Below are positions 1 to 64,000 of a DNA stretch of 64,000 nucleotides, piece by piece. Position 1 is the first letter of the stretch; the number at the start of each line of letters is the position of its first letter. The notes beneath the pieces are model-generated. The model was not told where the DNA came from. It did not search any database and saw only the letters and a list, made by a program, of their open reading frames with translations. The translations under genes and the position numbers were made by a program. The DNA is from an uncultured Mollicutes bacterium (GTDB lineage: Bacteria > Bacillota_I > Bacilli_A > Acholeplasmatales > Anaeroplasmataceae), in NCBI GenBank assembly GCA_945923475.1, contig CAMELE010000001.1, positions 35,875 to 99,874 on the forward strand, in the 5' to 3' direction.

Positions 1-212
1 ATATTGAGAATGAATATAGATATGTGAAGCCTATGCCTGAGGAGAGACCGCAGACGACTTCGGATACAAGTGCTCTTGTTAATGGTGTTGCTTCTGGATC
101 GGAAGATGTGGATCTTAGCAAGAGAACACTTGCTGATGACATTCTTGATAGTGTATTTAAGACAAAGTTGGAGGAGCTTTTAGTAGATTCGAACACTACG
201 TGTTCTCATTGA
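1..212 (+). CDS. 3' end of an unrecognised gene (partial)
   Basis: The frame is open from the first bases of the window, so the gene probably begins upstream; no ribosome site precedes the internal GTG at 24. The visible 70 residues are hydrophilic and acidic, rich in Ser, Thr and Asp, and end at TGA. No domain is recognised. It lies tail-to-tail with the leftward early genes and could be the end of the rightward late operon if the genome is circular. Confidence 0.6.
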   Translation, partial: IENEYRYVKPMPEERPQTTSDTSALVNGVASGSEDVDLSKRTLADDILDSVFKTKLEELLVDSNTTCSH

Positions 213-222
213 GGAGGGTATT

Positions 223-297
223 ATGAGTTATATTATTTGGTTTTTAATTGGTGTGGCTGTTGGATATTGCTTATGGAATGCTGGAAGAGATCGTTAA
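223..297 (+). CDS. 24-aa membrane peptide
   Basis: ATG is preceded by a strong GAGGAGGG site and starts 10 nt after the upstream stop. The peptide is one hydrophobic segment (IIWFLIGVAVGYCLW, residues 4-18) followed by a short basic-acidic tail, ending at TAA. It is a single-pass membrane micropeptide. A lysis-related role is possible from position and topology, but nothing proves it. Confidence 0.6.
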   Translation: MSYIIWFLIGVAVGYCLWNAGRDR

Positions 298-368
298 TAG
301 ATCTATATTGGTTAATTCGCTTCTGGATAGTAATTAAAGGTTTGGATAATTCGGACGACGTGGAATAA
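273..368 (+). CDS. possible overlapping 31-aa hydrophobic ORF
   Basis: An ATG inside the preceding micro-gene opens a different frame of 31 residues, with a Trp-rich hydrophobic core (DLYWLIRFWIVIKG) and an acidic tail, ending at TAA. The ribosome site is weak. The overlap with another small membrane peptide recalls nested lysis genes, but the ORF may be chance. Confidence 0.25.
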   Translation: MECWKRSLIDLYWLIRFWIVIKGLDNSDDVE

Positions 369-470
369 TTATAAAAAATTGCTAAAATAGCGAAAATTGT
401 GGAAGTGTGGTGCCGATCGGTTTTACTAAACCACTAACCACATTTTTCCCGTCTCCGATCTCCGAACCTA

Positions 471-506
471 AAAAAAAGAGAGACTTTTTTTAGTCTCTCT
501 TTTTTC
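471..506. terminator. bidirectional intrinsic terminator
   Basis: A 9-bp stem (AGAGAGACT / AGTCTCTCT) is flanked by an A-run on the left and a T-run on the right. It separates the rightward genes at 1-368 from the leftward early genes. The preceding 100 bases hold no gene. Confidence 0.85.
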
Positions 507-572
507 GTATTAAGCAATTCTTGGTAAAATTGTCGATTTTTAGGATGAAAAATATCTCACCCGACACATTGT

Positions 573-950
573 TCACTTATTAATGAAAGTGTTTAAAAAC
601 TCGGCAATTACATCATCATCAGTTTTCTTGACCTTCTTAACCTTTACCTGTGTGCTCTTGGGAAAAAGCGTATCAAGAAGATCGTTGACCCCATTCATAA
701 GACCATAGACCTCAGCAAAGATAGTCTCCACATCAGACGCGGTCAACGCGGAATCCTTGTAGCCATTAAGACCGGCATACTCGTTAATCCGATCGGCGAT
801 TTCTTGCGCGAGCGCGGTCTTCCGATCGGCCTGCTTGGTTTCTTTCTCCACCTGCTTAACCGCATCATTCAGAGACTTAGCCATCTCGTCCGCAATAGTC
901 TGAGCGTCCTCACCATTTTTCAGACGAGCAACAATATCATTCATATCCAT
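573..950 (-). CDS. hypothetical helical protein
   Basis: 125 aa, charged and mostly helical (long KxxE-rich segment at residues 25-55), with a basic VKVKKVKK patch near the C terminus. ATG at 950 follows an AGAGG site; stop TGA. Its promoter lies at 982-1010, giving a leader of about 25 nt. No family is recognised. Confidence 0.8.
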   Translation of the reverse strand: MDMNDIVARLKNGEDAQTIADEMAKSLNDAVKQVEKETKQADRKTALAQEIADRINEYAGLNGYKDSALTASDVETIFAEVYGLMNGVNDLLDTLFPKSTQVKVKKVKKTDDDVIAEFLNTFINK

Positions 951-981
951 ATGAATACCTCTTTTCTTATTTTCTATATAT

Positions 982-1010
982 ATTATATACTTTTTTTTTA
1001 AAAATGTCAA
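982..1010 (-). promoter_or_regulatory. sigma-A promoter
   Basis: TTGACA, 17-bp spacer, TATAAT on the minus strand, directly ahead of the 573-950 gene. Confidence 0.85.
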
Positions 1011-1120
1011 GATTTTTTTGGATGAAAACATACGCGTGAAACAATGTAAGGGCGAAGCAATTTTTAATTAATCATAAAGGCATATGATCCTACGCGGGCT
1101 TAAAAAAGTCTTTTTTTATC

Positions 1121-1149
1121 ATTATAACATATTTTTTATAAAAAGTCAA
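1121..1149 (-). promoter_or_regulatory. sigma-A promoter, no obvious gene
   Basis: TTGACT, 17 bp, TATAAT on the minus strand. It reads into about 100 bases with no ORF and then into the next promoter, so it either adds a long leader to the 573-950 gene or makes a short RNA. Confidence 0.7.
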
Positions 1150-1271
1150 TTTTCGGGATTTTTTTGGGCCATATGGAGAGGGGCTAGAAGTATAAAAAAT
1201 TTTGCATATGGGTATACCGATCGGGAAATCGGCCCGAGACGTTCCACCTCGGGCCGGCCAGCCCCACATTT

Positions 1272-1300
1272 ATTATACCACAAACCGCAGGCTTTGTCAA
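1272..1300 (-). promoter_or_regulatory. leftward promoter of module A
   Basis: TTGACA, 17 bp, TATAAT. The -35 lies inside the conserved box and the start site falls at the edge of the GC-rich palindrome, so the RNA would begin with a stable hairpin. Confidence 0.8.
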
Positions 1301-1312
1301 TAGGTAATTTAC

Positions 1313-1348
1313 ACAAAAAAAATTCGGGCAGATTTTTCTGCCCGAAAA
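1313..1348 (-). terminator. intrinsic terminator
   Basis: CGGGCAG / CTGCCCG stem followed on the minus strand by a T-run, just after the stop of the 1351-1506 gene. Confidence 0.85.
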
Positions 1349-1350
1349 TT

Positions 1351-1506
1351 TTAATCATAATCTGTGTAATCATCATCTTCATCCCACATCGATGCGAAAT
1401 CATCGCAATCGTGGAATGGGTCTTCCAACGTACACATACAAGGCTGAGGGTCGTCTGTGTAGTAAGGACAATCCCAACCATTTACAGGGCAATGATAATG
1501 TTTCAT
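1351..1506 (-). CDS. 51-aa Cys-rich acidic protein
   Basis: ATG at 1506 follows a GAGGAGGAAG site; stop TAA. Cys at residues 6, 13, 23, 25 and 34, together with His, suggest a small zinc-binding fold. The C terminus is strongly acidic (WDEDDDYTDYD). A -10 element without a good -35 lies at 1588-1593. No homologue family is recognised. Confidence 0.75.
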   Translation of the reverse strand: MKHYHCPVNGWDCPYYTDDPQPCMCTLEDPFHDCDDFASMWDEDDDYTDYD

Positions 1507-1712
1507 TTTTCTTCCTCCTCTGGTTCGTCATCGTATTCATAGGGAACGGGTCAATCATGGTTTGCTTATCATTTTTCCCTTTCTGTAATTATAAGATACT
1601 ACATTTTCGGGATAAAATCAATAGGCAAAATGCACAAACATTTCGCTCAAAAATTGTTGAACTTGCCTATTGACACGAAATTCCGGCCGTGGCGTCAGTA
1701 TACGGCCGGCCC

Positions 1713-1741
1713 ATTATACCACACTTTTTCCCGCTTGTCAA
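1713..1741 (-). promoter_or_regulatory. leftward promoter of module B
   Basis: TTGACA, 17 bp, TATAAT. It starts at the palindrome and reads toward the 1351-1506 gene. Confidence 0.8.
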
Positions 1742-1756
1742 TAGGCAAAATACACA

Positions 1757-1795
1757 AAAAAAATCAGCAGGTTTTAGTCAACCTGCTGATTGAAT
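1757..1795 (-). terminator. intrinsic terminator
   Basis: ATCAGCAGGTT / AACCTGCTGAT stem with a minus-strand T8 run, directly after the stop of the 1798-2214 gene. Confidence 0.9.
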
Positions 1796-1797
1796 AT

Positions 1798-2214
1798 TTA
1801 TGCAAGAAATGCGCTTACGATTTCATCGAACACTGTGGGACTAATGTCCACATTAAAAAAGCGGTCATTCTTTCTAAACGCTTTGGGATAGCGTCTAATC
1901 AGTTCCGCACGCAACGCGCTTTCCGCGCCCTCGGCGGGGTAGTCTCCGCAAGAGCGGATTCGATGAATTTCAACACGCGTGATAGGATACTTTTTTGAAT
2001 ACTCGCCGATTTCATCACGCAAGCGTCCTACAACGTCTTTTGCGGAAGTGCCTACTTTATTGAATTCAAGTTTGTTGTTGTTGTAAAACTTGAAAAAGTA
2101 GACCGCTTGAACGTCTTTTAGATTCTCGCCACAATCGGGCATAAACTCCATGGAGACAGGCGGTCTGCCGTCCTTAAATCGGCGTAGTTTAATAGTAATC
2201 TTTTCCATTGACAC
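1798..2214 (-). CDS. degenerate GIY-YIG-like protein
   Basis: 138 aa, stop TAA. The GTG at 2214 sits 5 nt after AGGAAGG; an ATG two codons later is the alternative. Residues about 38-66 (VYFFKFYNN..KVGTSAKDVVGRL) resemble the GIY-YIG fold, where a tyrosine strand is followed by K-I/V-G-x-T and a basic helix; a later AESALRAEL supplies the acidic position. The canonical second tyrosine strand is imperfect, so nuclease activity is uncertain. The leader carries a hairpin shared with the exonuclease gene. Confidence 0.6.
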   Translation of the reverse strand: MSMEKITIKLRRFKDGRPPVSMEFMPDCGENLKDVQAVYFFKFYNNNKLEFNKVGTSAKDVVGRLRDEIGEYSKKYPITRVEIHRIRSCGDYPAEGAESALRAELIRRYPKAFRKNDRFFNVDISPTVFDEIVSAFLA

Positions 2215-2227
2215 AAAATCCTTCCTA

Positions 2228-2258
2228 TTGATTGAGGTTTACCATCGTTCTCTCAACC
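2228..2258 (-). promoter_or_regulatory. 5' leader hairpin, copy 1
   Basis: A block of about 28 nt beginning (minus strand) GGTTGAGAGAACGATGGTAA recurs in the exonuclease leader at 5268-5297. GGTT and AACC pair around a conserved loop that contains an ATG. A candidate autoregulatory site or leader peptide. Confidence 0.5.
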
Positions 2259-2289
2259 ATTATTTTTTACACTTTTTGACTTGTTTTTG

Positions 2290-2326
2290 GGTGAAAAACC
2301 GCATTTTTCAGCGGTTTTTCACCCTT
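2290..2326 (+). terminator. hairpin with plus-strand T-run
   Basis: A 14-bp stem (GGGTGAAAAACCGC and its complement) is followed by T6 only in the plus direction. It lies just beyond the 3' end of the leftward 2332-2739 gene. As drawn it would stop rightward (antisense) transcripts best. Confidence 0.6.
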
Positions 2327-2331
2327 TTTTG

Positions 2332-2739
2332 TCAGTTTTTGGGCTTTCGCTTCTGAATCAGGGTCAATTCATAGTCATTTTCGCCCACATGGAACGCAAT
2401 CATGCGTTCAATGTTCGTGATTTCTACGTTTTCACACACATTTTCGCTGTTTTCACGCAAAAAAGTTGCAAGTTCAGCGATAATCGAGCGTTTTGTGGGG
2501 TTTTCCTTGCGCTGTCGCTTCTCAAACTTATAAGCGGTCGGCGCTTTGCGCGTTCCTGTCTTAGAGTACTTGTTAGCTTCTTTGAGCTTTTCCGCGGACA
2601 GGTCAAAATCTTTGGCAATTCCATGGTCAATGTCATCATCGTCCATGAGAATTTCTTTTGCTTCCTCGGCAGTACAATCCAACTTTTTCATCAGATTATC
2701 AATCTTTGCCTGAAAGTCTTTTTCACTCATTTTAGGCAT
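2332..2739 (-). CDS. hypothetical helical protein
   Basis: 135 aa, stop TGA, ATG at 2739 after an AAGGGGG site. The N-terminal half is acidic and helical (residues 8-60, with a DDDD run at about 33-36); the middle is basic and Arg/Lys-rich. The C-terminal part (NVEITNIERMIAFHVGENDYELTLIQKRKPK) looks like a beta-hairpin domain seen in many Firmicutes phage proteins of unknown role. Confidence 0.8.
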   Translation of the reverse strand: MPKMSEKDFQAKIDNLMKKLDCTAEEAKEILMDDDDIDHGIAKDFDLSAEKLKEANKYSKTGTRKAPTAYKFEKRQRKENPTKRSIIAELATFLRENSENVCENVEITNIERMIAFHVGENDYELTLIQKRKPKN

Positions 2740-2763
2740 TTTCTTTGCCCCCTTTCAAGTATG

Positions 2764-2792
2764 ATTATAACACCGCCGTTAGCAAATGTCAA
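2764..2792 (-). promoter_or_regulatory. sigma-A promoter
   Basis: TTGACA, 17 bp, TATAAT, driving the 2332-2739 gene. Confidence 0.9.
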
Positions 2793-2800
2793 GAGAAATT

Positions 2801-2835
2801 TTTGGGAGCGCCTAATTTTTTTTTAGGCGCTCCCG
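2801..2835. other. GC-rich hairpin after the wHTH gene, no U-run
   Basis: GGGAGCGCCTAA pairs with TTAGGCGCTCCC around a T/A-rich loop at the 3' end of the 2841-3218 gene. On the minus strand it is followed by AAAAATTT rather than a U-tract. It may cap the message 3' end, or act as a weak terminator. Confidence 0.6.
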
Positions 2836-2840
2836 CTGAA

Positions 2841-3218
2841 TCAGTGGGCGAGACGGAAATAGGACTTGCGCTTGTCGACAATCTTCTCGACGCCGTTCGC
2901 TTCAATCATCTGACGCAGAAGAGCGGAGACGCGCTGATTGGAGAGGTCACCCAAACCGTCCACAGTCTTAATGAGTTCGGTCACAGTGTAGAGCTTGTCG
3001 GGATTGGCGGACAGCTCAGCAAAGATAATGTCCTTGTAGCCGTCATTGGCAATCTGATTCGCGGTCGGCTTCTTATCACCGGCATTCTTGCGAGCCAGCA
3101 GGTCGATCTCGTGATTGATAAATTCAACCATGGCGGGGTCAGCCTGAACCTCGGACATTTTGAGCAGAGCCTCGAAACGGTCGCGCTTGGTGAGCTTCTT
3201 AACAGTAGAAGTAGACAT
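2841..3218 (-). CDS. winged-helix DNA-binding protein, paralogue 1
   Basis: 125 aa, stop TGA. ATG at 3218 follows GAAAGGAATTGATACT, the same leader as its paralogue at 5381. Residues 1-55 form a Lys/Glu-rich helical segment (KKLTKRDRFEALLKMSEVQA). The C-terminal 55 residues (LYTVTELIKTV..NQRVSALLRQMIEANGVEKI..KRKSYF) look like a winged helix: recognition helix VSALLRQMI, then a basic wing. A phage chromatin or regulatory protein is a fair guess; the target is unknown. Confidence 0.75.
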   Translation of the reverse strand: MSTSTVKKLTKRDRFEALLKMSEVQADPAMVEFINHEIDLLARKNAGDKKPTANQIANDGYKDIIFAELSANPDKLYTVTELIKTVDGLGDLSNQRVSALLRQMIEANGVEKIVDKRKSYFRLAH

Positions 3219-3268
3219 AGTATCAATTCCTTTCTTTGGCGGTAGGTCGCTACCCTTTTGATATTTTG

Positions 3269-3297
3269 AGTATACCACACTTTGAAATGTTTGTCAA
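3269..3297 (-). promoter_or_regulatory. sigma-A promoter
   Basis: TTGACA, 17 bp, TATACT for the 2841-3218 gene; leader about 45 nt. Confidence 0.9.
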
Positions 3298-3530
3298 GAG
3301 GTTTCGCAAACTTTTCACACGATTTACTACCCCGAACTGACGGATAAGGTATTGCCAGTTGGCTCAGTCTATCTATCAGCGAAAATCGCTTCAAGTATAG
3401 CTGGCTCACTCTCGCTCACTTTCGCGTTCAACGTTTGGCTTTACAACGTGGTGTATTATGTTTACTTCCTGTACTTTCTCAAGGTCGCGCGCCCTCGGAT
3501 TTCTTGGGCTACTCCCTCTTGCCATTTTCT
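3298..3530 (-). ncRNA. possible untranslated RNA or leaderless 39-aa ORF
   Basis: A strong promoter (3531-3559) starts an RNA here, but no gene with a ribosome site follows. The RNA could begin at or beside ATGGCAAGAGGG (3525), which opens a basic 39-codon frame ending in TGA (MARGSSPRNPRARD...). The rest is rich in short stems such as GCGAAA..TTTCGC. It runs into the promoter of the wHTH gene without a terminator. Confidence 0.4.
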
Positions 3531-3559
3531 ATTGTAGCACACTCGCAGGGGTTTGTCAA
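3531..3559 (-). promoter_or_regulatory. sigma-A promoter upstream of a non-coding stretch
   Basis: TTGACA, 17 bp, TACAAT. The start site falls at a conserved (T/G)GCAAGAGGG sequence related to the TGTCAAGAGG found at four other promoters. Confidence 0.8.
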
Positions 3560-3635
3560 GAGGTTTTATATATTTTTTTCAGAGTTCTTATCTCATAGTC
3601 GAGCGTACAACGTCTCTGTCCTCTTGACATTATCT

Positions 3636-3664
3636 ATTATAGCAGATTGCCCATGGATTACAAT
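3636..3664 (-). promoter_or_regulatory. weak promoter with conserved start-site motif
   Basis: A perfect -10 (TATAAT) with a poor -35. ATGTCAAGAGGACAG follows within 10 nt of the -10, as at 6162, 12356 and 14317. Confidence 0.5.
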
Positions 3665-3721
3665 TGACAAAATAACCAAATTACGGGAAAAAATTTTCTT
3701 TACTTTTGTGCAACTTTTCTC

Positions 3722-3750
3722 TTGACAAAATTGGCGGGGCGTGGTATAAT
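3722..3750 (+). promoter_or_regulatory. rightward promoter of module C
   Basis: TTGACA, 17 bp, TATAAT on the plus strand. Its RNA would start at the palindrome and end at the terminator about 105 nt downstream, a predicted small RNA. Confidence 0.75.
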
Positions 3751-3788
3751 GGTGAGTTCGGCCCGCTTTGGGCGTTAGCGGGCCGACC

Positions 3789-3817
3789 ATTTTATCACAA
3801 AAATCCGTGTTTGTCAA
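3789..3817 (-). promoter_or_regulatory. leftward promoter of module C
   Basis: TTGACA, 17 bp, TAAAAT, facing the rightward promoter across the palindrome. Confidence 0.75.
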
Positions 3818-3830
3818 TAGGCAAAATAGA

Positions 3831-3865
3831 CAAAAAAAACTGCCCATTTTTGGGCAGTTTTTTAT
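3831..3865. terminator. bidirectional terminator
   Basis: CTGCCCA / TGGGCAG stem with A-run before and T-run after. It ends the leftward 4386-3866 operon and the predicted rightward small RNA of module C. Confidence 0.9.
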
Positions 3866-4105
3866 TTAGTCCAGCAGGTTAATTTCGCCGGGAATCCTAA
3901 AAGAATCAGCGTCCAGTGTGAAATTGTAGTCCTCGGTAAAGAGTTCAATCATTCCACATTCCATAATGTAATTCTGAACCGACCGCCGAACGTTATTCCA
4001 GAGGTCAGTCTTTCGGCTTTCCGCTCGGGCTTCCTTGACTTCCTTTATCTGAGCAATGAGTTCGTCCAGCTCTTCGGTTGTCATGTAAGTGAAATCTAAA
4101 TCCAT
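3866..4105 (-). CDS. hypothetical small helical protein
   Basis: 79 aa, stop TAA. ATG at 4105 lies 2 nt after the upstream stop with GAGGGAG as ribosome site. Residues 8-35 form an acidic-basic amphipathic helix (TTEELDELIAQIKEVKEARAES). It is the second gene of a two-gene operon. Function unknown. Confidence 0.8.
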   Translation of the reverse strand: MDLDFTYMTTEELDELIAQIKEVKEARAESRKTDLWNNVRRSVQNYIMECGMIELFTEDYNFTLDADSFRIPGEINLLD

Positions 4106-4107
4106 TT

Positions 4108-4386
4108 TCAAAACTCCCTCTTAATTGCTTCTTTCCATTCGTAACGACCGAATTTTCCCTTGCTATTTAGTTCTTTGCCAATGTCTTTTGCGACCAGCAG
4201 GTCAAGCTCGTCCGCAATCTCATCTTCAAAGTTTACCCAAACGTGATAGGTCTTGATGATGAAAACCTCATCGGCTTCAAAGACGCCACCGCATTCGGCG
4301 CAGATAATATAGTCATGGTCGATTAAAATGCCCATGTGAGGGTCATTTTCATCAGGGACTACAAAAAGGACTTGTTTAGCAGTCAT
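4108..4386 (-). CDS. small protein with one CxxC
   Basis: 92 aa, stop TGA; ATG at 4386 after AAAGAGGTG. A single CAEC pair (residues about 29-32) sits between beta-rich segments (VLFVVPDEND..GILIDHDYII). It could bind zinc as a dimer. First gene of the operon. No family is recognised. Confidence 0.8.
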   Translation of the reverse strand: MTAKQVLFVVPDENDPHMGILIDHDYIICAECGGVFEADEVFIIKTYHVWVNFEDEIADELDLLVAKDIGKELNSKGKFGRYEWKEAIKREF

Positions 4387-4415
4387 GTGAAACACCTCTT
4401 TCATTTGATGTATTG

Positions 4416-4444
4416 ATTATACCATAGGGAATAGGACTTGTCAA
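4416..4444 (-). promoter_or_regulatory. sigma-A promoter inside a 12-bp palindrome
   Basis: TTGACA, 17 bp, TATAAT. The -35 sits in the loop of a perfect inverted repeat (arms 4424-4435 and 4447-4458), so promoter and 3' hairpin of the upstream gene overlap. Confidence 0.9.
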
Positions 4445-4460
4445 GCCCTATTCCCTATTT
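4424..4460. promoter_or_regulatory. palindrome spanning the -35 region
   Basis: Arms ATAGGGAATAGG and CCTATTCCCTAT, 11-nt loop holding the -35. A T-run follows only on the plus strand. It could be an operator, a plus-strand terminator, or a 3' RNA hairpin for the exonuclease message. Confidence 0.7.
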
Positions 4461-4463
4461 TTT

Positions 4464-5240
4464 TTAGCTCATGTTTATCATAGGATTTTCCTTAATGTTT
4501 CGCATGAGCGCACGCTGAAACTCGGTAGGCTTGGGGCGTTCCACCGTGGAATTTTTGAAAAGGGACTTTTCCATTTTCTTGTGCTGTCGGACGCAATAGC
4601 GCAAAATCTCAACTTCAATGAGAACATCTTCAAGCCCCGTGTGGGACTCATCAAAACTATCTTCACCGCTGATAAAGCGGTAAAGAATTTCTGCGGTAAA
4701 ACGGAGCTGTCCGTTCTTGGTCTTGTAGCCATTCTTTTCGCAATAGTCGCGGTAAGTGGGCATTTTGCCCATAACCTGTCGCGCCATTTTCAGCGTGTCC
4801 CAAACTTCAAGGCCGTAGGGGAAGAAATAGCAATACTTGCTTTTCGTATCCCATCTTTGCGCGTTATTACAGGCGTTAAGGTCGAACCGCATATTATGAG
4901 CGCAGACAAAAGAGCAGTTATAACGCTCGACACATTCACAGAACGCAAGACGAATTTCGTAAAGGTCAGCCATAATGCGAGTGCCGTTCTTAATATCCTC
5001 GACATAGCGGGGAATTTTGTCGGCGTAGTAGGCAGACTGCATGAGGTCGCGCTCGTAGCAGAAAATATCGCGATTCACAAAAGAATAAGTTTCATAAACA
5101 TTTCCTTTGGAATCAATGACCGCCCAACCGAAGTCGTAGGGAAGCACATTTGACATATCCAGCTTATCGCCATCTTGAATGGTATTTGCGGTTTCCGTGT
5201 CCAGCATAATGCCGTAGTTTTTGCGCTTATCAATACCCAT
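4464..5240 (-). CDS. DnaQ-like 3'-5' exonuclease (DEDDh)
   Basis: 258 aa, stop TAA, ATG at 5240 after ATAGGAGAT. The DEDDh motifs are in order: LDTET (residues about 13-17) for Exo I, HNMRFDLNA (about 115-123) for Exo II, and HTGLEDVL (about 201-208) for Exo III, where His and Asp are the catalytic pair. The family removes nucleotides from DNA 3' ends with two metal ions. As a stand-alone domain in a phage early region it may proofread, process DNA ends, or degrade nucleic acid. It has its own promoter and a leader hairpin. Confidence 0.85.
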   Translation of the reverse strand: MGIDKRKNYGIMLDTETANTIQDGDKLDMSNVLPYDFGWAVIDSKGNVYETYSFVNRDIFCYERDLMQSAYYADKIPRYVEDIKNGTRIMADLYEIRLAFCECVERYNCSFVCAHNMRFDLNACNNAQRWDTKSKYCYFFPYGLEVWDTLKMARQVMGKMPTYRDYCEKNGYKTKNGQLRFTAEILYRFISGEDSFDESHTGLEDVLIEVEILRYCVRQHKKMEKSLFKNSTVERPKPTEFQRALMRNIKENPMINMS

Positions 5241-5267
5241 TTTACCATCTCCTATTGGAAAAGTAGA

Positions 5268-5297
5268 TTGAGGTTTACCATCGTTCTCTCAACCTCT
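5268..5297 (-). promoter_or_regulatory. 5' leader hairpin, copy 2
   Basis: On the RNA, GAGGTT and AACCTC pair around the loop GAGAGAACGATGGTA. The loop and arms match the leader of the 1798-2214 gene. The ATG in the loop opens MVNLN in both leaders, so a leader peptide is possible as well as a protein-binding hairpin. Confidence 0.55.
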
Positions 5298-5303
5298 GAT
5301 AAT

Positions 5304-5332
5304 AGTATAGCACTTTGCTATTGGTTTGTCAA
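5304..5332 (-). promoter_or_regulatory. sigma-A promoter
   Basis: TTGACA, 17 bp, TATACT for the exonuclease gene. Confidence 0.9.
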
Positions 5333-5342
5333 CAGTTTTTTT

Positions 5343-5376
5343 GTAGGGCAGGGGATTTTTTTATCCCCTGCCCTTG
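5343..5376. other. GC-rich hairpin after wHTH paralogue 2
   Basis: GGGCAGGGGAT / ATCCCCTGCCC stem at the 3' end of the 5381-5755 gene, without a U-run on the minus strand, in the same relative place as the hairpin after paralogue 1. Confidence 0.6.
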
Positions 5377-5380
5377 TCCT

Positions 5381-5755
5381 TTACGCGAGGGAGAAGTAGG
5401 ACTTGCGCTTGTCAACCGTCTTGACAACCGCGTTGGCTTCAATCATCTGGCGCAGAAGAGCGGAAACGCGCTGGTTGGAATACTCCGCAAGCTCGGGAAC
5501 GCCCTTGATGAGTTCGGTCACAGTGTAGAGCTTGTCGGGATTGGCGGTCATCTCGTCCAGAATGACCTGCTTCACAGCATCATTCTCCATCTGCTTGGCC
5601 GTGGGCTTCTTGTCGCCCGCGTTCTTCTTGGCGAGCAGTTCAATCTCATGCTCGATGAACGTCACCATATCAGGATTTGCCTGAACCTCGCTCATTTTGA
5701 GCAGAGCCTCGAAACGGTCGCGCTTAGTGAGCTTCTTAGTAGTAGAAGTAGCCAT
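5381..5755 (-). CDS. winged-helix DNA-binding protein, paralogue 2
   Basis: 124 aa, stop TAA. Aligns over its whole length with the 2841-3218 product (shared KKLTKRDRFEALLKMSEVQA, NAGDKKPTA, NPDKLYTVTELIK, NQRVSALLRQMIEAN and DKRKSYF). The ribosome site and start context are also shared, so this is a recent duplication of gene plus leader. The variable stretch is the linker before the winged helix. Two diverging copies suggest different partners or heterodimers. Confidence 0.75.
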   Translation of the reverse strand: MATSTTKKLTKRDRFEALLKMSEVQANPDMVTFIEHEIELLAKKNAGDKKPTAKQMENDAVKQVILDEMTANPDKLYTVTELIKGVPELAEYSNQRVSALLRQMIEANAVVKTVDKRKSYFSLA

Positions 5756-5806
5756 AGTATCAATTCCTTTCTGGTTTTTGAGACTGTCCTTGTCTTTGAT
5801 GTAGTT

Positions 5807-5835
5807 ATTATATCATAAGTAGAGCAGGTTGTCAA
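5807..5835 (-). promoter_or_regulatory. sigma-A promoter
   Basis: TTGACA, 17 bp, TATAAT for the 5381-5755 gene. Confidence 0.9.
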
Positions 5836-5853
5836 TAGGTTTTGCGAATTTTT

Positions 5854-5886
5854 TTAGGGGCGGTCGCGAGCTTTATTACTATACAT
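5854..5886 (-). CDS. 10-residue micro-ORF
   Basis: MYSNKARDRP, stop TAA, preceded by TAGAGGTATAAACAAG. The leader and the distal GCTCGCnnCCGCC stretch match the micro-ORF at 5938, so the two look like a tandem duplication. It could be a leader peptide for the downstream wHTH gene or a vestige. Confidence 0.35.
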   Translation of the reverse strand: MYSNKARDRP

Positions 5887-5937
5887 CTTGTTTATACCTC
5901 TATCTACAATCTTTAAGTCAAGAAATTAAATCAGTTT

Positions 5938-5967
5938 TTAAGGCGGTGGGCGAGCATTAGAAGTCAT
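5938..5967 (-). CDS. 9-residue micro-ORF
   Basis: MTSNARPPP, stop TAA, with GAGAGGTAAAAACAAG ahead of the ATG and its own strong promoter at 5999-6027. The leader (AATACATCAAATGA) is the same as that of the ordinary genes at 4386 and 7023. The consecutive prolines could stall ribosomes. Coding is plausible but unproven. Confidence 0.4.
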   Translation of the reverse strand: MTSNARPPP

Positions 5968-5998
5968 CTTGTTTTTACCTCTCTCATTTGATGTATTC

Positions 5999-6027
5999 AT
6001 TATACCATAGGTCGAGCGGTTTGTCAA
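5999..6027 (-). promoter_or_regulatory. sigma-A promoter ahead of the micro-ORFs
   Basis: TTGACA, 17 bp, TATAAT; the first ORF downstream is only nine codons. Confidence 0.85.
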
Positions 6028-6161
6028 GGGGTTTTTCAAACTTTTTTTTTGAAAGTTTGTTCGGCACGCCACGCTTGGAACATTCCTTGTGTCGGCTTAT
6101 GGTATAATGGTCAAGGGAACTGCCTTTCCGCAGGTCTTACTCTTTCCTCCTGACATTATGT
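6028..6161 (-). other. stretch without a clear gene
   Basis: Leftward transcription from 6162-6190 enters here. A 19-codon frame starts at the conserved ATGTCAGGAGG near 6157, with no convincing coding signal. A GAAAGTTTG / CAAACTTTC inverted repeat lies at about 6032-6060. Confidence 0.4.
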
Positions 6162-6190
6162 AGTATAACAGATTGGTCTTGATTTGTCTA
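6162..6190 (-). promoter_or_regulatory. sigma-A promoter with conserved start-site motif
   Basis: TAGACA, 17 bp, TATACT, followed within 6 nt by ATGTCAGGAGGAAAG, a variant of the TGTCAAGAGG motif. Confidence 0.75.
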
Positions 6191-6248
6191 TTGGCAAAAT
6201 AACCAAATAACGGGAAAAAATAAAATTGAAATTTGTGCGAAATTTCTC

Positions 6249-6277
6249 TTGACAAAAATGCTGGCAGGGTGTATAAT
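6249..6277 (+). promoter_or_regulatory. rightward promoter of module D
   Basis: TTGACA, 17 bp, TATAAT on the plus strand. The predicted RNA (about 6284-6395) begins with the palindrome hairpin and ends at a terminator with T8. Confidence 0.8.
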
Positions 6278-6315
6278 TGTGAATTCCGGCCGTAGCGCGC
6301 GGAAACGGCCGGCCC

Positions 6316-6344
6316 ATTATATCACATTCAAGGAACTTTGTCAA
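6316..6344 (-). promoter_or_regulatory. leftward promoter of module D
   Basis: TTGACA, 17 bp, TATAAT facing the rightward promoter; the start falls at the palindrome. Confidence 0.8.
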
Positions 6345-6357
6345 TAGTCAAAGTAAA

Positions 6358-6395
6358 CAAAAAAATCTCCCCATTTTTGGGGAGATTTTTTTTAG
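6358..6395. terminator. bidirectional terminator
   Basis: ATCTCCCC / GGGGAGAT stem with A7 before and T8 after, ending the leftward 7023-6392 operon. Confidence 0.9.
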
Positions 6396-6649
6396 CCAAT
6401 CACATTGACCTCGGTCTTGACCGGCGTTACCATTTTGTCGCGCGGGAACTCGCGAACCTGACCCGTTTCAAGATTCACCGCGTAGCAATACTGCGAACCC
6501 CTCGACCGGACAAACGGCGTGTTGTTGTTGCTGTCAATTTTGAGATACATTCCCATACCGCTACCATTGGAGCGCAGAGTGGTGAACGTGCCACCGCTGA
6601 GAATGTTGATAATCTGAAACTGACCCTTAGTGCCAAAATTTACTTTCAT
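6392..6649 (-). CDS. hypothetical beta-rich protein
   Basis: 85 aa, stop TAA, ATG at 6649 after GAAAGGGGAA. Glycine-rich, alternating beta pattern (FQIINILSGGTFTTLRSNGSG). Last gene of a three-gene operon (7023 to 6392). No family is recognised. Confidence 0.8.
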   Translation of the reverse strand: MKVNFGTKGQFQIINILSGGTFTTLRSNGSGMGMYLKIDSNNNTPFVRSRGSQYCYAVNLETGQVREFPRDKMVTPVKTEVNVIG

Positions 6650-6667
6650 TTTTATTTCCCCTTTCTT

Positions 6668-6808
6668 TTACAGCAGATGGGTATTGACCCAGTCTGCGGT
6701 CACAAGTCCGATTTCCTTAGAGACAACCGTTTCATAGCGGTAATTACCACCGGCAGTTCGTCCAGTCACTTTGGCGAGAACGCCAAGAGTAAGCCAAAAA
6801 TAAGGCAT
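6668..6808 (-). CDS. 46-aa hypothetical protein
   Basis: ATG at 6808 after AAGGGGTGATAA; stop TAA. Starts with a hydrophobic strand (MPYFWLTLGVLAKVTG) and then a mixed C terminus. Middle gene of the operon; the upstream stop is 8 nt away. Confidence 0.7.
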   Translation of the reverse strand: MPYFWLTLGVLAKVTGRTAGGNYRYETVVSKEIGLVTADWVNTHLL

Positions 6809-6816
6809 TATTTTTA

Positions 6817-7023
6817 TCACCCCTTCTTGCCGACCGAGAAGATGGACTGTAAAAGCACGAGGATAATCCAAATCGCAAGTGCCAGCTTCCACGAGAACGC
6901 GATGGTGAAAGTGCCGATTGCGGTGATACCAATAGCGGGAAGAAGCCAGCAGAGAAGCCAAATCAGACCAGAGGTAAGCAGGAACGAAATAGCGAGAGAC
7001 AGCAGAATTAAAAGAACAAACAT
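6817..7023 (-). CDS. small double-pass membrane protein
   Basis: 68 aa, almost wholly hydrophobic, with two transmembrane segments (residues about 2-32 and 36-60) and a basic GKKG C terminus; stop TGA. ATG at 7023 after AAAAGGAG. First gene of the operon. Topology suits a small inner-membrane protein; role unknown. Confidence 0.8.
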   Translation of the reverse strand: MFVLLILLSLAISFLLTSGLIWLLCWLLPAIGITAIGTFTIAFSWKLALAIWIILVLLQSIFSVGKKG

Positions 7024-7053
7024 TTTATTTTCTCCTTTTCATTTGATGTATTT

Positions 7054-7082
7054 ATTATAGCATTGGAGTAGGGCTTTGTCAA
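7054..7082 (-). promoter_or_regulatory. sigma-A promoter with partial palindrome
   Basis: TTGACA, 17 bp, TATAAT. GGGCTT / AAGCCC and TTGGAG / CTCCAA arms (7062-7095) enclose the -35. Confidence 0.9.
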
Positions 7083-7579
7083 GCCCTTTTCTCCAAAAGT
7101 TCCGAAAGTTTTTCGATAATGTTTACTGCGGTCGGGTCAATGGTAGCGCCCAAGTGCCAACCATTCCGAACCTTTTCATTATCGTCAACCAAGATGGACA
7201 CGTCATAGCGGTCGCGCACGCTGTCCGCTTTGGTCGCGCCATACTGGACGCCGTGGAAGTGGTCATAGTGGAAGCCCTGTTCTTCAAGCCACGCCCGCTT
7301 TGCTTCGCGCACGAGGTTTTTGTATTCCTCGCTCGAATCTTTGGAAAGCCAAGTGATGATGTTGATTTCCCAACCTTCGGCGCGGAGAAGTTCGCAAACC
7401 TCATTTAATTCAGCCATATCGCACATAGGAGCGGCAGTCCGATATGGTGTGGGATTTTCCGAACGAAGAAGCGCGAGCCAATCCTTGACGCCGTAGAGGT
7501 CAGCGATAGTGCCGTCCATGTCAAAGTTGATGGAGCGTCGAGTGGTCACAATATGGGACTTGATGTAAGTAATTTTCAT
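7079..7579 (-). CDS. HAD-superfamily 5'-nucleotidase-like enzyme
   Basis: 166 aa, stop TGA, ATG at 7579 after AAAGGGG. HAD motifs are present: DMDGTIADLY (residues about 21-30; nucleophile and acid Asp), a strand ending IITWLSK with the motif II Thr (about 75), a Lys at about 118 (TKADSV) and VDDNEKVRN (about 132) as motif IV. Size and motifs fit the deoxyribonucleotidase (NT5C-like) group, which dephosphorylates nucleotides; substrate is an inference. It could adjust nucleotide pools during phage replication. Confidence 0.75.
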   Translation of the reverse strand: MKITYIKSHIVTTRRSINFDMDGTIADLYGVKDWLALLRSENPTPYRTAAPMCDMAELNEVCELLRAEGWEINIITWLSKDSSEEYKNLVREAKRAWLEEQGFHYDHFHGVQYGATKADSVRDRYDVSILVDDNEKVRNGWHLGATIDPTAVNIIEKLSELLEKRA

Positions 7580-7611
7580 TGGTGTTTACCCCTTTCCTTT
7601 ACTGTATCTGT

Positions 7612-7640
7612 ATTATATCATACGTTTGCGCAGTTGTCAA
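7612..7640 (-). promoter_or_regulatory. sigma-A promoter
   Basis: TTGACA, 17 bp, TATAAT for the HAD gene. Confidence 0.9.
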
Positions 7641-7701
7641 GAAGAAATTGAAAAGTTTTTGCTTGGTGTAGTATTCTGATCAGACTATTACAAAAGGACG
7701 A

Positions 7702-7869
7702 TTACTCGTCCCTCTCTTCCTCGATTGAATCGATGAAAAGCAGATTACCGTCAGCAATCTCGCCAATCTGAGCAAGGTTCATTTTGTGTAAGCGTTCTGC
7801 GGCATCAGCTTCATTTTCGGCTTCAATAATGGCCGAACCCACAATAGTGTAAACAAGAGAGTATTTCAT
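7702..7869 (-). CDS. 55-aa hypothetical protein
   Basis: ATG at 7869 after GAAAGGGGAA; stop TAA. The pattern beta strand, acidic helix, beta strand (YSLVYTIVGSAIIEAENEADAAERL..LLFIDSIEEE) resembles many tiny phage accessory proteins. A short GACG / CGTC hairpin follows the stop. Confidence 0.75.
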   Translation of the reverse strand: MKYSLVYTIVGSAIIEAENEADAAERLHKMNLAQIGEIADGNLLFIDSIEEERDE

Positions 7870-7900
7870 GATGTATTCCCCTTTCCTTTATTGTATCCAT

Positions 7901-7929
7901 AGTATAGCAGATTATTACATTCTTGTCTA
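7901..7929 (-). promoter_or_regulatory. promoter in the left box of module E
   Basis: TAGACA, 17 bp, TATACT for the 7702-7869 gene; the -35 lies inside the conserved box. Confidence 0.85.
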
Positions 7930-7987
7930 TTGGCAAAATGCCCAAATTCGGGAAAATAATTAGTTGAACTTTTAGTTAAATTTTCTA

Positions 7988-8016
7988 TTGACAAATTTGC
8001 TGGCTTCTGGTATAAT
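7988..8016 (+). promoter_or_regulatory. rightward promoter of module E
   Basis: TTGACA, 17 bp, TATAAT on the plus strand, aimed at the palindrome and the terminator at 8097-8128. Confidence 0.8.
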
Positions 8017-8052
8017 TGAAGTTCCGGCCGTGGCATACGTAAACGGCCGGCC

Positions 8053-8081
8053 ATTTTATCACACTATTGGATTTTTGTCAA
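8053..8081 (-). promoter_or_regulatory. leftward promoter of module E
   Basis: TTGACA, 17 bp, TAAAAT. Confidence 0.75.
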
Positions 8082-8096
8082 TAGGCAAAATAACCA

Positions 8097-8128
8097 AAAA
8101 AAATGAGGTGAATTTTCACCTCAAATTT
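8097..8128 (-). terminator. intrinsic terminator
   Basis: TGAGGTGAA / TTCACCTCA stem with a minus-strand T8 run, just after the stop of the 8128-8304 gene. Confidence 0.85.
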
Positions 8129-8304
8129 TATCTATATCTGGCAGTAATAGTTTTGAAAATCTGATAGATATTTTCATCTTCCATCAACTTTTGGATAAAA
8201 GCATCGGCTTTTTCTTCGGAATCAAAATTAACCCGATTATCGTAATACTGGTCCCAAGGATTTTTACCGCTATAATCAACCTGGAATTTCTTTTCAATTT
8301 CCAT
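8128..8304 (-). CDS. 58-aa hypothetical protein
   Basis: ATG at 8304 after GAAAGGGGC; stop TAA. Charged, aromatic N-terminal half (KFQVDYSGKNPWDQYYDNRVNF) and a helical second half. No family is recognised. Confidence 0.75.
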   Translation of the reverse strand: MEIEKKFQVDYSGKNPWDQYYDNRVNFDSEEKADAFIQKLMEDENIYQIFKTITARYR

Positions 8305-8333
8305 TTTATTTGCCCCTTTCCTTTGATGGTTTT

Positions 8334-8362
8334 ATTATAGCACAAGGGACTTGTTTTGTCAA
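8334..8362 (-). promoter_or_regulatory. sigma-A promoter inside a 13-bp palindrome
   Basis: TTGACA, 17 bp, TATAAT. Arms CACAAGGGACTTG (8341-8353) and CAAGTCCCTTGTG (8360-8372) flank a 6-nt loop, so the inverted repeat covers the -35 and half the spacer. Confidence 0.9.
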
Positions 8363-8381
8363 GTCCCTTGTGATACTCTTT

Positions 8382-8822
8382 TTAATTAGAAAGGGCGACG
8401 GCAATGTACCGAGCAATCATCGTAATTTCTGCGGTCAGGGTATTGTGAGAACAAACAAAGCCATAGCGTTCGCCATCACAAAGAATGGGATAAACAGTGT
8501 AATTGTCAAACTGCATCGGCTTGTAAAAATCGTCCCACGCTTCCGGAGTGTTAACTGGATAGGACGGGTCACCCGTTAACTTGCAATTCGTATCATAAAT
8601 TGCAATTTCAACTCCGGCAAACTTCGCCATGAGCTTCGCCGTGCGAAGAACATCGTCACTCATACCGAGTAGGGAATACTTATGGAACACAACACCGCCC
8701 TGACCATCAAGGAAGATTTCAAGCGGGTCACCCTCGCGAATCTTTAAAGTCCGGCGGATCTCTTTCGGAATGACCACACGCCCAAGGTCATCAATTCTGC
8801 GAACAATACCAGTAGCTTTCAT
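8382..8822 (-). CDS. SpoVT/AbrB-type transcription regulator
   Basis: 146 aa, stop TAA, ATG at 8822. Residues 1-50 are a clear AbrB swapped-hairpin DNA-binding domain (TGIVRRIDDLGRVVIPKEIRRTLKIREGDPLEI). Residues about 55-146 match the GAF-like C-terminal half of SpoVT, a sporulation regulator of spore-forming Firmicutes. A phage copy could rewire host sporulation or control the phage's own promoters; the several palindromes at promoters here are candidate targets, by inference only. It has its own promoter. Confidence 0.85.
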   Translation of the reverse strand: MKATGIVRRIDDLGRVVIPKEIRRTLKIREGDPLEIFLDGQGGVVFHKYSLLGMSDDVLRTAKLMAKFAGVEIAIYDTNCKLTGDPSYPVNTPEAWDDFYKPMQFDNYTVYPILCDGERYGFVCSHNTLTAEITMIARYIAVALSN

Positions 8823-8852
8823 TTTAATTTTCCCCTTTCATTTGATACGTTA

Positions 8853-8881
8853 AGTATAGCAGAATAAAAGGCTTTTGTCAA
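8853..8881 (-). promoter_or_regulatory. sigma-A promoter with partial palindrome
   Basis: TTGACA, 17 bp, TATACT for the SpoVT-like gene; GAATAAA / TTTATTC and GGCTT / AAGCC arms (8859-8892) enclose the -35. Confidence 0.9.
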
Positions 8882-8886
8882 GCCCT

Positions 8887-9360
8887 TTATTCAAGATTTT
8901 TGCTTTCCGCGACAAAGTATTTTGCTTCATATTGATTAGCGATAGCCTTGACTTTTGCGCTTTCCTTTTGGGTCGCGCAGTAAAAATTGAAAAGCGTATG
9001 TTTATCACTCAATTCAATGTAAGAATGTGGAACATCATGTAAATCAAAATCAATGGTATTAGTATATTTTGTCGGGACAGTAAGCTCGACTTTCCATAAT
9101 TTATCTTTACGCGCTTTTTCTTCAATCCACTTGACAAGGTAAACGCCTACGAAATTACAAATGGCAGTAATAGCCATTTTTAACCAGATAGGCATACCGT
9201 CCGCAGAAGTCAGCACAATCACATAGGAATAAAAACCATAAGTGAGGGCGTTGATAAAAGACGCGCTAAGTTTTCCGCCTTTGACAGTCAAAATGCTTTT
9301 GATAGTTGACAGAATAACATTCACCGCCGTGCAAAGCGCGAACAAAAGAATTGTATTCAT
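8887..9360 (-). CDS. DUF2179/DUF5698-like membrane protein
   Basis: 157 aa, stop TAA; ATG at 9360 (a GTG three codons upstream is the alternative). Three hydrophobic segments (about 2-20, 30-50, 56-80) precede a soluble alpha/beta domain. The NVILSTIKSILTVKGGKLSA..NALTYGFY signature and the VYLVKWIEEKARKDKLWK stretch are typical of the UPF0316/DUF5698 family found in Firmicutes and their phages. Function is unknown; the C-terminal domain probably sits in the cytosol. Confidence 0.7.
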   Translation of the reverse strand: MNTILLFALCTAVNVILSTIKSILTVKGGKLSASFINALTYGFYSYVIVLTSADGMPIWLKMAITAICNFVGVYLVKWIEEKARKDKLWKVELTVPTKYTNTIDFDLHDVPHSYIELSDKHTLFNFYCATQKESAKVKAIANQYEAKYFVAESKNLE

Positions 9361-9389
9361 TATTATCACCCTTTCCTTTTTCTATTATA

Positions 9390-9418
9390 ATAATATCATA
9401 TTATAATAGAAATGTCAA
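9390..9418 (-). promoter_or_regulatory. sigma-A promoter
   Basis: TTGACA, 17 bp, TATTAT for the 8887-9360 gene. Confidence 0.8.
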
Positions 9419-9427
9419 TAGGAAGTT

Positions 9428-9604
9428 TTATGTTTCTTCCCATTCTTCACATTCATAGACCATTTTCCAATAGACTTTACGAAGAAAAGTCTTTTTGCAA
9501 TTTTTGCAATAATGAATTTCAGACTGAATATAGCGTTCATCAAGTTCTTCGGTGTCAATGGTATCATCAAATATAAGCGGTTTCCCGCAATATGGACAAT
9601 TCAT
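9428..9604 (-). CDS. 58-aa zinc-ribbon protein
   Basis: CPYC at residues 3-6 and CKNC at about 33-36 form a zinc ribbon; the rest is acidic then basic. ATG at 9604 overlaps the upstream TGA as ATGA; stop TAA. Likely a small regulator or adaptor. Third gene of the 10099-9428 operon. Confidence 0.75.
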   Translation of the reverse strand: MNCPYCGKPLIFDDTIDTEELDERYIQSEIHYCKNCKKTFLRKVYWKMVYECEEWEET

Positions 9605-9759
9605 TCTTTCACCTTCTCCAATAGGTCATCAGCACATTCATAACTGATACTTCTGCGGTCGCACTCGTTGGACAAAGGACAACAAGCGCAGTCATTAAAG
9701 GTTTCCGTCCAAGCGCGCAGCCACTCAATTAAACATAAAACATTAACTCTTTCACCCAT
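9601..9759 (-). CDS. 52-aa Cys-rich protein
   Basis: Cys at residues 9, 24, 26, 27, 33 and 42 (FNDCACCPLSNECDRR) suggest a metal-binding core. ATG at 9759 lies in the last codons of the upstream gene after AAGGAG; stop TGA overlaps the next ATG. Translational coupling across three genes is implied. Family unknown. Confidence 0.75.
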   Translation of the reverse strand: MGERVNVLCLIEWLRAWTETFNDCACCPLSNECDRRSISYECADDLLEKVKE

Positions 9760-10099
9760 TGTTTTCAGTCTCCTTTACTCGAATGAAAAAGACCTTGTTA
9801 TAGATTTTCGTTGCTTTAAGGTCAATCCAGAAATACACGTTTCCGCATACTCGATAGATTTTACAAGTTTCTTCGCTAACCTTTTTGACTTCCTCAAACT
9901 TCTCTTGCGTAGTAGGGTGGAAAATTGTCAGTTTGAGAAATATGCAATAGAAAGTCAAAGGAACGAAGCCGATAATCAGAGCAATCCATGCAAGAATGTC
10001 AGTTAAAGTGTTTTCCCAATCACACCACTCATCAGTGATTGTAGCGAACGCAATACCCACGCAAAACGCGAGAATTAACCAATACCATGCAACCATCAT
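9752..10099 (-). CDS. small membrane protein
   Basis: 115 aa, stop TGA, ATG at 10099 after AAAGGGGG. Two transmembrane segments (about 3-22 and 33-57) and a charged C-terminal half with two Cys. First gene of a three-gene coupled operon with Cys-rich partners. Function unknown. Confidence 0.75.
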   Translation of the reverse strand: MMVAWYWLILAFCVGIAFATITDEWCDWENTLTDILAWIALIIGFVPLTFYCIFLKLTIFHPTTQEKFEEVKKVSEETCKIYRVCGNVYFWIDLKATKIYNKVFFIRVKETENNG

Positions 10100-10126
10100 T
10101 TTAGTCCCCCTTTATTTGTTGTATAC

Positions 10127-10155
10127 ATCTTACCACATTATAGGATTTTTGTCTA
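10127..10155 (-). promoter_or_regulatory. promoter in the left box of module F
   Basis: TAGACA, 17 bp, TAAGAT for the 10099-9428 operon. Confidence 0.75.
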
Positions 10156-10246
10156 TTGGCATTTTACACAAAAATTCGTGCGAAAATTTGTTGAACTTAC
10201 CTCTTGACAAAAAACTCGGCGCGCCACAATCGTCCGCGCGCCGACA

Positions 10247-10275
10247 ATTTTATCACATTCAAGGAACTTTGTCAA
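10247..10275 (-). promoter_or_regulatory. leftward promoter of module F
   Basis: TTGACA, 17 bp, TAAAAT. Confidence 0.75.
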
Positions 10276-10287
10276 TAGTGAAAGTAA

Positions 10288-10322
10288 ACAAAAAAAAATC
10301 ACCCAAATTGGGTGATTTTTCA
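10288..10322. terminator. bidirectional terminator
   Basis: ATCACCCAA / TTGGGTGAT stem with A9 before and T5 after. Confidence 0.9.
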
Positions 10323-10323
10323 T

Positions 10324-10500
10324 TTAGTTTTCTACGGCTTCGAGGTCGACGAGAATGGGAACGAGCTTGTCTTCAAGAAGCGAGACACGCTCAATCATGT
10401 CATTTGCTTCTGCACCGCCCGAGGGGTATCCCTTCTGAATGCCGTATCGGGCCATCAAGCACACAGTTTTAACAACCTCACTAAGTTTCTCATTCTTCAT
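10324..10500 (-). CDS. 58-aa hypothetical helical protein
   Basis: ATG at 10500 after TGGAG; stop TAA. Two helices separated by a GYPSGGAEAND loop. It probably belongs to the 11534-10324 operon, after a hairpin at about 10545-10575 (GGCGGTTGT / ACAACCGCC). Unknown function. Confidence 0.75.
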   Translation of the reverse strand: MKNEKLSEVVKTVCLMARYGIQKGYPSGGAEANDMIERVSLLEDKLVPILVDLEAVEN

Positions 10501-10613
10501 TTTTTTTATCTCCATTCAATTTATTTTTTGGAAAGGGTGGCGGTTGTTTTTTGGGGCACAACCGCCAAAGCCATAGGAAAGGGGGAGAGAAACGCGGACA
10601 AAGTCCGGTTTTA

Positions 10614-10847
10614 TCAAGGAATAATGAGTTCCGCGTCGTAGATTGGGAGAACCATATCTTTTAGGCCGAAACAGTCGAGAGCGTAATTGTCCAAATGGAG
10701 ACAATTCCATTCATCATCACCGGTATTTTCATCGACCTCTGCGGCGATTTTGATGTAATAATCTTCGGCGGTCGGGTCTTTGAAAACTACGCCCTTGGCA
10801 ATTTCTCCAAAGGGGGCGAGTTTATTATTCTTAATAGTAATCTTCAT
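10614..10847 (-). CDS. 77-aa hypothetical protein
   Basis: ATG at 10847 after AAGGAG; stop TGA. Compact alpha/beta protein with KGVVFKDPTAEDYYIKIAAEV and a DxAELIIP end, of the type often found in Firmicutes phage early regions. No function known. Confidence 0.8.
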   Translation of the reverse strand: MKITIKNNKLAPFGEIAKGVVFKDPTAEDYYIKIAAEVDENTGDDEWNCLHLDNYALDCFGLKDMVLPIYDAELIIP

Positions 10848-10852
10848 TTTAT

Positions 10853-11206
10853 TTACTCCTTATTATAATATTGATAAGCCCATTCAATGATTTCATGGCT
10901 CGTGGTAGTCCATTCTCTTTTGGGACTATCAAACATTTCCGCGTACTTTTTGATATAGTTATTGTACTCCATTCGCGCGGTGTCGTATGCTCCAATAGCC
11001 ACAATTAAAGCGTGCTTCGCTTCTTCTGCGTCGGAGACTGCTTTCTTGCGGTCTGCGCCATCAGGATAAAGATTGATTACTCCTAAGCGCGTAATGACTT
11101 GCTTTGCCTTTGCGGTCAGGCAGTCGCGTGCTTCCCAAACTATATGAATTAAATCGTCCACGCGATTTTCATAAGGGTTGAAAGGCTTCTTTTTTTTACC
11201 GAACAT
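10853..11206 (-). CDS. 117-aa hypothetical helical protein
   Basis: ATG at 11206 after AAGGAG overlaps the upstream gene by 11 nt; stop TAA. Basic N terminus (FGKKKKPFNPY), then long helices. Four to five helices with a DTARMEYNNYIKKYAEMF segment suggest a coiled coil. Unknown function. Confidence 0.8.
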   Translation of the reverse strand: MFGKKKKPFNPYENRVDDLIHIVWEARDCLTAKAKQVITRLGVINLYPDGADRKKAVSDAEEAKHALIVAIGAYDTARMEYNNYIKKYAEMFDSPKREWTTTSHEIIEWAYQYYNKE

Positions 11207-11534
11207 TTTTCTTTTTCTCCTTTTCTTGCTTATTCCACATTCTATCAAAGAATGCATTTGCGAGAACCCGCTTGTAAAGGTTATCAGGCATAGGGCGCTC
11301 GCCGTGCTTATTTCTCCATATTGCGGTGATTTTATCAATATCCGCGATATAGGCTGTAATGAGTGTGCCGTCCTTAGCACTACGAATAAGAAGAATACCT
11401 GTTGTAGTGATAGTGTAGAGGACATCGCCCTCAACGCTGTCGATATACGGTTCGCCGATTCCTACATTATCGTAGATGAAGAGCAGACGGTCAATGCGGT
11501 CTTGCGTGGCGTGTTTTGACATTTTGATAAGCAT
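11196..11534 (-). CDS. 112-aa hypothetical protein
   Basis: ATG at 11534 after GAGGTAAAACAA; stop TAA. Mixed alpha/beta; the middle (YTITTTGILLIRSAKDGTLITAYIADIDKITAI) looks like a small beta-sheet domain, and the C terminus is basic (KQEKEKKKNVR). First gene of the operon. No family is recognised. Confidence 0.8.
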   Translation of the reverse strand: MLIKMSKHATQDRIDRLLFIYDNVGIGEPYIDSVEGDVLYTITTTGILLIRSAKDGTLITAYIADIDKITAIWRNKHGERPMPDNLYKRVLANAFFDRMWNKQEKEKKKNVR

Positions 11535-11571
11535 TTGTTTTACCTCTTTCTTTTCCTCTTGGATTGATTGT

Positions 11572-11600
11572 ATTATACCATATGGGGAGGGGCTTGTCAA
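11572..11600 (-). promoter_or_regulatory. sigma-A promoter with palindromic -35
   Basis: TTGACA, 17 bp, TATAAT; GGGGCTTGACAAGCCCC on the minus strand places the -35 in a short inverted repeat. Confidence 0.9.
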
Positions 11601-11606
11601 GCCCCT

Positions 11607-11756
11607 TTAATAACATTTTTCTCCATTATGGTAGCGCTCATATTCCGCTTCAAGGAAGTCAAGAATGATTTCAAAATCATCTGCGTCAGCGGGGTCTGCA
11701 AAGGTCTTTTCAAGGACTTCGTTAGTGTGTTTATTGTAAATTCGAACCATATCCAT
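11607..11756 (-). CDS. 49-aa acidic protein
   Basis: ATG at 11756 with a weak AAGAAGTAAG site; stop TAA. A short N-terminal strand, then an acidic helix (DPADADDFEIILDFLEAEYERY). Unknown function. Confidence 0.7.
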   Translation of the reverse strand: MDMVRIYNKHTNEVLEKTFADPADADDFEIILDFLEAEYERYHNGEKCY

Positions 11757-11786
11757 TTTACTTACTTCTTTCTTGATTGTATATGT

Positions 11787-11815
11787 ATTATATCATGCGA
11801 AAAGGCTTTTGTCAA
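11787..11815 (-). promoter_or_regulatory. sigma-A promoter with partial palindrome
   Basis: TTGACA, 17 bp, TATAAT for the 11607-11756 gene; AAGGCTT / AAGCC arms around the -35. Confidence 0.9.
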
Positions 11816-11825
11816 GCCCTTTTTA

Positions 11826-12032
11826 TCAGAAATGATAATTTCTGATGATGGCATCGAACTTGGGAGCATATACATTTTCCCACTGTTCTTCAAGAGTTTT
11901 GTCATTCGCGCGATATAACTCCCACGAGACTGCGCCATAGGCGTTATGCTTGAAAAGTTCGGCGTCGCTGGGCATCTGCTCGGCATAGAGAAGCTGGGTC
12001 TTAATAAAAGAATGAATGTTGTAGTTAGTCAT
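11826..12032 (-). CDS. 68-aa hypothetical protein
   Basis: ATG at 12032 after GAGGTAAATAAA; stop TGA. Helical with aromatic residues (AYGAVSWELYRANDKTLEEQWENVYAPKF). Its promoter carries an operator-like palindrome at the start site, shared with the 13362-13601 gene. Confidence 0.75.
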   Translation of the reverse strand: MTNYNIHSFIKTQLLYAEQMPSDAELFKHNAYGAVSWELYRANDKTLEEQWENVYAPKFDAIIRNYHF

Positions 12033-12051
12033 TTTATTTACCTCATCTTTC

Positions 12052-12066
12052 TGTTCCCTTGGAACA
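12052..12066. promoter_or_regulatory. start-site operator palindrome, copy 1
   Basis: TGTTCCCTTGGAACA is a 15-bp inverted repeat starting 6 bp downstream of the -10 (12072). The same palindrome at the same distance occurs at 13629-13643, so the two genes are likely co-regulated by a repressor that blocks start or escape. Confidence 0.65.
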
Positions 12067-12071
12067 ATTAT

Positions 12072-12100
12072 AATATAACACACTCTTAGAGATTTGTCTA
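12072..12100 (-). promoter_or_regulatory. promoter in the left box of module G
   Basis: TAGACA, 17 bp, TATATT for the 11826-12032 gene. Confidence 0.8.
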
Positions 12101-12158
12101 TTGACGGATCGCACAAAATTGGGAAAAATAATTTGTGCAAATTTTCGCAACTTTTTGC

Positions 12159-12187
12159 TTGACAAATTGCTGGCCCTGTGATATAAT
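12159..12187 (+). promoter_or_regulatory. rightward promoter of module G
   Basis: TTGACA, 17 bp, TATAAT on the plus strand; no gene follows on that strand, so an untranslated RNA is implied. Confidence 0.75.
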
Positions 12188-12232
12188 TGAAATTCCGGGC
12201 GCGTGGGCCGTGCGCGCCCGGCCGAACAATCA

Positions 12233-12250
12233 TTGTTAAAATTTTAACAA
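12233..12250. repeat. AT-rich palindrome TTGTTAAAATTTTAACAA
   Basis: A perfect 18-bp inverted repeat. Related TTGTTAA..TTAACAA sequences lie at about 14969 and 15396. Candidate binding site. Confidence 0.6.
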
Positions 12251-12300
12251 AAATAAAATAGAAAGGGCGCGGTAATTATCGGCTACCGCGCAAACCATAG

Positions 12301-12355
12301 TATGAGAAATTTGTTTACTACTTCAAGAGGCTTACCATTTCCTCTTGACATGATT
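12301..12355 (-). other. short transcribed stretch after a conserved start-site motif
   Basis: Leftward transcription from 12356-12384 would start here at ATGTCAAGAGGAAATGG. A frame reading MSRGNGKPLEVVNKF opens at the motif, but no ribosome site supports it; non-coding is at least as likely. Confidence 0.4.
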
Positions 12356-12384
12356 ATAATACCACAACGGAGCGGGTTTGTCAA
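12356..12384 (-). promoter_or_regulatory. sigma-A promoter with conserved start-site motif
   Basis: TTGACA, 17 bp, TATTAT, followed by TGTCAAGAGGA at the start site. Confidence 0.8.
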
Positions 12385-12435
12385 TAGTTTTTTGAAAAAA
12401 ATTTTCAGGCGAGATAATTAAATCTCGCCTGAAAA

Positions 12436-12642
12436 TTACACGTCCCACATAGTTTCCGCAATCCAAGAGTATTCATAGCGGAGTTTTGATTGAATCGCAA
12501 ATAAAGCGTCCGCAAGTTCTCCGCCGTCTCTGCGGTCTTCCTCATCTGAAAATTCCTTGCTCTCTTTCGCAATTCTTTGAGCTAACTTTTCAATGGCGTC
12601 TGCCTGTTCTCTCAAAGCCTGCGGGATAGTTTTTTCATTCAT
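12436..12642 (-). CDS. 68-aa helical protein
   Basis: ATG at 12642 after GAAAGGGGAA; stop TAA. Helical coiled-coil-like N-terminal half (ALREQADAIEKLAQRIAKESKEF), a GGELADALF turn and an aromatic end. Second gene of an operon, 2 nt after the micro zinc-finger gene. Unknown function. Confidence 0.8.
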   Translation of the reverse strand: MNEKTIPQALREQADAIEKLAQRIAKESKEFSDEEDRRDGGELADALFAIQSKLRYEYSWIAETMWDV

Positions 12643-12644
12643 TT

Positions 12645-12716
12645 TTATTTCCCCTTTCCGCATTTAACGCATTGAGCGTGTGTTCCGCACTTTCCATCAC
12701 AATAAGGACATTCCAT
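12645..12716 (-). CDS. 23-aa zinc-finger microprotein
   Basis: MECPYCDGKCGTHAQCVKCG plus three more residues, stop TAA. Five Cys and one His in 23 residues, including two CxxC pairs, can ligate one zinc. A strong GAAAGGGGAA site and its own promoter (12749-12777) support expression, and the next gene starts 2 nt after its stop. Confidence 0.65.
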   Translation of the reverse strand: MECPYCDGKCGTHAQCVKCGKGK

Positions 12717-12748
12717 TGATTTATTCCCCTTTCCTTTATTGTGCTTTT

Positions 12749-12777
12749 ATTATAGCATAGAGGGCTTGTTTTGTCAA
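12749..12777 (-). promoter_or_regulatory. sigma-A promoter inside a 12-bp palindrome
   Basis: TTGACA, 17 bp, TATAAT. Arms ATAGAGGGCTTG (12757-12768) and CAAGCCCTCTAT (12775-12786) flank a 6-nt loop, as at 8334. Confidence 0.9.
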
Positions 12778-12794
12778 GCCCTCTATTTAATTTT

Positions 12795-13103
12795 TTAGCA
12801 GTAAGCCAGATTTCCGCGCGCCCAGCCATATACGCTGATTTGATTGCACGCCTTGCCGATTTCAAGCGCCTGCTTCTTGGTCTGCACTCTCTTGGAACGG
12901 TCGATATAGTAGATGCCATCGGCGAACCAAACGCCGCAGTTGCCGCCATATTCCTTGACCGCGTTAATGGCTTCGCGTGCAGTTTTACATTCCACGCCCT
13001 CAGTAGCCACTTGCCAGCCGGACTTGTACCGGATAATCTTGCCATGTTTGAGGGTCAGACCGTCGTTTTCAGCGAGCTTGAGAATAGAACGAATGTTAAT
13101 CAT
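12795..13103 (-). CDS. 102-aa hypothetical protein
   Basis: ATG at 13103 after GGAAAGGG; stop TAA. Mixed alpha/beta with a basic middle and two Cys pairs. Segments such as LTLKHGKIIRYKSGWQVA and CKTAREAINAVKEYGGNCGVW resemble small LPD-type or ssDNA-binding-like phage domains, but no firm family is recognised. Confidence 0.8.
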   Translation of the reverse strand: MINIRSILKLAENDGLTLKHGKIIRYKSGWQVATEGVECKTAREAINAVKEYGGNCGVWFADGIYYIDRSKRVQTKKQALEIGKACNQISVYGWARGNLAYC

Positions 13104-13155
13104 GTTGTTATCCCTTTCCGGTTTGTTTGGGTTTTCCTTCCCTTACTGTGATTAT

Positions 13156-13184
13156 AGTATAGCACCGTTTCGGGATTCTGTCTA
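13156..13184 (-). promoter_or_regulatory. promoter in the left box of module H
   Basis: TAGACA, 17 bp, TATACT for the 12795-13103 gene. Confidence 0.85.
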
Positions 13185-13276
13185 TTGACATTATGCACAA
13201 AGATTTGCCCCAAAAATTTGTGCAATCCGCCTATTGACAAAAACTCGGCGCGCCAGGTCCGTTCGCGCGCCGGCCG

Positions 13277-13305
13277 ATTATACCACGAAGTTTTGGGATT
13301 GTCAA
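13277..13305 (-). promoter_or_regulatory. leftward promoter of module H
   Basis: TTGACA, 17 bp, TATAAT. Confidence 0.8.
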
Positions 13306-13318
13306 TAGGCAAAATGTA

Positions 13319-13356
13319 CAAAAAAATCTCCCCATTTTTGGGGAGATTTTTATTTT
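13319..13356. terminator. bidirectional terminator
   Basis: ATCTCCCC / GGGGAGAT stem with A7 before and T5 after; the same stem as in module D. Confidence 0.9.
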
Positions 13357-13361
13357 TAATT

Positions 13362-13601
13362 TTAACCATCAACATAAATAATGAGAACGTTATCTTTGGC
13401 TTTCAAACCGCTGACCGGCAATCCCAACACCCACTCTTCGCTTGCGTCTAACACATCACCATTCAAAGTCATGCGACCTTTGCGGTCTTTGAGATAGCGA
13501 CCGCAAGTGTTTTCATTTATCACTTCGACGCCGTTCCCCTCATAGAACATCAGCGCCCCTTTTACCGTGCCAATTACATTTTTAATCATGCCCAAAGTCA
13601 T
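13362..13601 (-). CDS. 79-aa hypothetical beta-rich protein
   Basis: ATG at 13601 after AAAGAGGTTAAG; stop TAA. Beta-strand pattern with Gly turns (IGTVKGALMFYEGNG..GRYLKDRKGRMTLNGDVL). It shares a start-site operator with the 11826-12032 gene. Unknown function. Confidence 0.75.
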   Translation of the reverse strand: MTLGMIKNVIGTVKGALMFYEGNGVEVINENTCGRYLKDRKGRMTLNGDVLDASEEWVLGLPVSGLKAKDNVLIIYVDG

Positions 13602-13627
13602 TTTTCTTAACCTCTTTCGTTTTAATG

Positions 13628-13644
13628 TTGTTCCCTTGGAACAA
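13628..13644. promoter_or_regulatory. start-site operator palindrome, copy 2
   Basis: TTGTTCCCTTGGAACAA, a 17-bp inverted repeat (core 13629-13643) placed 6 bp downstream of the -10 as in copy 1. Confidence 0.65.
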
Positions 13645-13648
13645 TTAT

Positions 13649-13677
13649 AGTATAGCATAGGGGATAGTAAAAGTCAA
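13649..13677 (-). promoter_or_regulatory. sigma-A promoter with operator
   Basis: TTGACT, 17 bp, TATACT. The region upstream of the -35 matches the conserved box. Confidence 0.85.
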
Positions 13678-13689
13678 TAAGCAAAATGA

Positions 13690-13734
13690 TAAAAAATTCG
13701 GCAGGATTTTGTGCATCCTGCCGAATTTTTTTTT
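13690..13734. terminator. bidirectional terminator
   Basis: AATTCGGCAGGAT / ATCCTGCCGAATT stem with A and T runs, ending the 13733-13924 gene. Confidence 0.9.
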
Positions 13735-13924
13735 AGTTCAAACTCTCGATGACTTCGCCGGTCAGTGCGTCAATAACATCGACCGAAACAACGTTGTCCG
13801 CGTCGATAAACTTCTTTGCGAGGATACAAGCGTTTTCCCGCCCGAACACCGAAATTTCATGGCGATAGTGTCCCATGTCACCCGCCTTGTAGTTGTAGTA
13901 ATTGACAGAAATAATAAATAACAT
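13733..13924 (-). CDS. 63-aa hypothetical protein
   Basis: ATG at 13924 after GGAAAGGGGAAA; stop TAA. An alternating beta strand (LFIISVNYYNYKAG), a helix (ENACILAKKFIDA) and a final strand (SVDVIDALTGEVIESL) give a small alpha/beta fold common among phage accessory proteins. Unknown function. Confidence 0.8.
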   Translation of the reverse strand: MLFIISVNYYNYKAGDMGHYRHEISVFGRENACILAKKFIDADNVVSVDVIDALTGEVIESLN

Positions 13925-13955
13925 TTTAGTTTCCCCTTTCCTTTATTGTATTTAT

Positions 13956-13984
13956 AGTATAACACATCTATTGGAATTTGTCAA
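13956..13984 (-). promoter_or_regulatory. sigma-A promoter
   Basis: TTGACA, 17 bp, TATACT for the 13733-13924 gene. Confidence 0.9.
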
Positions 13985-14006
13985 TACTTTTTTAATTTTT
14001 TTGTAG

Positions 14007-14117
14007 GGCGGTGGTGGGAGTTGAACCCACATTTTCCAATGGCGAACGTTTCCAAGTGAGCGACACTTTTGTATCTCAGCCATCTTTGTGGAAGTAGAAC
14101 CGTTCTACCTCACCGCC
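14007..14117 (-). ncRNA. 111-nt tRNA-like RNA
   Basis: On the minus strand GGCGGTG and CACCGCC form a 7-bp acceptor-like stem, and GTGGG-TTCAACT-CCCAC is a canonical T arm and T loop next to it. A promoter ends about 14 nt upstream, so the RNA starts at the acceptor stem. The rest is not canonical: a hairpin GTAGAA-CGG-TTCTAC, then an ATGGC / GCCAT helix enclosing a TGAG..CTCA hairpin and a TTGGAAA stretch resembling a Ser(GGA) anticodon loop, but without a paired anticodon stem. It is about 20-35 nt longer than normal tRNAs and has no encoded CCA. It may be a degenerate or intron-like tRNA, or a tRNA mimic. Confidence 0.5.
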
Positions 14118-14130
14118 ATTTTGTACCCTT

Positions 14131-14159
14131 ATTGTATCACACTCTAAGGGGTTTGTCAA
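14131..14159 (-). promoter_or_regulatory. promoter of the tRNA-like RNA
   Basis: TTGACA, 17 bp, TACAAT; predicted start about 8 nt before the acceptor stem. Confidence 0.85.
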
Positions 14160-14316
14160 GAGGTTTTTTTGAGAAGTTGGAATTTTTTTATTCTCTACTT
14201 TTGCGGACAGTGCGCGCCCTGTCTGGTCGCTCCAACTAAGCGTTTTATCAAAGGAAATGGCTACTTGCCACACGCCCTTTGGGAAGTATCTTATCTCTTC
14301 CCCTCTTGACAATTAT
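14160..14316 (-). other. transcribed stretch of uncertain coding status
   Basis: A strong promoter (14317-14345) enters here. A TTG-started frame (LSRGEEIRYFPKG...) runs 78 codons through the tRNA-like promoter into the tRNA-like RNA, which makes a real protein unlikely. GGGAAG / CTTCCC near the 5' end could form a hairpin. Probably a leader or small RNA. Confidence 0.4.
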
Positions 14317-14345
14317 AGTATAGCACTGACTGCTGGATTTGTCAA
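14317..14345 (-). promoter_or_regulatory. sigma-A promoter with conserved start-site motif
   Basis: TTGACA, 17 bp, TATACT, followed by TGTCAAGAGGGGAAGAG. Confidence 0.85.
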
Positions 14346-14359
14346 GTGTTTTTTATAAA

Positions 14360-14392
14360 AAAAGAGAAGTTTTTCAACTTCTCTTTTTGCGA
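14360..14392 (-). terminator. terminator overlapping a stop codon
   Basis: AAAGAGAAGTT / AACTTCTCTTT stem with a minus-strand T7 run; the TGA of the 14374-14496 gene lies in the hairpin. Confidence 0.85.
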
Positions 14393-14496
14393 TGAACCGC
14401 TCTCTTTACGCGATGCTCCACGTATTCGATGAGCGCGCCCGCGCCGATAACACCAACATAGATAGCGAGAAGAACAAGACCGTCATGAATAGACAT
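14374..14496 (-). CDS. 40-aa single-pass membrane protein
   Basis: ATG at 14496 after AAAGAGGTAAATC; stop TGA. One transmembrane helix (LVLLAIYVGVIGAGALIEYV, residues about 7-26) and a strongly basic tail (HRVKRAVHRKKRS), so an N-out, C-in topology is expected. Unknown function. Confidence 0.7.
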   Translation of the reverse strand: MSIHDGLVLLAIYVGVIGAGALIEYVEHRVKRAVHRKKRS

Positions 14497-14529
14497 TTGA
14501 TTTACCTCTTTCTTTCTTTTGATGATACT

Positions 14530-14558
14530 ATTATAGCATTTCGGGATAGGAATGTCAA
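14530..14558 (-). promoter_or_regulatory. sigma-A promoter
   Basis: TTGACA, 17 bp, TATAAT for the 14374-14496 gene. Confidence 0.9.
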
Positions 14559-14644
14559 GTAGTTTTTGGCAAAAAATGGAAAAAATTTTGCTTTAACGCT
14601 TTACTGTGATAAAGTTCGGGCTGGGACGCCCTACACGCGCCCCA

Positions 14645-14681
14645 CGGCGCAAGAGAAAGAGCGGGAAGCCGGCTCCCGCCC
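14645..14681 (-). terminator. intrinsic terminator
   Basis: GCGGGA / TCCCGC stem (14661-14679) followed on the minus strand by TCTTTCTCTT. A second GC-rich GGGCG..CGCCC region follows to about 14620. Confidence 0.65.
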
Positions 14682-14891
14682 TTAATACATTTCGCTACTG
14701 GGTTCAACTGTAAAATACTCAACATTCCGTAAGTCGAGCTTGCCATAGGACTTATCATTATACATCGTAGCACCTGTCGCGAGTAAGTCATTCATCTTAC
14801 CTGCAATCTCCATAGCGCGCTGTTCCTCGAATGCCTGCTGGAAGAGATAGCCTTGACCGCCCTTAGTATAATAAACAATGCCGTAAATCAT
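14682..14891 (-). CDS. 69-aa hypothetical protein
   Basis: ATG at 14891 after GAAAGGGGAATG; stop TAA. Beta-helix-beta pattern (YGIVYYTKGGQGYLFQQAF..QRAMEIAGKMNDLL..VEYFTVEP) typical of small phage accessory proteins. No family is recognised. Confidence 0.8.
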   Translation of the reverse strand: MIYGIVYYTKGGQGYLFQQAFEEQRAMEIAGKMNDLLATGATMYNDKSYGKLDLRNVEYFTVEPSSEMY

Positions 14892-14920
14892 TTTTCATTC
14901 CCCTTTCCTTTTGTGATTAT

Positions 14921-14949
14921 AGAATACCACATTCTAACTGATTTGTCAA
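14921..14949 (-). promoter_or_regulatory. sigma-A promoter
   Basis: TTGACA, 17 bp, TATTCT for the 14682-14891 gene. Confidence 0.85.
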
Positions 14950-14968
14950 GACCTTTTTGCAAAAAACC

Positions 14969-14986
14969 TTTGTTAATTTTTTAACA
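14969..14986. repeat. AT-rich inverted repeat, copy 2
   Basis: TTGTTAATTTTTTAACAA just upstream of a promoter; same sequence at about 15395 and related to 12233. Confidence 0.6.
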
Positions 14987-14999
14987 ATCTACGCCGTTA

Positions 15000-15021
15000 G
15001 AAAGGGAGCATTACTGCTCCC
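15000..15021 (-). terminator. intrinsic terminator
   Basis: GGGAGCA / TGCTCCC stem followed on the minus strand by TTTCT, right after the stop of the 15022-15312 gene. Confidence 0.6.
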
Positions 15022-15312
15022 TTAATCTGCGTAAAGACTCATCAATTCGTTTATCTTGTCAATGGCTTCATCAATGTCATCAAAGCGGTTGTCTGCCAAC
15101 ATACTTGCATGGCTGGCTTTCTCATAAGCATCATACGCGTCGCTGAGTTCCTGCGTGCCAAACTTACCCAAGCTCTCAAGGGCATTGACAATGTTCCATG
15201 TCTTAGCCATTTCCCCACGCTTAACCTGGCAATCATTAAACGCCGGCTTGCTCGCATTCATCAACCGTTCCTTTTCTGCCTTGAGAGTGCTGTAAAAATC
15301 CTGATTAGTCAT
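15022..15312 (-). CDS. 96-aa helical protein
   Basis: ATG at 15312 after AGAAAGGGGAATA; stop TAA. Almost entirely helical with heptad-like repeats (FYSTLKAEKERLMNA, AYDAYEKASHASML, IDEAIDKINELMS), suggesting a coiled coil. Unknown function. Confidence 0.8.
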   Translation of the reverse strand: MTNQDFYSTLKAEKERLMNASKPAFNDCQVKRGEMAKTWNIVNALESLGKFGTQELSDAYDAYEKASHASMLADNRFDDIDEAIDKINELMSLYAD

Positions 15313-15342
15313 TTGAGTATTCCCCTTTCTTATTGTATCTAT

Positions 15343-15371
15343 ATTGTAGCACATCATCGCGCATTTGTCAA
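15343..15371 (-). promoter_or_regulatory. sigma-A promoter
   Basis: TTGACA, 17 bp, TACAAT for the 15022-15312 gene. Confidence 0.9.
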
Positions 15372-15394
15372 GAGTTTTTTTACTCTTCTCTGCT

Positions 15395-15412
15395 TGTTAA
15401 TTTTTTAACAAT
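15395..15412. repeat. AT-rich inverted repeat, copy 3
   Basis: TTGTTAATTTTTTAACAA upstream of a promoter, followed by ATCTtCGCtG-like flank as in copy 2. Confidence 0.6.
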
Positions 15413-15424
15413 CTTCGCTGATCC

Positions 15425-15460
15425 GCAAGAAAGAGAGAGACTTAGTAAGCCTCTCTCCAT
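15425..15460 (-). terminator. terminator overlapping the gene end
   Basis: GAGAGGCTTA / TAAGTCTCTC stem on the minus strand followed by TCTTTCTT; the TAA of the 15442-15807 gene is in the loop. Confidence 0.65.
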
Positions 15461-15807
15461 ACCTTAATGATTGTATCATCTTCTACAGTGTCAGTGTCGT
15501 TGTCGTTAATCCACAAGAGCAAGAAGTCGTTATCATCAATGTTGAGTGCTTCCACGTCCCACAGATTGCCTTGCTCATCAATGAGCGTCAGTGTATCACC
15601 CTCGCGTGCGTAGACCTCTGCACCAACGAAACGAATGCTTCCGCGCTCTGTTCCTGAACCGCACCAATTCTCAATGACTGAGAGGTCGTAGGACTGGGGC
15701 GCTTCCTCACAGGCTTCCGCGGTTGTGTGGTCGTGGAACGGGCCAAAGAAAGACACGGAGAGAATGATAGCAATGGCAATGGTGATAATTCGAGAAATGT
15801 TCTTCAT
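15442..15807 (-). CDS. exported or membrane-anchored protein
   Basis: 121 aa, stop TAA, ATG at 15807 after AGAAAGAGGTAAATC. Residues 1-22 (KNISRIITIAIAIILSVSFFG) are a basic-hydrophobic signal sequence or anchor; no lipobox is seen. The exported part is acidic with two Cys and a beta-rich region (REGDTLTLIDEQGNLWDVEAL) like a small beta-barrel. It may act at the cell surface, for example in superinfection exclusion, but that is only a guess from location. Confidence 0.75.
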   Translation of the reverse strand: MKNISRIITIAIAIILSVSFFGPFHDHTTAEACEEAPQSYDLSVIENWCGSGTERGSIRFVGAEVYAREGDTLTLIDEQGNLWDVEALNIDDNDFLLLWINDNDTDTVEDDTIIKVWREAY

Positions 15808-15838
15808 TTTGATTTACCTCTTTCTTTTTGATGATACA

Positions 15839-15867
15839 AGTATAGCACATGGCTACTGGATTGTCAA
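15839..15867 (-). promoter_or_regulatory. promoter in the box of module I
   Basis: TTGACA, 17 bp, TATACT for the 15442-15807 gene. Confidence 0.9.
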
Positions 15868-16010
15868 TAGTCATTTTGCACAAATGTGATGGCGTAGTTT
15901 CGGGCATTTTGATGTTTGTGCATTATGACGAAGTTTTGGCGAAAAATTTGTGCAAACTGCTGATTTTTATAAAACTCGGCTCGCCACTACCGCCAGCGAG
16001 CCGAGCAACG
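15861..16010. repeat. regulatory module, copy I (partial)
   Basis: Left box TTGTCAATAGTCATTTTGCA, a TTTGTGCAAAC block and palindrome CTCGGCTCGC / GCGAGCCGAG (about 15976-16005). No -35 before the palindrome, no right box, no terminator. It marks the right edge of the early region. Confidence 0.7.
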
Positions 16011-16182
16011 TTTACCGGGGTGTTTGTGCGGGATGGGGTCTTGCGCTCCGCAAAAGAGCGAGAGTAAGGCTGGTATACTCTCAGAGAATAAACGAGTTAG
16101 AACCTTATAGGGCGGGGGTGTATTTCGGGAAAAAATTTTTTTTGATTTGTGTTTTTTCTTTTGTGTGGTCAAAACGCAATCT
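16011..16182. other. stretch without a gene
   Basis: Contains CTTGCGCTCCGCAAAAGAGCG-like short stems and a TATACT near 16076 without a matching -35. No coding signal on either strand. Confidence 0.5.
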
Positions 16183-16281
16183 AAATCAATTTTCAATTTC
16201 AGAATACGGTTTAATTAAAATAACAAATCAATTTTCAATTTCAGATTACGGTTTAAAATAACAAATCAATTTTCAATTTCA
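16183..16281. repeat. three direct repeats at the early/late junction
   Basis: AAATCAATTTTCAATTTCA occurs at 16183, 16225 and 16263 (spacing 42 and 38). The first two copies extend through GAnTACGGTTTAA. AT-rich iteron-like repeats between two divergent transcription blocks and just upstream of the packaging genes could be a replication origin, a packaging site or a control region. Confidence 0.75.
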
Positions 16282-16309
16282 AATCACAAAACAAAATAAT
16301 AATCTTAAA

Positions 16310-16444
16310 TCACGATTTCTTTTTTCTACCTCTTTTAGGCTTCTCGCCCCACATAAGAGTGTATAATCCAGAAGTAGCAGAATAAGTGGCTTTCTGCTGA
16401 TACTTTTTAGCAACTGCCTTCAAGGGGCTGAGTGGTTTCCGCAT
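16310..16444 (-). CDS. 44-aa basic protein
   Basis: ATG at 16444 after GGAGGAAAAATTAA, overlapping the end of the upstream gene by 38 nt; stop TGA. Very basic (KPLSPLKAVAKKYQQKA; GEKPKRGRKKKS), so it likely binds nucleic acid. Last gene of a leftward trio. Confidence 0.65.
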   Translation of the reverse strand: MRKPLSPLKAVAKKYQQKATYSATSGLYTLMWGEKPKRGRKKKS

Positions 16445-16802
16445 TTAATTTTTCCTCCATATATTCAATTAATTTATCTTTATATTTACAACTATCAATA
16501 TATCTATTAATAGTATTTATATCATATTTTTCCATTAAATGCTCTAATACATATTTATATTTGTTTAACTGATATTCTTCTTGTTCTTCTTTGGTACTTA
16601 ATTGAGCCTTTTCCGCGTCTGATAAAGGTCTATAAGTAATTGTTCTTGATCCATTAGCTTTTTTCTCAATACGTATTGTTTTAAATAATTTCCAATCTCT
16701 TACAAAAGGATCTTTATCTCTTGTTGCGTTAGAATATTCTTGTTCTAATTTAAATATTACCGCATCTATCCCTCTTACTTCAAAAGGCTGGTTCCGCCTC
16801 AT
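16407..16802 (-). CDS. 131-aa hypothetical protein
   Basis: ATG at 16802 after GGGAGGATATTGAAG, inside the last codons of the upstream gene; stop TAA. Charged, helical C-terminal half (EEQEEYQLNKYKYVLEHLMEKYDINTINRYIDSCKYKDKLIEYMEEKL). AT-rich like the late genes but transcribed leftward. The product is close to typical packaging-region accessory proteins in nothing but position; function unknown. Confidence 0.75.
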   Translation of the reverse strand: MRRNQPFEVRGIDAVIFKLEQEYSNATRDKDPFVRDWKLFKTIRIEKKANGSRTITYRPLSDAEKAQLSTKEEQEEYQLNKYKYVLEHLMEKYDINTINRYIDSCKYKDKLIEYMEEKLNAETTQPLEGSC

Positions 16803-17172
16803 CTTCAATATCCTCCCATTCAAATGTTCCATCATCTAATTCATATACAAATGCTTGCTTATAAAATGATGAAACAATTCCATCATTTGTAATTCCTTTT
16901 GGACTATTTTTCGCTTCATGAAAACAATTATAAACAATTAATCCTTGCGTTTCATATCGCGAAAAATCTACTGCCTTTCCCTCAAAATCATAATTATAAA
17001 ATATGTTTAATAATAACATACACTCATATTGCGCGATTGGCCATTTATTTAATTCTTTTTGCTGATTTGTCATTTTTTGGTATAATACCCAAAAAGCTTT
17101 TCTGTATAACCATAAAAAAAGGAGGGATACTACTAATGCACAACTCAATAATATAATAAAAATAATTTCCAT
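16780..17172 (-). CDS. 130-aa membrane-anchored protein
   Basis: ATG at 17172 after AAAAGGAG; stop TGA. N-terminal transmembrane helix (residues about 2-23) with a basic flank, then a soluble domain with an acidic C terminus (ELDDGTFEWEDIEDEAEPAF). First gene of an overlapping trio. Unknown function. Confidence 0.75.
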   Translation of the reverse strand: MEIIFIILLSCALVVSLLFLWLYRKAFWVLYQKMTNQQKELNKWPIAQYECMLLLNIFYNYDFEGKAVDFSRYETQGLIVYNCFHEAKNSPKGITNDGIVSSFYKQAFVYELDDGTFEWEDIEDEAEPAF

Positions 17173-17200
17173 AAATACTCCTTTTCTTTTTCTTATAATA

Positions 17201-17229
17201 ATAATAAAATAAAAAATAAGAAATGTCAA
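17201..17229 (-). promoter_or_regulatory. sigma-A promoter of the AT-rich trio
   Basis: TTGACA, 17 bp, TATTAT on the minus strand, divergent from the late promoter about 85 bp away. Confidence 0.75.
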
Positions 17230-17311
17230 ATCGTAGAGCGTGATTGGGCAAAAGTTATTTGTTTTGTTAAAAAAATTTTTAAATATAAAAAGAAAAATTT
17301 TTAAATGAAAC

Positions 17312-17340
17312 TTGACAAAAAAAATTTTTTCGAGTATAAT
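17312..17340 (+). promoter_or_regulatory. main late promoter
   Basis: TTGACA, 17-bp A/T-rich spacer, TATAAT, 25 nt before the first late start codon. Same class as the early promoters, so late timing must come from something else, such as a repressor or the divergent repeats. Confidence 0.85.
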
Positions 17341-17364
17341 ATAAATATAGACTGGAGGTAAAAA

Positions 17365-18420
17365 ATGATAAAACTTGATTATTCTTTACAAACTCCAGAA
17401 GAAAGAAATCAATTAGTCGAACAAATTTTGGCTGATAATCCAGATCCGCCTGAAAAATATTTAGAAATTTTAGCAGACTATTTGGTTCTTTGTATGGAGA
17501 AACAAGAAAAAAAGGAGAAAAAATTATTAACTGATAATCGTATGGCTACAGTTAATAAGCGTGAGACTTCTTTTGAAGGTCTTGTTTCCCAACTCGAAAA
17601 TGGCGAAGATGGAATTTATAATTTAATTACAGATAATAGAAATACAATATTTCAACCACATATTACAATTACAAAAAAAGATTTAGAAGAGATACCGAGT
17701 TTAAATTAGTTAAGAGAAGCCATTAATGTTTGGGAGGCTAAATTAAAAGTAGCAGAAGGCAAAGATGCTTTTGTTATTAAAAAGGCTCTTATTGAAATGC
17801 GTAAAGATTAGTATGTTATGAAAAATGCTTATCGTCGTCCAATAGTGCCTACAAAATTAACCAGATCAAAGTCTTATATTCCATTAGATGATAAAACATT
17901 TATTTTTGATGATGATGGTTTTCCCATTCCTGATGGAATTAGTTTATTAAAACCTGAGATATGTTCTGCGATTTTATGTAATTATTCCCGATTAAAGCAA
18001 GATAGTTGGGGCGAATATGATAAAGATTTATGGTATTTAATGGAGGATTTTGATAAGCTTTGCGATAAAGCCTTAGCTAATTATCCTCTTTATGACAGAA
18101 TCGTTGAATATAAAATTGATGGTTTACAAAATATTGACATTCAAGAGAAAATACAAATGGAATTTGGTATTAAGCATAGTCTTGAATATATTTCAAGTTT
18201 ATGGCGTAATAAAATTCCAAAATTAATTGCTTCGACTGCGGAAGATGAATACTTAGATAATTATTATTTAAATGTTGAAAAAGGTAAATATAAAAAATGT
18301 AGTCGTTGTGGCAAAATAAAATTAGCTCACAATAAATATTTTAGTAAAAATAAAACAAGTAAAGATGGCTTTTATAGTATTTGTAAAAGTTGTCGAAATT
18401 CTAAGGCCAAAAAATCTTAA
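17365..18420 (+). CDS. packaging-region zinc-finger protein (TAG = Gln)
   Basis: 351 aa when TAG (for example at 17707 and 17809) is read as Gln; stop TAA. ATG at 17365 after ACTGGAGG. A helical N-terminal half (LDYSLQTPEERNQLVEQIL), a helix-turn-helix-like stretch at about 245-290 (RIVEYKIDGLQNIDIQEKIQMEF) and a C-terminal treble-clef or zinc-ribbon unit (CSRCGK at about 312, CKSC at about 339). Proteins like this sit directly before terminase in Firmicutes phages; a small-terminase or packaging-site binding role is an inference. Confidence 0.65.
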
Positions 18421-18469
18421 TATTGTCCTTTTGTTTATAATAAATAGTTGAAAGGAGAATATCTTATTT

Positions 18470-19657
18470 ATGGCTGAAACATATTATTGCGAAAAATGTA
18501 ATCGCACAATGAATGGCACGGAATTTTATTCATCTAATAATTTAGAAAAATATCCTAATGATGGTAAATTCCCTGTGTGCAAAAAATGTATGACAATGCA
18601 CGTCGATAATTGGAATCCAGATACTTATTTATGGATTTTACAAGAAGCGGATGTTCCTTATGTTCCAGACGAATGGAATAAATTAATGGAAAAATATGGG
18701 CGCGATCCGCAGTCTATGACCGGTATGACGATTCTTGGACGCTATTTGTCAAAAATGAAACTCAAATAGTTTAAAGATTATCGTTGGAAAGATACAGAAT
18801 TTTTACAGTAGATGGCAAATAATAAATTAGAGCAAACTATGAAACGTCAAGGATATGACGCTCAATAGATTGCAACTGCTATTGAAAAAAGTTCTATTGC
18901 TATTCCAGAAGGAGAATTAAAAGAGCCGGTTTATGCTCCACCACCTAATGCCCCTACGGAAGACTATTTCGCACAATAGAGTGGTGAAGTGGAACAAGAA
19001 TTAGATTTAACTGATGAAGACCGCACTTATTTAAGACTTAAATGGGGCAAAACTTATAAGCCTGAAGAATGGGTTAAACTTGAATAGTTGTATGAAGAAA
19101 TGATGGCTTCTTATGATATTCAAGGCGCCGGACATAAAGACACGCTAAAATTAATATGTAAGACATCTTTAAAGGCAAATCAATTGATCGATATTGGTGA
19201 TATTGAAGGTTTCCAAAAGATGAGCAAAGTATACGATAGCTTAATGAAGTCTGGTAAATTTACCGCTGCTCAGAACAAAGCAGAATCAGGTGAATTTGTT
19301 GATTCAATTGGCGAATTAATTGAATTATGTGAAAAAGAAGGATATATTGAAAGATATTATGTTGAATAGCCACATGACAAAGTGGATTTAACTATTCAAG
19401 ATATGCAACGTTATACTCGCACTCTTATTGAAGATGAAACTAATATTAGCACAATGGTAGAAAAGGCTTTGCGCGAAAATGCTAAAGAAGATGAAGAGAA
19501 AGCAAAGAACGTGGAAAGTGATATCGTTGATGATGCTGATTTAAGTATTGAAGAACTTGAAAAAACTATTAAAGATAGTGATTACGCGGACTTTGAGGAA
19601 TTTAAAGAATAGGAGACTGCGCAAGATAATGAGTTCTTATAGGGTTTGAATAAATAA
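18470..19657 (+). CDS. probable terminase small-subunit-like protein (TAG = Gln)
   Basis: 395 aa through in-frame TAGs; ATG at 18470 after AAAGGAG. N-terminal zinc ribbon (CEKCN at about 7-11, CKKC at about 37-40), a helical core and an acidic coiled C-terminal part (ENAKEDEEKAKNVESDIVDDA). The TAA overlaps the TerL ATG (TAATG), so translation is coupled. Position next to TerL supports a packaging role; there is no strong domain match. Confidence 0.65.
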
Positions 19658-21396
19658 TGGCATTACAAGATTTACTGTAGTTAAGTGATAGCCGTAGAAA
19701 AATAGGCTTATCACCGGAGCGAGTAGAAGCGGTAATGCCCATCATCCGAAAATACGTTGCCTTTTGGAGAGAATATCCTGATTTATTTGTAGATTTTATG
19801 GTGCGAGGAAGACGCACTGAAATAAAAGATGGAGAATTTAATTTTTATTTTTATTAGAGAGTATTTCTCCGTTCTGTTATGCGTTATTAGTATGTTTACG
19901 CGGTTTTTCCTCGTGCTTATTCTAAATCATTTTTGTCTGTTATGGCATTAATGATTAGATGTATTTTGTATCCTGGTGCGCATTTGTTCGTTACTTCTGG
20001 AGGTAAAGAACAAGGTGCTAGTATTCTTCATGATAAAGTTCAAGAAATATGTGAACTTATTCCAAGTTTTAATCGAGAAATTGATTGGAGCCGAGGAAAA
20101 ACTCTTGAAGGAAAAGATAAAGTTAGATATGTATTTAAAAATGGTTCAGTTTTGGATAACCTCGCAGCTCGTGAAAGCACTCGTGGTCAGCGTCGTCATG
20201 GTGGACTAATGGAAGAATGTGTTGGTATTGATGATGCCATCCTTCGTGAAGTTATTATTCCTGTTATGGCAATTTCTCGTAGAGCTAAAGATGGCACTAC
20301 CAATGAACAAGAGCCATTAAATAAATCACAAATCTATATTACTACTGCTGGTTATAAGGGCACGTTTCCTTATGATAGACTTATTGGTTTCTTAGTTCGT
20401 ATGGTGACTTAGCCCGATCGTTGTATGGTATTAGGCGGAACATGGCGAACTCCTGTTGCGGTAGGATTACAAAGTAAGACATTTATTACTGACCAAAAGA
20501 ATGAAGGAACTTATAACGAGGCCTCATTTGAACGTGAATATGAATCTAAGTGGTCAGGAACTGTTGAAGATGCTTTCTTTAATGGAGAACATTTTGATAG
20601 AAATAGAAAATTATTATAGCCTGAGTATGAAGCTTCTGGACGTGCGGGCGCGCAAGCTTATTATGTGCTTTCTGTAGATGTAGGCCGTAAGGGATGCGAT
20701 ACAGTAGTTTGTGTATTTAAAGTAACACCACAAGCTCAAGGTCCAGCTATTAAATCATTAGTAAATATGTATACTATGTCAGATGATCATTTTGAAGATT
20801 AGGCTATTAAATTAAAGAAATTATTTTATAAATATAAAGCTAAAACTTTAGTTATAGACGGTAATGGTTTAGGTATTGGACTTTTAGATTATATGGTAAA
20901 ATCTCAAAATGATGAAGATGGTGAATTTTTACCTGATTTTGGTGTTGAGAATGATGATGATGGATATTATAAAAAATATCGCACACCAAATACTCAATTT
21001 GATGCTATGTATGTTATTAAAGCAAATGCTCCAATAAATACTGAATGTCATGCTAATGCTCAGACTCAATTACAAGCGGGTAAGGTAAAATTCTTAATAG
21101 ATGAGAGAACGGCTAAAGAAAAATTATTAGCTACTCAAAAAGGTTCAAAAATGACTCCTGAACAAAGGGCAGATTATTTAAAACCATTTACTTTAACCTC
21201 CATATTAAAAGAAGAAATGATGAATTTACGCGAAGAAAATGAAGGTATTAATATTATTCTAAAACAGGCAAATCGCGGAATTCGTAAAGATAAATTTTCG
21301 GCTTTTGAATATGGATTATATTATTTAAAACTTGAAGAAGATAAAAAGAAAAAACGTAAAAAGTTTAATGCGGCTGATTGGTGCTTTTTAAATTAA
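19657..21396 (+). CDS. terL: terminase large subunit (TAG = Gln)
   Basis: 579 aa across six in-frame TAGs; stop TAA. The ATPase domain has a variant Walker A (PRAYSKS, about 87-93) and a Walker B with catalytic Glu (GLMEE, about 183-187). The RNase H-like nuclease has acidic positions in SVDVGRKG (about 338) and LVIDGNGLG (about 398), and a late Asp (AADW) near the C terminus. It cuts and pumps the genome into the prohead. The best landmark for family placement of this phage. Confidence 0.9.
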
Positions 21397-21408
21397 GGAG
21401 GATGGAAA

Positions 21409-21765
21409 ATGCGTGCTTCAAGAGGAGAAATTAAAATTGAAGAAATCTTAGAAGAAGCAGGACTACCTTTTAAAATGGAATATATCTTTCCAGATTTAAA
21501 AAGTCCCAGCGGGCGTCCGCTTCGTTTTGATTTTGTTATATTTGATGATGATGGAAAAATTGATTTCATTATTGAGTATTAGGGAAAATAGCATTATGAA
21601 GCCAGTTCTAAATTTGGCGGAAAGCGCGGTTTATACCAGTAGCAATATAATGATAATCAAAAGAGACGTTTTTGCGCTTTACATGATTTTAGATTAATAG
21701 AGATTCCATATACCGACGAAAACCTTATTTCTTATGATTATATAATGAAATTAGCAGGTTATTAA
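21409..21765 (+). CDS. PD-(D/E)XK endonuclease-like protein (TAG = Gln)
   Basis: 118 aa, ATG after AAGGAGGATGG, stop TAA. Motif order fits the Vsr/homing-type family: Glu of helix 1, RFDFVI, IIEYQGKQHY, GG, then QYNDNQKRRFC and LIEIPY. In this family the residue before HY is usually Gln, and that codon here is TAG, which supports TAG = Gln. Either a homing-type nuclease lodged between TerL and portal or a packaging nuclease. Confidence 0.8.
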
Positions 21766-21778
21766 AGGAGGTGGAACT

Positions 21779-23428
21779 TTGGATACGCAAGATCGTAATG
21801 GTTAGATTCATGCTAAAGGTTTTGATATTTATAATGGTCGTTATGAATATAATTATAATGACACTACGGATTATGCCAATAGAAAAATAAAAGTTGGCAC
21901 AAAAACTTTAGATGATGCTATTTTAAAACTTGGTGATTATAGTAAGATTAGATACCCAGGTCAAAATCGTATTATTACGAAACCTGATGTGCTTCGTGCA
22001 CTCGCAGAAAAAGATTTAGATACTTTGCGATACATTTCTAATTTTTATTATGATATAAGTGGTGTATATCAACGAGTTTGTAATTATGTTGCTTTTTTAT
22101 ACCGCTATGATTGGTATATTGCAGCCGAAACTTATGATGATAATGTAAAAGAAGAAAAAGTTTTAAAAGATTTTTATAGAATGTTGAATTATTTTGATAA
22201 TAGTTATATTAAAAAGATTTGTGGAGATATTGCTTTACAAGTTGTTAAAAATGGATGCTATTATGGATATATAGTTCCTTCAGAGAAAAATCTAATTTTA
22301 CAAGAATTGCCAGTTAGATATTGTAGAACACGTTATAGTGTAAATAATACCCCAGTTGTCGAATTTGATATGCGATTTTTTGATACTTTTAGAGATATGA
22401 ATTACCGCTTAAAAGTATTAAAATTATTCCCAGAAGAATTTGCTAAAGGTTATGTTTTATATAAGCAAGGAAAACTTGCTTTAGAAGATGCGGTTGGATG
22501 CTAGCATACTGGTAGTTGGTATGTTCTTGAGTCAGAAAATTGTGTTAAATTTAATATTAATAATAGTGATGTTCCTATTTTTGTAAATTCTATTCCTACT
22601 ATTATGGATTTAGATGCAGCACAAGATCTTGATCGCAAGAAACAAATGTAGAAGTTGCTTAAAATTTTAGTCCAAAAGCTCCCAATGGATAAAAATGGTG
22701 ATTTGATATTTGATGTTGATGAAGCCAGAGATATCCATAATAATGCCGTTTAGATGTTATAGAGGGCTATTGGAGTAGATGTTTTAACTACATTTACTGA
22801 TGTAGATTCTATTGATATGTCTGATAAAAATACTACTACAACGACAGATGATTTAGCTAAAGTTGAACGTAGTGTTTATAATTCATTAGGTATTTCATAG
22901 AATTTGTTTAATACTGATGGCAATATGGCTTTAGAAAAATCAGTATTAAATGATGAATCTACAATAAGAAGTTTAATTTTATAGTTTAATATATTCTTTA
23001 ATAGAATTATTGAAAAAAAGAGTAGTAATAAGAAATATAATTTTAGATTTTATTTATTAGAAACTACTCAGAATAATTATCAAACACTTTCTAAAATGTA
23101 TAAAGAACAAGCGCAAATGGGACAATCAAAACTATTGTCTTAGATTGCTCTTGGACATTCATAGAGTTTTATTCTTAATGCAGCTCATTTTGAAAATGAG
23201 ATTTTACATTTAAGTGAAATTATGATTCCTCCTCTTATGAGTTCTACTATGGGTAGTGAAGATATTTTGGGTTTAAAAGGTTCATCATCTAATAATAAAA
23301 CTCAAAATAATTCAGGAAGCTCAGGTTCTGGAACTGTTAAAGCTTCTAATGGCGAAGCAGGACGTCCGGAAAAACCTGATGATTAGAAAAGTGAAAAAAC
23401 TATTCAAAATAAAGAAGCAATGAAATAA
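21779..23428 (+). CDS. portal protein (TAG = Gln)
   Basis: 549 aa, TTG start at 21779 with AAAGGAGGTGG; stop TAA. Position after TerL, size, and a long helical body with KPDVLRALAEKDLDTLRYISNFYYDISGVYQR, a YYGYIVPSEKNLILQELPVRYCR beta region, and a disordered Ser/Gly/Asn-rich C terminus fit a Firmicutes-phage portal. It would form the dodecameric ring at the capsid vertex. Many in-frame TAGs. Confidence 0.8.
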
Positions 23429-23437
23429 GGAGGATTT

Positions 23438-25024
23438 ATGAAACATACAAGTATTAAATTAAATACACCTTGTGAGTTTATAAATATAACTCCTGTAAAT
23501 CCTTTAATTTCTAAATGCCAAATTAAAGTTTGTTATGTAGATGATAAGCCTAATCGTAATAAAAGCGTAATTACTAAAGATGTAGCGACTGAGATGGCTA
23601 ATAGTCTTCCAGGCAGTCCTATTGTTGGCTTTTTTAATGAAAATACCGAAGATTTTGAAGAACATAATAGGATAATTGAATTATCTAATGGCGAATTTAG
23701 AATGAGAGATAATACTCGCCCTTATGGTTTTGTTGATCTTGGAGCTAAAGTTTGGTTTTAGAAATTTTTGGATGATGGTGTTGTCGAACGTGAATATTTA
23801 ATGACTGAAGGCTATCTGTGGACTGGTTAGTATCCTGAATGTAAACGTGTAGTCGATAAAGGGAATAATCATTCTATGGAGCTTGATGAAAAAACATTAA
23901 ATGCTACGTGGGCAAAAGATAGCAATGGAAACCCTTAGTTTTTTATTATAAATAAGGCAATTATTTCTAAACTTTGTATTTTGGGAGAAGAAAATGAACC
24001 TTGTTTTGAAGGCTCCCAAATCAATGTGAATTTTTCATTCGATGATGGTTTTAAGAACACTTTGTTCTCCATGATGAATGAACTTAAAGAATTTATGAAA
24101 GAAGGAGGAGCCAAAGTGTTTACACAATATGCTATTGAAATTGGCGATGGTTTGTGGAATTCTCTCTGGTCTTATATTGAGACTAAGTATCCTGGTGAAC
24201 CTAATAGTTATTGTTCTGTTTATCGTATTGAGGGCGTTTATGAAGATGCCGGACAAAAGTTCGCTATTCTTCAAAGTAGACAGGACCAAAAGTATTATCG
24301 CATGGACTTTTCTCTTACCGATGTAGAAGGCTTTGTTCCTTCCGAGACTTTAATTGAAGTAACTAAGTCTTATACTCCAGCGGCGGAGCCTCAGTTTGCT
24401 CTTGCTGATGTTGAAGCTTTTGAGACTGACTATGCTTCAAAGAAAAAAGCTGAGGAAGAGGACAAAAATAATAAATCTAATAGTCAAAATCCTGATAATA
24501 ATTCAGAGGGTGATGGTAATAAAGAAGATCCTGATAAGGGAGAACCCTCTAATAAGTCTGATAAAAACGACAATGGTGAGAATGATGATGATAAGAAGAA
24601 AAAGAAAAATTATTCTCTTGAAGATGTTGTTGAATATACTGAACTTAAAGCTCAGTATGATGAATTACAGACCAAATTTGCAGCTCTTGAAACTGAAAAT
24701 AATAGCTTGAAAGAGCAAATTGCTCCACTTGCTGAATTTAAAAATGCTGCTGAGAAGAAAGATAAAGAAGATATGATTGCTAAATTCTATATGCTTTCTG
24801 ATGAAGATAAGGCTGATGTTGTTAAAAATATTGATAAATATTCTCTTGATGATATTGAAGCTAAATTATCTGTTATTTGTGTTCGCAACAAGGTGAGTTT
24901 CGACCTTGACGAAAATAATAAGCCCAATGGTGCTACTACTTTTAATTTGAACAATAATGGTTCAGAAGATGATGATATGCCCGCTTGGGTGAAGGCGGCT
25001 TTTGCTACCGCCAACAAAAATTAA
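23438..25024 (+). CDS. prohead protease/scaffold fusion (TAG = Gln)
   Basis: 528 aa, ATG after TAAGGAGG, stop TAA. The N-terminal third (NITPVNPLISKCQIKVCYVDD..VITKDVATEMANSLPGSPIVGFFNENTEDFEEHN) is typical of prohead proteases in Firmicutes phages. Residues about 340-395 are a low-complexity acidic linker (DKNNKSNSQNPDNN) and about 395-440 a coiled coil, as in scaffolds. The second part has few or no TAGs. It would shape the capsid and then digest itself. Confidence 0.75.
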
Positions 25025-25041
25025 TAAGGAGGACATACTAA

Positions 25042-25959
25042 ATGTTTAAAGACTTTTTGAATAAGAATCTTCCTATTAAGTCTCAGGCAAAGTATGTTGA
25101 GTTTGGTTACGGTCAGGTCGAGCCTAATCACCTTTCCGCACAAAGAAATGCTCAAATCTATGCTCAACTTCCCGCCAATAAAGACATTGAGATTCTTGAA
25201 AACGGTCAGTTTGTAAAGTATGACTATGCTGCTAATGGTAATGGTATCGGCGAAGTCAACTTCACTGGCGAAGGTGAATGGATGCTCGTTTATAACGAGA
25301 TTAAGCTTTATCGTGATCATTCTGATGGCAGTAAGCAGTGGGATTGCGAATTTGCTATGATTAAAGATGACTATCAGGCTCGTGTTTATAGCCCTTATGA
25401 TTGGGAGCATACCGAGGTTGAATATGGTGGTCGTTTCTGGAACGGCGTTGATGATAAGGGTAAAACTTATAAATTGATCAATCAGACCGTTTCCGCTGAT
25501 CAGGGTTTAAAGACTGTTACTATCGCTGGCCGTGTTTATGATGTTGATGAAACTGGCAAGTTTACTTATGATGGTAATGAATATACTCTTGATAGTAATC
25601 ATCAGGTTGCTAATGTTCCTGTAAAGTATTACTATGATAAACTTCTTACTGATGTTCCTGATATATATGAAGCGAATTGGACTAATGATCCATATCATAA
25701 GTTAGGTATCTATCATGAGAAGTTCATGGAATCTGGCACTTCTATGGTTCCTCGTGTACTTAAGACCATGATTGGTGATCTTTATACTACTAATATGATT
25801 AATGAAGAGACTCTTGCTGTTGGAGATAAACTTTCTCCTTCTGCTGCTACAAAGGGTATTCTTAGCAAAACTGGTGACGATTCAATGATCTGGCAGGTTG
25901 TTAAAGTTTATACTATGCCTGATGGTCAAAAGGGCGTCAAAGTAATGCGTATTAAGTAA
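25042..25959 (+). CDS. abundant structural protein next to the capsid gene
   Basis: 305 aa, ATG after TAAGGAGG, stop TAA, no in-frame TAG. Beta-rich (FVKYDYAANGNGIGEVNFTGEGEWMLVYNEIKLYR). Location between scaffold and major capsid protein suggests a capsid decoration or head protein. The use of CAG/CAA only and GC-richer codons matches high expression. Confidence 0.7.
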   Translation: MFKDFLNKNLPIKSQAKYVEFGYGQVEPNHLSAQRNAQIYAQLPANKDIEILENGQFVKYDYAANGNGIGEVNFTGEGEWMLVYNEIKLYRDHSDGSKQWDCEFAMIKDDYQARVYSPYDWEHTEVEYGGRFWNGVDDKGKTYKLINQTVSADQGLKTVTIAGRVYDVDETGKFTYDGNEYTLDSNHQVANVPVKYYYDKLLTDVPDIYEANWTNDPYHKLGIYHEKFMESGTSMVPRVLKTMIGDLYTTNMINEETLAVGDKLSPSAATKGILSKTGDDSMIWQVVKVYTMPDGQKGVKVMRIK

Positions 25960-25976
25960 GAAAGGAGAAAAGGATA

Positions 25977-27083
25977 ATGTTAGATAAAAATAATTTAGTT
26001 GCTCTTATGAAGCAAGTTGCTAAGGCTGATCCTTCTGCTCCTGTTGCTTATAGTTATGAGGGAAAAAATCTTAGTTATGAAGCCTTAAATGAAACTCTTC
26101 GTAATGAAATGAATGAGTTGGCTGGTACTTACGCTCTTTATCGTGAAAATAAGAATCTTATTTTCTCTATGATTGAGGAGACTCTTGATGAGGTTCTTCC
26201 TAAGAAAGTTATTCAGCAATATGATCAGTTTGCTGAGGTTAAGACTTTCGCTCAGGGTGATAAGCCTGTCTTCCGTCGTCCTCTTAATAATCGTGCTCGT
26301 GCTAAGCAGTTTGTAACTCGCGTTGGTCTTGCTGGTATTTATGAAGTCTTCAAGCTCGGACCTAAAGAGAATGAAGCCTTCGAGGTACGTACTAGCGCTA
26401 TCGGCGGAGCTGCTTAGATTGGCTTCGAAGAGTTCCTTGATGGTCGTGTTGATTTTGGTGAAGTAACCAAGATCATCATGGATGGTATGGATGAACTTAT
26501 TTATAAAGAAGTTGCTGCTGCTCTTAGATCTTCTATCAATCAGCTTCCTCCTGCTAACCGCGTTGCGGCTGCCGGATTTGATGAAGCTGCTATGGATCGT
26601 TTGATTACTATTGCTTCTGCTTATGGTACTCCTACTATTTATTGCACTTATGAGTTCGCTGTTAAGATGATTCCTCATGAGGCTTGGAGATATACTGAAG
26701 CTATGAAGAACGAGCTTTGGAATAATGGTCGTCTTGCTACTTACAAGGGTACTAAGGTTATTATTCTTGAGCAGGGCTTTGAAGATGAAACCAATACTCG
26801 TAAGGTTATTGATCCTGGTTATGCTTGGATTATTCCTACGGGCGCTGATGGTAAGCCTGTAAAGATTGCTTTCGAAGGCGGCACTATTGTTGATGAGTTT
26901 AACAATTATGATCGTTCTCGTGAGATTCAGGTTTACAAGAAGGTTGGCGTAGTTTGTATGCTTGCTAATAACATCTGTGCCTATGTTGATACTTCACTTC
27001 TCGGTCAGATGTATACTTGGAATTATGATGGAGTCACCGGTAAGGTTGTCACTTATGATGGCCGTCTTGATGGCAATGTCTAA
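25977..27083 (+). CDS. major capsid protein (TAG = Gln)
   Basis: 368 aa with one in-frame TAG at 26415-26417 (AAQIGFEEFLDG); stop TAA. An HK97-like capsid is supported by the long N-terminal helix followed by a P-loop/E-loop pattern, ELWNNGRLATYKGTKVIILEQGF, and the position after protease/scaffold. Codon use is the most optimised of the late genes. That even this gene contains a TAG shows that TAG must be read efficiently late. Confidence 0.85.
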
Positions 27084-27100
27084 TTTAATATAAATTATTC

Positions 27101-27141
27101 CATGGGGAGAAGGGATTAAACTCCCTCTCCCCATATTTTTG
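27101..27141 (+). terminator. intrinsic terminator after the capsid gene
   Basis: ATGGGGAGAAGGGA / TCCCTCTCCCCAT stem followed by T5 and TTTT. Confidence 0.9.
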
Positions 27142-27169
27142 TTTTATGAGTAAAAGGAGAAATTGAATA

Positions 27170-27763
27170 ATGATTAATAATGAAGATATTTATAATGTAA
27201 AAAATAGAAGCACTAGCGTAGTTGTTTATACTATTCCTGATACTAATTTGCGTCGTGAATTTGCGCCTGGTGAAACTAAACGTATTCCATTTGGTGAGTT
27301 AGAGAAGTTAACTTATCAGGCAGGCGGCCGCGAATTGATTGCTAATTTTTTACAAATTTTAGAGCCAGAAGTAACTCATACTCTTAACGTTCATACTGAA
27401 CCTGAATATAATATGTCAGAGCAACAAGTTGCTGATTTAATTCTTAATGGCTCATTAGATGCTTTCTTAGATGCTCTTGATTTTGCCCCTATTGGAATTA
27501 TTGACTTAATCAAGAATTTATCTGTTAGCCTTCCTATTACTGATATTAATAAGCGTAGAGCTTTGAAGGAAAAAACTGGGTTTGATGTTGATAAAGCTAT
27601 TGCTAATGATATCGCTAGTAAAGAAGAAGATACTATTGTAGAGAAAGAACCCGCAGCTAAGCGCCGTGTAGTAAGAGAAGAACCTACTACTCAAGGTCGT
27701 CGCACAAGCGGTTCTGGATATAAAGTAATTAATAAAACCGAGGAAACTTCCTCCAAGAAATAA
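27170..27763 (+). CDS. head-associated protein
   Basis: 197 aa, ATG after AAAGGAG, stop TAA. N-terminal beta domain (STSVVVYTIPDTNLRREFAPGETKRIPFGELEKL), a helical middle and a basic disordered tail. The gene follows the capsid gene and its terminator, the usual place for a decoration or head-completion protein. No in-frame TAG. Confidence 0.65.
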   Translation: MINNEDIYNVKNRSTSVVVYTIPDTNLRREFAPGETKRIPFGELEKLTYQAGGRELIANFLQILEPEVTHTLNVHTEPEYNMSEQQVADLILNGSLDAFLDALDFAPIGIIDLIKNLSVSLPITDINKRRALKEKTGFDVDKAIANDIASKEEDTIVEKEPAAKRRVVREEPTTQGRRTSGSGYKVINKTEETSSKK

Positions 27764-27782
27764 TTTATAGGAGGGCGATTAA

Positions 27783-28355
27783 GTGGGAACATTATTCTCA
27801 GCTATTTATAATCGCTTTCTAAACAAGGTTACTGATGACATGTATTTGGAGTTGACTCCTGCAGATACTCTAAAAGATTTATAGAATCTTATAATAGATG
27901 CTATTCCTGGATTTGAATTTCCGCGAAAAAATCTTTTAGATTATAATTTAGATGTTGCTATTATTAATGAATCTGATGCTATGCCGGATGATTTTATTGT
28001 AGGAACGGTATGGGGAGAACTTCCAGAGCCGGGTGAAGAACCTCAAGTTTTAGTTGATAGATCCAGTTTTAATTGTGATCTAACTGAAGAGGAAATTAAT
28101 ATTTTAGCTATTTTAATGATGTGCGGTTGGACGCAAAGACAAGTCACTTCAATTGAGAATACTCGAATGAAATATAGTGGCTCTGATTTTAAATTTACTT
28201 CTTAGGCAAATCATCTATCAAAGCTATTAAGTTTGTTGAGTGAATGCCAAAGACAATCTCATCATATGTAGCGTTTATATAAACGTAGACGTTTAAATAA
28301 TAAAGGTGAGTATGAATCTAATTGGGATGTATTTAAAAGTCGATATGATTACTAA
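27783..28355 (+). CDS. head-tail connector protein (TAG = Gln)
   Basis: 190 aa, GTG start after ATAGGAGGG, several TAGs, stop TAA. Mostly helical with ADTLKDLQNLIIDAIPGFEFPRKN and a C-terminal basic helix region. Position and size fit the helical adaptor (gp6/gp15-like) that binds the portal ring. Confidence 0.6.
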
Positions 28356-28653
28356 ATATAATTTTGATATTCCAATAGAGAGTATAAAGGTAAATTGTTT
28401 GCGCTTAACCAATCAATTATGGAAATTAATTCCAATGCGTGAAAATAATGAAGATTGGCATAAATAGCTAGAAACTGTTATAAATGAAATTGTGGGGTTT
28501 AGTGTGATTTTTAACGCTGAACCCCTTTATTTATAGTTATTAAATAAACTTGAGGGATTGTAGAATCGAGATACTGATTTTAATTTTTATCGTAAGACTG
28601 TGTTTGAAACGATCAGTCTTTTATAGGAGATAAATTATGGCATCAGGGTTTGA
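28312..28653 (+). CDS. small connector or stopper-like protein (TAG = Gln, TGA stop)
   Basis: 113 aa from ATG 28312 (after AAAGGTG) or 102 aa from 28345. The frame runs through four TAGs and ends at TGA, overlapping the previous gene's end and the next gene's start. The overlap with TAG at 28624-28626, which also lies in the next gene's AGGAG, means TGA must be the real stop. A head-tail joining role is inferred from position. Confidence 0.55.
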
Positions 28654-29701
28654 TTATGGTAGTAAGCAACCTTTTAAATTGCAACAAGGTCGCTTAGGAA
28701 TTTATGATAAGCCACCCTTTAAAGGTAGCCCTGTTGAAGGCGTTAATTATATGGCGGTTCGGCTCGGTCAAATGGGCGGAAACCGCCAACAAGAGCGTAT
28801 GATTTTATCTAAGCGCAGAAGCTTGGATAGAGCAGTATGGAACTCATATCAAGCCGCAGAAATTATTAAATAGGATGCAGAATATAAAAAACCTATTAGG
28901 TGTTTAATTAATCCTAATAAATTAAAATAGGATTACGATGACAAGATTTTGTCTGTTGGAAATGAGTATTAGTTTAAACCGGGAGATATCTTTGAATGGT
29001 GCGGAACTAATACCTATTGGATTTGTTATCTTTAGGATTTGACTGAATTGGCTTATTTTAGAGGAGATATTAGAAAATGCTCTTATAAAATAAATTGGGT
29101 AGATAATGGAGAGAAAAAATCTACTTATGTAGCAATCCGCGGTCCGGTAGAAACGAAAATTAATTATATTTAGAAACATGAAATTAGTGTAGATAATCCT
29201 AATTATTCATTAAATATTTTAATGCCAAAAAATAAAGATACGTTAAGATATTTTAAACGTTATACTAAATTTTATTTAGATAGTTAGGACGAGGGAGATA
29301 ATCTAATTTGTTGGCGTGTTGAAGCTGTAGATTCAATAAGTATGCCAGGTATTTTAGAAGTTAATGCAACTGAATATTATATTAATGAGTAGGAAGATAA
29401 TTTAGATGATAAGACTGTTGGTTCTTTAATTGCGGAACCAATTGATCCAAATCCTACGACAACTGATATTATAGGGGAAACATTTATTTTTCCAAAGAAA
29501 ACTTATACTTATTATTTTGATGGTGAAGTTGTTCTAGAATGGAAAATAAAGAATAATAAAAAGTTGCCAATTTCTTTAAAAGTTATTAAAGAAGCAAAAA
29601 AGCCAACAGTTGAAATAAGTTGGACTTCTGGATATAGCGGATAGTTCGATTTATGTTATGGAGACTATAAGAAAACGATTGTAGTTCAATCATTGTTTTA
29701 A
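28637..29701 (+). CDS. head-tail joining or minor structural protein (TAG = Gln)
   Basis: 354 aa, ATG after TAGGAG, several TAGs, stop TAA. N-terminal basic segment (SKQPFKLQQGRLGIYDKPPFKG) and beta-rich later parts (YRVEAVDSISMPGILEVNATEYY-like). Its place before the tail terminator-like gene suggests a connector or stopper. No firm family is recognised. Confidence 0.55.
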
Positions 29702-29716
29702 GGAGTAAAAGGTGTT

Positions 29717-30298
29717 ATGAAAATTAATGGTGTAAATTTACCTAAATCAAGTTTTCTTTCTGTTGAAAAAGATTTAGAAATTATTGTAAAACATCTCTGT
29801 AAAAATGAGAGATTAAAGCGGTTATTGTATTATACAACAAAAGATGCTATTGATAAGCCAGATTTAAATGATGAACAAATGATTCAATTATTTAATAAAA
29901 ATATTAAATTAATTCCTAAACTTTATGTTGATGGAAGTGTATTAAATTATTTAATTATTAATTTTGATAATTTTACACAAAGTGGAAATCCTGAGTTTAG
30001 AGATAATATTGTTGAATTCGATATTATTTGTCATTTTGATCAATGGCATTTAAAAGATTACCAATTGCGCCCTTATCGTATTGCCGCAGAAATTGATAGT
30101 ATGATAGATAAAACGCATTTAACCGGTATTGGTAAGTTAGAATTTCTTGGTGCAAATCAAATTATTTTAACTGATGAATATGCGGGTTTGTGCCTTATGT
30201 ATCAGGCAGTTCATGGTGAAGAAGATAAAAAATCTATGCCAAATCCTAATGACGAGGAAAGATTTATAGAAGATTTTAAAAAAAGAACTGAAGAGTAA
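29717..30298 (+). CDS. tail terminator-like protein
   Basis: 193 aa, ATG after AAGGAG, no in-frame TAG, TAA overlapping the next ATG. The FDIICHFDQWHLKDYQLRPYRIAAEIDSMID strand-helix pattern and the order (connector, this gene, tail proteins) resemble tail-terminator or neck proteins of siphophages. It would cap the tail tube at the head side. Confidence 0.6.
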   Translation: MKINGVNLPKSSFLSVEKDLEIIVKHLCKNERLKRLLYYTTKDAIDKPDLNDEQMIQLFNKNIKLIPKLYVDGSVLNYLIINFDNFTQSGNPEFRDNIVEFDIICHFDQWHLKDYQLRPYRIAAEIDSMIDKTHLTGIGKLEFLGANQIILTDEYAGLCLMYQAVHGEEDKKSMPNPNDEERFIEDFKKRTEE

Positions 30299-31023
30299 TG
30301 GATATCAGACTTGGATTAATGACAGGTATTGATTTACCAATACCTGAATTAGAAGTCACTATTCATTAGCCATCTATAAAAGAAATTTCTTTTATAGGTG
30401 AAAAAGATCTTTTCTTGGGGATTTAGTGTTTATGTATTGATAAAAACATAATAGAGAATTCGGGCGAAAGTCTTTTAAGAGAAACAAATAATTTTTAGAT
30501 ATTTATGACAATGATGAAAGAAAAAGAGATGGCCGATAAGAAACAAGCATCTATGTAGGTTCTTACATTATTGTTTCCAAAGCAAAATGTTTTATTTACC
30601 CCTAGGTCAATTATTTTACAAGGTGACCCACAAATAATGATTGACGAAAGCAATTTTAATATATTATAGGAATATATTAAAGAAATATTTTGTTTTAAAT
30701 CTAATGCTTCGCAAGAAATGGGATTTAATCCTGGAAGTGCGGCAGCGAAAAAGATAGCCGATAAATTAATGCGAGGTAGACAACGTGTCGCTGAATTAAA
30801 CGGCACGGCTAATGCTAGTATATTTAGTTAGTATCTTTCAATGCTTACTATAGGTCTTGATTCAATGTCTTTACAGGATTTAATGGATTTAACAATGTTC
30901 CAACTCTATGACCTTGTTGAAAGATATCAACTTTATATTAATTGGGATATTGATATCCGGTCTAGATTAGCAGGTGCGAAGCCTGATAATAAGCCGGATA
31001 ACTGGATGAAAAATATCCATTAA
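30298..31023 (+). CDS. hypothetical tail-region protein (TAG = Gln)
   Basis: 241 aa, ATG overlapping the upstream TAA (TAATG); several TAGs; stop TAA. Helical, with MMKEKEMADKKQASMQVLTLLFP and a C-terminal LQDLMDLTMFQLYDLVERYQLYINWDIDIRSRLAG. Probably a tail assembly protein; the type sits between terminator and major tail protein in related phages. Confidence 0.55.
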
Positions 31024-31047
31024 ATTTTTTAAGGAGGAAAAAAACCT

Positions 31048-32031
31048 ATGAAATTTGGTGTACGCGAAATTTGCGATGTCGTTTTAAAGGCAAAGGCTAA
31101 TCAAAAGATTGGTAATAAGCAATTTTATAAGAATGAGCCAGTTATTTATTTCGACACTTTAAAGACTTCCAGTATGGAAGGCGCTGCTACCACCGTATAC
31201 GCACAAGGTGGCCGTGGTAATACTAACTTAGTCGCATGGGAAGGCGAGCGTACTGTTACCTTCACAATGGAAGATGCTCTTATTTCTCCTGAAGGTTTCA
31301 TGATTCTTTCCGGTGCTGGTCTTGTTGAGGCTTCTGCTAACAATAAGATTAAGCAACATATTACTCAAACTGTTGATAAGACTAAAGACATTGTCCCTGC
31401 TAACACTGGAAAAGACATTAAGACTGATGGACTAATCGTTCCTGTTTCTTATGCTCCTTATCTTGATAATGAGCATAAAGATGACGATTATGTTTATGTT
31501 TTCTTTATGAAAGATGGCGAAATTATTTCTGAGCCTTATCTGGCACATGAAGGAGTTACTACGGGAGATACTGGTTTTAGTATTACCGTAAAAGGATTTG
31601 ATCGTGCTAGTGGAGCGGCTTATACCACTAACGATTTAGAGAATGATTATGCTAAATGCGACTCTGTAATGGTTGATTATTACACTGAGCGTGAATCCGG
31701 TGCTAAGCAGATTGAAATTACTGCTGATAAGTTCGGTGGTAACTATTATCTTGAAGCTTCTACCTTATTCCGTAATCAAGACGGCGTAGATATGCCTGCT
31801 GAATTTATTATTCCTAACTGCAAGATTCAATCCAACTTTAACTTTACAATGGCTTCTTCTGGTGATCCTTCCACTTTCACCTTTACTATGGATGCATTCC
31901 CTGATTATACTCGTTTCGATCATAGTAAGAAAGTTTTGGCTGCTATTCAGATTATTGAAGAAGACGAAACTGTTGACAACGATATTCGTAGAAAGACCGC
32001 TGCTAATAGCACCATTGTTGTTGGAGGCTAA
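31048..32031 (+). CDS. major tail (tube) protein
   Basis: 327 aa, ATG after AAGGAGG, stop TAA, no in-frame TAG. The N-terminal part (REICDVVLKAKANQKIGNKQFYKNEPVIYFDTLKTSSMEGAATTVYAQ) and the C-terminal FTMASSGDPSTFTFTMDAFPDYTR strand pattern are typical of major tail proteins. Together with the long tape measure and absence of a sheath here, it suggests a siphovirus tail. Codon use points to high expression. Confidence 0.75.
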   Translation: MKFGVREICDVVLKAKANQKIGNKQFYKNEPVIYFDTLKTSSMEGAATTVYAQGGRGNTNLVAWEGERTVTFTMEDALISPEGFMILSGAGLVEASANNKIKQHITQTVDKTKDIVPANTGKDIKTDGLIVPVSYAPYLDNEHKDDDYVYVFFMKDGEIISEPYLAHEGVTTGDTGFSITVKGFDRASGAAYTTNDLENDYAKCDSVMVDYYTERESGAKQIEITADKFGGNYYLEASTLFRNQDGVDMPAEFIIPNCKIQSNFNFTMASSGDPSTFTFTMDAFPDYTRFDHSKKVLAAIQIIEEDETVDNDIRRKTAANSTIVVGG

Positions 32032-32036
32032 TTAAT

Positions 32037-32219
32037 ATGGTTGTAAAAGGTCCAGTAAAATATACTCCACCAAAACAGCCTAAAAAAGAATCTACTAAAA
32101 AGCAGCCAAAAGTAGAAAAGGCTGTAAAGAAAGAGCTTATCGAACCTATTGAGGAAGTAATTCTTCAAGAGGAAGATGAGGTAAGTAAGATTTTATCTGA
32201 ATTAGATAAAAAAGATTAA
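32037..32219 (+). CDS. 60-aa Lys/Glu-rich protein
   Basis: ATG 5 nt after the major tail stop, TAA stop. Basic N-terminal half (KYTPPKQPKKESTKKQPKVEK) and acidic C-terminal half. May be a small tail accessory protein; unknown. Confidence 0.6.
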   Translation: MVVKGPVKYTPPKQPKKESTKKQPKVEKAVKKELIEPIEEVILQEEDEVSKILSELDKKD

Positions 32220-32221
32220 TT

Positions 32222-32262
32222 AATGGGAGAGAATAAAAATATTCTCTCCCATTTTTTTTGTT
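32222..32262 (+). terminator. intrinsic terminator
   Basis: AATGGGAGAGAATA / TATTCTCTCCCATT stem followed by T8. Confidence 0.95.
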
Positions 32263-32281
32263 ATGCGGAAAAGGAGAAAAT

Positions 32282-33355
32282 ATGATTATTAAATCAGATG
32301 GAAATATTAAAGGTTCTTCTACTATTAATGAAATTGAAAAATAGATTATTTAGGATATGACTACAGCAACTTAGTAGGATTGGGGACCTTTATTGCAAAA
32401 ATGGTTGATAGATATTTATAAATGGTTAAATAAAGCAAGAGCTTATGTAGCATCTCAAAATTCTGTTATAGAAAAATTATCTTCTTCTTTAGTTATAACT
32501 AATAAAACTGGAAAACAAGAAATTAATTTAGTTGAAATTAATAGCATGAAAAAAATGAGAATTAGCAAAAAAAATATTAACAATAAAGAAATTTTATGGG
32601 AAGGATATAAATTATTAAATGAAATAGGCGAAACTTTACGTGGAGAAGAAATAATGTATTCTATTACTTTTACTAAAACCGGTGAAGTTATAAGTGATTC
32701 TAATGAAGTATATACTTGGACTGTTCCAATGAGTGAATTTTTTAATTTAGTTAGATTTAGTGAAACTCGTATAACTTTAAGAGATTCAAGCGCTATATAT
32801 AAAATGATGTAGAAACAAATTTAGGGTAATAAAAAAGATGCTATAATTGAAAAATGGACTGAATAGAAAATTCAAGATTATGCTTTATTTAATGATGAAG
32901 TTAGAAATAATCCAAATTGGGAAAAATGGCATAAAATTAATGAAGGTAATATGCTTGAAAGTTATCTAAGATTTTTAAGAAATGGCGGAACTGTATAGGA
33001 TAGAGATAAAGTGAAAAAAGATTCGGAATATTGGCATAAATTAGGAACAGCGGTTTCTTCTACTATGAAAGCTCCTGACGCTTTCTTTAAAGGTGGAGAT
33101 ATTGATAATAAACAAATTAAAGGACTACATGCTTCAGTTACTAATATTAATACTTTAATATTAAATTTATAGAAAGTTTTTGCCATTTTAAAAAATGCTA
33201 AAATTAATGAAGAAGTTTTAAATAAATATTATAAAAAAAGTGGATTAAATTTAGAATAGTAGCAAAAAGAAGTAGAACAAGAAGTTATAAATAAATTAAC
33301 TGATTTCTTCACAAGTAAAATTGATAGAAATATAAATACTATAATTGAATTTTGA
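32282..33355 (+). CDS. tail-region protein (TAG = Gln, TGA stop)
   Basis: 357 aa, ATG after AAAAGGAG; many TAGs near both ends; stop TGA, overlapping a downstream -35. Helical and charged, with a central beta section (GEEIMYSITFTKTGEVISDSNEVYTWTVPMSEFF). Location between major tail protein and tail chaperone suggests a tail assembly or minor tail component. Confidence 0.6.
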
Positions 33356-33380
33356 CTAAATAAAAAATTTTTTATATAAT
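33352..33380 (+). promoter_or_regulatory. internal late promoter overlapping a stop codon
   Basis: TTGACT, 17 bp, TATAAT. The TGA stop of the 32282 gene lies inside the -35. It restarts transcription before the tail chaperone. Confidence 0.8.
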
Positions 33381-33407
33381 ATAATAAAGAGTAAAAGGAG
33401 GCTAATT

Positions 33408-33941
33408 ATGGCTAAAATTTCATATAATAAATTAGGAATTACTAAGGATGAACTTAATAAAGTTCAAACTGTTGAATACAATGATTAGACTATTGAGGTA
33501 AAGCAATATCTTCCAATTGCGGAAAAGAGTGAATTGATTACTCGTGTATTGAATAACTCAGTGGATGAAAATACTGGATATTATAATCTTTTAAAGTTAG
33601 ATATGAATCTTGGTTTAGAAATTGTTTATGCTTATAGTAATATTTCATTTACTGAAAAACAAAAGGAAGATCCAATGAAGCTTTATGATATGCTTAATGC
33701 TTCTAAAGTGCTTAATCTTATTATTGGTCTTGTGCCAGATGGAGAATTTTATTATTTAAATAAAACAACTCACGAGATGGCTAATAATATTGTGACATAC
33801 CGCAATTCCGCCATGGGTATTATGGAAGCAATTTCCGCAGATTATAGTAATTTAGATTTGGATGCAACAGATATTCAAAAGAAATTGAATGATCCGGATA
33901 ATATGGCCTTGTTGAAAGATGTGCTTACTAAATTGGGCTAA
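33408..33941 (+). CDS. tail assembly chaperone (TAG = Gln)
   Basis: 177 aa, ATG after AAAAGGAGG; one TAG near residue 26 (VEYNDQTIEVKQYLP); stop TAA. The segment TIEVKQYLPIAEKSELITRVLNN resembles phage tail assembly chaperones (gp13/XkdN-like), and the gene lies directly upstream of the tape measure. No frameshifted second product (gpGT type) is visible. Confidence 0.7.
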
Positions 33942-33984
33942 TTAAATTAGTTAATAATATTATTTTTTGAAAAATAATAGAGTG

Positions 33985-34027
33985 ATGGGGATAAGAGTAT
34001 AATTGCTCTTATCCCCGTTTTATTTTT
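33985..34027 (+). terminator. intrinsic terminator before the tape measure
   Basis: GGGGATAAGAG / CTCTTATCCCC stem followed by a T-rich run. Confidence 0.9.
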
Positions 34028-34063
34028 ATATAAAGATAAAACTTGGAGAGAAAGGAGATTTCT

Positions 34064-37000
34064 ATGGCTAAACAATTAAATAGTTATTAGGTTAATTTAC
34101 AATTTACTGCTGATTCTAAATAGGCTAAACAGCAATTATAGGATTTACAAAATTAGCTAAATAATCTAATGGCAAATTCTATAAAAACTGATGCTAGTTT
34201 AGGAATTTCTAAAGATATATAGGGTGCAATTCAATTAACTGCACAATTAAAAACTTAGTTATAGCAAGCAACTAATGTTGACACAGGTAAATTAGATCTT
34301 AGTAAATTTAATTAGGCTTTAAAATAGGGCGGAGTTTCCCTTAAAGAATACCAAAAAAATTTAAGTTTATTAGGTCCAGAAGGCGAAAAAGCATTTGCTA
34401 ATTTAGCAACTTCTATTACACAAGCGGAATTACCTTTAAAAAGAACTAATTCCTTATTAAAAGAATTTGGGATTACTTTAGCAAATACTACACGTTGGCA
34501 AATTTCATCTAGTATTGTACATGGATTTATGGGAGCAGTTTAGACTGCTTATGGATACGCTCAAGATTTAAATAAATCTTTAAATAATATTCGTATTGTT
34601 ACTGGATAGACCACTGATTAGATGGCTAAATTTGCTAAATAGGCAAATATCGCAGCCAAAGCTTTAAGCACAACTACTACTGAATATACGGATGCTGCTT
34701 TAATTTATTATCAGTAGGGTTTAAATGATGAATAGGTAAAAGAACGCACTGATATTACTATTAAAATGGCAAATGTAGCTCGTGAAAGTGCTGAAATAGT
34801 TTCAGATCAAATGACTGCTGTTTGGAATAACTTTTATGATGGAAGTCAATCATTAGAGCATTACGCTGATGCGATGGTGCGCTTAGGCGTAGATACCGCA
34901 TCTAGCTCTGATGAAATTGCTGGCGGTCTTGAAAAATTCGCCGCAGTTGCTAATACAATTGGTTTAAGTTTTGATAATGCGGCTGCAGCATTAGCTACTA
35001 TTACTGCAACGACACGTCAAAGTGAAGATGTCGTAGGTACAGCTTTAAAAACTATCTTTGCTCGTATTCAAGGCTTGAAGCTTGGCGAAACTTTAGAAGA
35101 TGGTACTACATTAAATCAATACTCATAGGCTCTTGAAAAAGTTGGAATTAATATCAAAGATTCTAATGGTGAATTAAAAGATATGGATAACATCATTGAA
35201 GAAATGGGCAATAAATGGCAGAGTATTGATAAAGATTAGCAAGTAGCTTTAGCTCAATAGGTTGCGGGTGTTCGTCAATATACTCAATTAATTGCTTTGA
35301 TGGATCATTTTGATTATTATAAAGAAAATCTTGCCAGAGCATAGGGTGCTGATGGATCTCTTCAAGAACAGGCTGATATTTATGCTGAATCTTGGGAAGC
35401 AGCTAGTAATAGAGTAAAAGCTTCAGCACAAAAAATATACGCTGCTTTGTTAGATGATAATTTCTTTATTGATTTAACTAATGGATTTAGTTCTGTTTTA
35501 GATGTAATAGGTAATGTGTCATAGAGTTTAGGCGGAATGCCTGGTATGCTACTTTTAATTGGTTCTACAATGTCAAAAGTTTTTTCAAAAGAATTAACTA
35601 CTTCTTTTGATAATTGGTTTTATAATTTAGGATTAAAATTTGGAACTATTAAGAATGATATCGAAGAATTAAAGAAGTAGGCCAATGAGAGTCTTATTTT
35701 ATCTGGAAATAAAAATACTACTTCTGGAAAAGCAATGAATATGGCTTATTCAGAACAATCTACTGCTTAGTTAATGCTTATTGCTAATGCGGATAAATTA
35801 AGTGAAAAAGAAAAATAGATTGCTTCAAGTTTATTAGATTAGCATAATCTATTGGTGAAGAGCGTTATTAAACGTGGTGAGGAAGTAGAATTAGCTGAAA
35901 AAGAAGTAAATACATTAAATAAACGTTCTTCAGTTATGGCTAAAGTGATGGCTAGTAGAACCTATCAAGACGGTACTTTACAAGGTAAAGAAGATGCTGA
36001 AAATGTTGCTAAACGTTTTGAAAAAGCTAAATAGTAGGTTCAAGCTTATTCGGAGTTGGTTTATAAATTATCTTCTGTTCCTATTGTTAGTGAAGAGTAG
36101 TTTAAAACTGAAGGACTTGAAAAAGTTAGAAAAATATTAGATGAAGTTTATATAAAAGGTAAAGATTTAAACAAATAGGATTTAGGATTTGGCGCCGATA
36201 ATAAAAATATTAAAGCATTAATTGAAAGTTTGGATAAAGGTACTTTAACTGCAAAAAAATTTGAAATTGCTTTAGCTGGGTTAGATGATACTAATTCTAT
36301 TAAAAGATTAACCAAAACACTAGAACTTTGTGGTTATGAAACAAAAGATGCTATGAAATTAGCAATGCAATTAGTTGATACTTATAATAAAGTTGGAGAT
36401 TCTGCAGCTAATTTAACTGAAGATGAATAGAGGCTTGCTAATGCTACAGAATCTTTAGGGGATTGGTTTGCTACTGTTAAGGGAGAAACTTAGACTCTTG
36501 GTTCAGTCTTTTCTGCTTCTATTAATGGATTAAGTAATTTTGGTATGGCTTTAATGTCTATCAAAGGATTAATAGATACTTTAAATGATAGTGATATGTC
36601 ATTTGGAGATAAGTTAATTTCTACTTTCACACAATTAGGTTTTATTCTACCTAATTTAGGTTATAGTATTAATACTATAAAAACGCTTTTTGGTCCTAAT
36701 GGGATTATAGGAAGTTTTATTGCTTCTAAGACAGCATTAGAATCTTTAAATGCGTCTTATGGAAAATCTACTATTGCTGTTATTGGTCATAAAATCGCTC
36801 AAAATGCTGATAAGATAGCTACAGATGATAGTACAAGAGCAACTATGACAAAATATGTGGCAGAAAAATTAAATTGTGAAGTTGATGAAGCAGCTACTAT
36901 CATAAAAACTATTTTAATTTAGAAAAAATAGTAGGAGACATTGGCAGTAGAAAAGAATACTCTTGCTGAAATAAAAAATAGAGCAATTAAGTTACTCACT

Positions 37001-40000
37001 AATAAAACTTTTCTTGCTACTGTTGCTATTAGTACTGTAGTTATTGGTACTTTATATGCTGTTTCTAAAGCAGCAAATGCTGAAGCAGAAAGTCTTCAAA
37101 GAGCTACTGAAGCTGCTGAGAATTTGAAAGAAAAATCTCAATAGACAAAAACTGAATTAAATAATATTATTTCAGCTTTCGATCAATATTAGACTGCAAT
37201 AGATACATTAAATGAATGCACTAAAGGGACTGATGAGTGGAAAGAAGCCTTATCAAATGTAAATGAATAGATTTGGAATATTCTTGAAACTTATCCTGAA
37301 TTAGCTAAAATGGACAATCTTTTTAATGAAGATGGCACATTTAATCAAGAAGCTATTGATTCTTTTATAGCAGATAAGCGAGATAAATCTAATAACGCTT
37401 AGGCAGCTGCTTTGGCCAGTTAGGCCGCTGTCAGTTAGATGGAATATTAGTCCAATAGAAAAGAAGCGGTTAATTAGGTTTATTCTGTAGTATCTAAATA
37501 TAGTACTAATGGTGAATCCAATGCGGAAAATAAAAAAATAGCAGGAGAATTAGTTGATGCTGTTGTAAATGCTATAAATTCTCCTGATGGTATTCAAAAT
37601 ATTGATGGAATTTTTGAAGACTATGCTAAACAATTTGATAATATAAGTCTTGGTACTTCTTTAGATGATTTTACTAACGCTTTAAAGGGATGCTCTGATA
37701 ATTTAAAAGAATTAGGTAGAAATGCTAAAGAAACAGGAAATTAGGTTGATAATACTGGTAAATTATTATCTAAACAAGTTCTTGGTGATAATACAACAGA
37801 TGAATAGGCAAATGATTTTACTGATACTTTTAATTCTACTTATGCTAAACAAAAGAGAATTACTTTAAATGGTTTAAAGACTGATTTTACTAAGTGGGCT
37901 GGAAGAAATAATAGTACAGTAAAAGATTATTGGCAACAATATTTAGATGCTACTGGATATGATTATAATTTAACAAGTAACGCAGTTCAAGGTAGTGGAG
38001 ATAATCGCGTTTTTGAGTATTATAATGATGATGGTAATAAAGTAACTATTTCTGTTGAAGAAATGGCTGAAGCAATTGCTAGTGCTTAGGCTAAAAATGA
38101 TGCCGAAAAATCTACTAGAGAAGATTTAAATAATACTTTAGGCGAAGATATTTCTTCTAATATTAATTCTGATGTAGATATTTCTCTTTTAAATGATTTA
38201 GTTCAAACTATGAATTTAGAAGATGAAACTACAAGACAAGCTCTTGAAGCAATGTTTGATGTAAATCAAACTGCAAGCGAGCAAGAAGATATTATAAGAG
38301 ATTTAGTTAATACTTTAAGCGAAGAAGAAAAAGCTCAATAGGAAGTTGCTTCTTTAACTGAAAATGCTGTTTAGAAATACGAGTTAGATGCTGACGATAT
38401 TGAAGATTAGGCTAAGCGAATTCAGAAAGCCTATGATTTAACTGAAGTTGAAGCAACTAAACTTGCTATTACTAATTAGCGAATGAATAATGGTGTTAAA
38501 AACTTAAGCGACAATTGGGAAAATTGGAATTCTGTTTTAAAGAAAAGCCAAATTGATGATAAAGAAAAATTAACTAAAGAATATACTGATACAATTCAAG
38601 ACTTAACTAAAACTATCGCTGATTTAACTGGCGCTTCAGAAGACTTAGAATTGCCTGATGAATTTTTTGATTCTGCTGATAATTTAGAATTAATTAATTA
38701 GGCTGCTCAAGGTAGTACTGATGCCATTAATCAATTGGGTATTGCTGTAGCGAAGACCACTATTGATTTAATGGAAATTAATGACGCGGAAAAAAATCTT
38801 ACCATGACTTATGGGGATAACGAAGATGAAGGCATTTTACCTGAATATATACGTAATTTCCAAGACAATAAAGAAATTATTTTAAATGGTTTAGATGAAA
38901 TTTCGGCTAAACTTGCTGAAGGTCAAGATTTAACTGGTAAAGGATTAGAAGAGATTCTTTCTGGTGGCACTGAAGCTGCTAATAATTGGGTTAATGCTTT
39001 AAATGAAATGGCTATGGCTACTAATATGTCTGTCGAGGATATGAATAGCGCTCTTAGTCAAATGGGATTAACTGCTGATGTTGATGTAACTGAAAAAACT
39101 ATTACAAGCAAAAAACCAGTTACTAAAACTACTCTTACTTACGGAGAGCTAGACAAGGTTACAGGATTTCCAAAAGAAATAACTCAACAATCTAGCATAG
39201 TTGGTTATACTGACGTACCTGAAAAAATATAGGTAGCACAAATTGCTACTAATGGAGCAAAAAATACTCCTCCTAAAGTTAATTTTGCTGGTTCTGGTCC
39301 TGTATCTAATTCTTCTACTTCATCAGGAAAAAAATCAAGTGGTGGCTCTTCTTCTTCTAAGCCTTCTAAAATTGATAAATCTAAAAAATCTGATGTTGTT
39401 GATAGATATAAAGAAATAACTGATAGTATCAATGATACTACTCGTGCTTTAGATAAAGCTAATAAATCGGCGGATAGACTTTGGGGTAAGGCTCATCTTG
39501 ATGCAATGGCTAAAAGTAATAAGTTAACTTTAAAAGAAGTTGATTTATTAAAACAAAAACAAAAAGAAGCTTAGGCTTATTTAAAGACAGATAAAGCTAC
39601 TTTATAGCAAGCTGCGAAAAAAGCTGGAATTACTTTCACATTTGATGAAGATGGTGATATTTCTAATTATACTGATTAGATGACTAAACTTTATAATTAG
39701 CTTGTAGCCGCTTAGGATAAAGCAAATTCTTTTTCTACAAAAGATGCTCAAGATGCTTACAAAGAAGCAACTTTAGATCCGATTCAAAAGAAAATTGATG
39801 AGTTAAAAGATGCCATTAGTCAATATGAAGATACAAGAGATTTAGTCGAAGAATTAACTGATGATATTCAAGATAAAATAAACGAGTGGCAAGATAAAAA
39901 TTATCAAATGCTTACTTATGAAGTTGAAGTAAAAGTCCAATTAGATGAAAATGATACTAAGAAATTAGAATATTATTTTGATAAATTAAGTGATAATATT

Positions 40001-42286
40001 TATAAAGCTGCTGAAGCTCTTGGATATTTACAAGGTCAATTTGATCCAGTAATTAGTCAGTTAGGAACTTATGAAAATTTCTATGGTTAGTTAAATAATG
40101 CTTATTCTAATGGAGAAATTTCTCAAGAAAATTATATCGAAGGCTTACAAGATGTATATGATAATACATTAGATAATTTAAATGCTTTGTAGGATTTAGA
40201 TAAAGAAATGCTTGAATACTATGGTAATACTATAGATTTAGCAAACGACGAATTATCTAAATATACAGATCATATGGAGCATTTGACTAGTGTATTAGAT
40301 CATTATCGTTCTATTATTACTTTGTTAGGTAAAGATAAAGATTATGATAAAGTTTTATCAGTTTTAAATGGAACTGCTTAGACTAAGAAAAATAATTTTG
40401 ATGCTTCTAAACAATGGTATGAAAGTTTGAAGCGTGAACGTGATGCAGCGGCCGCAGCTTTAGCCAGTTCAACTGATGAGGCTGAGCGTGAAGTGCTTCA
40501 AAAGAATTATGATGCTATATTAGCCGCATTCGATGAAGCAGAAGAGGATATGCTTTCCAAAGCTGAAGAATATGGTGAAGCATTAAAAGAAATTCTTACT
40601 ACAAAGATGGAACAAGCTGCGGATGAAATGAATAAGCAATTGAGCACTACTAAAGTAAGTATTAATGGTAATAACTTTAATATTTCCGGTTGGGATGCTT
40701 TAAATGATGCTTTGGATAGAATGTCTTCTTATCAAGATGAATATTTAACAAAGACTAATTAGATTTATGAAATGAATAAACTACTTAATAATGTTAATTA
40801 GGCTATTGATAAGACAAATAATCAAGCAGCTAAAAATAGATACCAGCAATTTACTAAAGAAATTGAATAGTTAAGAGATAAAGATAAATTAAGTCAATTA
40901 GAATTAGAAATTGCTTAGGCTAAATATAAAGTGCTTGAAGCGCAAATCGCATTAGAGGAAGCTCAAAACGCAAAATCTACAGTTAGACTGCAACGTGATA
41001 ATGAGGGTAATTTTGGTTATGTATATACCGCAGACCAAGAGAAAGTAAATGACGCGCAATAGGCTTTGGCAGACGCGGAAAATGATTTATATAATATTCG
41101 TCTTGATGCGACAAATAAGTATGGTCAGCAAAAACTTCAATATGAGAAAGAGTTGGCTGAAAAGCTCGCGGAACTTGATTAGAAAGCTGCGGAAGATGCC
41201 GTTTACCGCGAGACTACATATCAGCAAGAACGCGCATTAGTAATTCAACAATATACTGATTTAATTACTACTGCTGGAAATCTTTATGCGAAAGCGCAAG
41301 AAGAAGACAGTAGAGTAGTTCAAGATGCTTGGGTAAATTCTTTTGATATTATCAAAGATAATAGTAATAGTTGGAAAGATACTATTACTGAAAATACTAA
41401 TATTATCAATGATACATTTAAAGAATGGCAAGATAGCATGGATGAAATTAGTAAAATTGTTGGTGATGATTTAAAAGACACTCAATAGAAAGTTAAAGAT
41501 GTTACTGATGAAAGTAATAAACTTTATCAAGAAGTATCTAATAGAGTTATTCCTGCTCTTGAAAACGAGTTAAGTTCCGTTCGTAGTGCTACTGAGGCTT
41601 GGGCACAACATCGTCAGCAATTACTTGATACTATTAGAGCTTATGAAGAGCTTTTGAACGCTATTCAAGCAACATTGCGCGCTTAGAGTGGATTTGGTAG
41701 CGATAGTAGTAATTCTTCAACAAGAGTTGATTGGTCTGAAAAAATGGGTCAAGTTGAATATGGCTCTGATAAATATAATGAATATTATCAAAATCGTGAA
41801 GATGTTATTAGAGGAGGATATGACATTAAAACAGCTACTAATGCTCGTGTTGATGCTTTCTATCGTAAAGGATTAACACTTCCAATTACTCGTAATGGAT
41901 AGACTTATCATTATTTTACTGACATTCCTGATAGTGTTTGGAAACAATTGGTTGGATTTAGAAGTGGTGGCTATACCGGCACTTGGAATGATGATGGTAA
42001 GTTAGCATTTTTACATTAGAAAGAATTAGTTCTTAATGCTGATGATACTGAAAATATGTTAGCTTCTATCCAATTAGTTAGATAGATTGCTAAACAATTA
42101 GATTTCAATAGTCAGCAAATTTCTACTCTTTCATCTTCTGGATTTACTGTTAGTTCTCAAGATGGAACGTTAGAATAGAATGTTAGAATTGAAGCTAATT
42201 TTCCGAACGCAACTGATAAATACGAAATTCAAGAAGCATTTAATACATTAGTTAATGTAGCTTCTCAGTATGCCAATAGAAAATAA
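34064..42286 (+). CDS. tape measure protein (TAG = Gln)
   Basis: 2740 aa, ATG after GAAAGGAG, stop TAA. At least 15 in-frame TAGs lie in the first 230 codons and many more follow. A TP901-type core is visible at about 180-450 (NNIRIVTGQTTDQMAKFA..ALATITATTRQSEDVVGTALKTIFARIQG), a hydrophobic region at about 485-505 and 830-1000, coiled coils rich in Gln/Lys/Glu later, and FRSGGYTGTW..LAFLHQKELVLNADDTENML near the end. It sets tail length (about 400 nm by the usual 1.5 Å per residue) and helps DNA entry. The densest use of TAG in the window. Confidence 0.9.
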
Positions 42287-42290
42287 AATT

Positions 42291-42328
42291 AAGGGTGAAG
42301 TCTTATAGGCTTCACCCTTTTTCTTTTT
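42291..42328 (+). terminator. intrinsic terminator after the tape measure
   Basis: AAGGGTGAAG / CTTCACCCTT stem followed by T-rich sequence. Confidence 0.9.
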
Positions 42329-42401
42329 GGGTAATTATATTGAATAAAACTAATTAATTTTTTAGAAAATTATAGAGTAATGAGTAAAAGGAGGGATTAT
42401 T

Positions 42402-45400
42402 TTGGCTGATAACGCACTAAATATTCAAGAAAGTTTATGTCAGGCAATGAGTATTATTGCTAATTCAAGCGTTGATAAAGTTAGATTTGATAGTACCATT
42501 GAATGTACTATTATTGATGCAACTGATAAACTTATTGGTAAGTATAAGGTTAAAAATGAATCTTATGCGGAATTTTATGCTTATTCCCAAATAACCACTT
42601 ATAATAAAGGTGATAAAGTGTATGTATAGATCCCAAAAGGAGATTATAATAACACTAAATTTATTGTCGGTAAAAAGACAGATAAAAATGAAGATAAACC
42701 ATATAATTTTGTTAATCCTTTTAATACTTTTATTGATTTAACTGGTAATTTCTTTATTGCCAAAGATAATAATAAAGAAGTTTGGAGTATCTTAGCTAAT
42801 GGCAATGAAGAGGAAATTGAGATTACTCCAAATGGCGGAATTACTTTTACTGATGAACAATAGGGATTTACGCGGTTGGGGCTGCGTGCCGATTTCCGCG
42901 CCTGGCTTGAAACGCTCGGTGTAGTAAGTGGTAATTATGGATTAAAATTAAATATATATGGTATTAGAGATGATACTGCGGACAATATTAAAAAAATAGA
43001 AAATAGTATTAAAAATAATGGAGAAATCCCTTTAATTGCATCTATTGATTTAGATACTAATGATATGTATGGCAATCCTTATAATTTTGAAGGATATTAT
43101 TCTCAAGAAATTGTTATTGATACTAGCGCAGTAGCTAAAATATATAATATAAAAATATTTTTATATCAAAAAGGTAATTTTAAAGATAGTAATAATAATT
43201 TAATTAGTTATGCTAATGATTTCAATATGTCAATTCCGCCTAATAATATCTTTGTAAAAGATATATACATGGGATTAGGTATTTCCGCTGATGAAATTGA
43301 AAATGAATATGTAAGATTATATTCATTAGATGGAAGTACTTACGTAATTGATGATAAAGGTTAGATTGATTCTAAAATTATTAGATTAAAATGGGTTCAT
43401 TTTGATGAAGATGGTAATAGAACTCAAATAACCGAGCATAAAAAAGATGATACTTTTGAAGTTCGTTGGTATAGGTATGAATTCGGAGCACCGTCCGCAG
43501 ATGAATATTCTGGTGTCTATTGGACTGCGATTGAAGATAATAAAAATAATTTTTATTATTAGCTAAAACCGCGCTCTAATAAAAATCAAGAATAGGTTAA
43601 AGTAATTATTTTATATAATGGAAAAGTTTATAGAAGTAATATAATTACTTTTAATAATGAAAAACAAGTTCCTAATGATGCGACTATTGATAGTTTAAAT
43701 GCTTTGTCTATTCACTGTGAAGATTAGACTAATGGTAATTATTTAATTTATAATTAGGCTAATTATTTGATGAATAGATCAGATGGAAAGATTAGTCGTA
43801 AATTAACTTTACATTTTGATTCTAAGACTTATGCTATTAATAATGGTATAATTGGTAAAAATTAGAATGGAGAAAGTAAATTAGTTGAAGCTTAGAGAGT
43901 AATTTGGCAAATTCCTATTAAAAATACTATGCTTAATTTTGGCATTAAAGATGATGGAACTGATGCTACTTATAAAGAAATTATTATTGATTTAACTAAT
44001 GAAAACGTCAATGTTTCTCCTGGAGAATTTTTTTTAAATTATACTATTAATACTTTTTATAGTAGTAATAAATCTAATAATACCGTAATTGCTAAAGTAG
44101 AAAAAGATGGTATTGTTTATACCGCCATTAAAGATTTCACTTTTGGATAGGCAGGAACTAATGGTACTGACTGTACTTTAGTAATTGATATGATAGCTCA
44201 CGAGAATTTAAATAATAAAGTATTTACTGCTATAAAAAGTGGTGTAAGAGATAATTATACTTTTAGAGCTTAGCTATACGATAATGAAGGCAAGGAAATT
44301 ACCGATTTTAAAAATTGTAGCTGGATTTGGAGCTTTATGTCTGGATCAACGGTTAATAATGTTGATTTATAGAATACTAATAATTAGAATTGCGTGTTAA
44401 GAGTTAATACCACAAATTCTATAATGAATAATTTAATTATTTTATAGGTAAAGTTATCTGGGTGGGGAGATTATGATTTAACTGCTTATTATCCAGTTCC
44501 TGTTACAACTTTAGATAATGCTTATATAAATGGTCCAACAGAAGTAATCTATTTAAGTAATGGTGAACCTACATTTTCTAAAGAGCCTTATAAATTATTT
44601 ATAAATGGTGAAGTAGATGAAACTGCGACTTGGAGCGTTTATCCCGCTGGATCTTCCGATAAGTTTATTGGGTAGATTAAATATAATGATAAGAAAAAAG
44701 AATATAGATTAAGTCCTATGAACTTTTATGTTGATGGGGTAAGCACTTATGGAGTTCAAGGAAAATAGGGAAGCAAGATAGTTTGGAGTCAACCTATTTT
44801 AGTCATTTAGAATAAATATCCATCAGCAATGGTAAATAAGTGGGACGGATAGTTAAATATAGATAATGATAATAATTTTATTGGTGTTGCTCAGATCGCC
44901 GCTGGTAAAAAAGAAAATAATAATACATTTACTGGTGTCTTAATGGGATCTTTTGGTGATAATAAATCAGATAGTAGTCTTAGTAAAAATACTGGTGTTT
45001 ATGGATATTACCAAGGTAAATAGGTTTATGCTTTAAAAGATGATGGTACTGCGACATTTGGTAAATCTGGAAATGGTTAGATTGAAATTAAAGGCGATTC
45101 TGGGAAAATAAAATCCGCTGGTTATGATAATGGTAATGGCCTTTTAATTGATTTAAAAGAAAGTCAAATAGATGGATAGAGTGGCGGAATTAGTGCTTTT
45201 TTCTTAAACAAATCTAGTCCGTATTTAACAATTAAAGATCCGATTGAAAATAAAATTTTGATGAATGTTGGAAGTGATAGTTATTACTTACAATCAAAAA
45301 ATTATACTTCTTCAACGGGGACTTACTTTAATTTAGCGACAGGAAATATTATAACAAATAGCATTACTGTGAATAGTGGAACATTTAAAGATGACATTAT

Positions 45401-45851
45401 TATTAATTATACCGGTAGTACTGGTAGTGGATGGACCTATGGCAGCCAAAGTTTAAATTATATTTTAAATAGAATTGGGACAGCAGCTTCTGAAGCTAGC
45501 CGATTAGCTGAAGAATCTATTACATGGACGGCAGATATAGATAAGGCTCAAAAGAATGCAGAACATGCTATAAATGGTATTTCAAATACTCTTGATATGT
45601 TAAATTAGTTTTTTGAAATTGGAGCTTCCATAGACAAAAGCACTGGATATGTTTCATACGGATCTCGTCCTTCATTTGTAAGTCCTAATGGAGGTTCAGT
45701 TTCAGTTGGTTATGGCGTAGAGCTTTTAGGAAATGACATTAATATAGGATATTCGTATGGTGGTAGCACTGTAAATTTTCATGGTAGTACTATATATATA
45801 ACTGGAACTGTAACTTTAGAAGATTATATTAGACAAATTGCAAATAGTTAA
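42402..45851 (+). CDS. large tail-tip/fibre protein (TAG = Gln)
   Basis: 1149 aa, TTG start after AAAGGAGGG, many TAGs, stop TAA. Beta-rich repeated modules, a collagen-like GQAGTNGTD spot at about 585, and a C-terminal fibre section (TATFGKSGNGQIEIKGDSGKI..LLIDLKESQIDG) ahead of a short helical region (EHAINGISNTLDMLN). Probably a tail-tip or upper fibre component. No exact family is recognised. Confidence 0.65.
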
Positions 45852-45874
45852 ATTAAAAAAGGAGAAAAAGGAAA

Positions 45875-46051
45875 ATGAAAGAACAAGATACTAATTTTTT
45901 AAAGGTTTTATATAATACTCTTTCTTTAGTATCAACTAAAGGAGAAGATACTATTCTTATGGGAGAGTGCTTAAAACAATTAAGAGATTTTATAAATAGA
46001 TTAGTGGATCTTCAAGAGGAGAAGAATAACGAAAATAATTAGGAGGGATAA
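45875..46051 (+). CDS. 58-aa hypothetical tail-region protein
   Basis: ATG after AAAAGGAAA; helical (NFLKVLYNTLSLVSTKGEDTILMGECLKQLRDFI). Its TAG at 46040 overlaps the next gene's AGGAGGG, and TAA follows three codons later, 1 nt before the next ATG. Under either code the protein is nearly the same length. Confidence 0.65.
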
Positions 46052-46052
46052 A

Positions 46053-48932
46053 ATGGTTAATAAATTATATCCACCTATTATATCTGGAACTTTACCAGCA
46101 TTTGTTGGATAGGAAATTACCATTCCATTTCAAATGAATCGTGCAGTTAGTATGGCAGAAGTTTCAGGATTATGTTATATAATTAAAACAGTATCAAGTA
46201 ATGTAGTAATTGCTTAGGGAACAACTGCGGATTTTACTCCAAGCAAAGTCCGCGGTTGTTTGGAACAAGGGTCTATTACTTTCAATATAAATCTTAAATC
46301 AATTACTAATAACGGAAAACCTATCCAATATAAATTAAATCCAGGATAGTCTTACAAAATTCAGTTAGCATATATTAATACTAATGGGGTAGTTGGATAT
46401 TATTCTACGGTTGGTATTGCTAAATGTACGACTAAGCCCGCAGTTTATATAAAAGGTTTTGAAGATAATTTAGTAGGAATAAATAAAACAAATTTTATTG
46501 GAGTATATAGTCAAAAAGAAAAAAATGATGATATTACTGAAAAAGTTTATTCATATAGATTTAAAGTATATGATGAAAATGGTAATATTTTTGCTGATAG
46601 CGGAGAACAATTACATAATTCAATTAATGATACAGAATTAAATGAAAGTTATGATAGTTTTGAATTAAATAAAGAATTACAAAAGAATAAAAATTATTTT
46701 ATTCAATATTCTATAACCACTATTAATAACTATGAAGCAGAAAGTATTCGTTATCAAATTATTAATAGAGAAACTATTAATCCAGAATTACAAGCAACTC
46801 TTTCTGCGATTATGGATGAAAATAATGGATATGTAAAAATTAATTTAAATGGAATCCGTGATAAAAAGACAGGATTAGAAATTCCCGCGACAGGAGCTTT
46901 TGCTTTATTAAGAGCCAGTAGCGAAGATGATTTTAATACTTGGAATACAATATTAAAGTTTAAATTAGTTGGTGAAACTCCTTCAAGAGAATTATATAAA
47001 GATTTTACTGTTGAGCATGGATTTAGTTATCAGTATGCGGTTTAGCAATATAGCGATGAAACCGCAGTCCGCAGTAATAAAATTTTCTCTAATACGATAT
47101 ATAGTATTTTTGAAGATAGTTTTTTATACAGTAATGGGCAGTTATTAAAAATAAGATTTAATCCAAAAGTAAGTAGTTTTAAAATCAATACTCTTGAAAG
47201 TAAAACTGATACTATTGGAAGTCAATATCCTTATATTTTTAGAAATGGAAATACTTATTATCACGAATTTCCTATAAGTGGTTTAATTTCTTACCTTATG
47301 GATGAAGATCATTTATTTATGGATAAATTGGGTGATGATGAAATTAAAGATTTTACATCAACTGATTTGACTGATTATAATATTAATATAGAGCGTCAAT
47401 TTAAAACTAAGGCTTTAGAGTTTTTAACTGATGGAGAACCTAAATTATTTAAATCTCCAACAGAAGGAAATTTCATTGTACGTTTGTTAAATGTAAGTTT
47501 AAGTCCAGAAGATAAATTAGGTCGTATGCTTCACACATTTAGCGGAACCGCATATGAGATTGATAAAGTTAGTTTTGATAATCTTACTACTTATGGATTT
47601 ATTGACGCGAACCCGCCTGAAAGTGAAATTCTTAAATGGGATAGCGTATCTTTTAATGGATGGTATAAAATTAATGGGTATATTGATGATGTAAATACTT
47701 ATATTGATAATTTAAAAAATGAAAATTTAACTTAGGTAGAAATTAAGAAATTACAAGCAAATAAACAAACTTGCTTAGACAATTTATTACAAACATTAAG
47801 TTTTTATCCTATGTTTGAATTATTATATAATGGAGACCATTATAGTTTATAGACTAAAGATATTTTGGCTAATTCTCCTGCGATAACTATTCGATTTGAA
47901 GGTTTTGCTCCTGGAGATAAATTTAATGTTGATGGAGAAGAAATTGTTATTGGTATTACAGGAGCTTATTTAATAGATCATGTAGCTCCTATTCATAGTG
48001 TAAAAATAATTGAATTATCCGACGTAGGATTACAGCAAGGAACTATTGTATATTCTTATTACGGTAAACAAGCAAGTAAATTTGATACCATTAGTGATAT
48101 TCAAGTTGCTGATTTGCCTTTAGAACAATATTATGGTACTGAAGGTAATATTTTAAATCTTTATAATGATAATTTCAAATATAAAATCACAAAAATTTAT
48201 TTCTTGCGTTTTACGAAACGCGAAGTATAGAAATTATATACCAATAATAGAATTAATTTTTATATAGCTCCTGATAGGGCATTGGAAGATAATAATTATA
48301 CCATGGAGATTAAGCGCGAAGATTTTGATCCAACTTTAATTTATCATGTGTATGTAGTTAAAGAAAATGAAGAAAGAGATTATTATATTGATGGTTATAC
48401 TAAAAAGGAAATTTATGATTCAGGTATTTTAATAGATGAGAAAAACTGGGCATGTAATATTAGAATAAATGAAGATAATAAATAGATTATTGGTATAGAC
48501 CATAAAAATGAATATCAAATAAAAGATTTGACTGATATTACTTCTATTGAAATTGATCCTGGTGTTTTATGTGAATTGTCAGTACAACGTCAAGAAATAG
48601 TTTATTCTTTTGAAAATGATAATCAAACTACTTATAGAATTTTTAATGGTTAGACTTATACTACAACAACTATTTATCAATTAAAGCAAAATTGGTTAAG
48701 AGCTAAAAAAGCTTTAAAAGATTTTAAAGAATTAGAACAAGATAAAAGCAATCCTGATTTTTCTAATGATGATCCATTTTATAATGTAAATCAAAGTAAT
48801 ATTCAGGATTGTATAAAAAAATACAATAGAAGAGTAGCAGAATTACAAAAAACCATAGATGAAACTTATACTTTATTTATTGATACTTTAAGAAAGGCGG
48901 TAGAGGATTATGAAGACTCAAAGACAATATGA
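46053..48932 (+). CDS. baseplate/distal tail-like protein (TAG = Gln, TGA stop)
   Basis: 959 aa, ATG after AGGAGGG, many TAGs, TGA stop overlapping the next gene by 23 nt. Fibronectin-like beta repeats fill the first 400 residues (YRFKVYDENGNIFADSG..YFIQYSITTINNYEAES). The stretch EPKLFKSPTEGNFIVRLLNVSLSPEDKLGRMLHTFSGTAYEI is typical of the distal tail (Dit-like) family in Clostridia phages. The C terminus is helical. Likely the hub that carries the fibres. Confidence 0.65.
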
Positions 48933-51216
48933 TACCGACTTTCTTAAAAAGTTAGATGAATTTAAACATAAAGTAGTTTATGCTCGTATTGAGCTACTAA
49001 CATTTGATGAATTACCAATAGAAAGTATAGAGGGTAAGATAACCGGCGGGTCAATTAATATTGATGGAACATCTGCGGTCCGCCGGTCTTGTTCTCTTAC
49101 TATGGTCACGAATGAGAAATTATATAAACAATATTCTTGGGGTTTAAATTCTAAATTTAGTTTGGCTATTGGATTAGAAAATAAAATTGATAATAAATAT
49201 CCAGATATTATTTGGTTTAATCAAGGCATTTATTTAATTACGTCTTTTAATACTTCTCAAAGTGCTAGCTCATATAATATTTCTATTCAAGGTAAAGACA
49301 AGATGTGTCTATTAAACGGAGACTTAGGAGGAGATTTACCTGCTTCTGTAGATTTTGGAAAAGAAGAAGTAATTACTTATAGCTATAATAAACAAAATAA
49401 TATAACTAAAGATAATTATATAAAAGGTAAATATTGTTATATTGTTAATAGTGAAGAAGAAGCTAAAAAACATAATATTTATTATATTTCTACTTAGAAT
49501 GAACGAACTACTTATTATGTTTTAGATGAAGAAGAGTTTAGCAATAAAGAGTATTATTTAAGGGAGAGTCATTCGAATTTAATTTCAATTCCTATTTAGA
49601 CTATTATTAAAAAACTTCTTACAGTTTATGGCAAAGAAAAAGAAAGCAATATAATTATTAATGATTTAGACCAATACGGTTATGAGTTATTAGCTAATAA
49701 ATGTGATGAAACTATGTATTTCTTTAAAGATGCGCAAACGAATAGAATAGTTAATGCTTCGATAGGGACAATGCCTACTTTATTAGATATAAACAATAAT
49801 GAAATAACTGATATGAGTAGTATTAAATTCGATAATTTAGATAGTAATAAATTATTAGATGACGTTTCTGAACCGACTAAAGTAAGGCTGGTAAATAATG
49901 GAACTATTTACACTATTATAAGTCGAGTAACTAATGAAACAGTTGGTTATCGTATTTGTGATTTAGTCTATGCAGGAGAACTTATTACAAGTGTTGGTGA
50001 AAATATAACTAGCGTATTAGACAAAATTAAAAATATGTTAAGTTGTTTCGAGTATTACTATGATATAGATGGTAGATTCATTTTTTAGCGAAAGAAATTT
50101 TATGAATACCAATCTTGGAATAATATAGTAAAGAATTCTAATGGAGATAATTATATTGAGCCTGCGGTTTATTCTTCTTCTTCAATTTATTCTTTTAGAG
50201 ATGGATAGACGGTTATTTCTTTTAATAATACTCCATAGATTGCTAATCTAAGAAATGATTTTTCTATTTGGGGATAGAGAGAAAGCGCCAGCGGGGCGGA
50301 AATTCCTATTCATTTAAGATATGCAATAGATCAAAAACCTATTCAATATACTACAATTATTGTGAATGATAATGATATAAATAGGTATAAATCTACAATG
50401 TATAATAATGATATTTTTGATACTATGAATCCACAATTAGAGCAAAAAACTTATAAAAACAAATGGTATCAAAGTGAAAATGAGCCGGGAGTTATTTATT
50501 GCGATTGGCGTGAAGTTTTATATCGTATGGCTGTAGATTATTATCAATATAATTATGCAGATGACTTTACTAGTAAAGTGGCCGCCGCGAATCCTGATTT
50601 TTATCCTTCTGGAATAACTGGTTATGAAACTTATTATGTAGATTTATTTTCTTTTTGGAGAGATATCTATGATTATGATAAATTAGATTTTAAAGAAGAA
50701 GTAAAGAATAATCCTGAGAATTTAAATTTTTGGTTTGATTTTATTGGGGAAGAAAACGCGGATATTGCTAAATACTCAGTTCAATTAATCGGAGATAGAA
50801 CAAAAGCAATTAATGATACTAATATAAAAGTTATATGTTATAGAGATACACCTGATGTATTATTTATGACATAGACAGATTATGATTCTATTATTTAGAA
50901 TAATTATCCAACAGAAAGTGGGTATATTTGGATTAATATTCCTTCTGGATATGATAATTATTTTAAAATTAGTCCTAAAGGTAAGAGCGCAGTTGATGAA
51001 ATTGAAGATTTGCTTTATACAACAGCCTATTGTACGGAAAGTGTTTCAATTTCTACTATTCCAGTTTATTATTTAGAACCTAATAATAGAATTTATATTG
51101 AAGATAAAAGAAGTGGCGTTGAAGGAGAATATTTAGTTAATAAAATAACTATCCCATTAACTTATAATGGTTTAATGTCTATTAGTGCCACCAAAGCAAT
51201 ATCAAGAGTATATTAA
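48910..51216 (+). CDS. baseplate/tail-associated protein (DUF5048-like; TAG = Gln)
   Basis: 768 aa, ATG after AAAGGCGG, many TAGs, stop TAA. Early section (LDEFKHKVVYARIELLTFDELPIESIEGKITGGSINIDGTSAVRRSCSLTMV) and later NQGIYLITSFNTSQSASSYNISIQGKDKMCLLNGDLGG match the baseplate/Tal-like proteins of Clostridia phages. The SRVYYI-type end follows two beta domains. It follows the distal tail gene, as expected for the tail-associated hub protein. Confidence 0.7.
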
Positions 51217-51229
51217 GGAGGATCACTAA

Positions 51230-51574
51230 ATGGCAAGAAAGATAAGACAAATTCGTTATTATGGTGAAGGTCTTAATTCTAAGAACTATCCAAGTGATAT
51301 CAGTATGAGTAAACTAATTACAGGAACTGCATTTAAAAATAATAATCAAAATGTGTTGATTACTCAGTTGGGTATTTAGACTTTGCCAGGAACAAAATTT
51401 TATTTGAATGATAGTACTAATGCTATTATTGTTGGGAATACTGGTATTTATGAGTTAGATTTAGAAGGTATTTCTACTATTAATTTAATTAAATTTGATA
51501 GAAGTTCTATGAATTTGATTAATCAAAATAAAGAAGCATATCTTATTATAGATTATTTATTTGAGGAGGGTTGA
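51230..51574 (+). CDS. small tail fibre accessory protein (TAG = Gln, TGA stop)
   Basis: 114 aa, ATG after TAAGGAGG, one TAG, TGA stop 2 nt before the next ATG (TGATAATG). N-terminal basic part (ARKIRQIRYYGEGLN), beta-rich rest. Such small proteins often link fibres to the tail tip. Confidence 0.65.
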
Positions 51575-51576
51575 TA

Positions 51577-53850
51577 ATGGGTTTTTATGGTAATATAAGT
51601 AATACTTCAAAAACGACCTTCACTTTTGATAGAATTTATAATAATAGACTTCAAATGGATAACAATTGCGCGAGCGATGGAGTATTTTTAGGTCGCTATG
51701 TTTTAGTTGAGTATGGCCTTCCGGCTTCTTAGTATATAATAGGCTACCTTGACAATAATGAGAATATGTATGATGATCCTGTTGATAGAAGTGATTCTCA
51801 CATTATTTTATGTGAAAAAGGTAAAATGGTAAAGGTTAATAGAAATAGATATTGGTATTTATATACCGGAGATACCAAATCTGATGGGTCTCCATATTGG
51901 AGATATCTTACTAGAATCACTAATGACAGAGTTGATGATGAATAGTATAATAAAAATTATCAAATAGATTATCCAGTTTATGGACGAGGATATGATTCTA
52001 CAGTTTGGATAAAACAATATGTTAATAACCAAGAAACTTATATTTAGATTGCTGAATTAAATACTGTTGTTCCGAATTTTTCAATTTATCCATTGCTTCC
52101 TCAAGATCCATATGTTGCGGTTGATAGTACTAATATTGTATATCAACCAGGTAGGTATTATTATTACGATGAAGCTGACAGTCATTATAAATTAGATAAT
52201 AATGATACTAAAACTGAAGGGCGCGTTTATTATTTAGAAAGCGAACTTGGACCAGCAATAACTGCTGATCAAAGTAGTACAAATTTACTTTATAAATTAA
52301 GAGTTCCTACTAATTTCCAACTTGATTTAGATAATAATAATATCTATTATAATAAAGAAGGATTTAATAAGATAAAACATTCTTATGATGATACTACAGA
52401 AAATAGTATTAATTATAAATTAAGTTAGTCAGGATATAAATTTTATTATAATGTAGAATAGGATAATGTTGTTGGTGAACCGATTGAAGATGGCTATGAT
52501 CGTAAATCACTTGTAGTAAAACTTCCTGCTCTTGGTAATGCGGTATGTGAAACTTATGATTTACTTTATGGTCAAAATCGTAATGATTCTGTCACTAATT
52601 TTGATAAAACTAATGTTAAGGGAGCTTTAAATACTCTTAATAAAAAAATGAATTTAGAAAAATTAGAGACTAATAAACTTATTTACTTTTCTACTGAAAC
52701 TGACAATGATATTAATGATAATTATATGAAATCTGCAACTATTTAGGGAGATAATCTAATTTCAGTAGATGCAGGTATTGAAAAAAATGATGGAGCTATT
52801 ATAATTACCCATAATAATTTAGATGTAAATAAAGCATCAAAAAGTTATGGTAAAGATGTTGATTTTAATACTTTTGGTTCTTCCATTACTTTACCTAAAT
52901 TATTTACTGATAGAGCTGGGCATGTTGTAAAAGAAGAAACATTCTCAATTAGTATCCCAAAAGGCTCTTATGAAAATACTAAAGAAGGTAATGTTCTTAC
53001 TTCTTTAAGTTTTATTGATACTACTGGAGCTTTGAGTAGTGAAAAATCTTATTTAGGTACTTTAACATTAGGAACTGGATATATCACTAACGATAAATTA
53101 AATACTATCACCAAAGATACAACTATTAATGATAGTATTACTAAATTGATTGATAATAGCGATAGTAAATATAATACTTTATTAGGTCAAACTAATAATA
53201 GTTTTGGTAAAGATACTGTTCCAACTCTTTATGGTTTAAGACAAGGAATTAATAGTGATAGAACTAGTATTAGTAATTTAAGTAGTAAAATTGATATTTT
53301 AAATGGAGATGTATCTACTACTAATTCTGTTGCTTATAGTATTAAATAGGCTATTGATAAATTAGATAAAGCTGATAACAAGGTAGATAAACAATTTGTT
53401 ACGGCGGTAGAAGAAAAAGATGGTTTAATAACTGTTTCAAGAAGTGCTTTACAAGAAAGTGATTTGCCTATTACTTTTGATGGAACTTATAGTAATAGTA
53501 ATAAAGTTGCTACTATGAGTAGTTTAAATACTTTAAAAGCAAATCTTTTAGGCGGTTATACTGGCACATTAGCTGATGTAAATACTTTAGCAAATAGTAA
53601 ATTAAATGAAAGCGCAGTGCGCAGTCTTACATATAATGCGACTTCTGGAAATAATGGAGCTAAAACAATAGCAGAAATGTTTGATTTAATTGTAGAATTA
53701 TAGAATAAAAATACGTAGTTAAATACAACCATCAAAGCATTATAGGATAAAGACATTGAATTAAATAATTTAATTGTTGGATTAAGAACTGATGTTGATG
53801 CTTTAAAAAATAGCTCAAATAATACTGATACTCCATCTGAGACAACTTAA
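51577..53850 (+). CDS. tail fibre protein (TAG = Gln)
   Basis: 757 aa, ATG after GAGGAGGG, many TAGs, stop TAA. The N-terminal domain (MGFYGNISNTSKTTFTFDRIYNNRLQMD) is a common start of Clostridia-phage fibres. Beta-rich middle with a repeated VYYLE/RYYYYDE theme, and a helical coiled end (LNTTIKALQDKDIELNNLIVGLRTDVDALKN). Confidence 0.7.
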
Positions 53851-53860
53851 TTTAAATAAA

Positions 53861-53890
53861 GGGTTTGGTTTTAATAGGCCAAACCCTTTT
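53861..53890 (+). terminator. intrinsic terminator
   Basis: GGGTTTGG / CCAAACCC stem followed by T4. Confidence 0.85.
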
Positions 53891-53938
53891 AGTATTGATT
53901 AAAAAGATTTTATAAATAATAGGAAGGAGTCGATTATC

Positions 53939-54520
53939 TTGCCTAATACATTAAATAAATATGTAAAATTTGTCAGAGGTTCTAAAACTGCTTTTGAAAA
54001 TTTAGGAACAAGAAAAGACAATGATACTTTATATTTTATTTATGGGGAAAATGATTCTTCTGGAGAACTTTATTTAGGTAGTCGTCTAATTCGTGGTGGA
54101 ATTAGTTCCGCAGGTAAGTTAAGCGATTTAAGCGATATTGTCCTCAATGAAGTTAAGACAAATCAAGTTTTAACTTATAATGAAGAACAAAAAAAATGGG
54201 TTAATTAGAGCTTAGAAAATAATGAAACTTTAATTAATTCTATTGTTGAAAAATTATCTACAGAAGAAAATTTAGCTAAATTAGCTCCTGTTTTTAAGGG
54301 CATAGTTCCAGGCTTAGTTCCAGTTTCTTTGCATGAAACTAAAGGAAAACATATTCTCACTGATGCTGGTACATGGATTGATATGCCAGTAGGAACATTA
54401 ACTTAGGGAGATATTGAAACAATTAATATGGCTAATAAATATTTAGTAGATAAGGGTCCTGATAATTTGGTAACTCGTGTTGAAGCGGTTGAACAAACTG
54501 TTTCTTGGGCTGATATTTAA
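53939..54520 (+). CDS. fibre-family protein (TAG = Gln)
   Basis: 193 aa, TTG start after GGAAGGAG, two TAGs, stop TAA. Its start (KYVKFVRGSKTAFENLGTRKDNDTLYFIYG) aligns with the start of the next gene (NVKFLKGSQAEFERVAGRYKPGAFYLVIN), so the two share an N-terminal attachment module. C-terminal helical part ends WADI. Confidence 0.65.
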
Positions 54521-54534
54521 AGGAGTGAAAAAAA

Positions 54535-56199
54535 TTGAACGTTAAGTTTTTAAAAGGCTCTCAAGCCGAATTTGAAAGGGTGGCAGGTAGATATAAACCT
54601 GGTGCGTTTTATTTAGTAATTAATGATAATAAGTCCGCCGAAGACTATAAAAAACCAAGTCGTCTTTATTATGGTGTAGATGAAAATAATTGTGTTCCTG
54701 TAAATCAAGGTATTAATGTAGTTAATACTACCGCAGATTTACCTCAACAAAGCTTTAACCAAAATACTGCTGGCGAATTTTATTATGTAAAAGATAAAAA
54801 TATTTTATGTATTAATAATGGTAAAGGTTGGGTTCAAACTAATACTGATACTGTTTTAGATACTAGTAAAGAAAATAGCAATGTATCAGTAAATGGTAAT
54901 CCTGAAAAACCTAATGGAGTTTCTATAACTAATACTATTGCTGATAGTAGTGGTAATATTATTACTGAGACTTATGATATTATGGGTAGCGATTATATCC
55001 AAATTGAAGCAGTTCCTGCTATTGGTGATAAAGGTGTAGACACTGTTAAACTGAGTTTAAAAGGAATTAATTATCAATTAAATTCTTCTTTAAACAAAAA
55101 AACTTTAAATGTTAATTTAAATAATGGTGATACTGGTGCAGGTAATTTTAATATTACCGCAGGTAGTAATGTTAATATTGCTGAAACTTCTACGGGAAAT
55201 TATACTTTAAGTGTAAACAAAGCTGTTGATGGTATTGATATAGTTAATCGTGTTGGTGGCACTGGTTTTACTGCTTCTATTAGTGGTCCTGGTGTTGAAG
55301 GAGCTAGTAATGGTACAACCTTATCTGCTGATATCGATCCAGAAGTTGCTTTAGAAGGTAAGGCTGGTAGCTACAAATTTAAAAATGGTGTTTTAACTCT
55401 TCCTGTTTATAGCAAGCAAGATATTGATAATTAGCTTAGAACTATTAATGCTATGGTATTCCGTGGTGGATTCCACGTTAGAGATGGAGCTATTATCTAT
55501 GATAATTCTGATATTGCTGAAATTACTGAAGGTAATACCTTTATTTATACTGGAGCTGAAGATACTCTTTGGAATGGTCATTATTTACGTCCAGGTGATT
55601 TAATTATTGCTTCTGGGGAAGAGGTTAATGGAGTTATTACTGGTACTATTAATTGGACTTATGTCCCTTCTGCTAATGATCCTGTTACTGAAATTGAAGG
55701 AGCTAAGGATAATAGTACTACTGGTTTTATTATTAAACTTGGGCCTACTAAAGAACTTTTAGATTATGCTCTTAAGGGTGAAAGTGGTATTCTTTTAGAA
55801 ACAGAAGTTTTAACAGACTCAAAAGGTCAACCTACTAATTCTAAAGTCGTTACTATTAAACATAGTAATACTTTAACTGTAGATGCTCCAGTTTCTCAAG
55901 ATTATGCTGACGAACAAACTATTACTATTAATGAGCCAACTGAAATTGATGCTCAAGGACATGTAGTAAGATCTACTCAGAAGACTTTTACAGTAAAAAA
56001 TACTCATCAAAAGATTGCTAATGCAGATTATACAGTAAATGGTACTGATACTTTAATTCCTAATCTTAAAGTTGCCGGTGCTGTTCTTGAAGGTAAACCG
56101 CTTGTTTTCGCCAGTAATAGCTTAAAGGTTAATGTTTCCGCGGCGACTAAAACTGATGATGCTAAAGTTAATTTTGAGTTAGAGTGGGGAACATTCTAA
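54535..56199 (+). CDS. tail fibre-like protein (TAG = Gln)
   Basis: 554 aa, TTG start after AAGGAG, one TAG at about 55432, stop TAA. N-terminal module shared with the preceding gene, then beta-rich repeats (TLNVNLNNGDTGAGNFNITAGSNVNIAETSTGNYTLSVN). Few TAGs and moderately optimised codons suggest higher expression than the neighbouring fibre genes. Confidence 0.7.
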
Positions 56200-56258
56200 G
56201 GGCAATACTATTTAATAATAATTATAATTTTTTCTATTTTATATAGAAGAATGTTTTT

Positions 56259-56298
56259 ATGGGGAAAGATGAAATATTCTTTCCCCATATTTTTTTTA
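56259..56298 (+). terminator. intrinsic terminator
   Basis: ATGGGGAAAGA / TCTTTCCCCAT stem followed by T8. Confidence 0.9.
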
Positions 56299-56317
56299 GG
56301 ATAGAAAGGAGTAAATT

Positions 56318-59300
56318 ATGTCTAAGATACGTTTTCGTCCTGTTTAGGGCCCCGAAGAAAAAATAAAGGCATATCCTCAAACTGATGGATATTTTTATGT
56401 GGCAACAGACACAGGACGAGTTTATTTAGATACAGCGACTGAAAATAAAATACCAATAGGTTCAAGTGGAGTTTAGGTAATTTACGGAACTGAAAAAGAA
56501 GTCGAAATTGAGTATGATGCAGATGAAAATCCAATTGGATATTCAATTCATTTATCTAATTTATCAAGTTCTAATCCTCATATAAATGATTTAATTTTAA
56601 ATAGTGATGGAGCATTTTATCGTATTAAAAAATTTAAATTAAATGATGATAAAGAAAAAGTTGCAAGTTGTGAAAAATTATTGGCAGGCGGTGGAAGTCA
56701 AGACCAAGAAGTCAAAGTAAACGGTACTGTTTCTTTAACTTTGAATGGACCTACTGATGTGCTTAATGGTGAATCAGTAAGTGTAACCGCACTTGTGAAA
56801 TGTAGGACAATAAATGGAGACCCAGTTCTTGATTCTGTTGAAGGCACTTTAACTATTAGATAGAAAAAAAGTGATGGTTCTTGGGAAGATATTTATAGTG
56901 AAGCAAAAACTTATCAACATAATAAACCAATTACTATTGATATTTCGGCTCATTTAAGAAAATCTTCCACACATGAAATTGAGTTTATTGTTAGTAAAAA
57001 TAGTGATCCTACTAACAATCATTTTTCTACGATTAAGAAAACTCAATTTATAACTACTCATGAATTAACTCTTTAGTGGTAGGAAAGTAAATTTAATAAT
57101 AATTTACCTTTTGATAATGGTTAGATTAATGTTACTTGGTTAATGTCCAATAAAGTAAATAGTGCTATTGAAGTTTATTTTGATAATTATTTAGTTTTAG
57201 ATAAAGAATATGATAATACTAATACTAGAAATGAAGATAGTATTACTATAACAAAGAATACAATTATTTTAAATAATAATAATGATTCTACAATAACTTT
57301 AGCAAATTATTTTCTTCATGGAGAACATACCATTAAAGCTAAACTTTATTTAGTTAACAATGGTGAAAAAGGAAATGGTACTGATTTTATTGAGAAAGAA
57401 ATTGTTATTTTAGATAGAAGTAGTAAAACTCCTTTAATTTGGACTGGTGATTTTAAAACTGAATATTACACTTATGAAACTATTAGAATTCCTTTTAGAG
57501 TATATGACCCCAATGTAATAATTGCGAAAGTTAGTTTGTATAAAAATGGTGTCTTATTAAGTACTCGTGAAATTGCTGATTAGACTATATGGCAATATTG
57601 GGAAATTACTAATCTTTCTGTTAATGATAGTTCTTATTATACAATTAAGGTAGGAACTGAACCGTATGATTATTCTCGTAATTTTACTTTTACAATTAAA
57701 ATAGATCCATTGAGAAATATGGAGTTAGCTAGAGCCAATGACTTAAAAGTTAATTTTGTTGCTACTGGACGTTCTAATTCTGAGAGCAAATTAAGCCGTG
57801 AAACATTAAAGATTAACGGTAAATACGTGGAATTTAAAAATTTTAATTGGTATAATAATGGTTGGGTTCTTGATGATAATAATACTACTTGTTTAAGAGT
57901 CAGCAATGGAGCTGAAGTCTCTATTCCTATTGGATCATTATCTTTTGATAATAGTTCTTCTACTCCTACTCATAGTATTGAGATTCAATTTAAAATTAGA
58001 AATCCACAAAATTATTCTAAAGTAATTACAAAGTATACTCGTTATAAAGCAAGTGATGATTCTGGGAAATCTTGGACTGATAAAGACGCCTGGAATGCAT
58101 TTAAAGATTAGTCTACTTATGTTAATTATGATGAATTCTTAACAAAAAAATATTTACCAGAACATCCAGAGGCACCAAGTTATGATGAATTAACTTATAA
58201 TGGATTAGATCAAGATTTTAATTTAAATAATCTTGTTTGTGCTTACGGTTCTTTAAAAAATCCTTTAGGTATTTATTTTAGCCCTCAAGATGCTGTATTT
58301 ACAGCTAATGGTGATGAAGAGACTGTTTCAGTTGATTTTGTAGAAGATGAAATGTTATATTTAACATTTGTTTATACAAGTTCTAAGCCTGGTCATACTG
58401 GTGGAGATTCTAAATTATTAGAAATTTTCTTAAATGGTGTATTAACTAGCGTCGCTCGTCGTTCTGGTAATACCGCTTGGACTATTGATTCTGATGTAAT
58501 TAAATTTATGTCTAATACTTGTGATATTGATATTTATAGTATTAGAGTTTATGATGCTAGCTTAACTATTCCTGATGTGGTTTAGAATTACGCTTTTGAT
58601 AAAAAAGATATTAATCAATGGGATTAGAAAGATTTATATGATTATAACACTATTTTAAACGATTATGTATTTTCTTATCGTAAAATGCTTGATTACAATA
58701 CTAACCATAGTGATAAACCATTAATGCCATATATTATTTTAAAAACTACTAAAAATAATAGTGAAAGCACTGATAATAGACTTCCATACTCTAAGGAGAA
58801 TGGCGCTCAAAAAGGAACTATGGAATTCGTAAATGTCCCATTAGATATTGCTTATGCTAAGGGCGAACTTGATAAAATAGTTGAAAAAGAAGGTTGGGAA
58901 CCAGTAATAGATGAAGAAACCAAAGAAATAAAATATACTGCGGTATAGAATTATTATTTACATCATTGCCCCAGCTTTATAACTCTTTTTGATAAAGCAA
59001 CATTTTAGGTTTAGGGAACTTCTTCTCGTAATTATCCAAGACGTAATTATAAGGCTAAATGTAAAAAAGCTATGTTTATGAATAGAGGACCTTTTGAATC
59101 TATTTATAAAGAAGAAGAAGCAAATAATAATTTAAATACAAAAAGTAAAAGTTATCTTGAATTTTTCTATATGGATAATAATACTGTTGGTACTACTAAG
59201 TTTACTCTAAAAATTGATTTTATGGAATCTTCTGGAGATTATAATAGAGGATTTGCTAATTTAGTTAATGAAACTTATTCTAAGCACCCAATAGAAGATT

Positions 59301-62300
59301 ATCAAGAGTCTTTTGATAGATATGATTTATATGGAAATGCTGATGATTATAGAACTTCTATTAAAGGGTATCCTGTTTTAGCATTTCATTGGCCTTCAAC
59401 TAATGACAATGAATATAATGAAAACGATATTATTTATATTGGAAAATATAATATGTTATTAGATAAGGGATCTGACGAATGTTTTGGATTTAAACCTGAT
59501 AAAAAGGTTTTATAGAATCAAATTAATGGAACTCCAAAAGTAAGAGATATTGCTGAATGTTGGGAATTTTAGAATAATTCAAGAACATATTGTTCTTTCC
59601 GCGATCCTTGGAATAGATATAAATTATCTTTTAGACCTCCATTAATGGATGATGAAAATTCATCTGGTTATTTAACTTCTGGCGGAGCGCCAATAGTTGC
59701 TGATTCTTTCGAAGTTAGATATAACTCTAATGATGATTTAATTACAGATAAATTATTTAAGTGTGTTTCCGCGGAAGCTACTGATGCAGACAAAATAATT
59801 GAATTTACTGATGCAATAAATAATACGGTTCCCGATAGATTAAAATCAGAAACCATTACTGATAGTTCTACTGGTATTAAGCATAAACAATGGACTATTA
59901 CTAATCCAGGACAAAATTCTATCGTCTTTGACATGAAAAATAGGAATACTTCTCGTGAATTATTACTAGCATTAATGTCTAACTGGGAGGATGCTGTTAG
60001 TTGGGTTTGGAGTACTTGCTTAGATTGTAGTATTGATTTTGGTGGAACTTTGTATGAAATTCCTTCTATTGGTCAATATAATTTAGTAGATGGATTAGCA
60101 GAAGCTTTATACGAAAAAGGAAAATATTATGTAGTTACCGGAACTAATGATGCGGGTAATGATATATATGGAATTTCTAATGATGAATTTAATTCTGAAA
60201 TAAAGTATTATAAATTAAATGGAATAGATTATAATTTAATTACTTTAACTAATAATGAAAATAAAGTTTATAAGACTGGTATATACTATATTTTACAAGA
60301 TGAAAAAAATAATATTTATACTATTAGTAATGATAGATTTAATCCCAATGAATCTTATTATTAGTTAATTCAGAATGAAGCTAATATTGATGATAGATGG
60401 TTATTACCGGCTCCTGTTACTTATGGTGGAGTAACATATACCAAAGATTGTAAAGAATATCGTCAAGCAAAATTTAAGAATGAGTTAAGTAATTATTTTA
60501 ATATTGAATATTTAGCAACTTATTTCTTAATGACTGAAATTTTTGAATGTTATGACTCTCGTGGTAAAAATGCGATGTTTGCTTCGTGGGGTCCACAAAA
60601 GAATAATATCGAAAAAGCGACTGGAATTCAACATTATATTTGGTATCCAATTTTCTATGATATTGATACTCAATTAGGTATTAATAATACTGGTATTCCA
60701 TCATTTGAATATTATGTTGATGCTACTGAAGATGGTAGTTATTCTACTAATGATAGTGTATTATGGAATAATTTCTATACTTTCTTTAAGAGCAAAATTG
60801 TTGATAAATACAAGCAATTAATGGGTAAGCCAAATGGATCTTATGATTAGACCCAAGTAAAACAAATTTTTAAGAAAGAGTCTGGAACTTCTTCTAAAAA
60901 GAGTGATGTTGTTGATAAATGGTATAAAACAGATCCTTCTTTATTCCCAGGTAGTTATGCTGTATAGGGAGAGCGTCCTATTATTGCTTTAAATTTAGAT
61001 GAAGAATATAAATATATTATTCCAACTAATTCAGCAGCAAAGGATACTATTTTTGGTCGTATTACTAATAGTGGTTAGTATGAAGTAGAAACTGATTAGT
61101 ATTTTTATGCTTTATAGGGCGACCGCAATCTTTATCGTTCTCAATTTTTAACTAATCGTCTTAATTATATTGACTCTTGGTTAACAGTAGATGAATATTC
61201 TGGAGATAGCGGTAGTAATAATATTATAAGTCGTATTTCTGCTAACAATCCAAATACTACATCTGATGAATGGATTGAAGGAACTAATAATTAGGGATTA
61301 ACTAATTTAATACCAAATTCTCCTTACTGGAAAGATGGGGTTGAATTTGGCACTAAAAATCATATGTTTGATGGTGAATATTGGATTGAGATGGAACCAG
61401 CACGTCGTTCTTATGTTACTGTTGGAACAGACGGAGCAAATTTCCCATCTTAGAAATATGATGGTTTAACTCCGGTTAGATTTACTGCCCCAGACTTAAA
61501 AAAGGGTATTATGTCAAGTGGTAATTATCGCGAACAATTGTATTATATTTACGGACTAGAACAAATGAAATCTCTTGGAGATTTAAGTAAATTATATTTC
61601 CAAGAATTGTTCATTAGAGGTAAAGCTAATAAATTAGTAGATTTATTATTAGGATATGATGGCCTTTCTGAGGAAGGAAAAGAATATAAAAATAATGATG
61701 TAAATAATTGGAGTTATCCTAGTGAAGGTATGCCTCTATTAAAAGAAATGAATCTTTGTAATATTAAATTTTTAAATCCAGTAGCTTTAGATTTAACTAA
61801 AAGTGAAAAATTAGAAAACTTTAGAAATACCGGGTCTAATGTTGCTAAAGTTTAGTTTGCTGAAGGTGTTGCTTTAAATACTTTATATTTAACTGATTAT
61901 ACAAATTACTTAAGTTTAATAGAAGCAAATCTTTTAACTAAATTAGTTACTAAATATGTATATCCTACAGTTAATCCTATTACTAAGCGACTTGAAGTTG
62001 CGGAAGAAAATAAGGGGTTATACATTAAAAATCTAACGGATGTCGAAGATAGTGCAATTACAACAAGTATAAAAACTTTTGATATTCGTGGTGGTAATTT
62101 AGATTATTATTCTTATGAGTTATTAAGACGTTATTATCTTGGATGTGAAAAGAGTAATTTAACGGGATGCGAAATCAATTTAACTAATGTTCAATGGAGT
62201 CCTTATAGACTGTTAAATGACGATAAAACAGAATTAAATAGCAATGTTGAGTATTATAAAGATAATGGACACTTCCAATTAGAAAAAATTGATATAGAAG

Positions 62301-64000
62301 ATATAAGTAAAATTACTCCAAGTGAAATAAAGAATAATTTAATTTATTACTATGATAATAATATAAATGGATATAATGATATTCATAATAAAATTACTGA
62401 TTATACTTTATTGCGTAATTTATATAATAAAGGTCCTGTTTATTTCAAAGGTATTAACTAGGATCATCCTAATATAACTGGTGTTATTTATATTGAGAAT
62501 ACTCAAGAAATAGAAGAACATGTGATTCAAGAAGAACTGCAAAGTATTTATCCTAATTTAACTATTTTTGTAAAAAATGTTAAAAAAGAATATTCTGCTA
62601 AGTTTGTTCTTGAACAGGAAAACGCGGACGGAGTACTAACTCAAGAAATTTTAAAAACTTAGAAATTACCTTTATCAAGCACTAAGTTTTTTGATAATCC
62701 TACAAATTCTTTAAATGAGACTTATATTTCTTTTGGTAGCTTACAAGAAAAAATGCCTACTTATGATTTTAAAGGTTGGGAAGATGAAACTGGTGAATTA
62801 ATAATTACGGTTGGAAAAGATGTAAATGAAAAAGATACTGTTTTAAAAGATAATTGGGATTCTTTATCTTTACAATCCGATAAAATAGATTATATTTTTA
62901 AAGCGAGATTTGAGCGTAAATCTTATACGATTACTTTCGTTAATGGCGACCGCATTATTAATGATTCAACTGTAAAGAAAGTATTTAATTATGGTGAAAA
63001 AATTACTGTTCCAGAAGAATTCTATTATTTTAATAATACAGAAGTATCTGATTTACCAGAAGGCGAAGATCCATTAGAGTGGACTTGGAGATAGACGGGA
63101 TGGGCGGATAAGGATGGAGTTAAAATTGATTTAACTAAACAACTAGCCTATGCTGACCGCGAATTCTATGCTGTTGGAGAGCCGATTAGTGTTTATGATA
63201 ATATTTTAACTAATGATTCTACTCATAAATATTATGATATTATAAACTCTGATGGAGAGTTATCATTTGTAATGACTGACTTAGCTAAGAATTTAAAAGG
63301 CAAAGTTACTTTACCTACAACTTATAATGGTTAGCCAATTACAAGAATTAAATATAGCCAAGTTAACCCATCAGCAGCAGTTGGTATTCAAGTAAATCCT
63401 AATATTACTGCGATATTTTTTGCTCCAAAAGATAGCAATAAAATTTCTGTAATAGATGATTATGCTTTTATTTTAGATAGTGGGTTAGAATATTTCCAAT
63501 TTAGTGATTGTTTAAAGAAAATTGGTACTAAAGCATTTTATCAGTGTCCTTTAAGCCGTAATAACATAATTCCTTATTCTTCTTCCACTGAAGGTTTGAC
63601 TTTTGGAGCTCAAGCATTTTATCAAAGTAAGATGGGTTCTTATTCTCCTTATAATTTAATTATAGAGGGATGCAAAGACGGTATTCTTAATTTTGATATA
63701 AATGCATTTTCTGGCCAGACAATTTTAAACATGTCTGGTAATTAGTTTAAAGGTTATACTGGTGCTATCCAAGTATAGATTGGTACTAATAAACACCCAA
63801 TTAAACAAATTACAGCAGATAGTTCTGGTAATATTTTTACTCCTCGTCAAACTGGTATGCCTACTGTTGCTAATGGATACACAGGCCGTTTTAGATATTA
63901 TTATGTGGCTAGCTATGGTGAAAGCGTTAAAAATACTTTACATAATATTTATGAAGCAATGATATCCAATAGAGCGAATTTTGAAGAAGAGCCTATTGTA
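56318..64000 (+). CDS. giant multidomain adhesin/receptor-binding protein (partial; TAG = Gln)
   Basis: More than 2561 aa, open to the window end, ATG after AAAGGAG, many TAGs throughout. Regions by rough residue: 1-120 fibre-type head (RFRPVQGPEEKIKAYPQTDGYFYVATDTGRVYLD); 130-420 Ig-like beta repeats; about 480-770 LamG-like lectin (LYLTFVYTSS..LLEIFLNGVLTSVARRS..IYSIRVYDASLT); about 915-1510 with CotH-like features (MTEIFECYDSRGKNAM, WYPIFYDIDTQLGINNTG); about 2145-2290 InlB B-repeat-like (YDFKGWEDETGE; SYTITFVNGDRIIND); about 2340-2480 BspA-like leucine-rich pieces (LKKIGTKAFYQCPL). Probably binds the host surface. CotH kinase identity is tentative. Confidence 0.75.

Follow-up and report, generated by a model that had tools for sequence, protein, structure and literature searches.

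Phage stop-codon recoding is usually explained either by a timing gate or by an anti-host effect, and the locus described here raises the question of whether its many in-frame TAG codons are read as sense, for which amino acid they stand, and why they are frequent in some genes and rare in others. The locus belongs to C1, a contig of 163,874 bp, of which the window (the whole stretch of DNA analysed, 64,000 nucleotides) is a part; it covers the greater part of the late half of a gut-type tailed phage of 164 kb with siphovirus-type tail genes and genetic code 15.

With TAG read as sense and a cut-off of at least 100 amino acids, the + strand of the window between positions 17365 and 64000 yields 26 open reading frames (15,157 codons), 22 of which together hold 219 in-frame TAGs, and all 26 stop at TAA or TGA. 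An earlier preliminary description of this DNA had claimed that the interruptions are all TAG and never TAA or TGA, and the count bears this out exactly (219 against 0); random stops at the same base composition would be TAG in about 23% of cases, giving the observed 219 of 219 a probability of about 10^-138. Re-prediction with translation table 15 raises the coverage of C1 by ORFs of at least 100 amino acids from 52% (TAG as stop) to 81% (TAG as sense), and the products joined across TAG, which had been proposed to be single proteins, match families of sigma factors, terminases, portals, virion proteins and tape measures; table 15 is the right one. Reading TGA as sense brings no comparable ORF gain in the window, and in-frame TGA is not used in the closest relatives of C1. 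That TAG is sense throughout the late region holds in outline, though neither gene by gene nor exclusively there, as recoding extends past the window and into genes of the opposite strand. Among the genes named as interrupted, the terminase, portal, tape measure and all fibre ORFs are indeed rich in TAG or at least carry it, but the capsid gene has only one, and to speak of every late gene would overstate the case, since four have none (Table 1).

Table 1. Features of the window and the suppressor tRNA of C1 (window positions unless marked otherwise; TAG, number of in-frame TAG codons)
Feature	Position	Strand	TAG
Early region of small genes; many have a sigma70-like promoter and a terminator of their own	1..16400	-	
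Sigma-factor-like protein, first gene of late cluster	17365..18420	+	2
Conserved protein (phrog_3314)	18470..19657	+	8
Terminase large subunit	19657..21396	+	6
Small endonuclease-like ORF	21409..21765	+	3
Portal protein	21779..23428	+	10
Head-region protein (phrog_3313)	23438..25024	+	3
Protein directly upstream of capsid gene (phrog_35301)	25042..25959	+	0
Major capsid protein, HK97 fold (structure comparison)	25977..27083	+	1
Protein directly downstream of capsid gene (phrog_30998)	27170..27763	+	0
Head/neck ORF	27783..28355	+	3
Head/neck ORF	28637..29701	+	8
ORF	29717..30298	+	0
ORF	30298..31023	+	6
Tail tube protein, structural match to solved tail tubes of siphophages	31048..32031	+	0
ORF	32258..33355	+	11
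Tape measure protein, 2747 aa	34043..42286	+	70
Tail-tip/baseplate ORF	42402..45851	+	22
Tail ORF	46053..48932	+	9
Tail ORF	48910..51216	+	8
Fibre-like ORF	51571..53850	+	10
Fibre-region ORF	53939..54520	+	2
Fibre-region ORF	54535..56199	+	1
Giant fibre-like ORF, 2562 aa (ends at TGA 6 bases beyond window)	56318..64000	+	30
Suppressor tRNA, anticodon CUA	C1:1206-1295 (contig positions, outside window)	-	

Whether homologues end at the TAGs, a finding that the preliminary description had named as refuting its claim, was examined directly: of 300 TAGs, 229 fall well within alignments to standard-code relatives and 6 near the end of a homologue, which excludes pseudogene decay. The phage G007 is a collinear standard-code sister of C1, and where open segments of C1 end at TAG, 76 of its homologues continue and 3 stop, one of these being an antisense shadow and two lying within about 7 codons of TAA or TGA. 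A systematic search for a true TAG stop, early genes included, gave no convincing case, the candidates being again antisense shadows or a few codons from TAA or TGA. That the genes are decayed or subject to programmed truncation, with products finishing at TAG, has in its favour solely the role of TAG as a stop under the standard code and the RF1 of the bin genome, and we give it practically no credence against the uniform TAG count, homologues that continue past TAG and TAG columns that keep glutamine.

Glutamine is the sole well-supported residue at aligned TAG columns: over 50 such columns of window genes its log-likelihood is +84.5, against -7.7 for the next best residue, glutamate. At the three TAG columns of the small endonuclease-like ORF, every relative that lacks TAG at the column has glutamine and, in a phage 95% identical to C1 (G001), the positions of C1 TAGs are occupied by TAG in 102 cases, CAA in 20, CAG in 10 and other codons in 14. 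Judged by these comparisons, TAG stands for glutamine in C1. The rival assignment to another residue, such as pyrrolysine, tyrosine or glutamate, draws on the label 'Pyl' that ARAGORN gives to CUA tRNAs, that of C1 included, and on the 21-nt variable region of the C1 tRNA, unlike that of ordinary tRNA-Gln; with glutamate, the runner-up, so far behind, and with U1 and G73, which are features of tRNA-Gln, present also in most CUA tRNAs of the relatives, we regard it as highly improbable.

C1 has one CUA suppressor tRNA, with glutamine-type ends (U1, unpaired 1-72 and G73) and no CCA at its 3' end. CUA tRNAs are also present in the TAG phages G002, G005, G006 and G016 and UCA tRNAs in the TGA phages G009 and G010, while neither is among the 37 tRNAs of the standard-code sister; a CUA call by ARAGORN in G010 was set aside as it looks like a misread tRNA-Arg. 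Directly 3' of the C1 suppressor tRNA lies an HDV-like theta ribozyme motif (tRNA end at 1206 and ribozyme start at 1205, minus strand), with a P1/P2/P3 nested pseudoknot, a catalytic C before the P2 3' strand and a predicted cleavage site within 1 nt of the tRNA 3' end. Against the Rfam HDV model it begins 1 nt from the tRNA and scores 26.1 bits (E 0.017), below the curated threshold of 44 for RF02682, a model built on a larger, P4-bearing ribozyme; our own motif descriptor places it exactly at the tRNA 3' end, and a motif search of C1 found this one tRNA-adjacent ribozyme only. A second such motif, in G002, was spotted by eye in the sequence and then by a relaxed pattern without the required GG after P1; it keeps 16 of 16 pairs, with 6 double compensatory changes. 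The bin genome, whose organism need not be the host of the phage, has RF1, RF2 and GlnRS, and GatB (the Gln-tRNA amidotransferase route) was not found in it; the class-I release-factor family matches two bacterial genes only, and none in C1. Since both the suppressor tRNA and the ribozyme are located beyond the window, the preliminary description could not see them, nor could it see the amino acid.

TAG is unevenly distributed. Its share is 33% in late genes and 3-9% in early blocks; in the 36-53 kb block of C1, TAG makes up 3 of the 55 glutamine codons of minus-strand ORFs, and the DNA polymerase has none in 103 in three TAG phages and none in 50 in C1. Outside the late genes, the TAG share reaches 19% in RecJ, 36% in endolysin and about 30-70% in homing endonucleases. 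The sigma-factor-like gene at the head of the late cluster contains the reassigned stop in 22 of 23 distinct sequences from TAG phages and in 13 of 14 from TGA phages. Inside the late cluster, the shares in TAG relatives are 1% for the phrog_35301 protein, which may act as a scaffold or protease, 1.8% for the major capsid protein, 5.7% for the phrog_30998 protein and 2.8% for the tail tube. These four genes have 21 TAG to 885 CAA/CAG, against 1193 to 2722 elsewhere; they were chosen after seeing this first data set, and two further sets provide independent checks, the same genes in TGA phages having 2 TGA to 70 TGG (186 to 241 in other genes) and code-15 crAss-like phages showing TAG depletion in capsid and auxiliary capsid genes (28 to 287, against 275 to 648). 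The lack of TAG in the ORF at 29717..30298 is probably chance, because its TAG share in relatives is 40%. By regression, the TAG share is lower the stronger the expression-type codon bias in the standard sister (z -5.1), and late genes have a higher share (z 5.8). The strong depletion in the most abundant virion proteins and in most early genes had not been seen in the preliminary description.

One account of this pattern takes TAG as a neutral third glutamine codon, distributed according to the recoding age of each gene and general codon bias, with neither gate nor cost. TAG and CAG do differ by one transition, CAG is scarce where there is much TAG, and the low-TAG genes are those that show a strong CAG bias in relatives with the standard code; but the CAG-rich capsid and tail tube genes should then gain TAG most easily, and yet TAG/(TAG+CAG) is 4% there and 69% elsewhere. 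TGA phages, in which the alternative codons are TGG and TGA, avoid TGA in these very genes, and the C1 DNA polymerase, CAA-rich and not CAG-biased, still lacks TAG, which makes this account improbable. A little better placed, though we still think it unlikely, is a timing gate alone, in which the time at which a gene is needed sets its TAG content and late proteins are blocked until the suppressor tRNA appears. Such a gate has been put forward in print for recoded phages (PMC9523058, PMC10879173); it fits the difference between late genes and early blocks, as well as one crAss-like sample in which additional proteins of the intracellular fraction lacked recoded peptides (PMC9523058). However, capsid and tail tube lie within the late cluster and are nearly TAG-free in all lineages, and several TAG-bearing genes are neither virion nor lysis genes.

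The reading that we hold to be very probably correct is recoding of TAG to glutamine by the suppressor tRNA with a residual cost per codon, a cost suggested because TAG is kept out of the most abundant virion proteins and early genes. The ribozyme would free the 3' end of the suppressor tRNA, which the host CCA-adding enzyme and glutaminyl-tRNA synthetase would complete and charge; once accumulated, it would outcompete host release factor 1 and the TAG-rich late proteins could be finished, with the TAG-bearing sigma-like gene at the head of the late cluster as a possible second gate. Were RF1 incompletely silenced, each TAG would entail a small loss, and selection would therefore remove TAG from genes switched on while the tRNA is still scarce (DNA polymerase and most early genes) and from the highest-copy virion proteins (capsid and tail tube), while low-copy proteins could carry it freely. 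Against this reading, with the 70 TAGs of the tape measure, a full-length yield of even 10% needs readthrough of about 97% at each TAG, and such readthrough must coexist with a cost sufficient to have TAG purged from capsid genes. Nor is recoding strictly late (RecJ, endolysin, homing endonucleases); two phages known from fragments (G003 and G014) have in-frame TAG yet no CUA tRNA in the parts searched, and ribozymes beside the suppressor tRNA were found in two lineages only, those of C1 and G002.

We further lean, with less assurance, towards a general rule of dosage and timing, by which selection purges a reassigned stop, whether TAG (to Gln) or TGA (to Trp), from the highest-copy virion genes and from those needed before the suppressor tRNA appears. 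If so, the count of reassigned codons per gene would be a readout of residual termination cost and the tape measure a lower bound on late readthrough. The clade offers a natural experiment, because a single homologous late module exists in TAG-recoded, TGA-recoded and standard-code versions and there is a collinear standard-code sister; depletion of the reassigned codon in capsid and tail tube in two recodings, in capsid genes of the unrelated crAss-like phages and in DNA polymerase suggests a measurable per-codon cost, despite which any timing gate must operate.

Reading of TAG as glutamine via a special tRNA is already known in phages; the depletion rule for capsid and tail tube is the part that we did not find described in the available literature. 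On sequence grounds C1 is a genetic code 15 phage, a known kind of system, in the neighbourhood of the phAss-1 group, the 'Caudoviricetes code 15 clade' of Babkin et al. 2023 (PMC10607447). That group and C1 have in common siphovirus-type genes, a long tape measure, TAG as glutamine in many genes and a CUA tRNA, and C1 has the related head genes and siphovirus tail genes of a phAss-1-like clade, the phAss-1 portal being 39.8% identical to its own. The paper reports CUA suppressor tRNAs and no dedicated aminoacyl-tRNA synthetase; C1 has one CUA tRNA, with a theta ribozyme. It describes neither TGA-recoded members nor ribozymes, and TAG depletion in capsid and tail tube was not found in its available part. 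The relationship is distant, with an end branch of 1.4 changes per column for phAss-1 and C1 placed in a larger clade of metagenome phages. Membership of the proposed phAss-1 genus was rejected, as members share at least about 80% nucleotide identity and the portal proteins are 39.8% identical.

Code-15 crAss-like and Lak phages (PMC7886860, PMC6784885, PMC9523058) likewise use TAG as glutamine mainly in late or structural genes and have a CUA tRNA, and in the zeta crAss group, as in the clade of C1, the code switches between TAG, TGA and standard over short distances. C1 nevertheless belongs to another, long-tailed phage group, its tape measure and tail tube ruling out Crassvirales (short tail, neither of these proteins), and it lacks a counterpart of the phage release factor 2 of Lak among the genes found. 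As in the tRNA-associated theta ribozymes of Kienbeck et al. 2024 (PMC10879173), an HDV-like P1/P2/P3 pseudoknot with a 'CTAA' junction stands, in a code-15 phage, with its predicted cleavage site directly at the 3' terminus of an amber suppressor tRNA lacking CCA, and self-cleavage is predicted for C1. Given the low TAG content of the capsid gene, a screen of capsid genes alone can miss recoding.

TAG is a sense codon in the late region of the phage contig C1, and the preliminary description, which had made this claim, read it correctly. Translated in this way, the late window gives 26 ORFs of at least 100 amino acids (15,157 codons), of which 22 carry a total of 219 in-frame TAGs and all end in TAA or TGA; under a composition model, the probability that 219 of 219 random stops would be TAG is about 10^-138. 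Joined across TAG, the sequences form single proteins of the kinds expected there, matching sigma factor, terminase, portal, virion and tape-measure families. The proposed comparison with homologues was also carried out: of 300 TAGs compared with standard-code relatives, 229 fall within alignments and 6 near the end of a homologue. In the collinear standard-code sister, G007, 76 homologues continue through C1 TAGs and three end there; one of the three is an antisense shadow, and the other two have a TAA or TGA no more than about 7 codons away. Of 66 aligned gene ends, 55 are TAA and 11 TGA in C1, and only two are TAG in the sister, so that the loss of TAG as a stop was cheap. C1 is a case of code 15, an already-known kind of recoding.

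Judged from aligned residues, TAG is read as glutamine in C1. Late genes of 76 viral loci encoding a related portal were aligned, TAG was masked and the residues in TAG columns were scored; the summed log-likelihood over 50 window TAGs was +84.5 for Gln and -7.7 for Glu, the next residue. Relatives without TAG at the position have Gln at terminase residue 67 (21/21), at portal residue 462 (47/47) and, without exception, in all three TAG columns of the ORF at window 21409. In the closest relative, C1 TAGs align with 102 TAG, 20 CAA, 10 CAG and 14 other codons.

C1 encodes a tRNA with a CUA anticodon, which ARAGORN labels 'Pyl' because of that anticodon. It has U1, an unpaired position 1-72 and G73, which are features of tRNA-Gln, and it has no encoded CCA, although 16 of the 21 C1 tRNAs do. 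An HDV-like ribozyme motif begins 1 nt to its 3'-side; with the Rfam F. prausnitzii HDV model it reaches 26.1 bits (E 0.017), under the gathering score, and a purpose-built descriptor matches it with one further match in the contig. In the TAG relative G002 the motif likewise follows a CCA-less CUA tRNA of its own, and all 16 pairs are kept in both phages, six as double compensatory changes. The arrangement is that of the tRNA-associated theta ribozyme described by Kienbeck et al. (PMC10879173). Of the relatives sampled, four TAG phages have CUA tRNAs and two TGA phages have UCA tRNAs whose ends are tRNA-Trp-like; neither kind is found among the 37 tRNAs of the standard sister. The bin genome, whose organism is not necessarily the host, contains RF1, RF2 and GlnRS, and GatB was not found in it. 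Some Gln-type CUA suppressors of the clade have long variable regions, in which ordinary tRNA-Gln differs. The 402-kb IMG/VR record of G005, a TAG relative (stretches L099 and L100), has 82 tRNAs, four of them CUA suppressors, and two tRNA clusters separated by about 200 kb; it is possibly two genomes joined during assembly.

The reassigned codon is rare in four late genes (Table, with their TAG shares across the TAG relatives). The TAG share elsewhere in TAG relatives is about 30%, and TAG to CAA/CAG counts are 21 to 885 in the four, which were picked after the fact in this first set, vs 1193 to 2722 in other genes; the share is lower in the four in 36 of 36 TAG loci with enough data. TGA-recoded relatives repeat the pattern for TGA to TGG, with 2 to 70 in the four genes and 186 to 241 elsewhere (P 1.5e-13, although Fisher P values overstate independence because the sequences are related). 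Structure models of the products at 25977 and 31048 match, with moderate confidence, HK97-fold capsids (mean pLDDT 69) and siphophage tail tubes (mean pLDDT 64), respectively. CAG is favoured in the four genes, both in TAG relatives and in standard ones (62-64% vs 19-26%), which we read as a probable sign of high expression, and TAG/(TAG+CAG) is 4% in them vs 69% elsewhere. In code-15 crAss-like phages unrelated to this clade, TAG to CAA/CAG is 28 to 287 in gp32 and gp36 and 275 to 648 in other genes; this capsid and auxiliary capsid protein are each present in nine copies per asymmetric unit (PMC10172136). To the known code-15 kind C1 adds a depletion rule, of which we did not find an earlier description in the literature searched.

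Outside the virion genes, TAG is absent from the DNA polymerase (0 of 103 Gln codons, three TAG phages), GyrB (0 of 20) and several genes at 13-41 kb, and its share is 19% in RecJ, 36% in the endolysin and about 30-70% in homing endonucleases. Quasi-binomial regression of TAG share over 56 genes gave z -5.1 for the sister's CAG bias and z 5.8 for late genes; both matter, and neither timing nor expression alone therefore explains the pattern.

The code, the suppressor tRNA, the ribozyme motif and the TAG distribution are shown by sequence. In the mechanism we propose, the ribozyme would release the 3' end of the suppressor; after CCA addition and glutaminylation by host enzymes, the tRNA would outcompete RF1. 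By simple arithmetic, a full-length yield of 10% from the 70 TAGs of the tape measure needs each codon to be read through with a probability of at least 0.968, and a yield of one half needs 0.990. Late decoding must therefore be efficient; the depletion in the capsid implies that decoding is imperfect or comes too late. The sigma-like gene heading the late cluster, assigned by one PHROG annotation that a Pfam search did not confirm, itself contains the reassigned codon in 22 of 23 TAG and 13 of 14 TGA sequences, so that late transcription would depend on the suppressor.

On a tree of 82 rows sharing these late genes, 46 are TAG-recoded, 16 TGA-recoded, 16 standard and 4 undecided, and no fewer than 10 switches between the three codes are required (a quick tree, on which gain and loss are not separable). 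The two recodings are mixed in no locus beyond one codon, and TGA columns score +133.7 for Trp and +0.4 for Tyr, the next residue. Short-distance code switching was reportedly also seen by Borges et al. in 2022. It has been published for zeta crAss phages (PMC7886860).

C1, a tailed phage, was read whole (163,874 bases, in a 2.45-Mb bin); the window corresponds to its bases 35,875-99,874. Its replication, nucleotide and early genes lie on the minus strand, and gene order against the 192-kb G007 suggests that it may be near-complete and circularly permuted; a terminal GGATCA repeat is a probable assembly break point. The first part of the window looks like an immediate-early host-takeover region. 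The vault-domain protein, which seems unusual for a phage, is kept in relatives (56% in G007), and its extreme CAG bias suggests high expression; the bias of the SPFH/Band 7 protein is equally extreme in C1 and two relatives. Homing-endonuclease-like ORFs rank among the most TAG-rich genes, and one of the DUF2726-like ORFs sits between terminase and portal. GyrB is a single ORF in G007, and its apparently split form in C1 suggests group I introns.

Table. Positions of features in C1 and relatives (L, stretches with their own numbering)
Feature	Position	Strand	Remarks
GGATCA tandem repeat	L009:1-60		contig start
tRNA genes (21)	C1 0.8-13 kb		
CUA tRNA	C1:1206-1295 (L009:1206-1295)	minus	variable region 21 nt
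Ribozyme descriptor match	C1:1205		
G005 CUA suppressor	L099:2265-2361		97-nt tRNA
Late cluster	C1 53-104 kb	plus	
Small genes	window 1-16400		GC about 0.43 vs 0.30; >15 diverged sigma70-like promoter modules (TTGACA...TATAAT, minus strand); intrinsic terminators
Low-TAG gene	window 25042		TAG share 1%
Low-TAG gene (capsid)	window 25977		TAG share 1.8%
Low-TAG gene	window 27170		TAG share 5.7%
Low-TAG gene (tail tube)	window 31048		TAG share 2.8%
DUF2726-like, TAG-rich endonuclease-like ORFs	window 21409-21765; L010:13391-14119; L014:3239-3982		
Major Vault Protein shoulder domain protein	L014:8201-10003	minus	600 aa; Pfam E 8e-22; CAG 19/20 Gln codons
SPFH/Band 7 protein	L013:10932-12317	minus	CAG 20/21
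Split GyrB	L013:2191-6192	minus	two ORFs, two GIY-YIG endonuclease ORFs between
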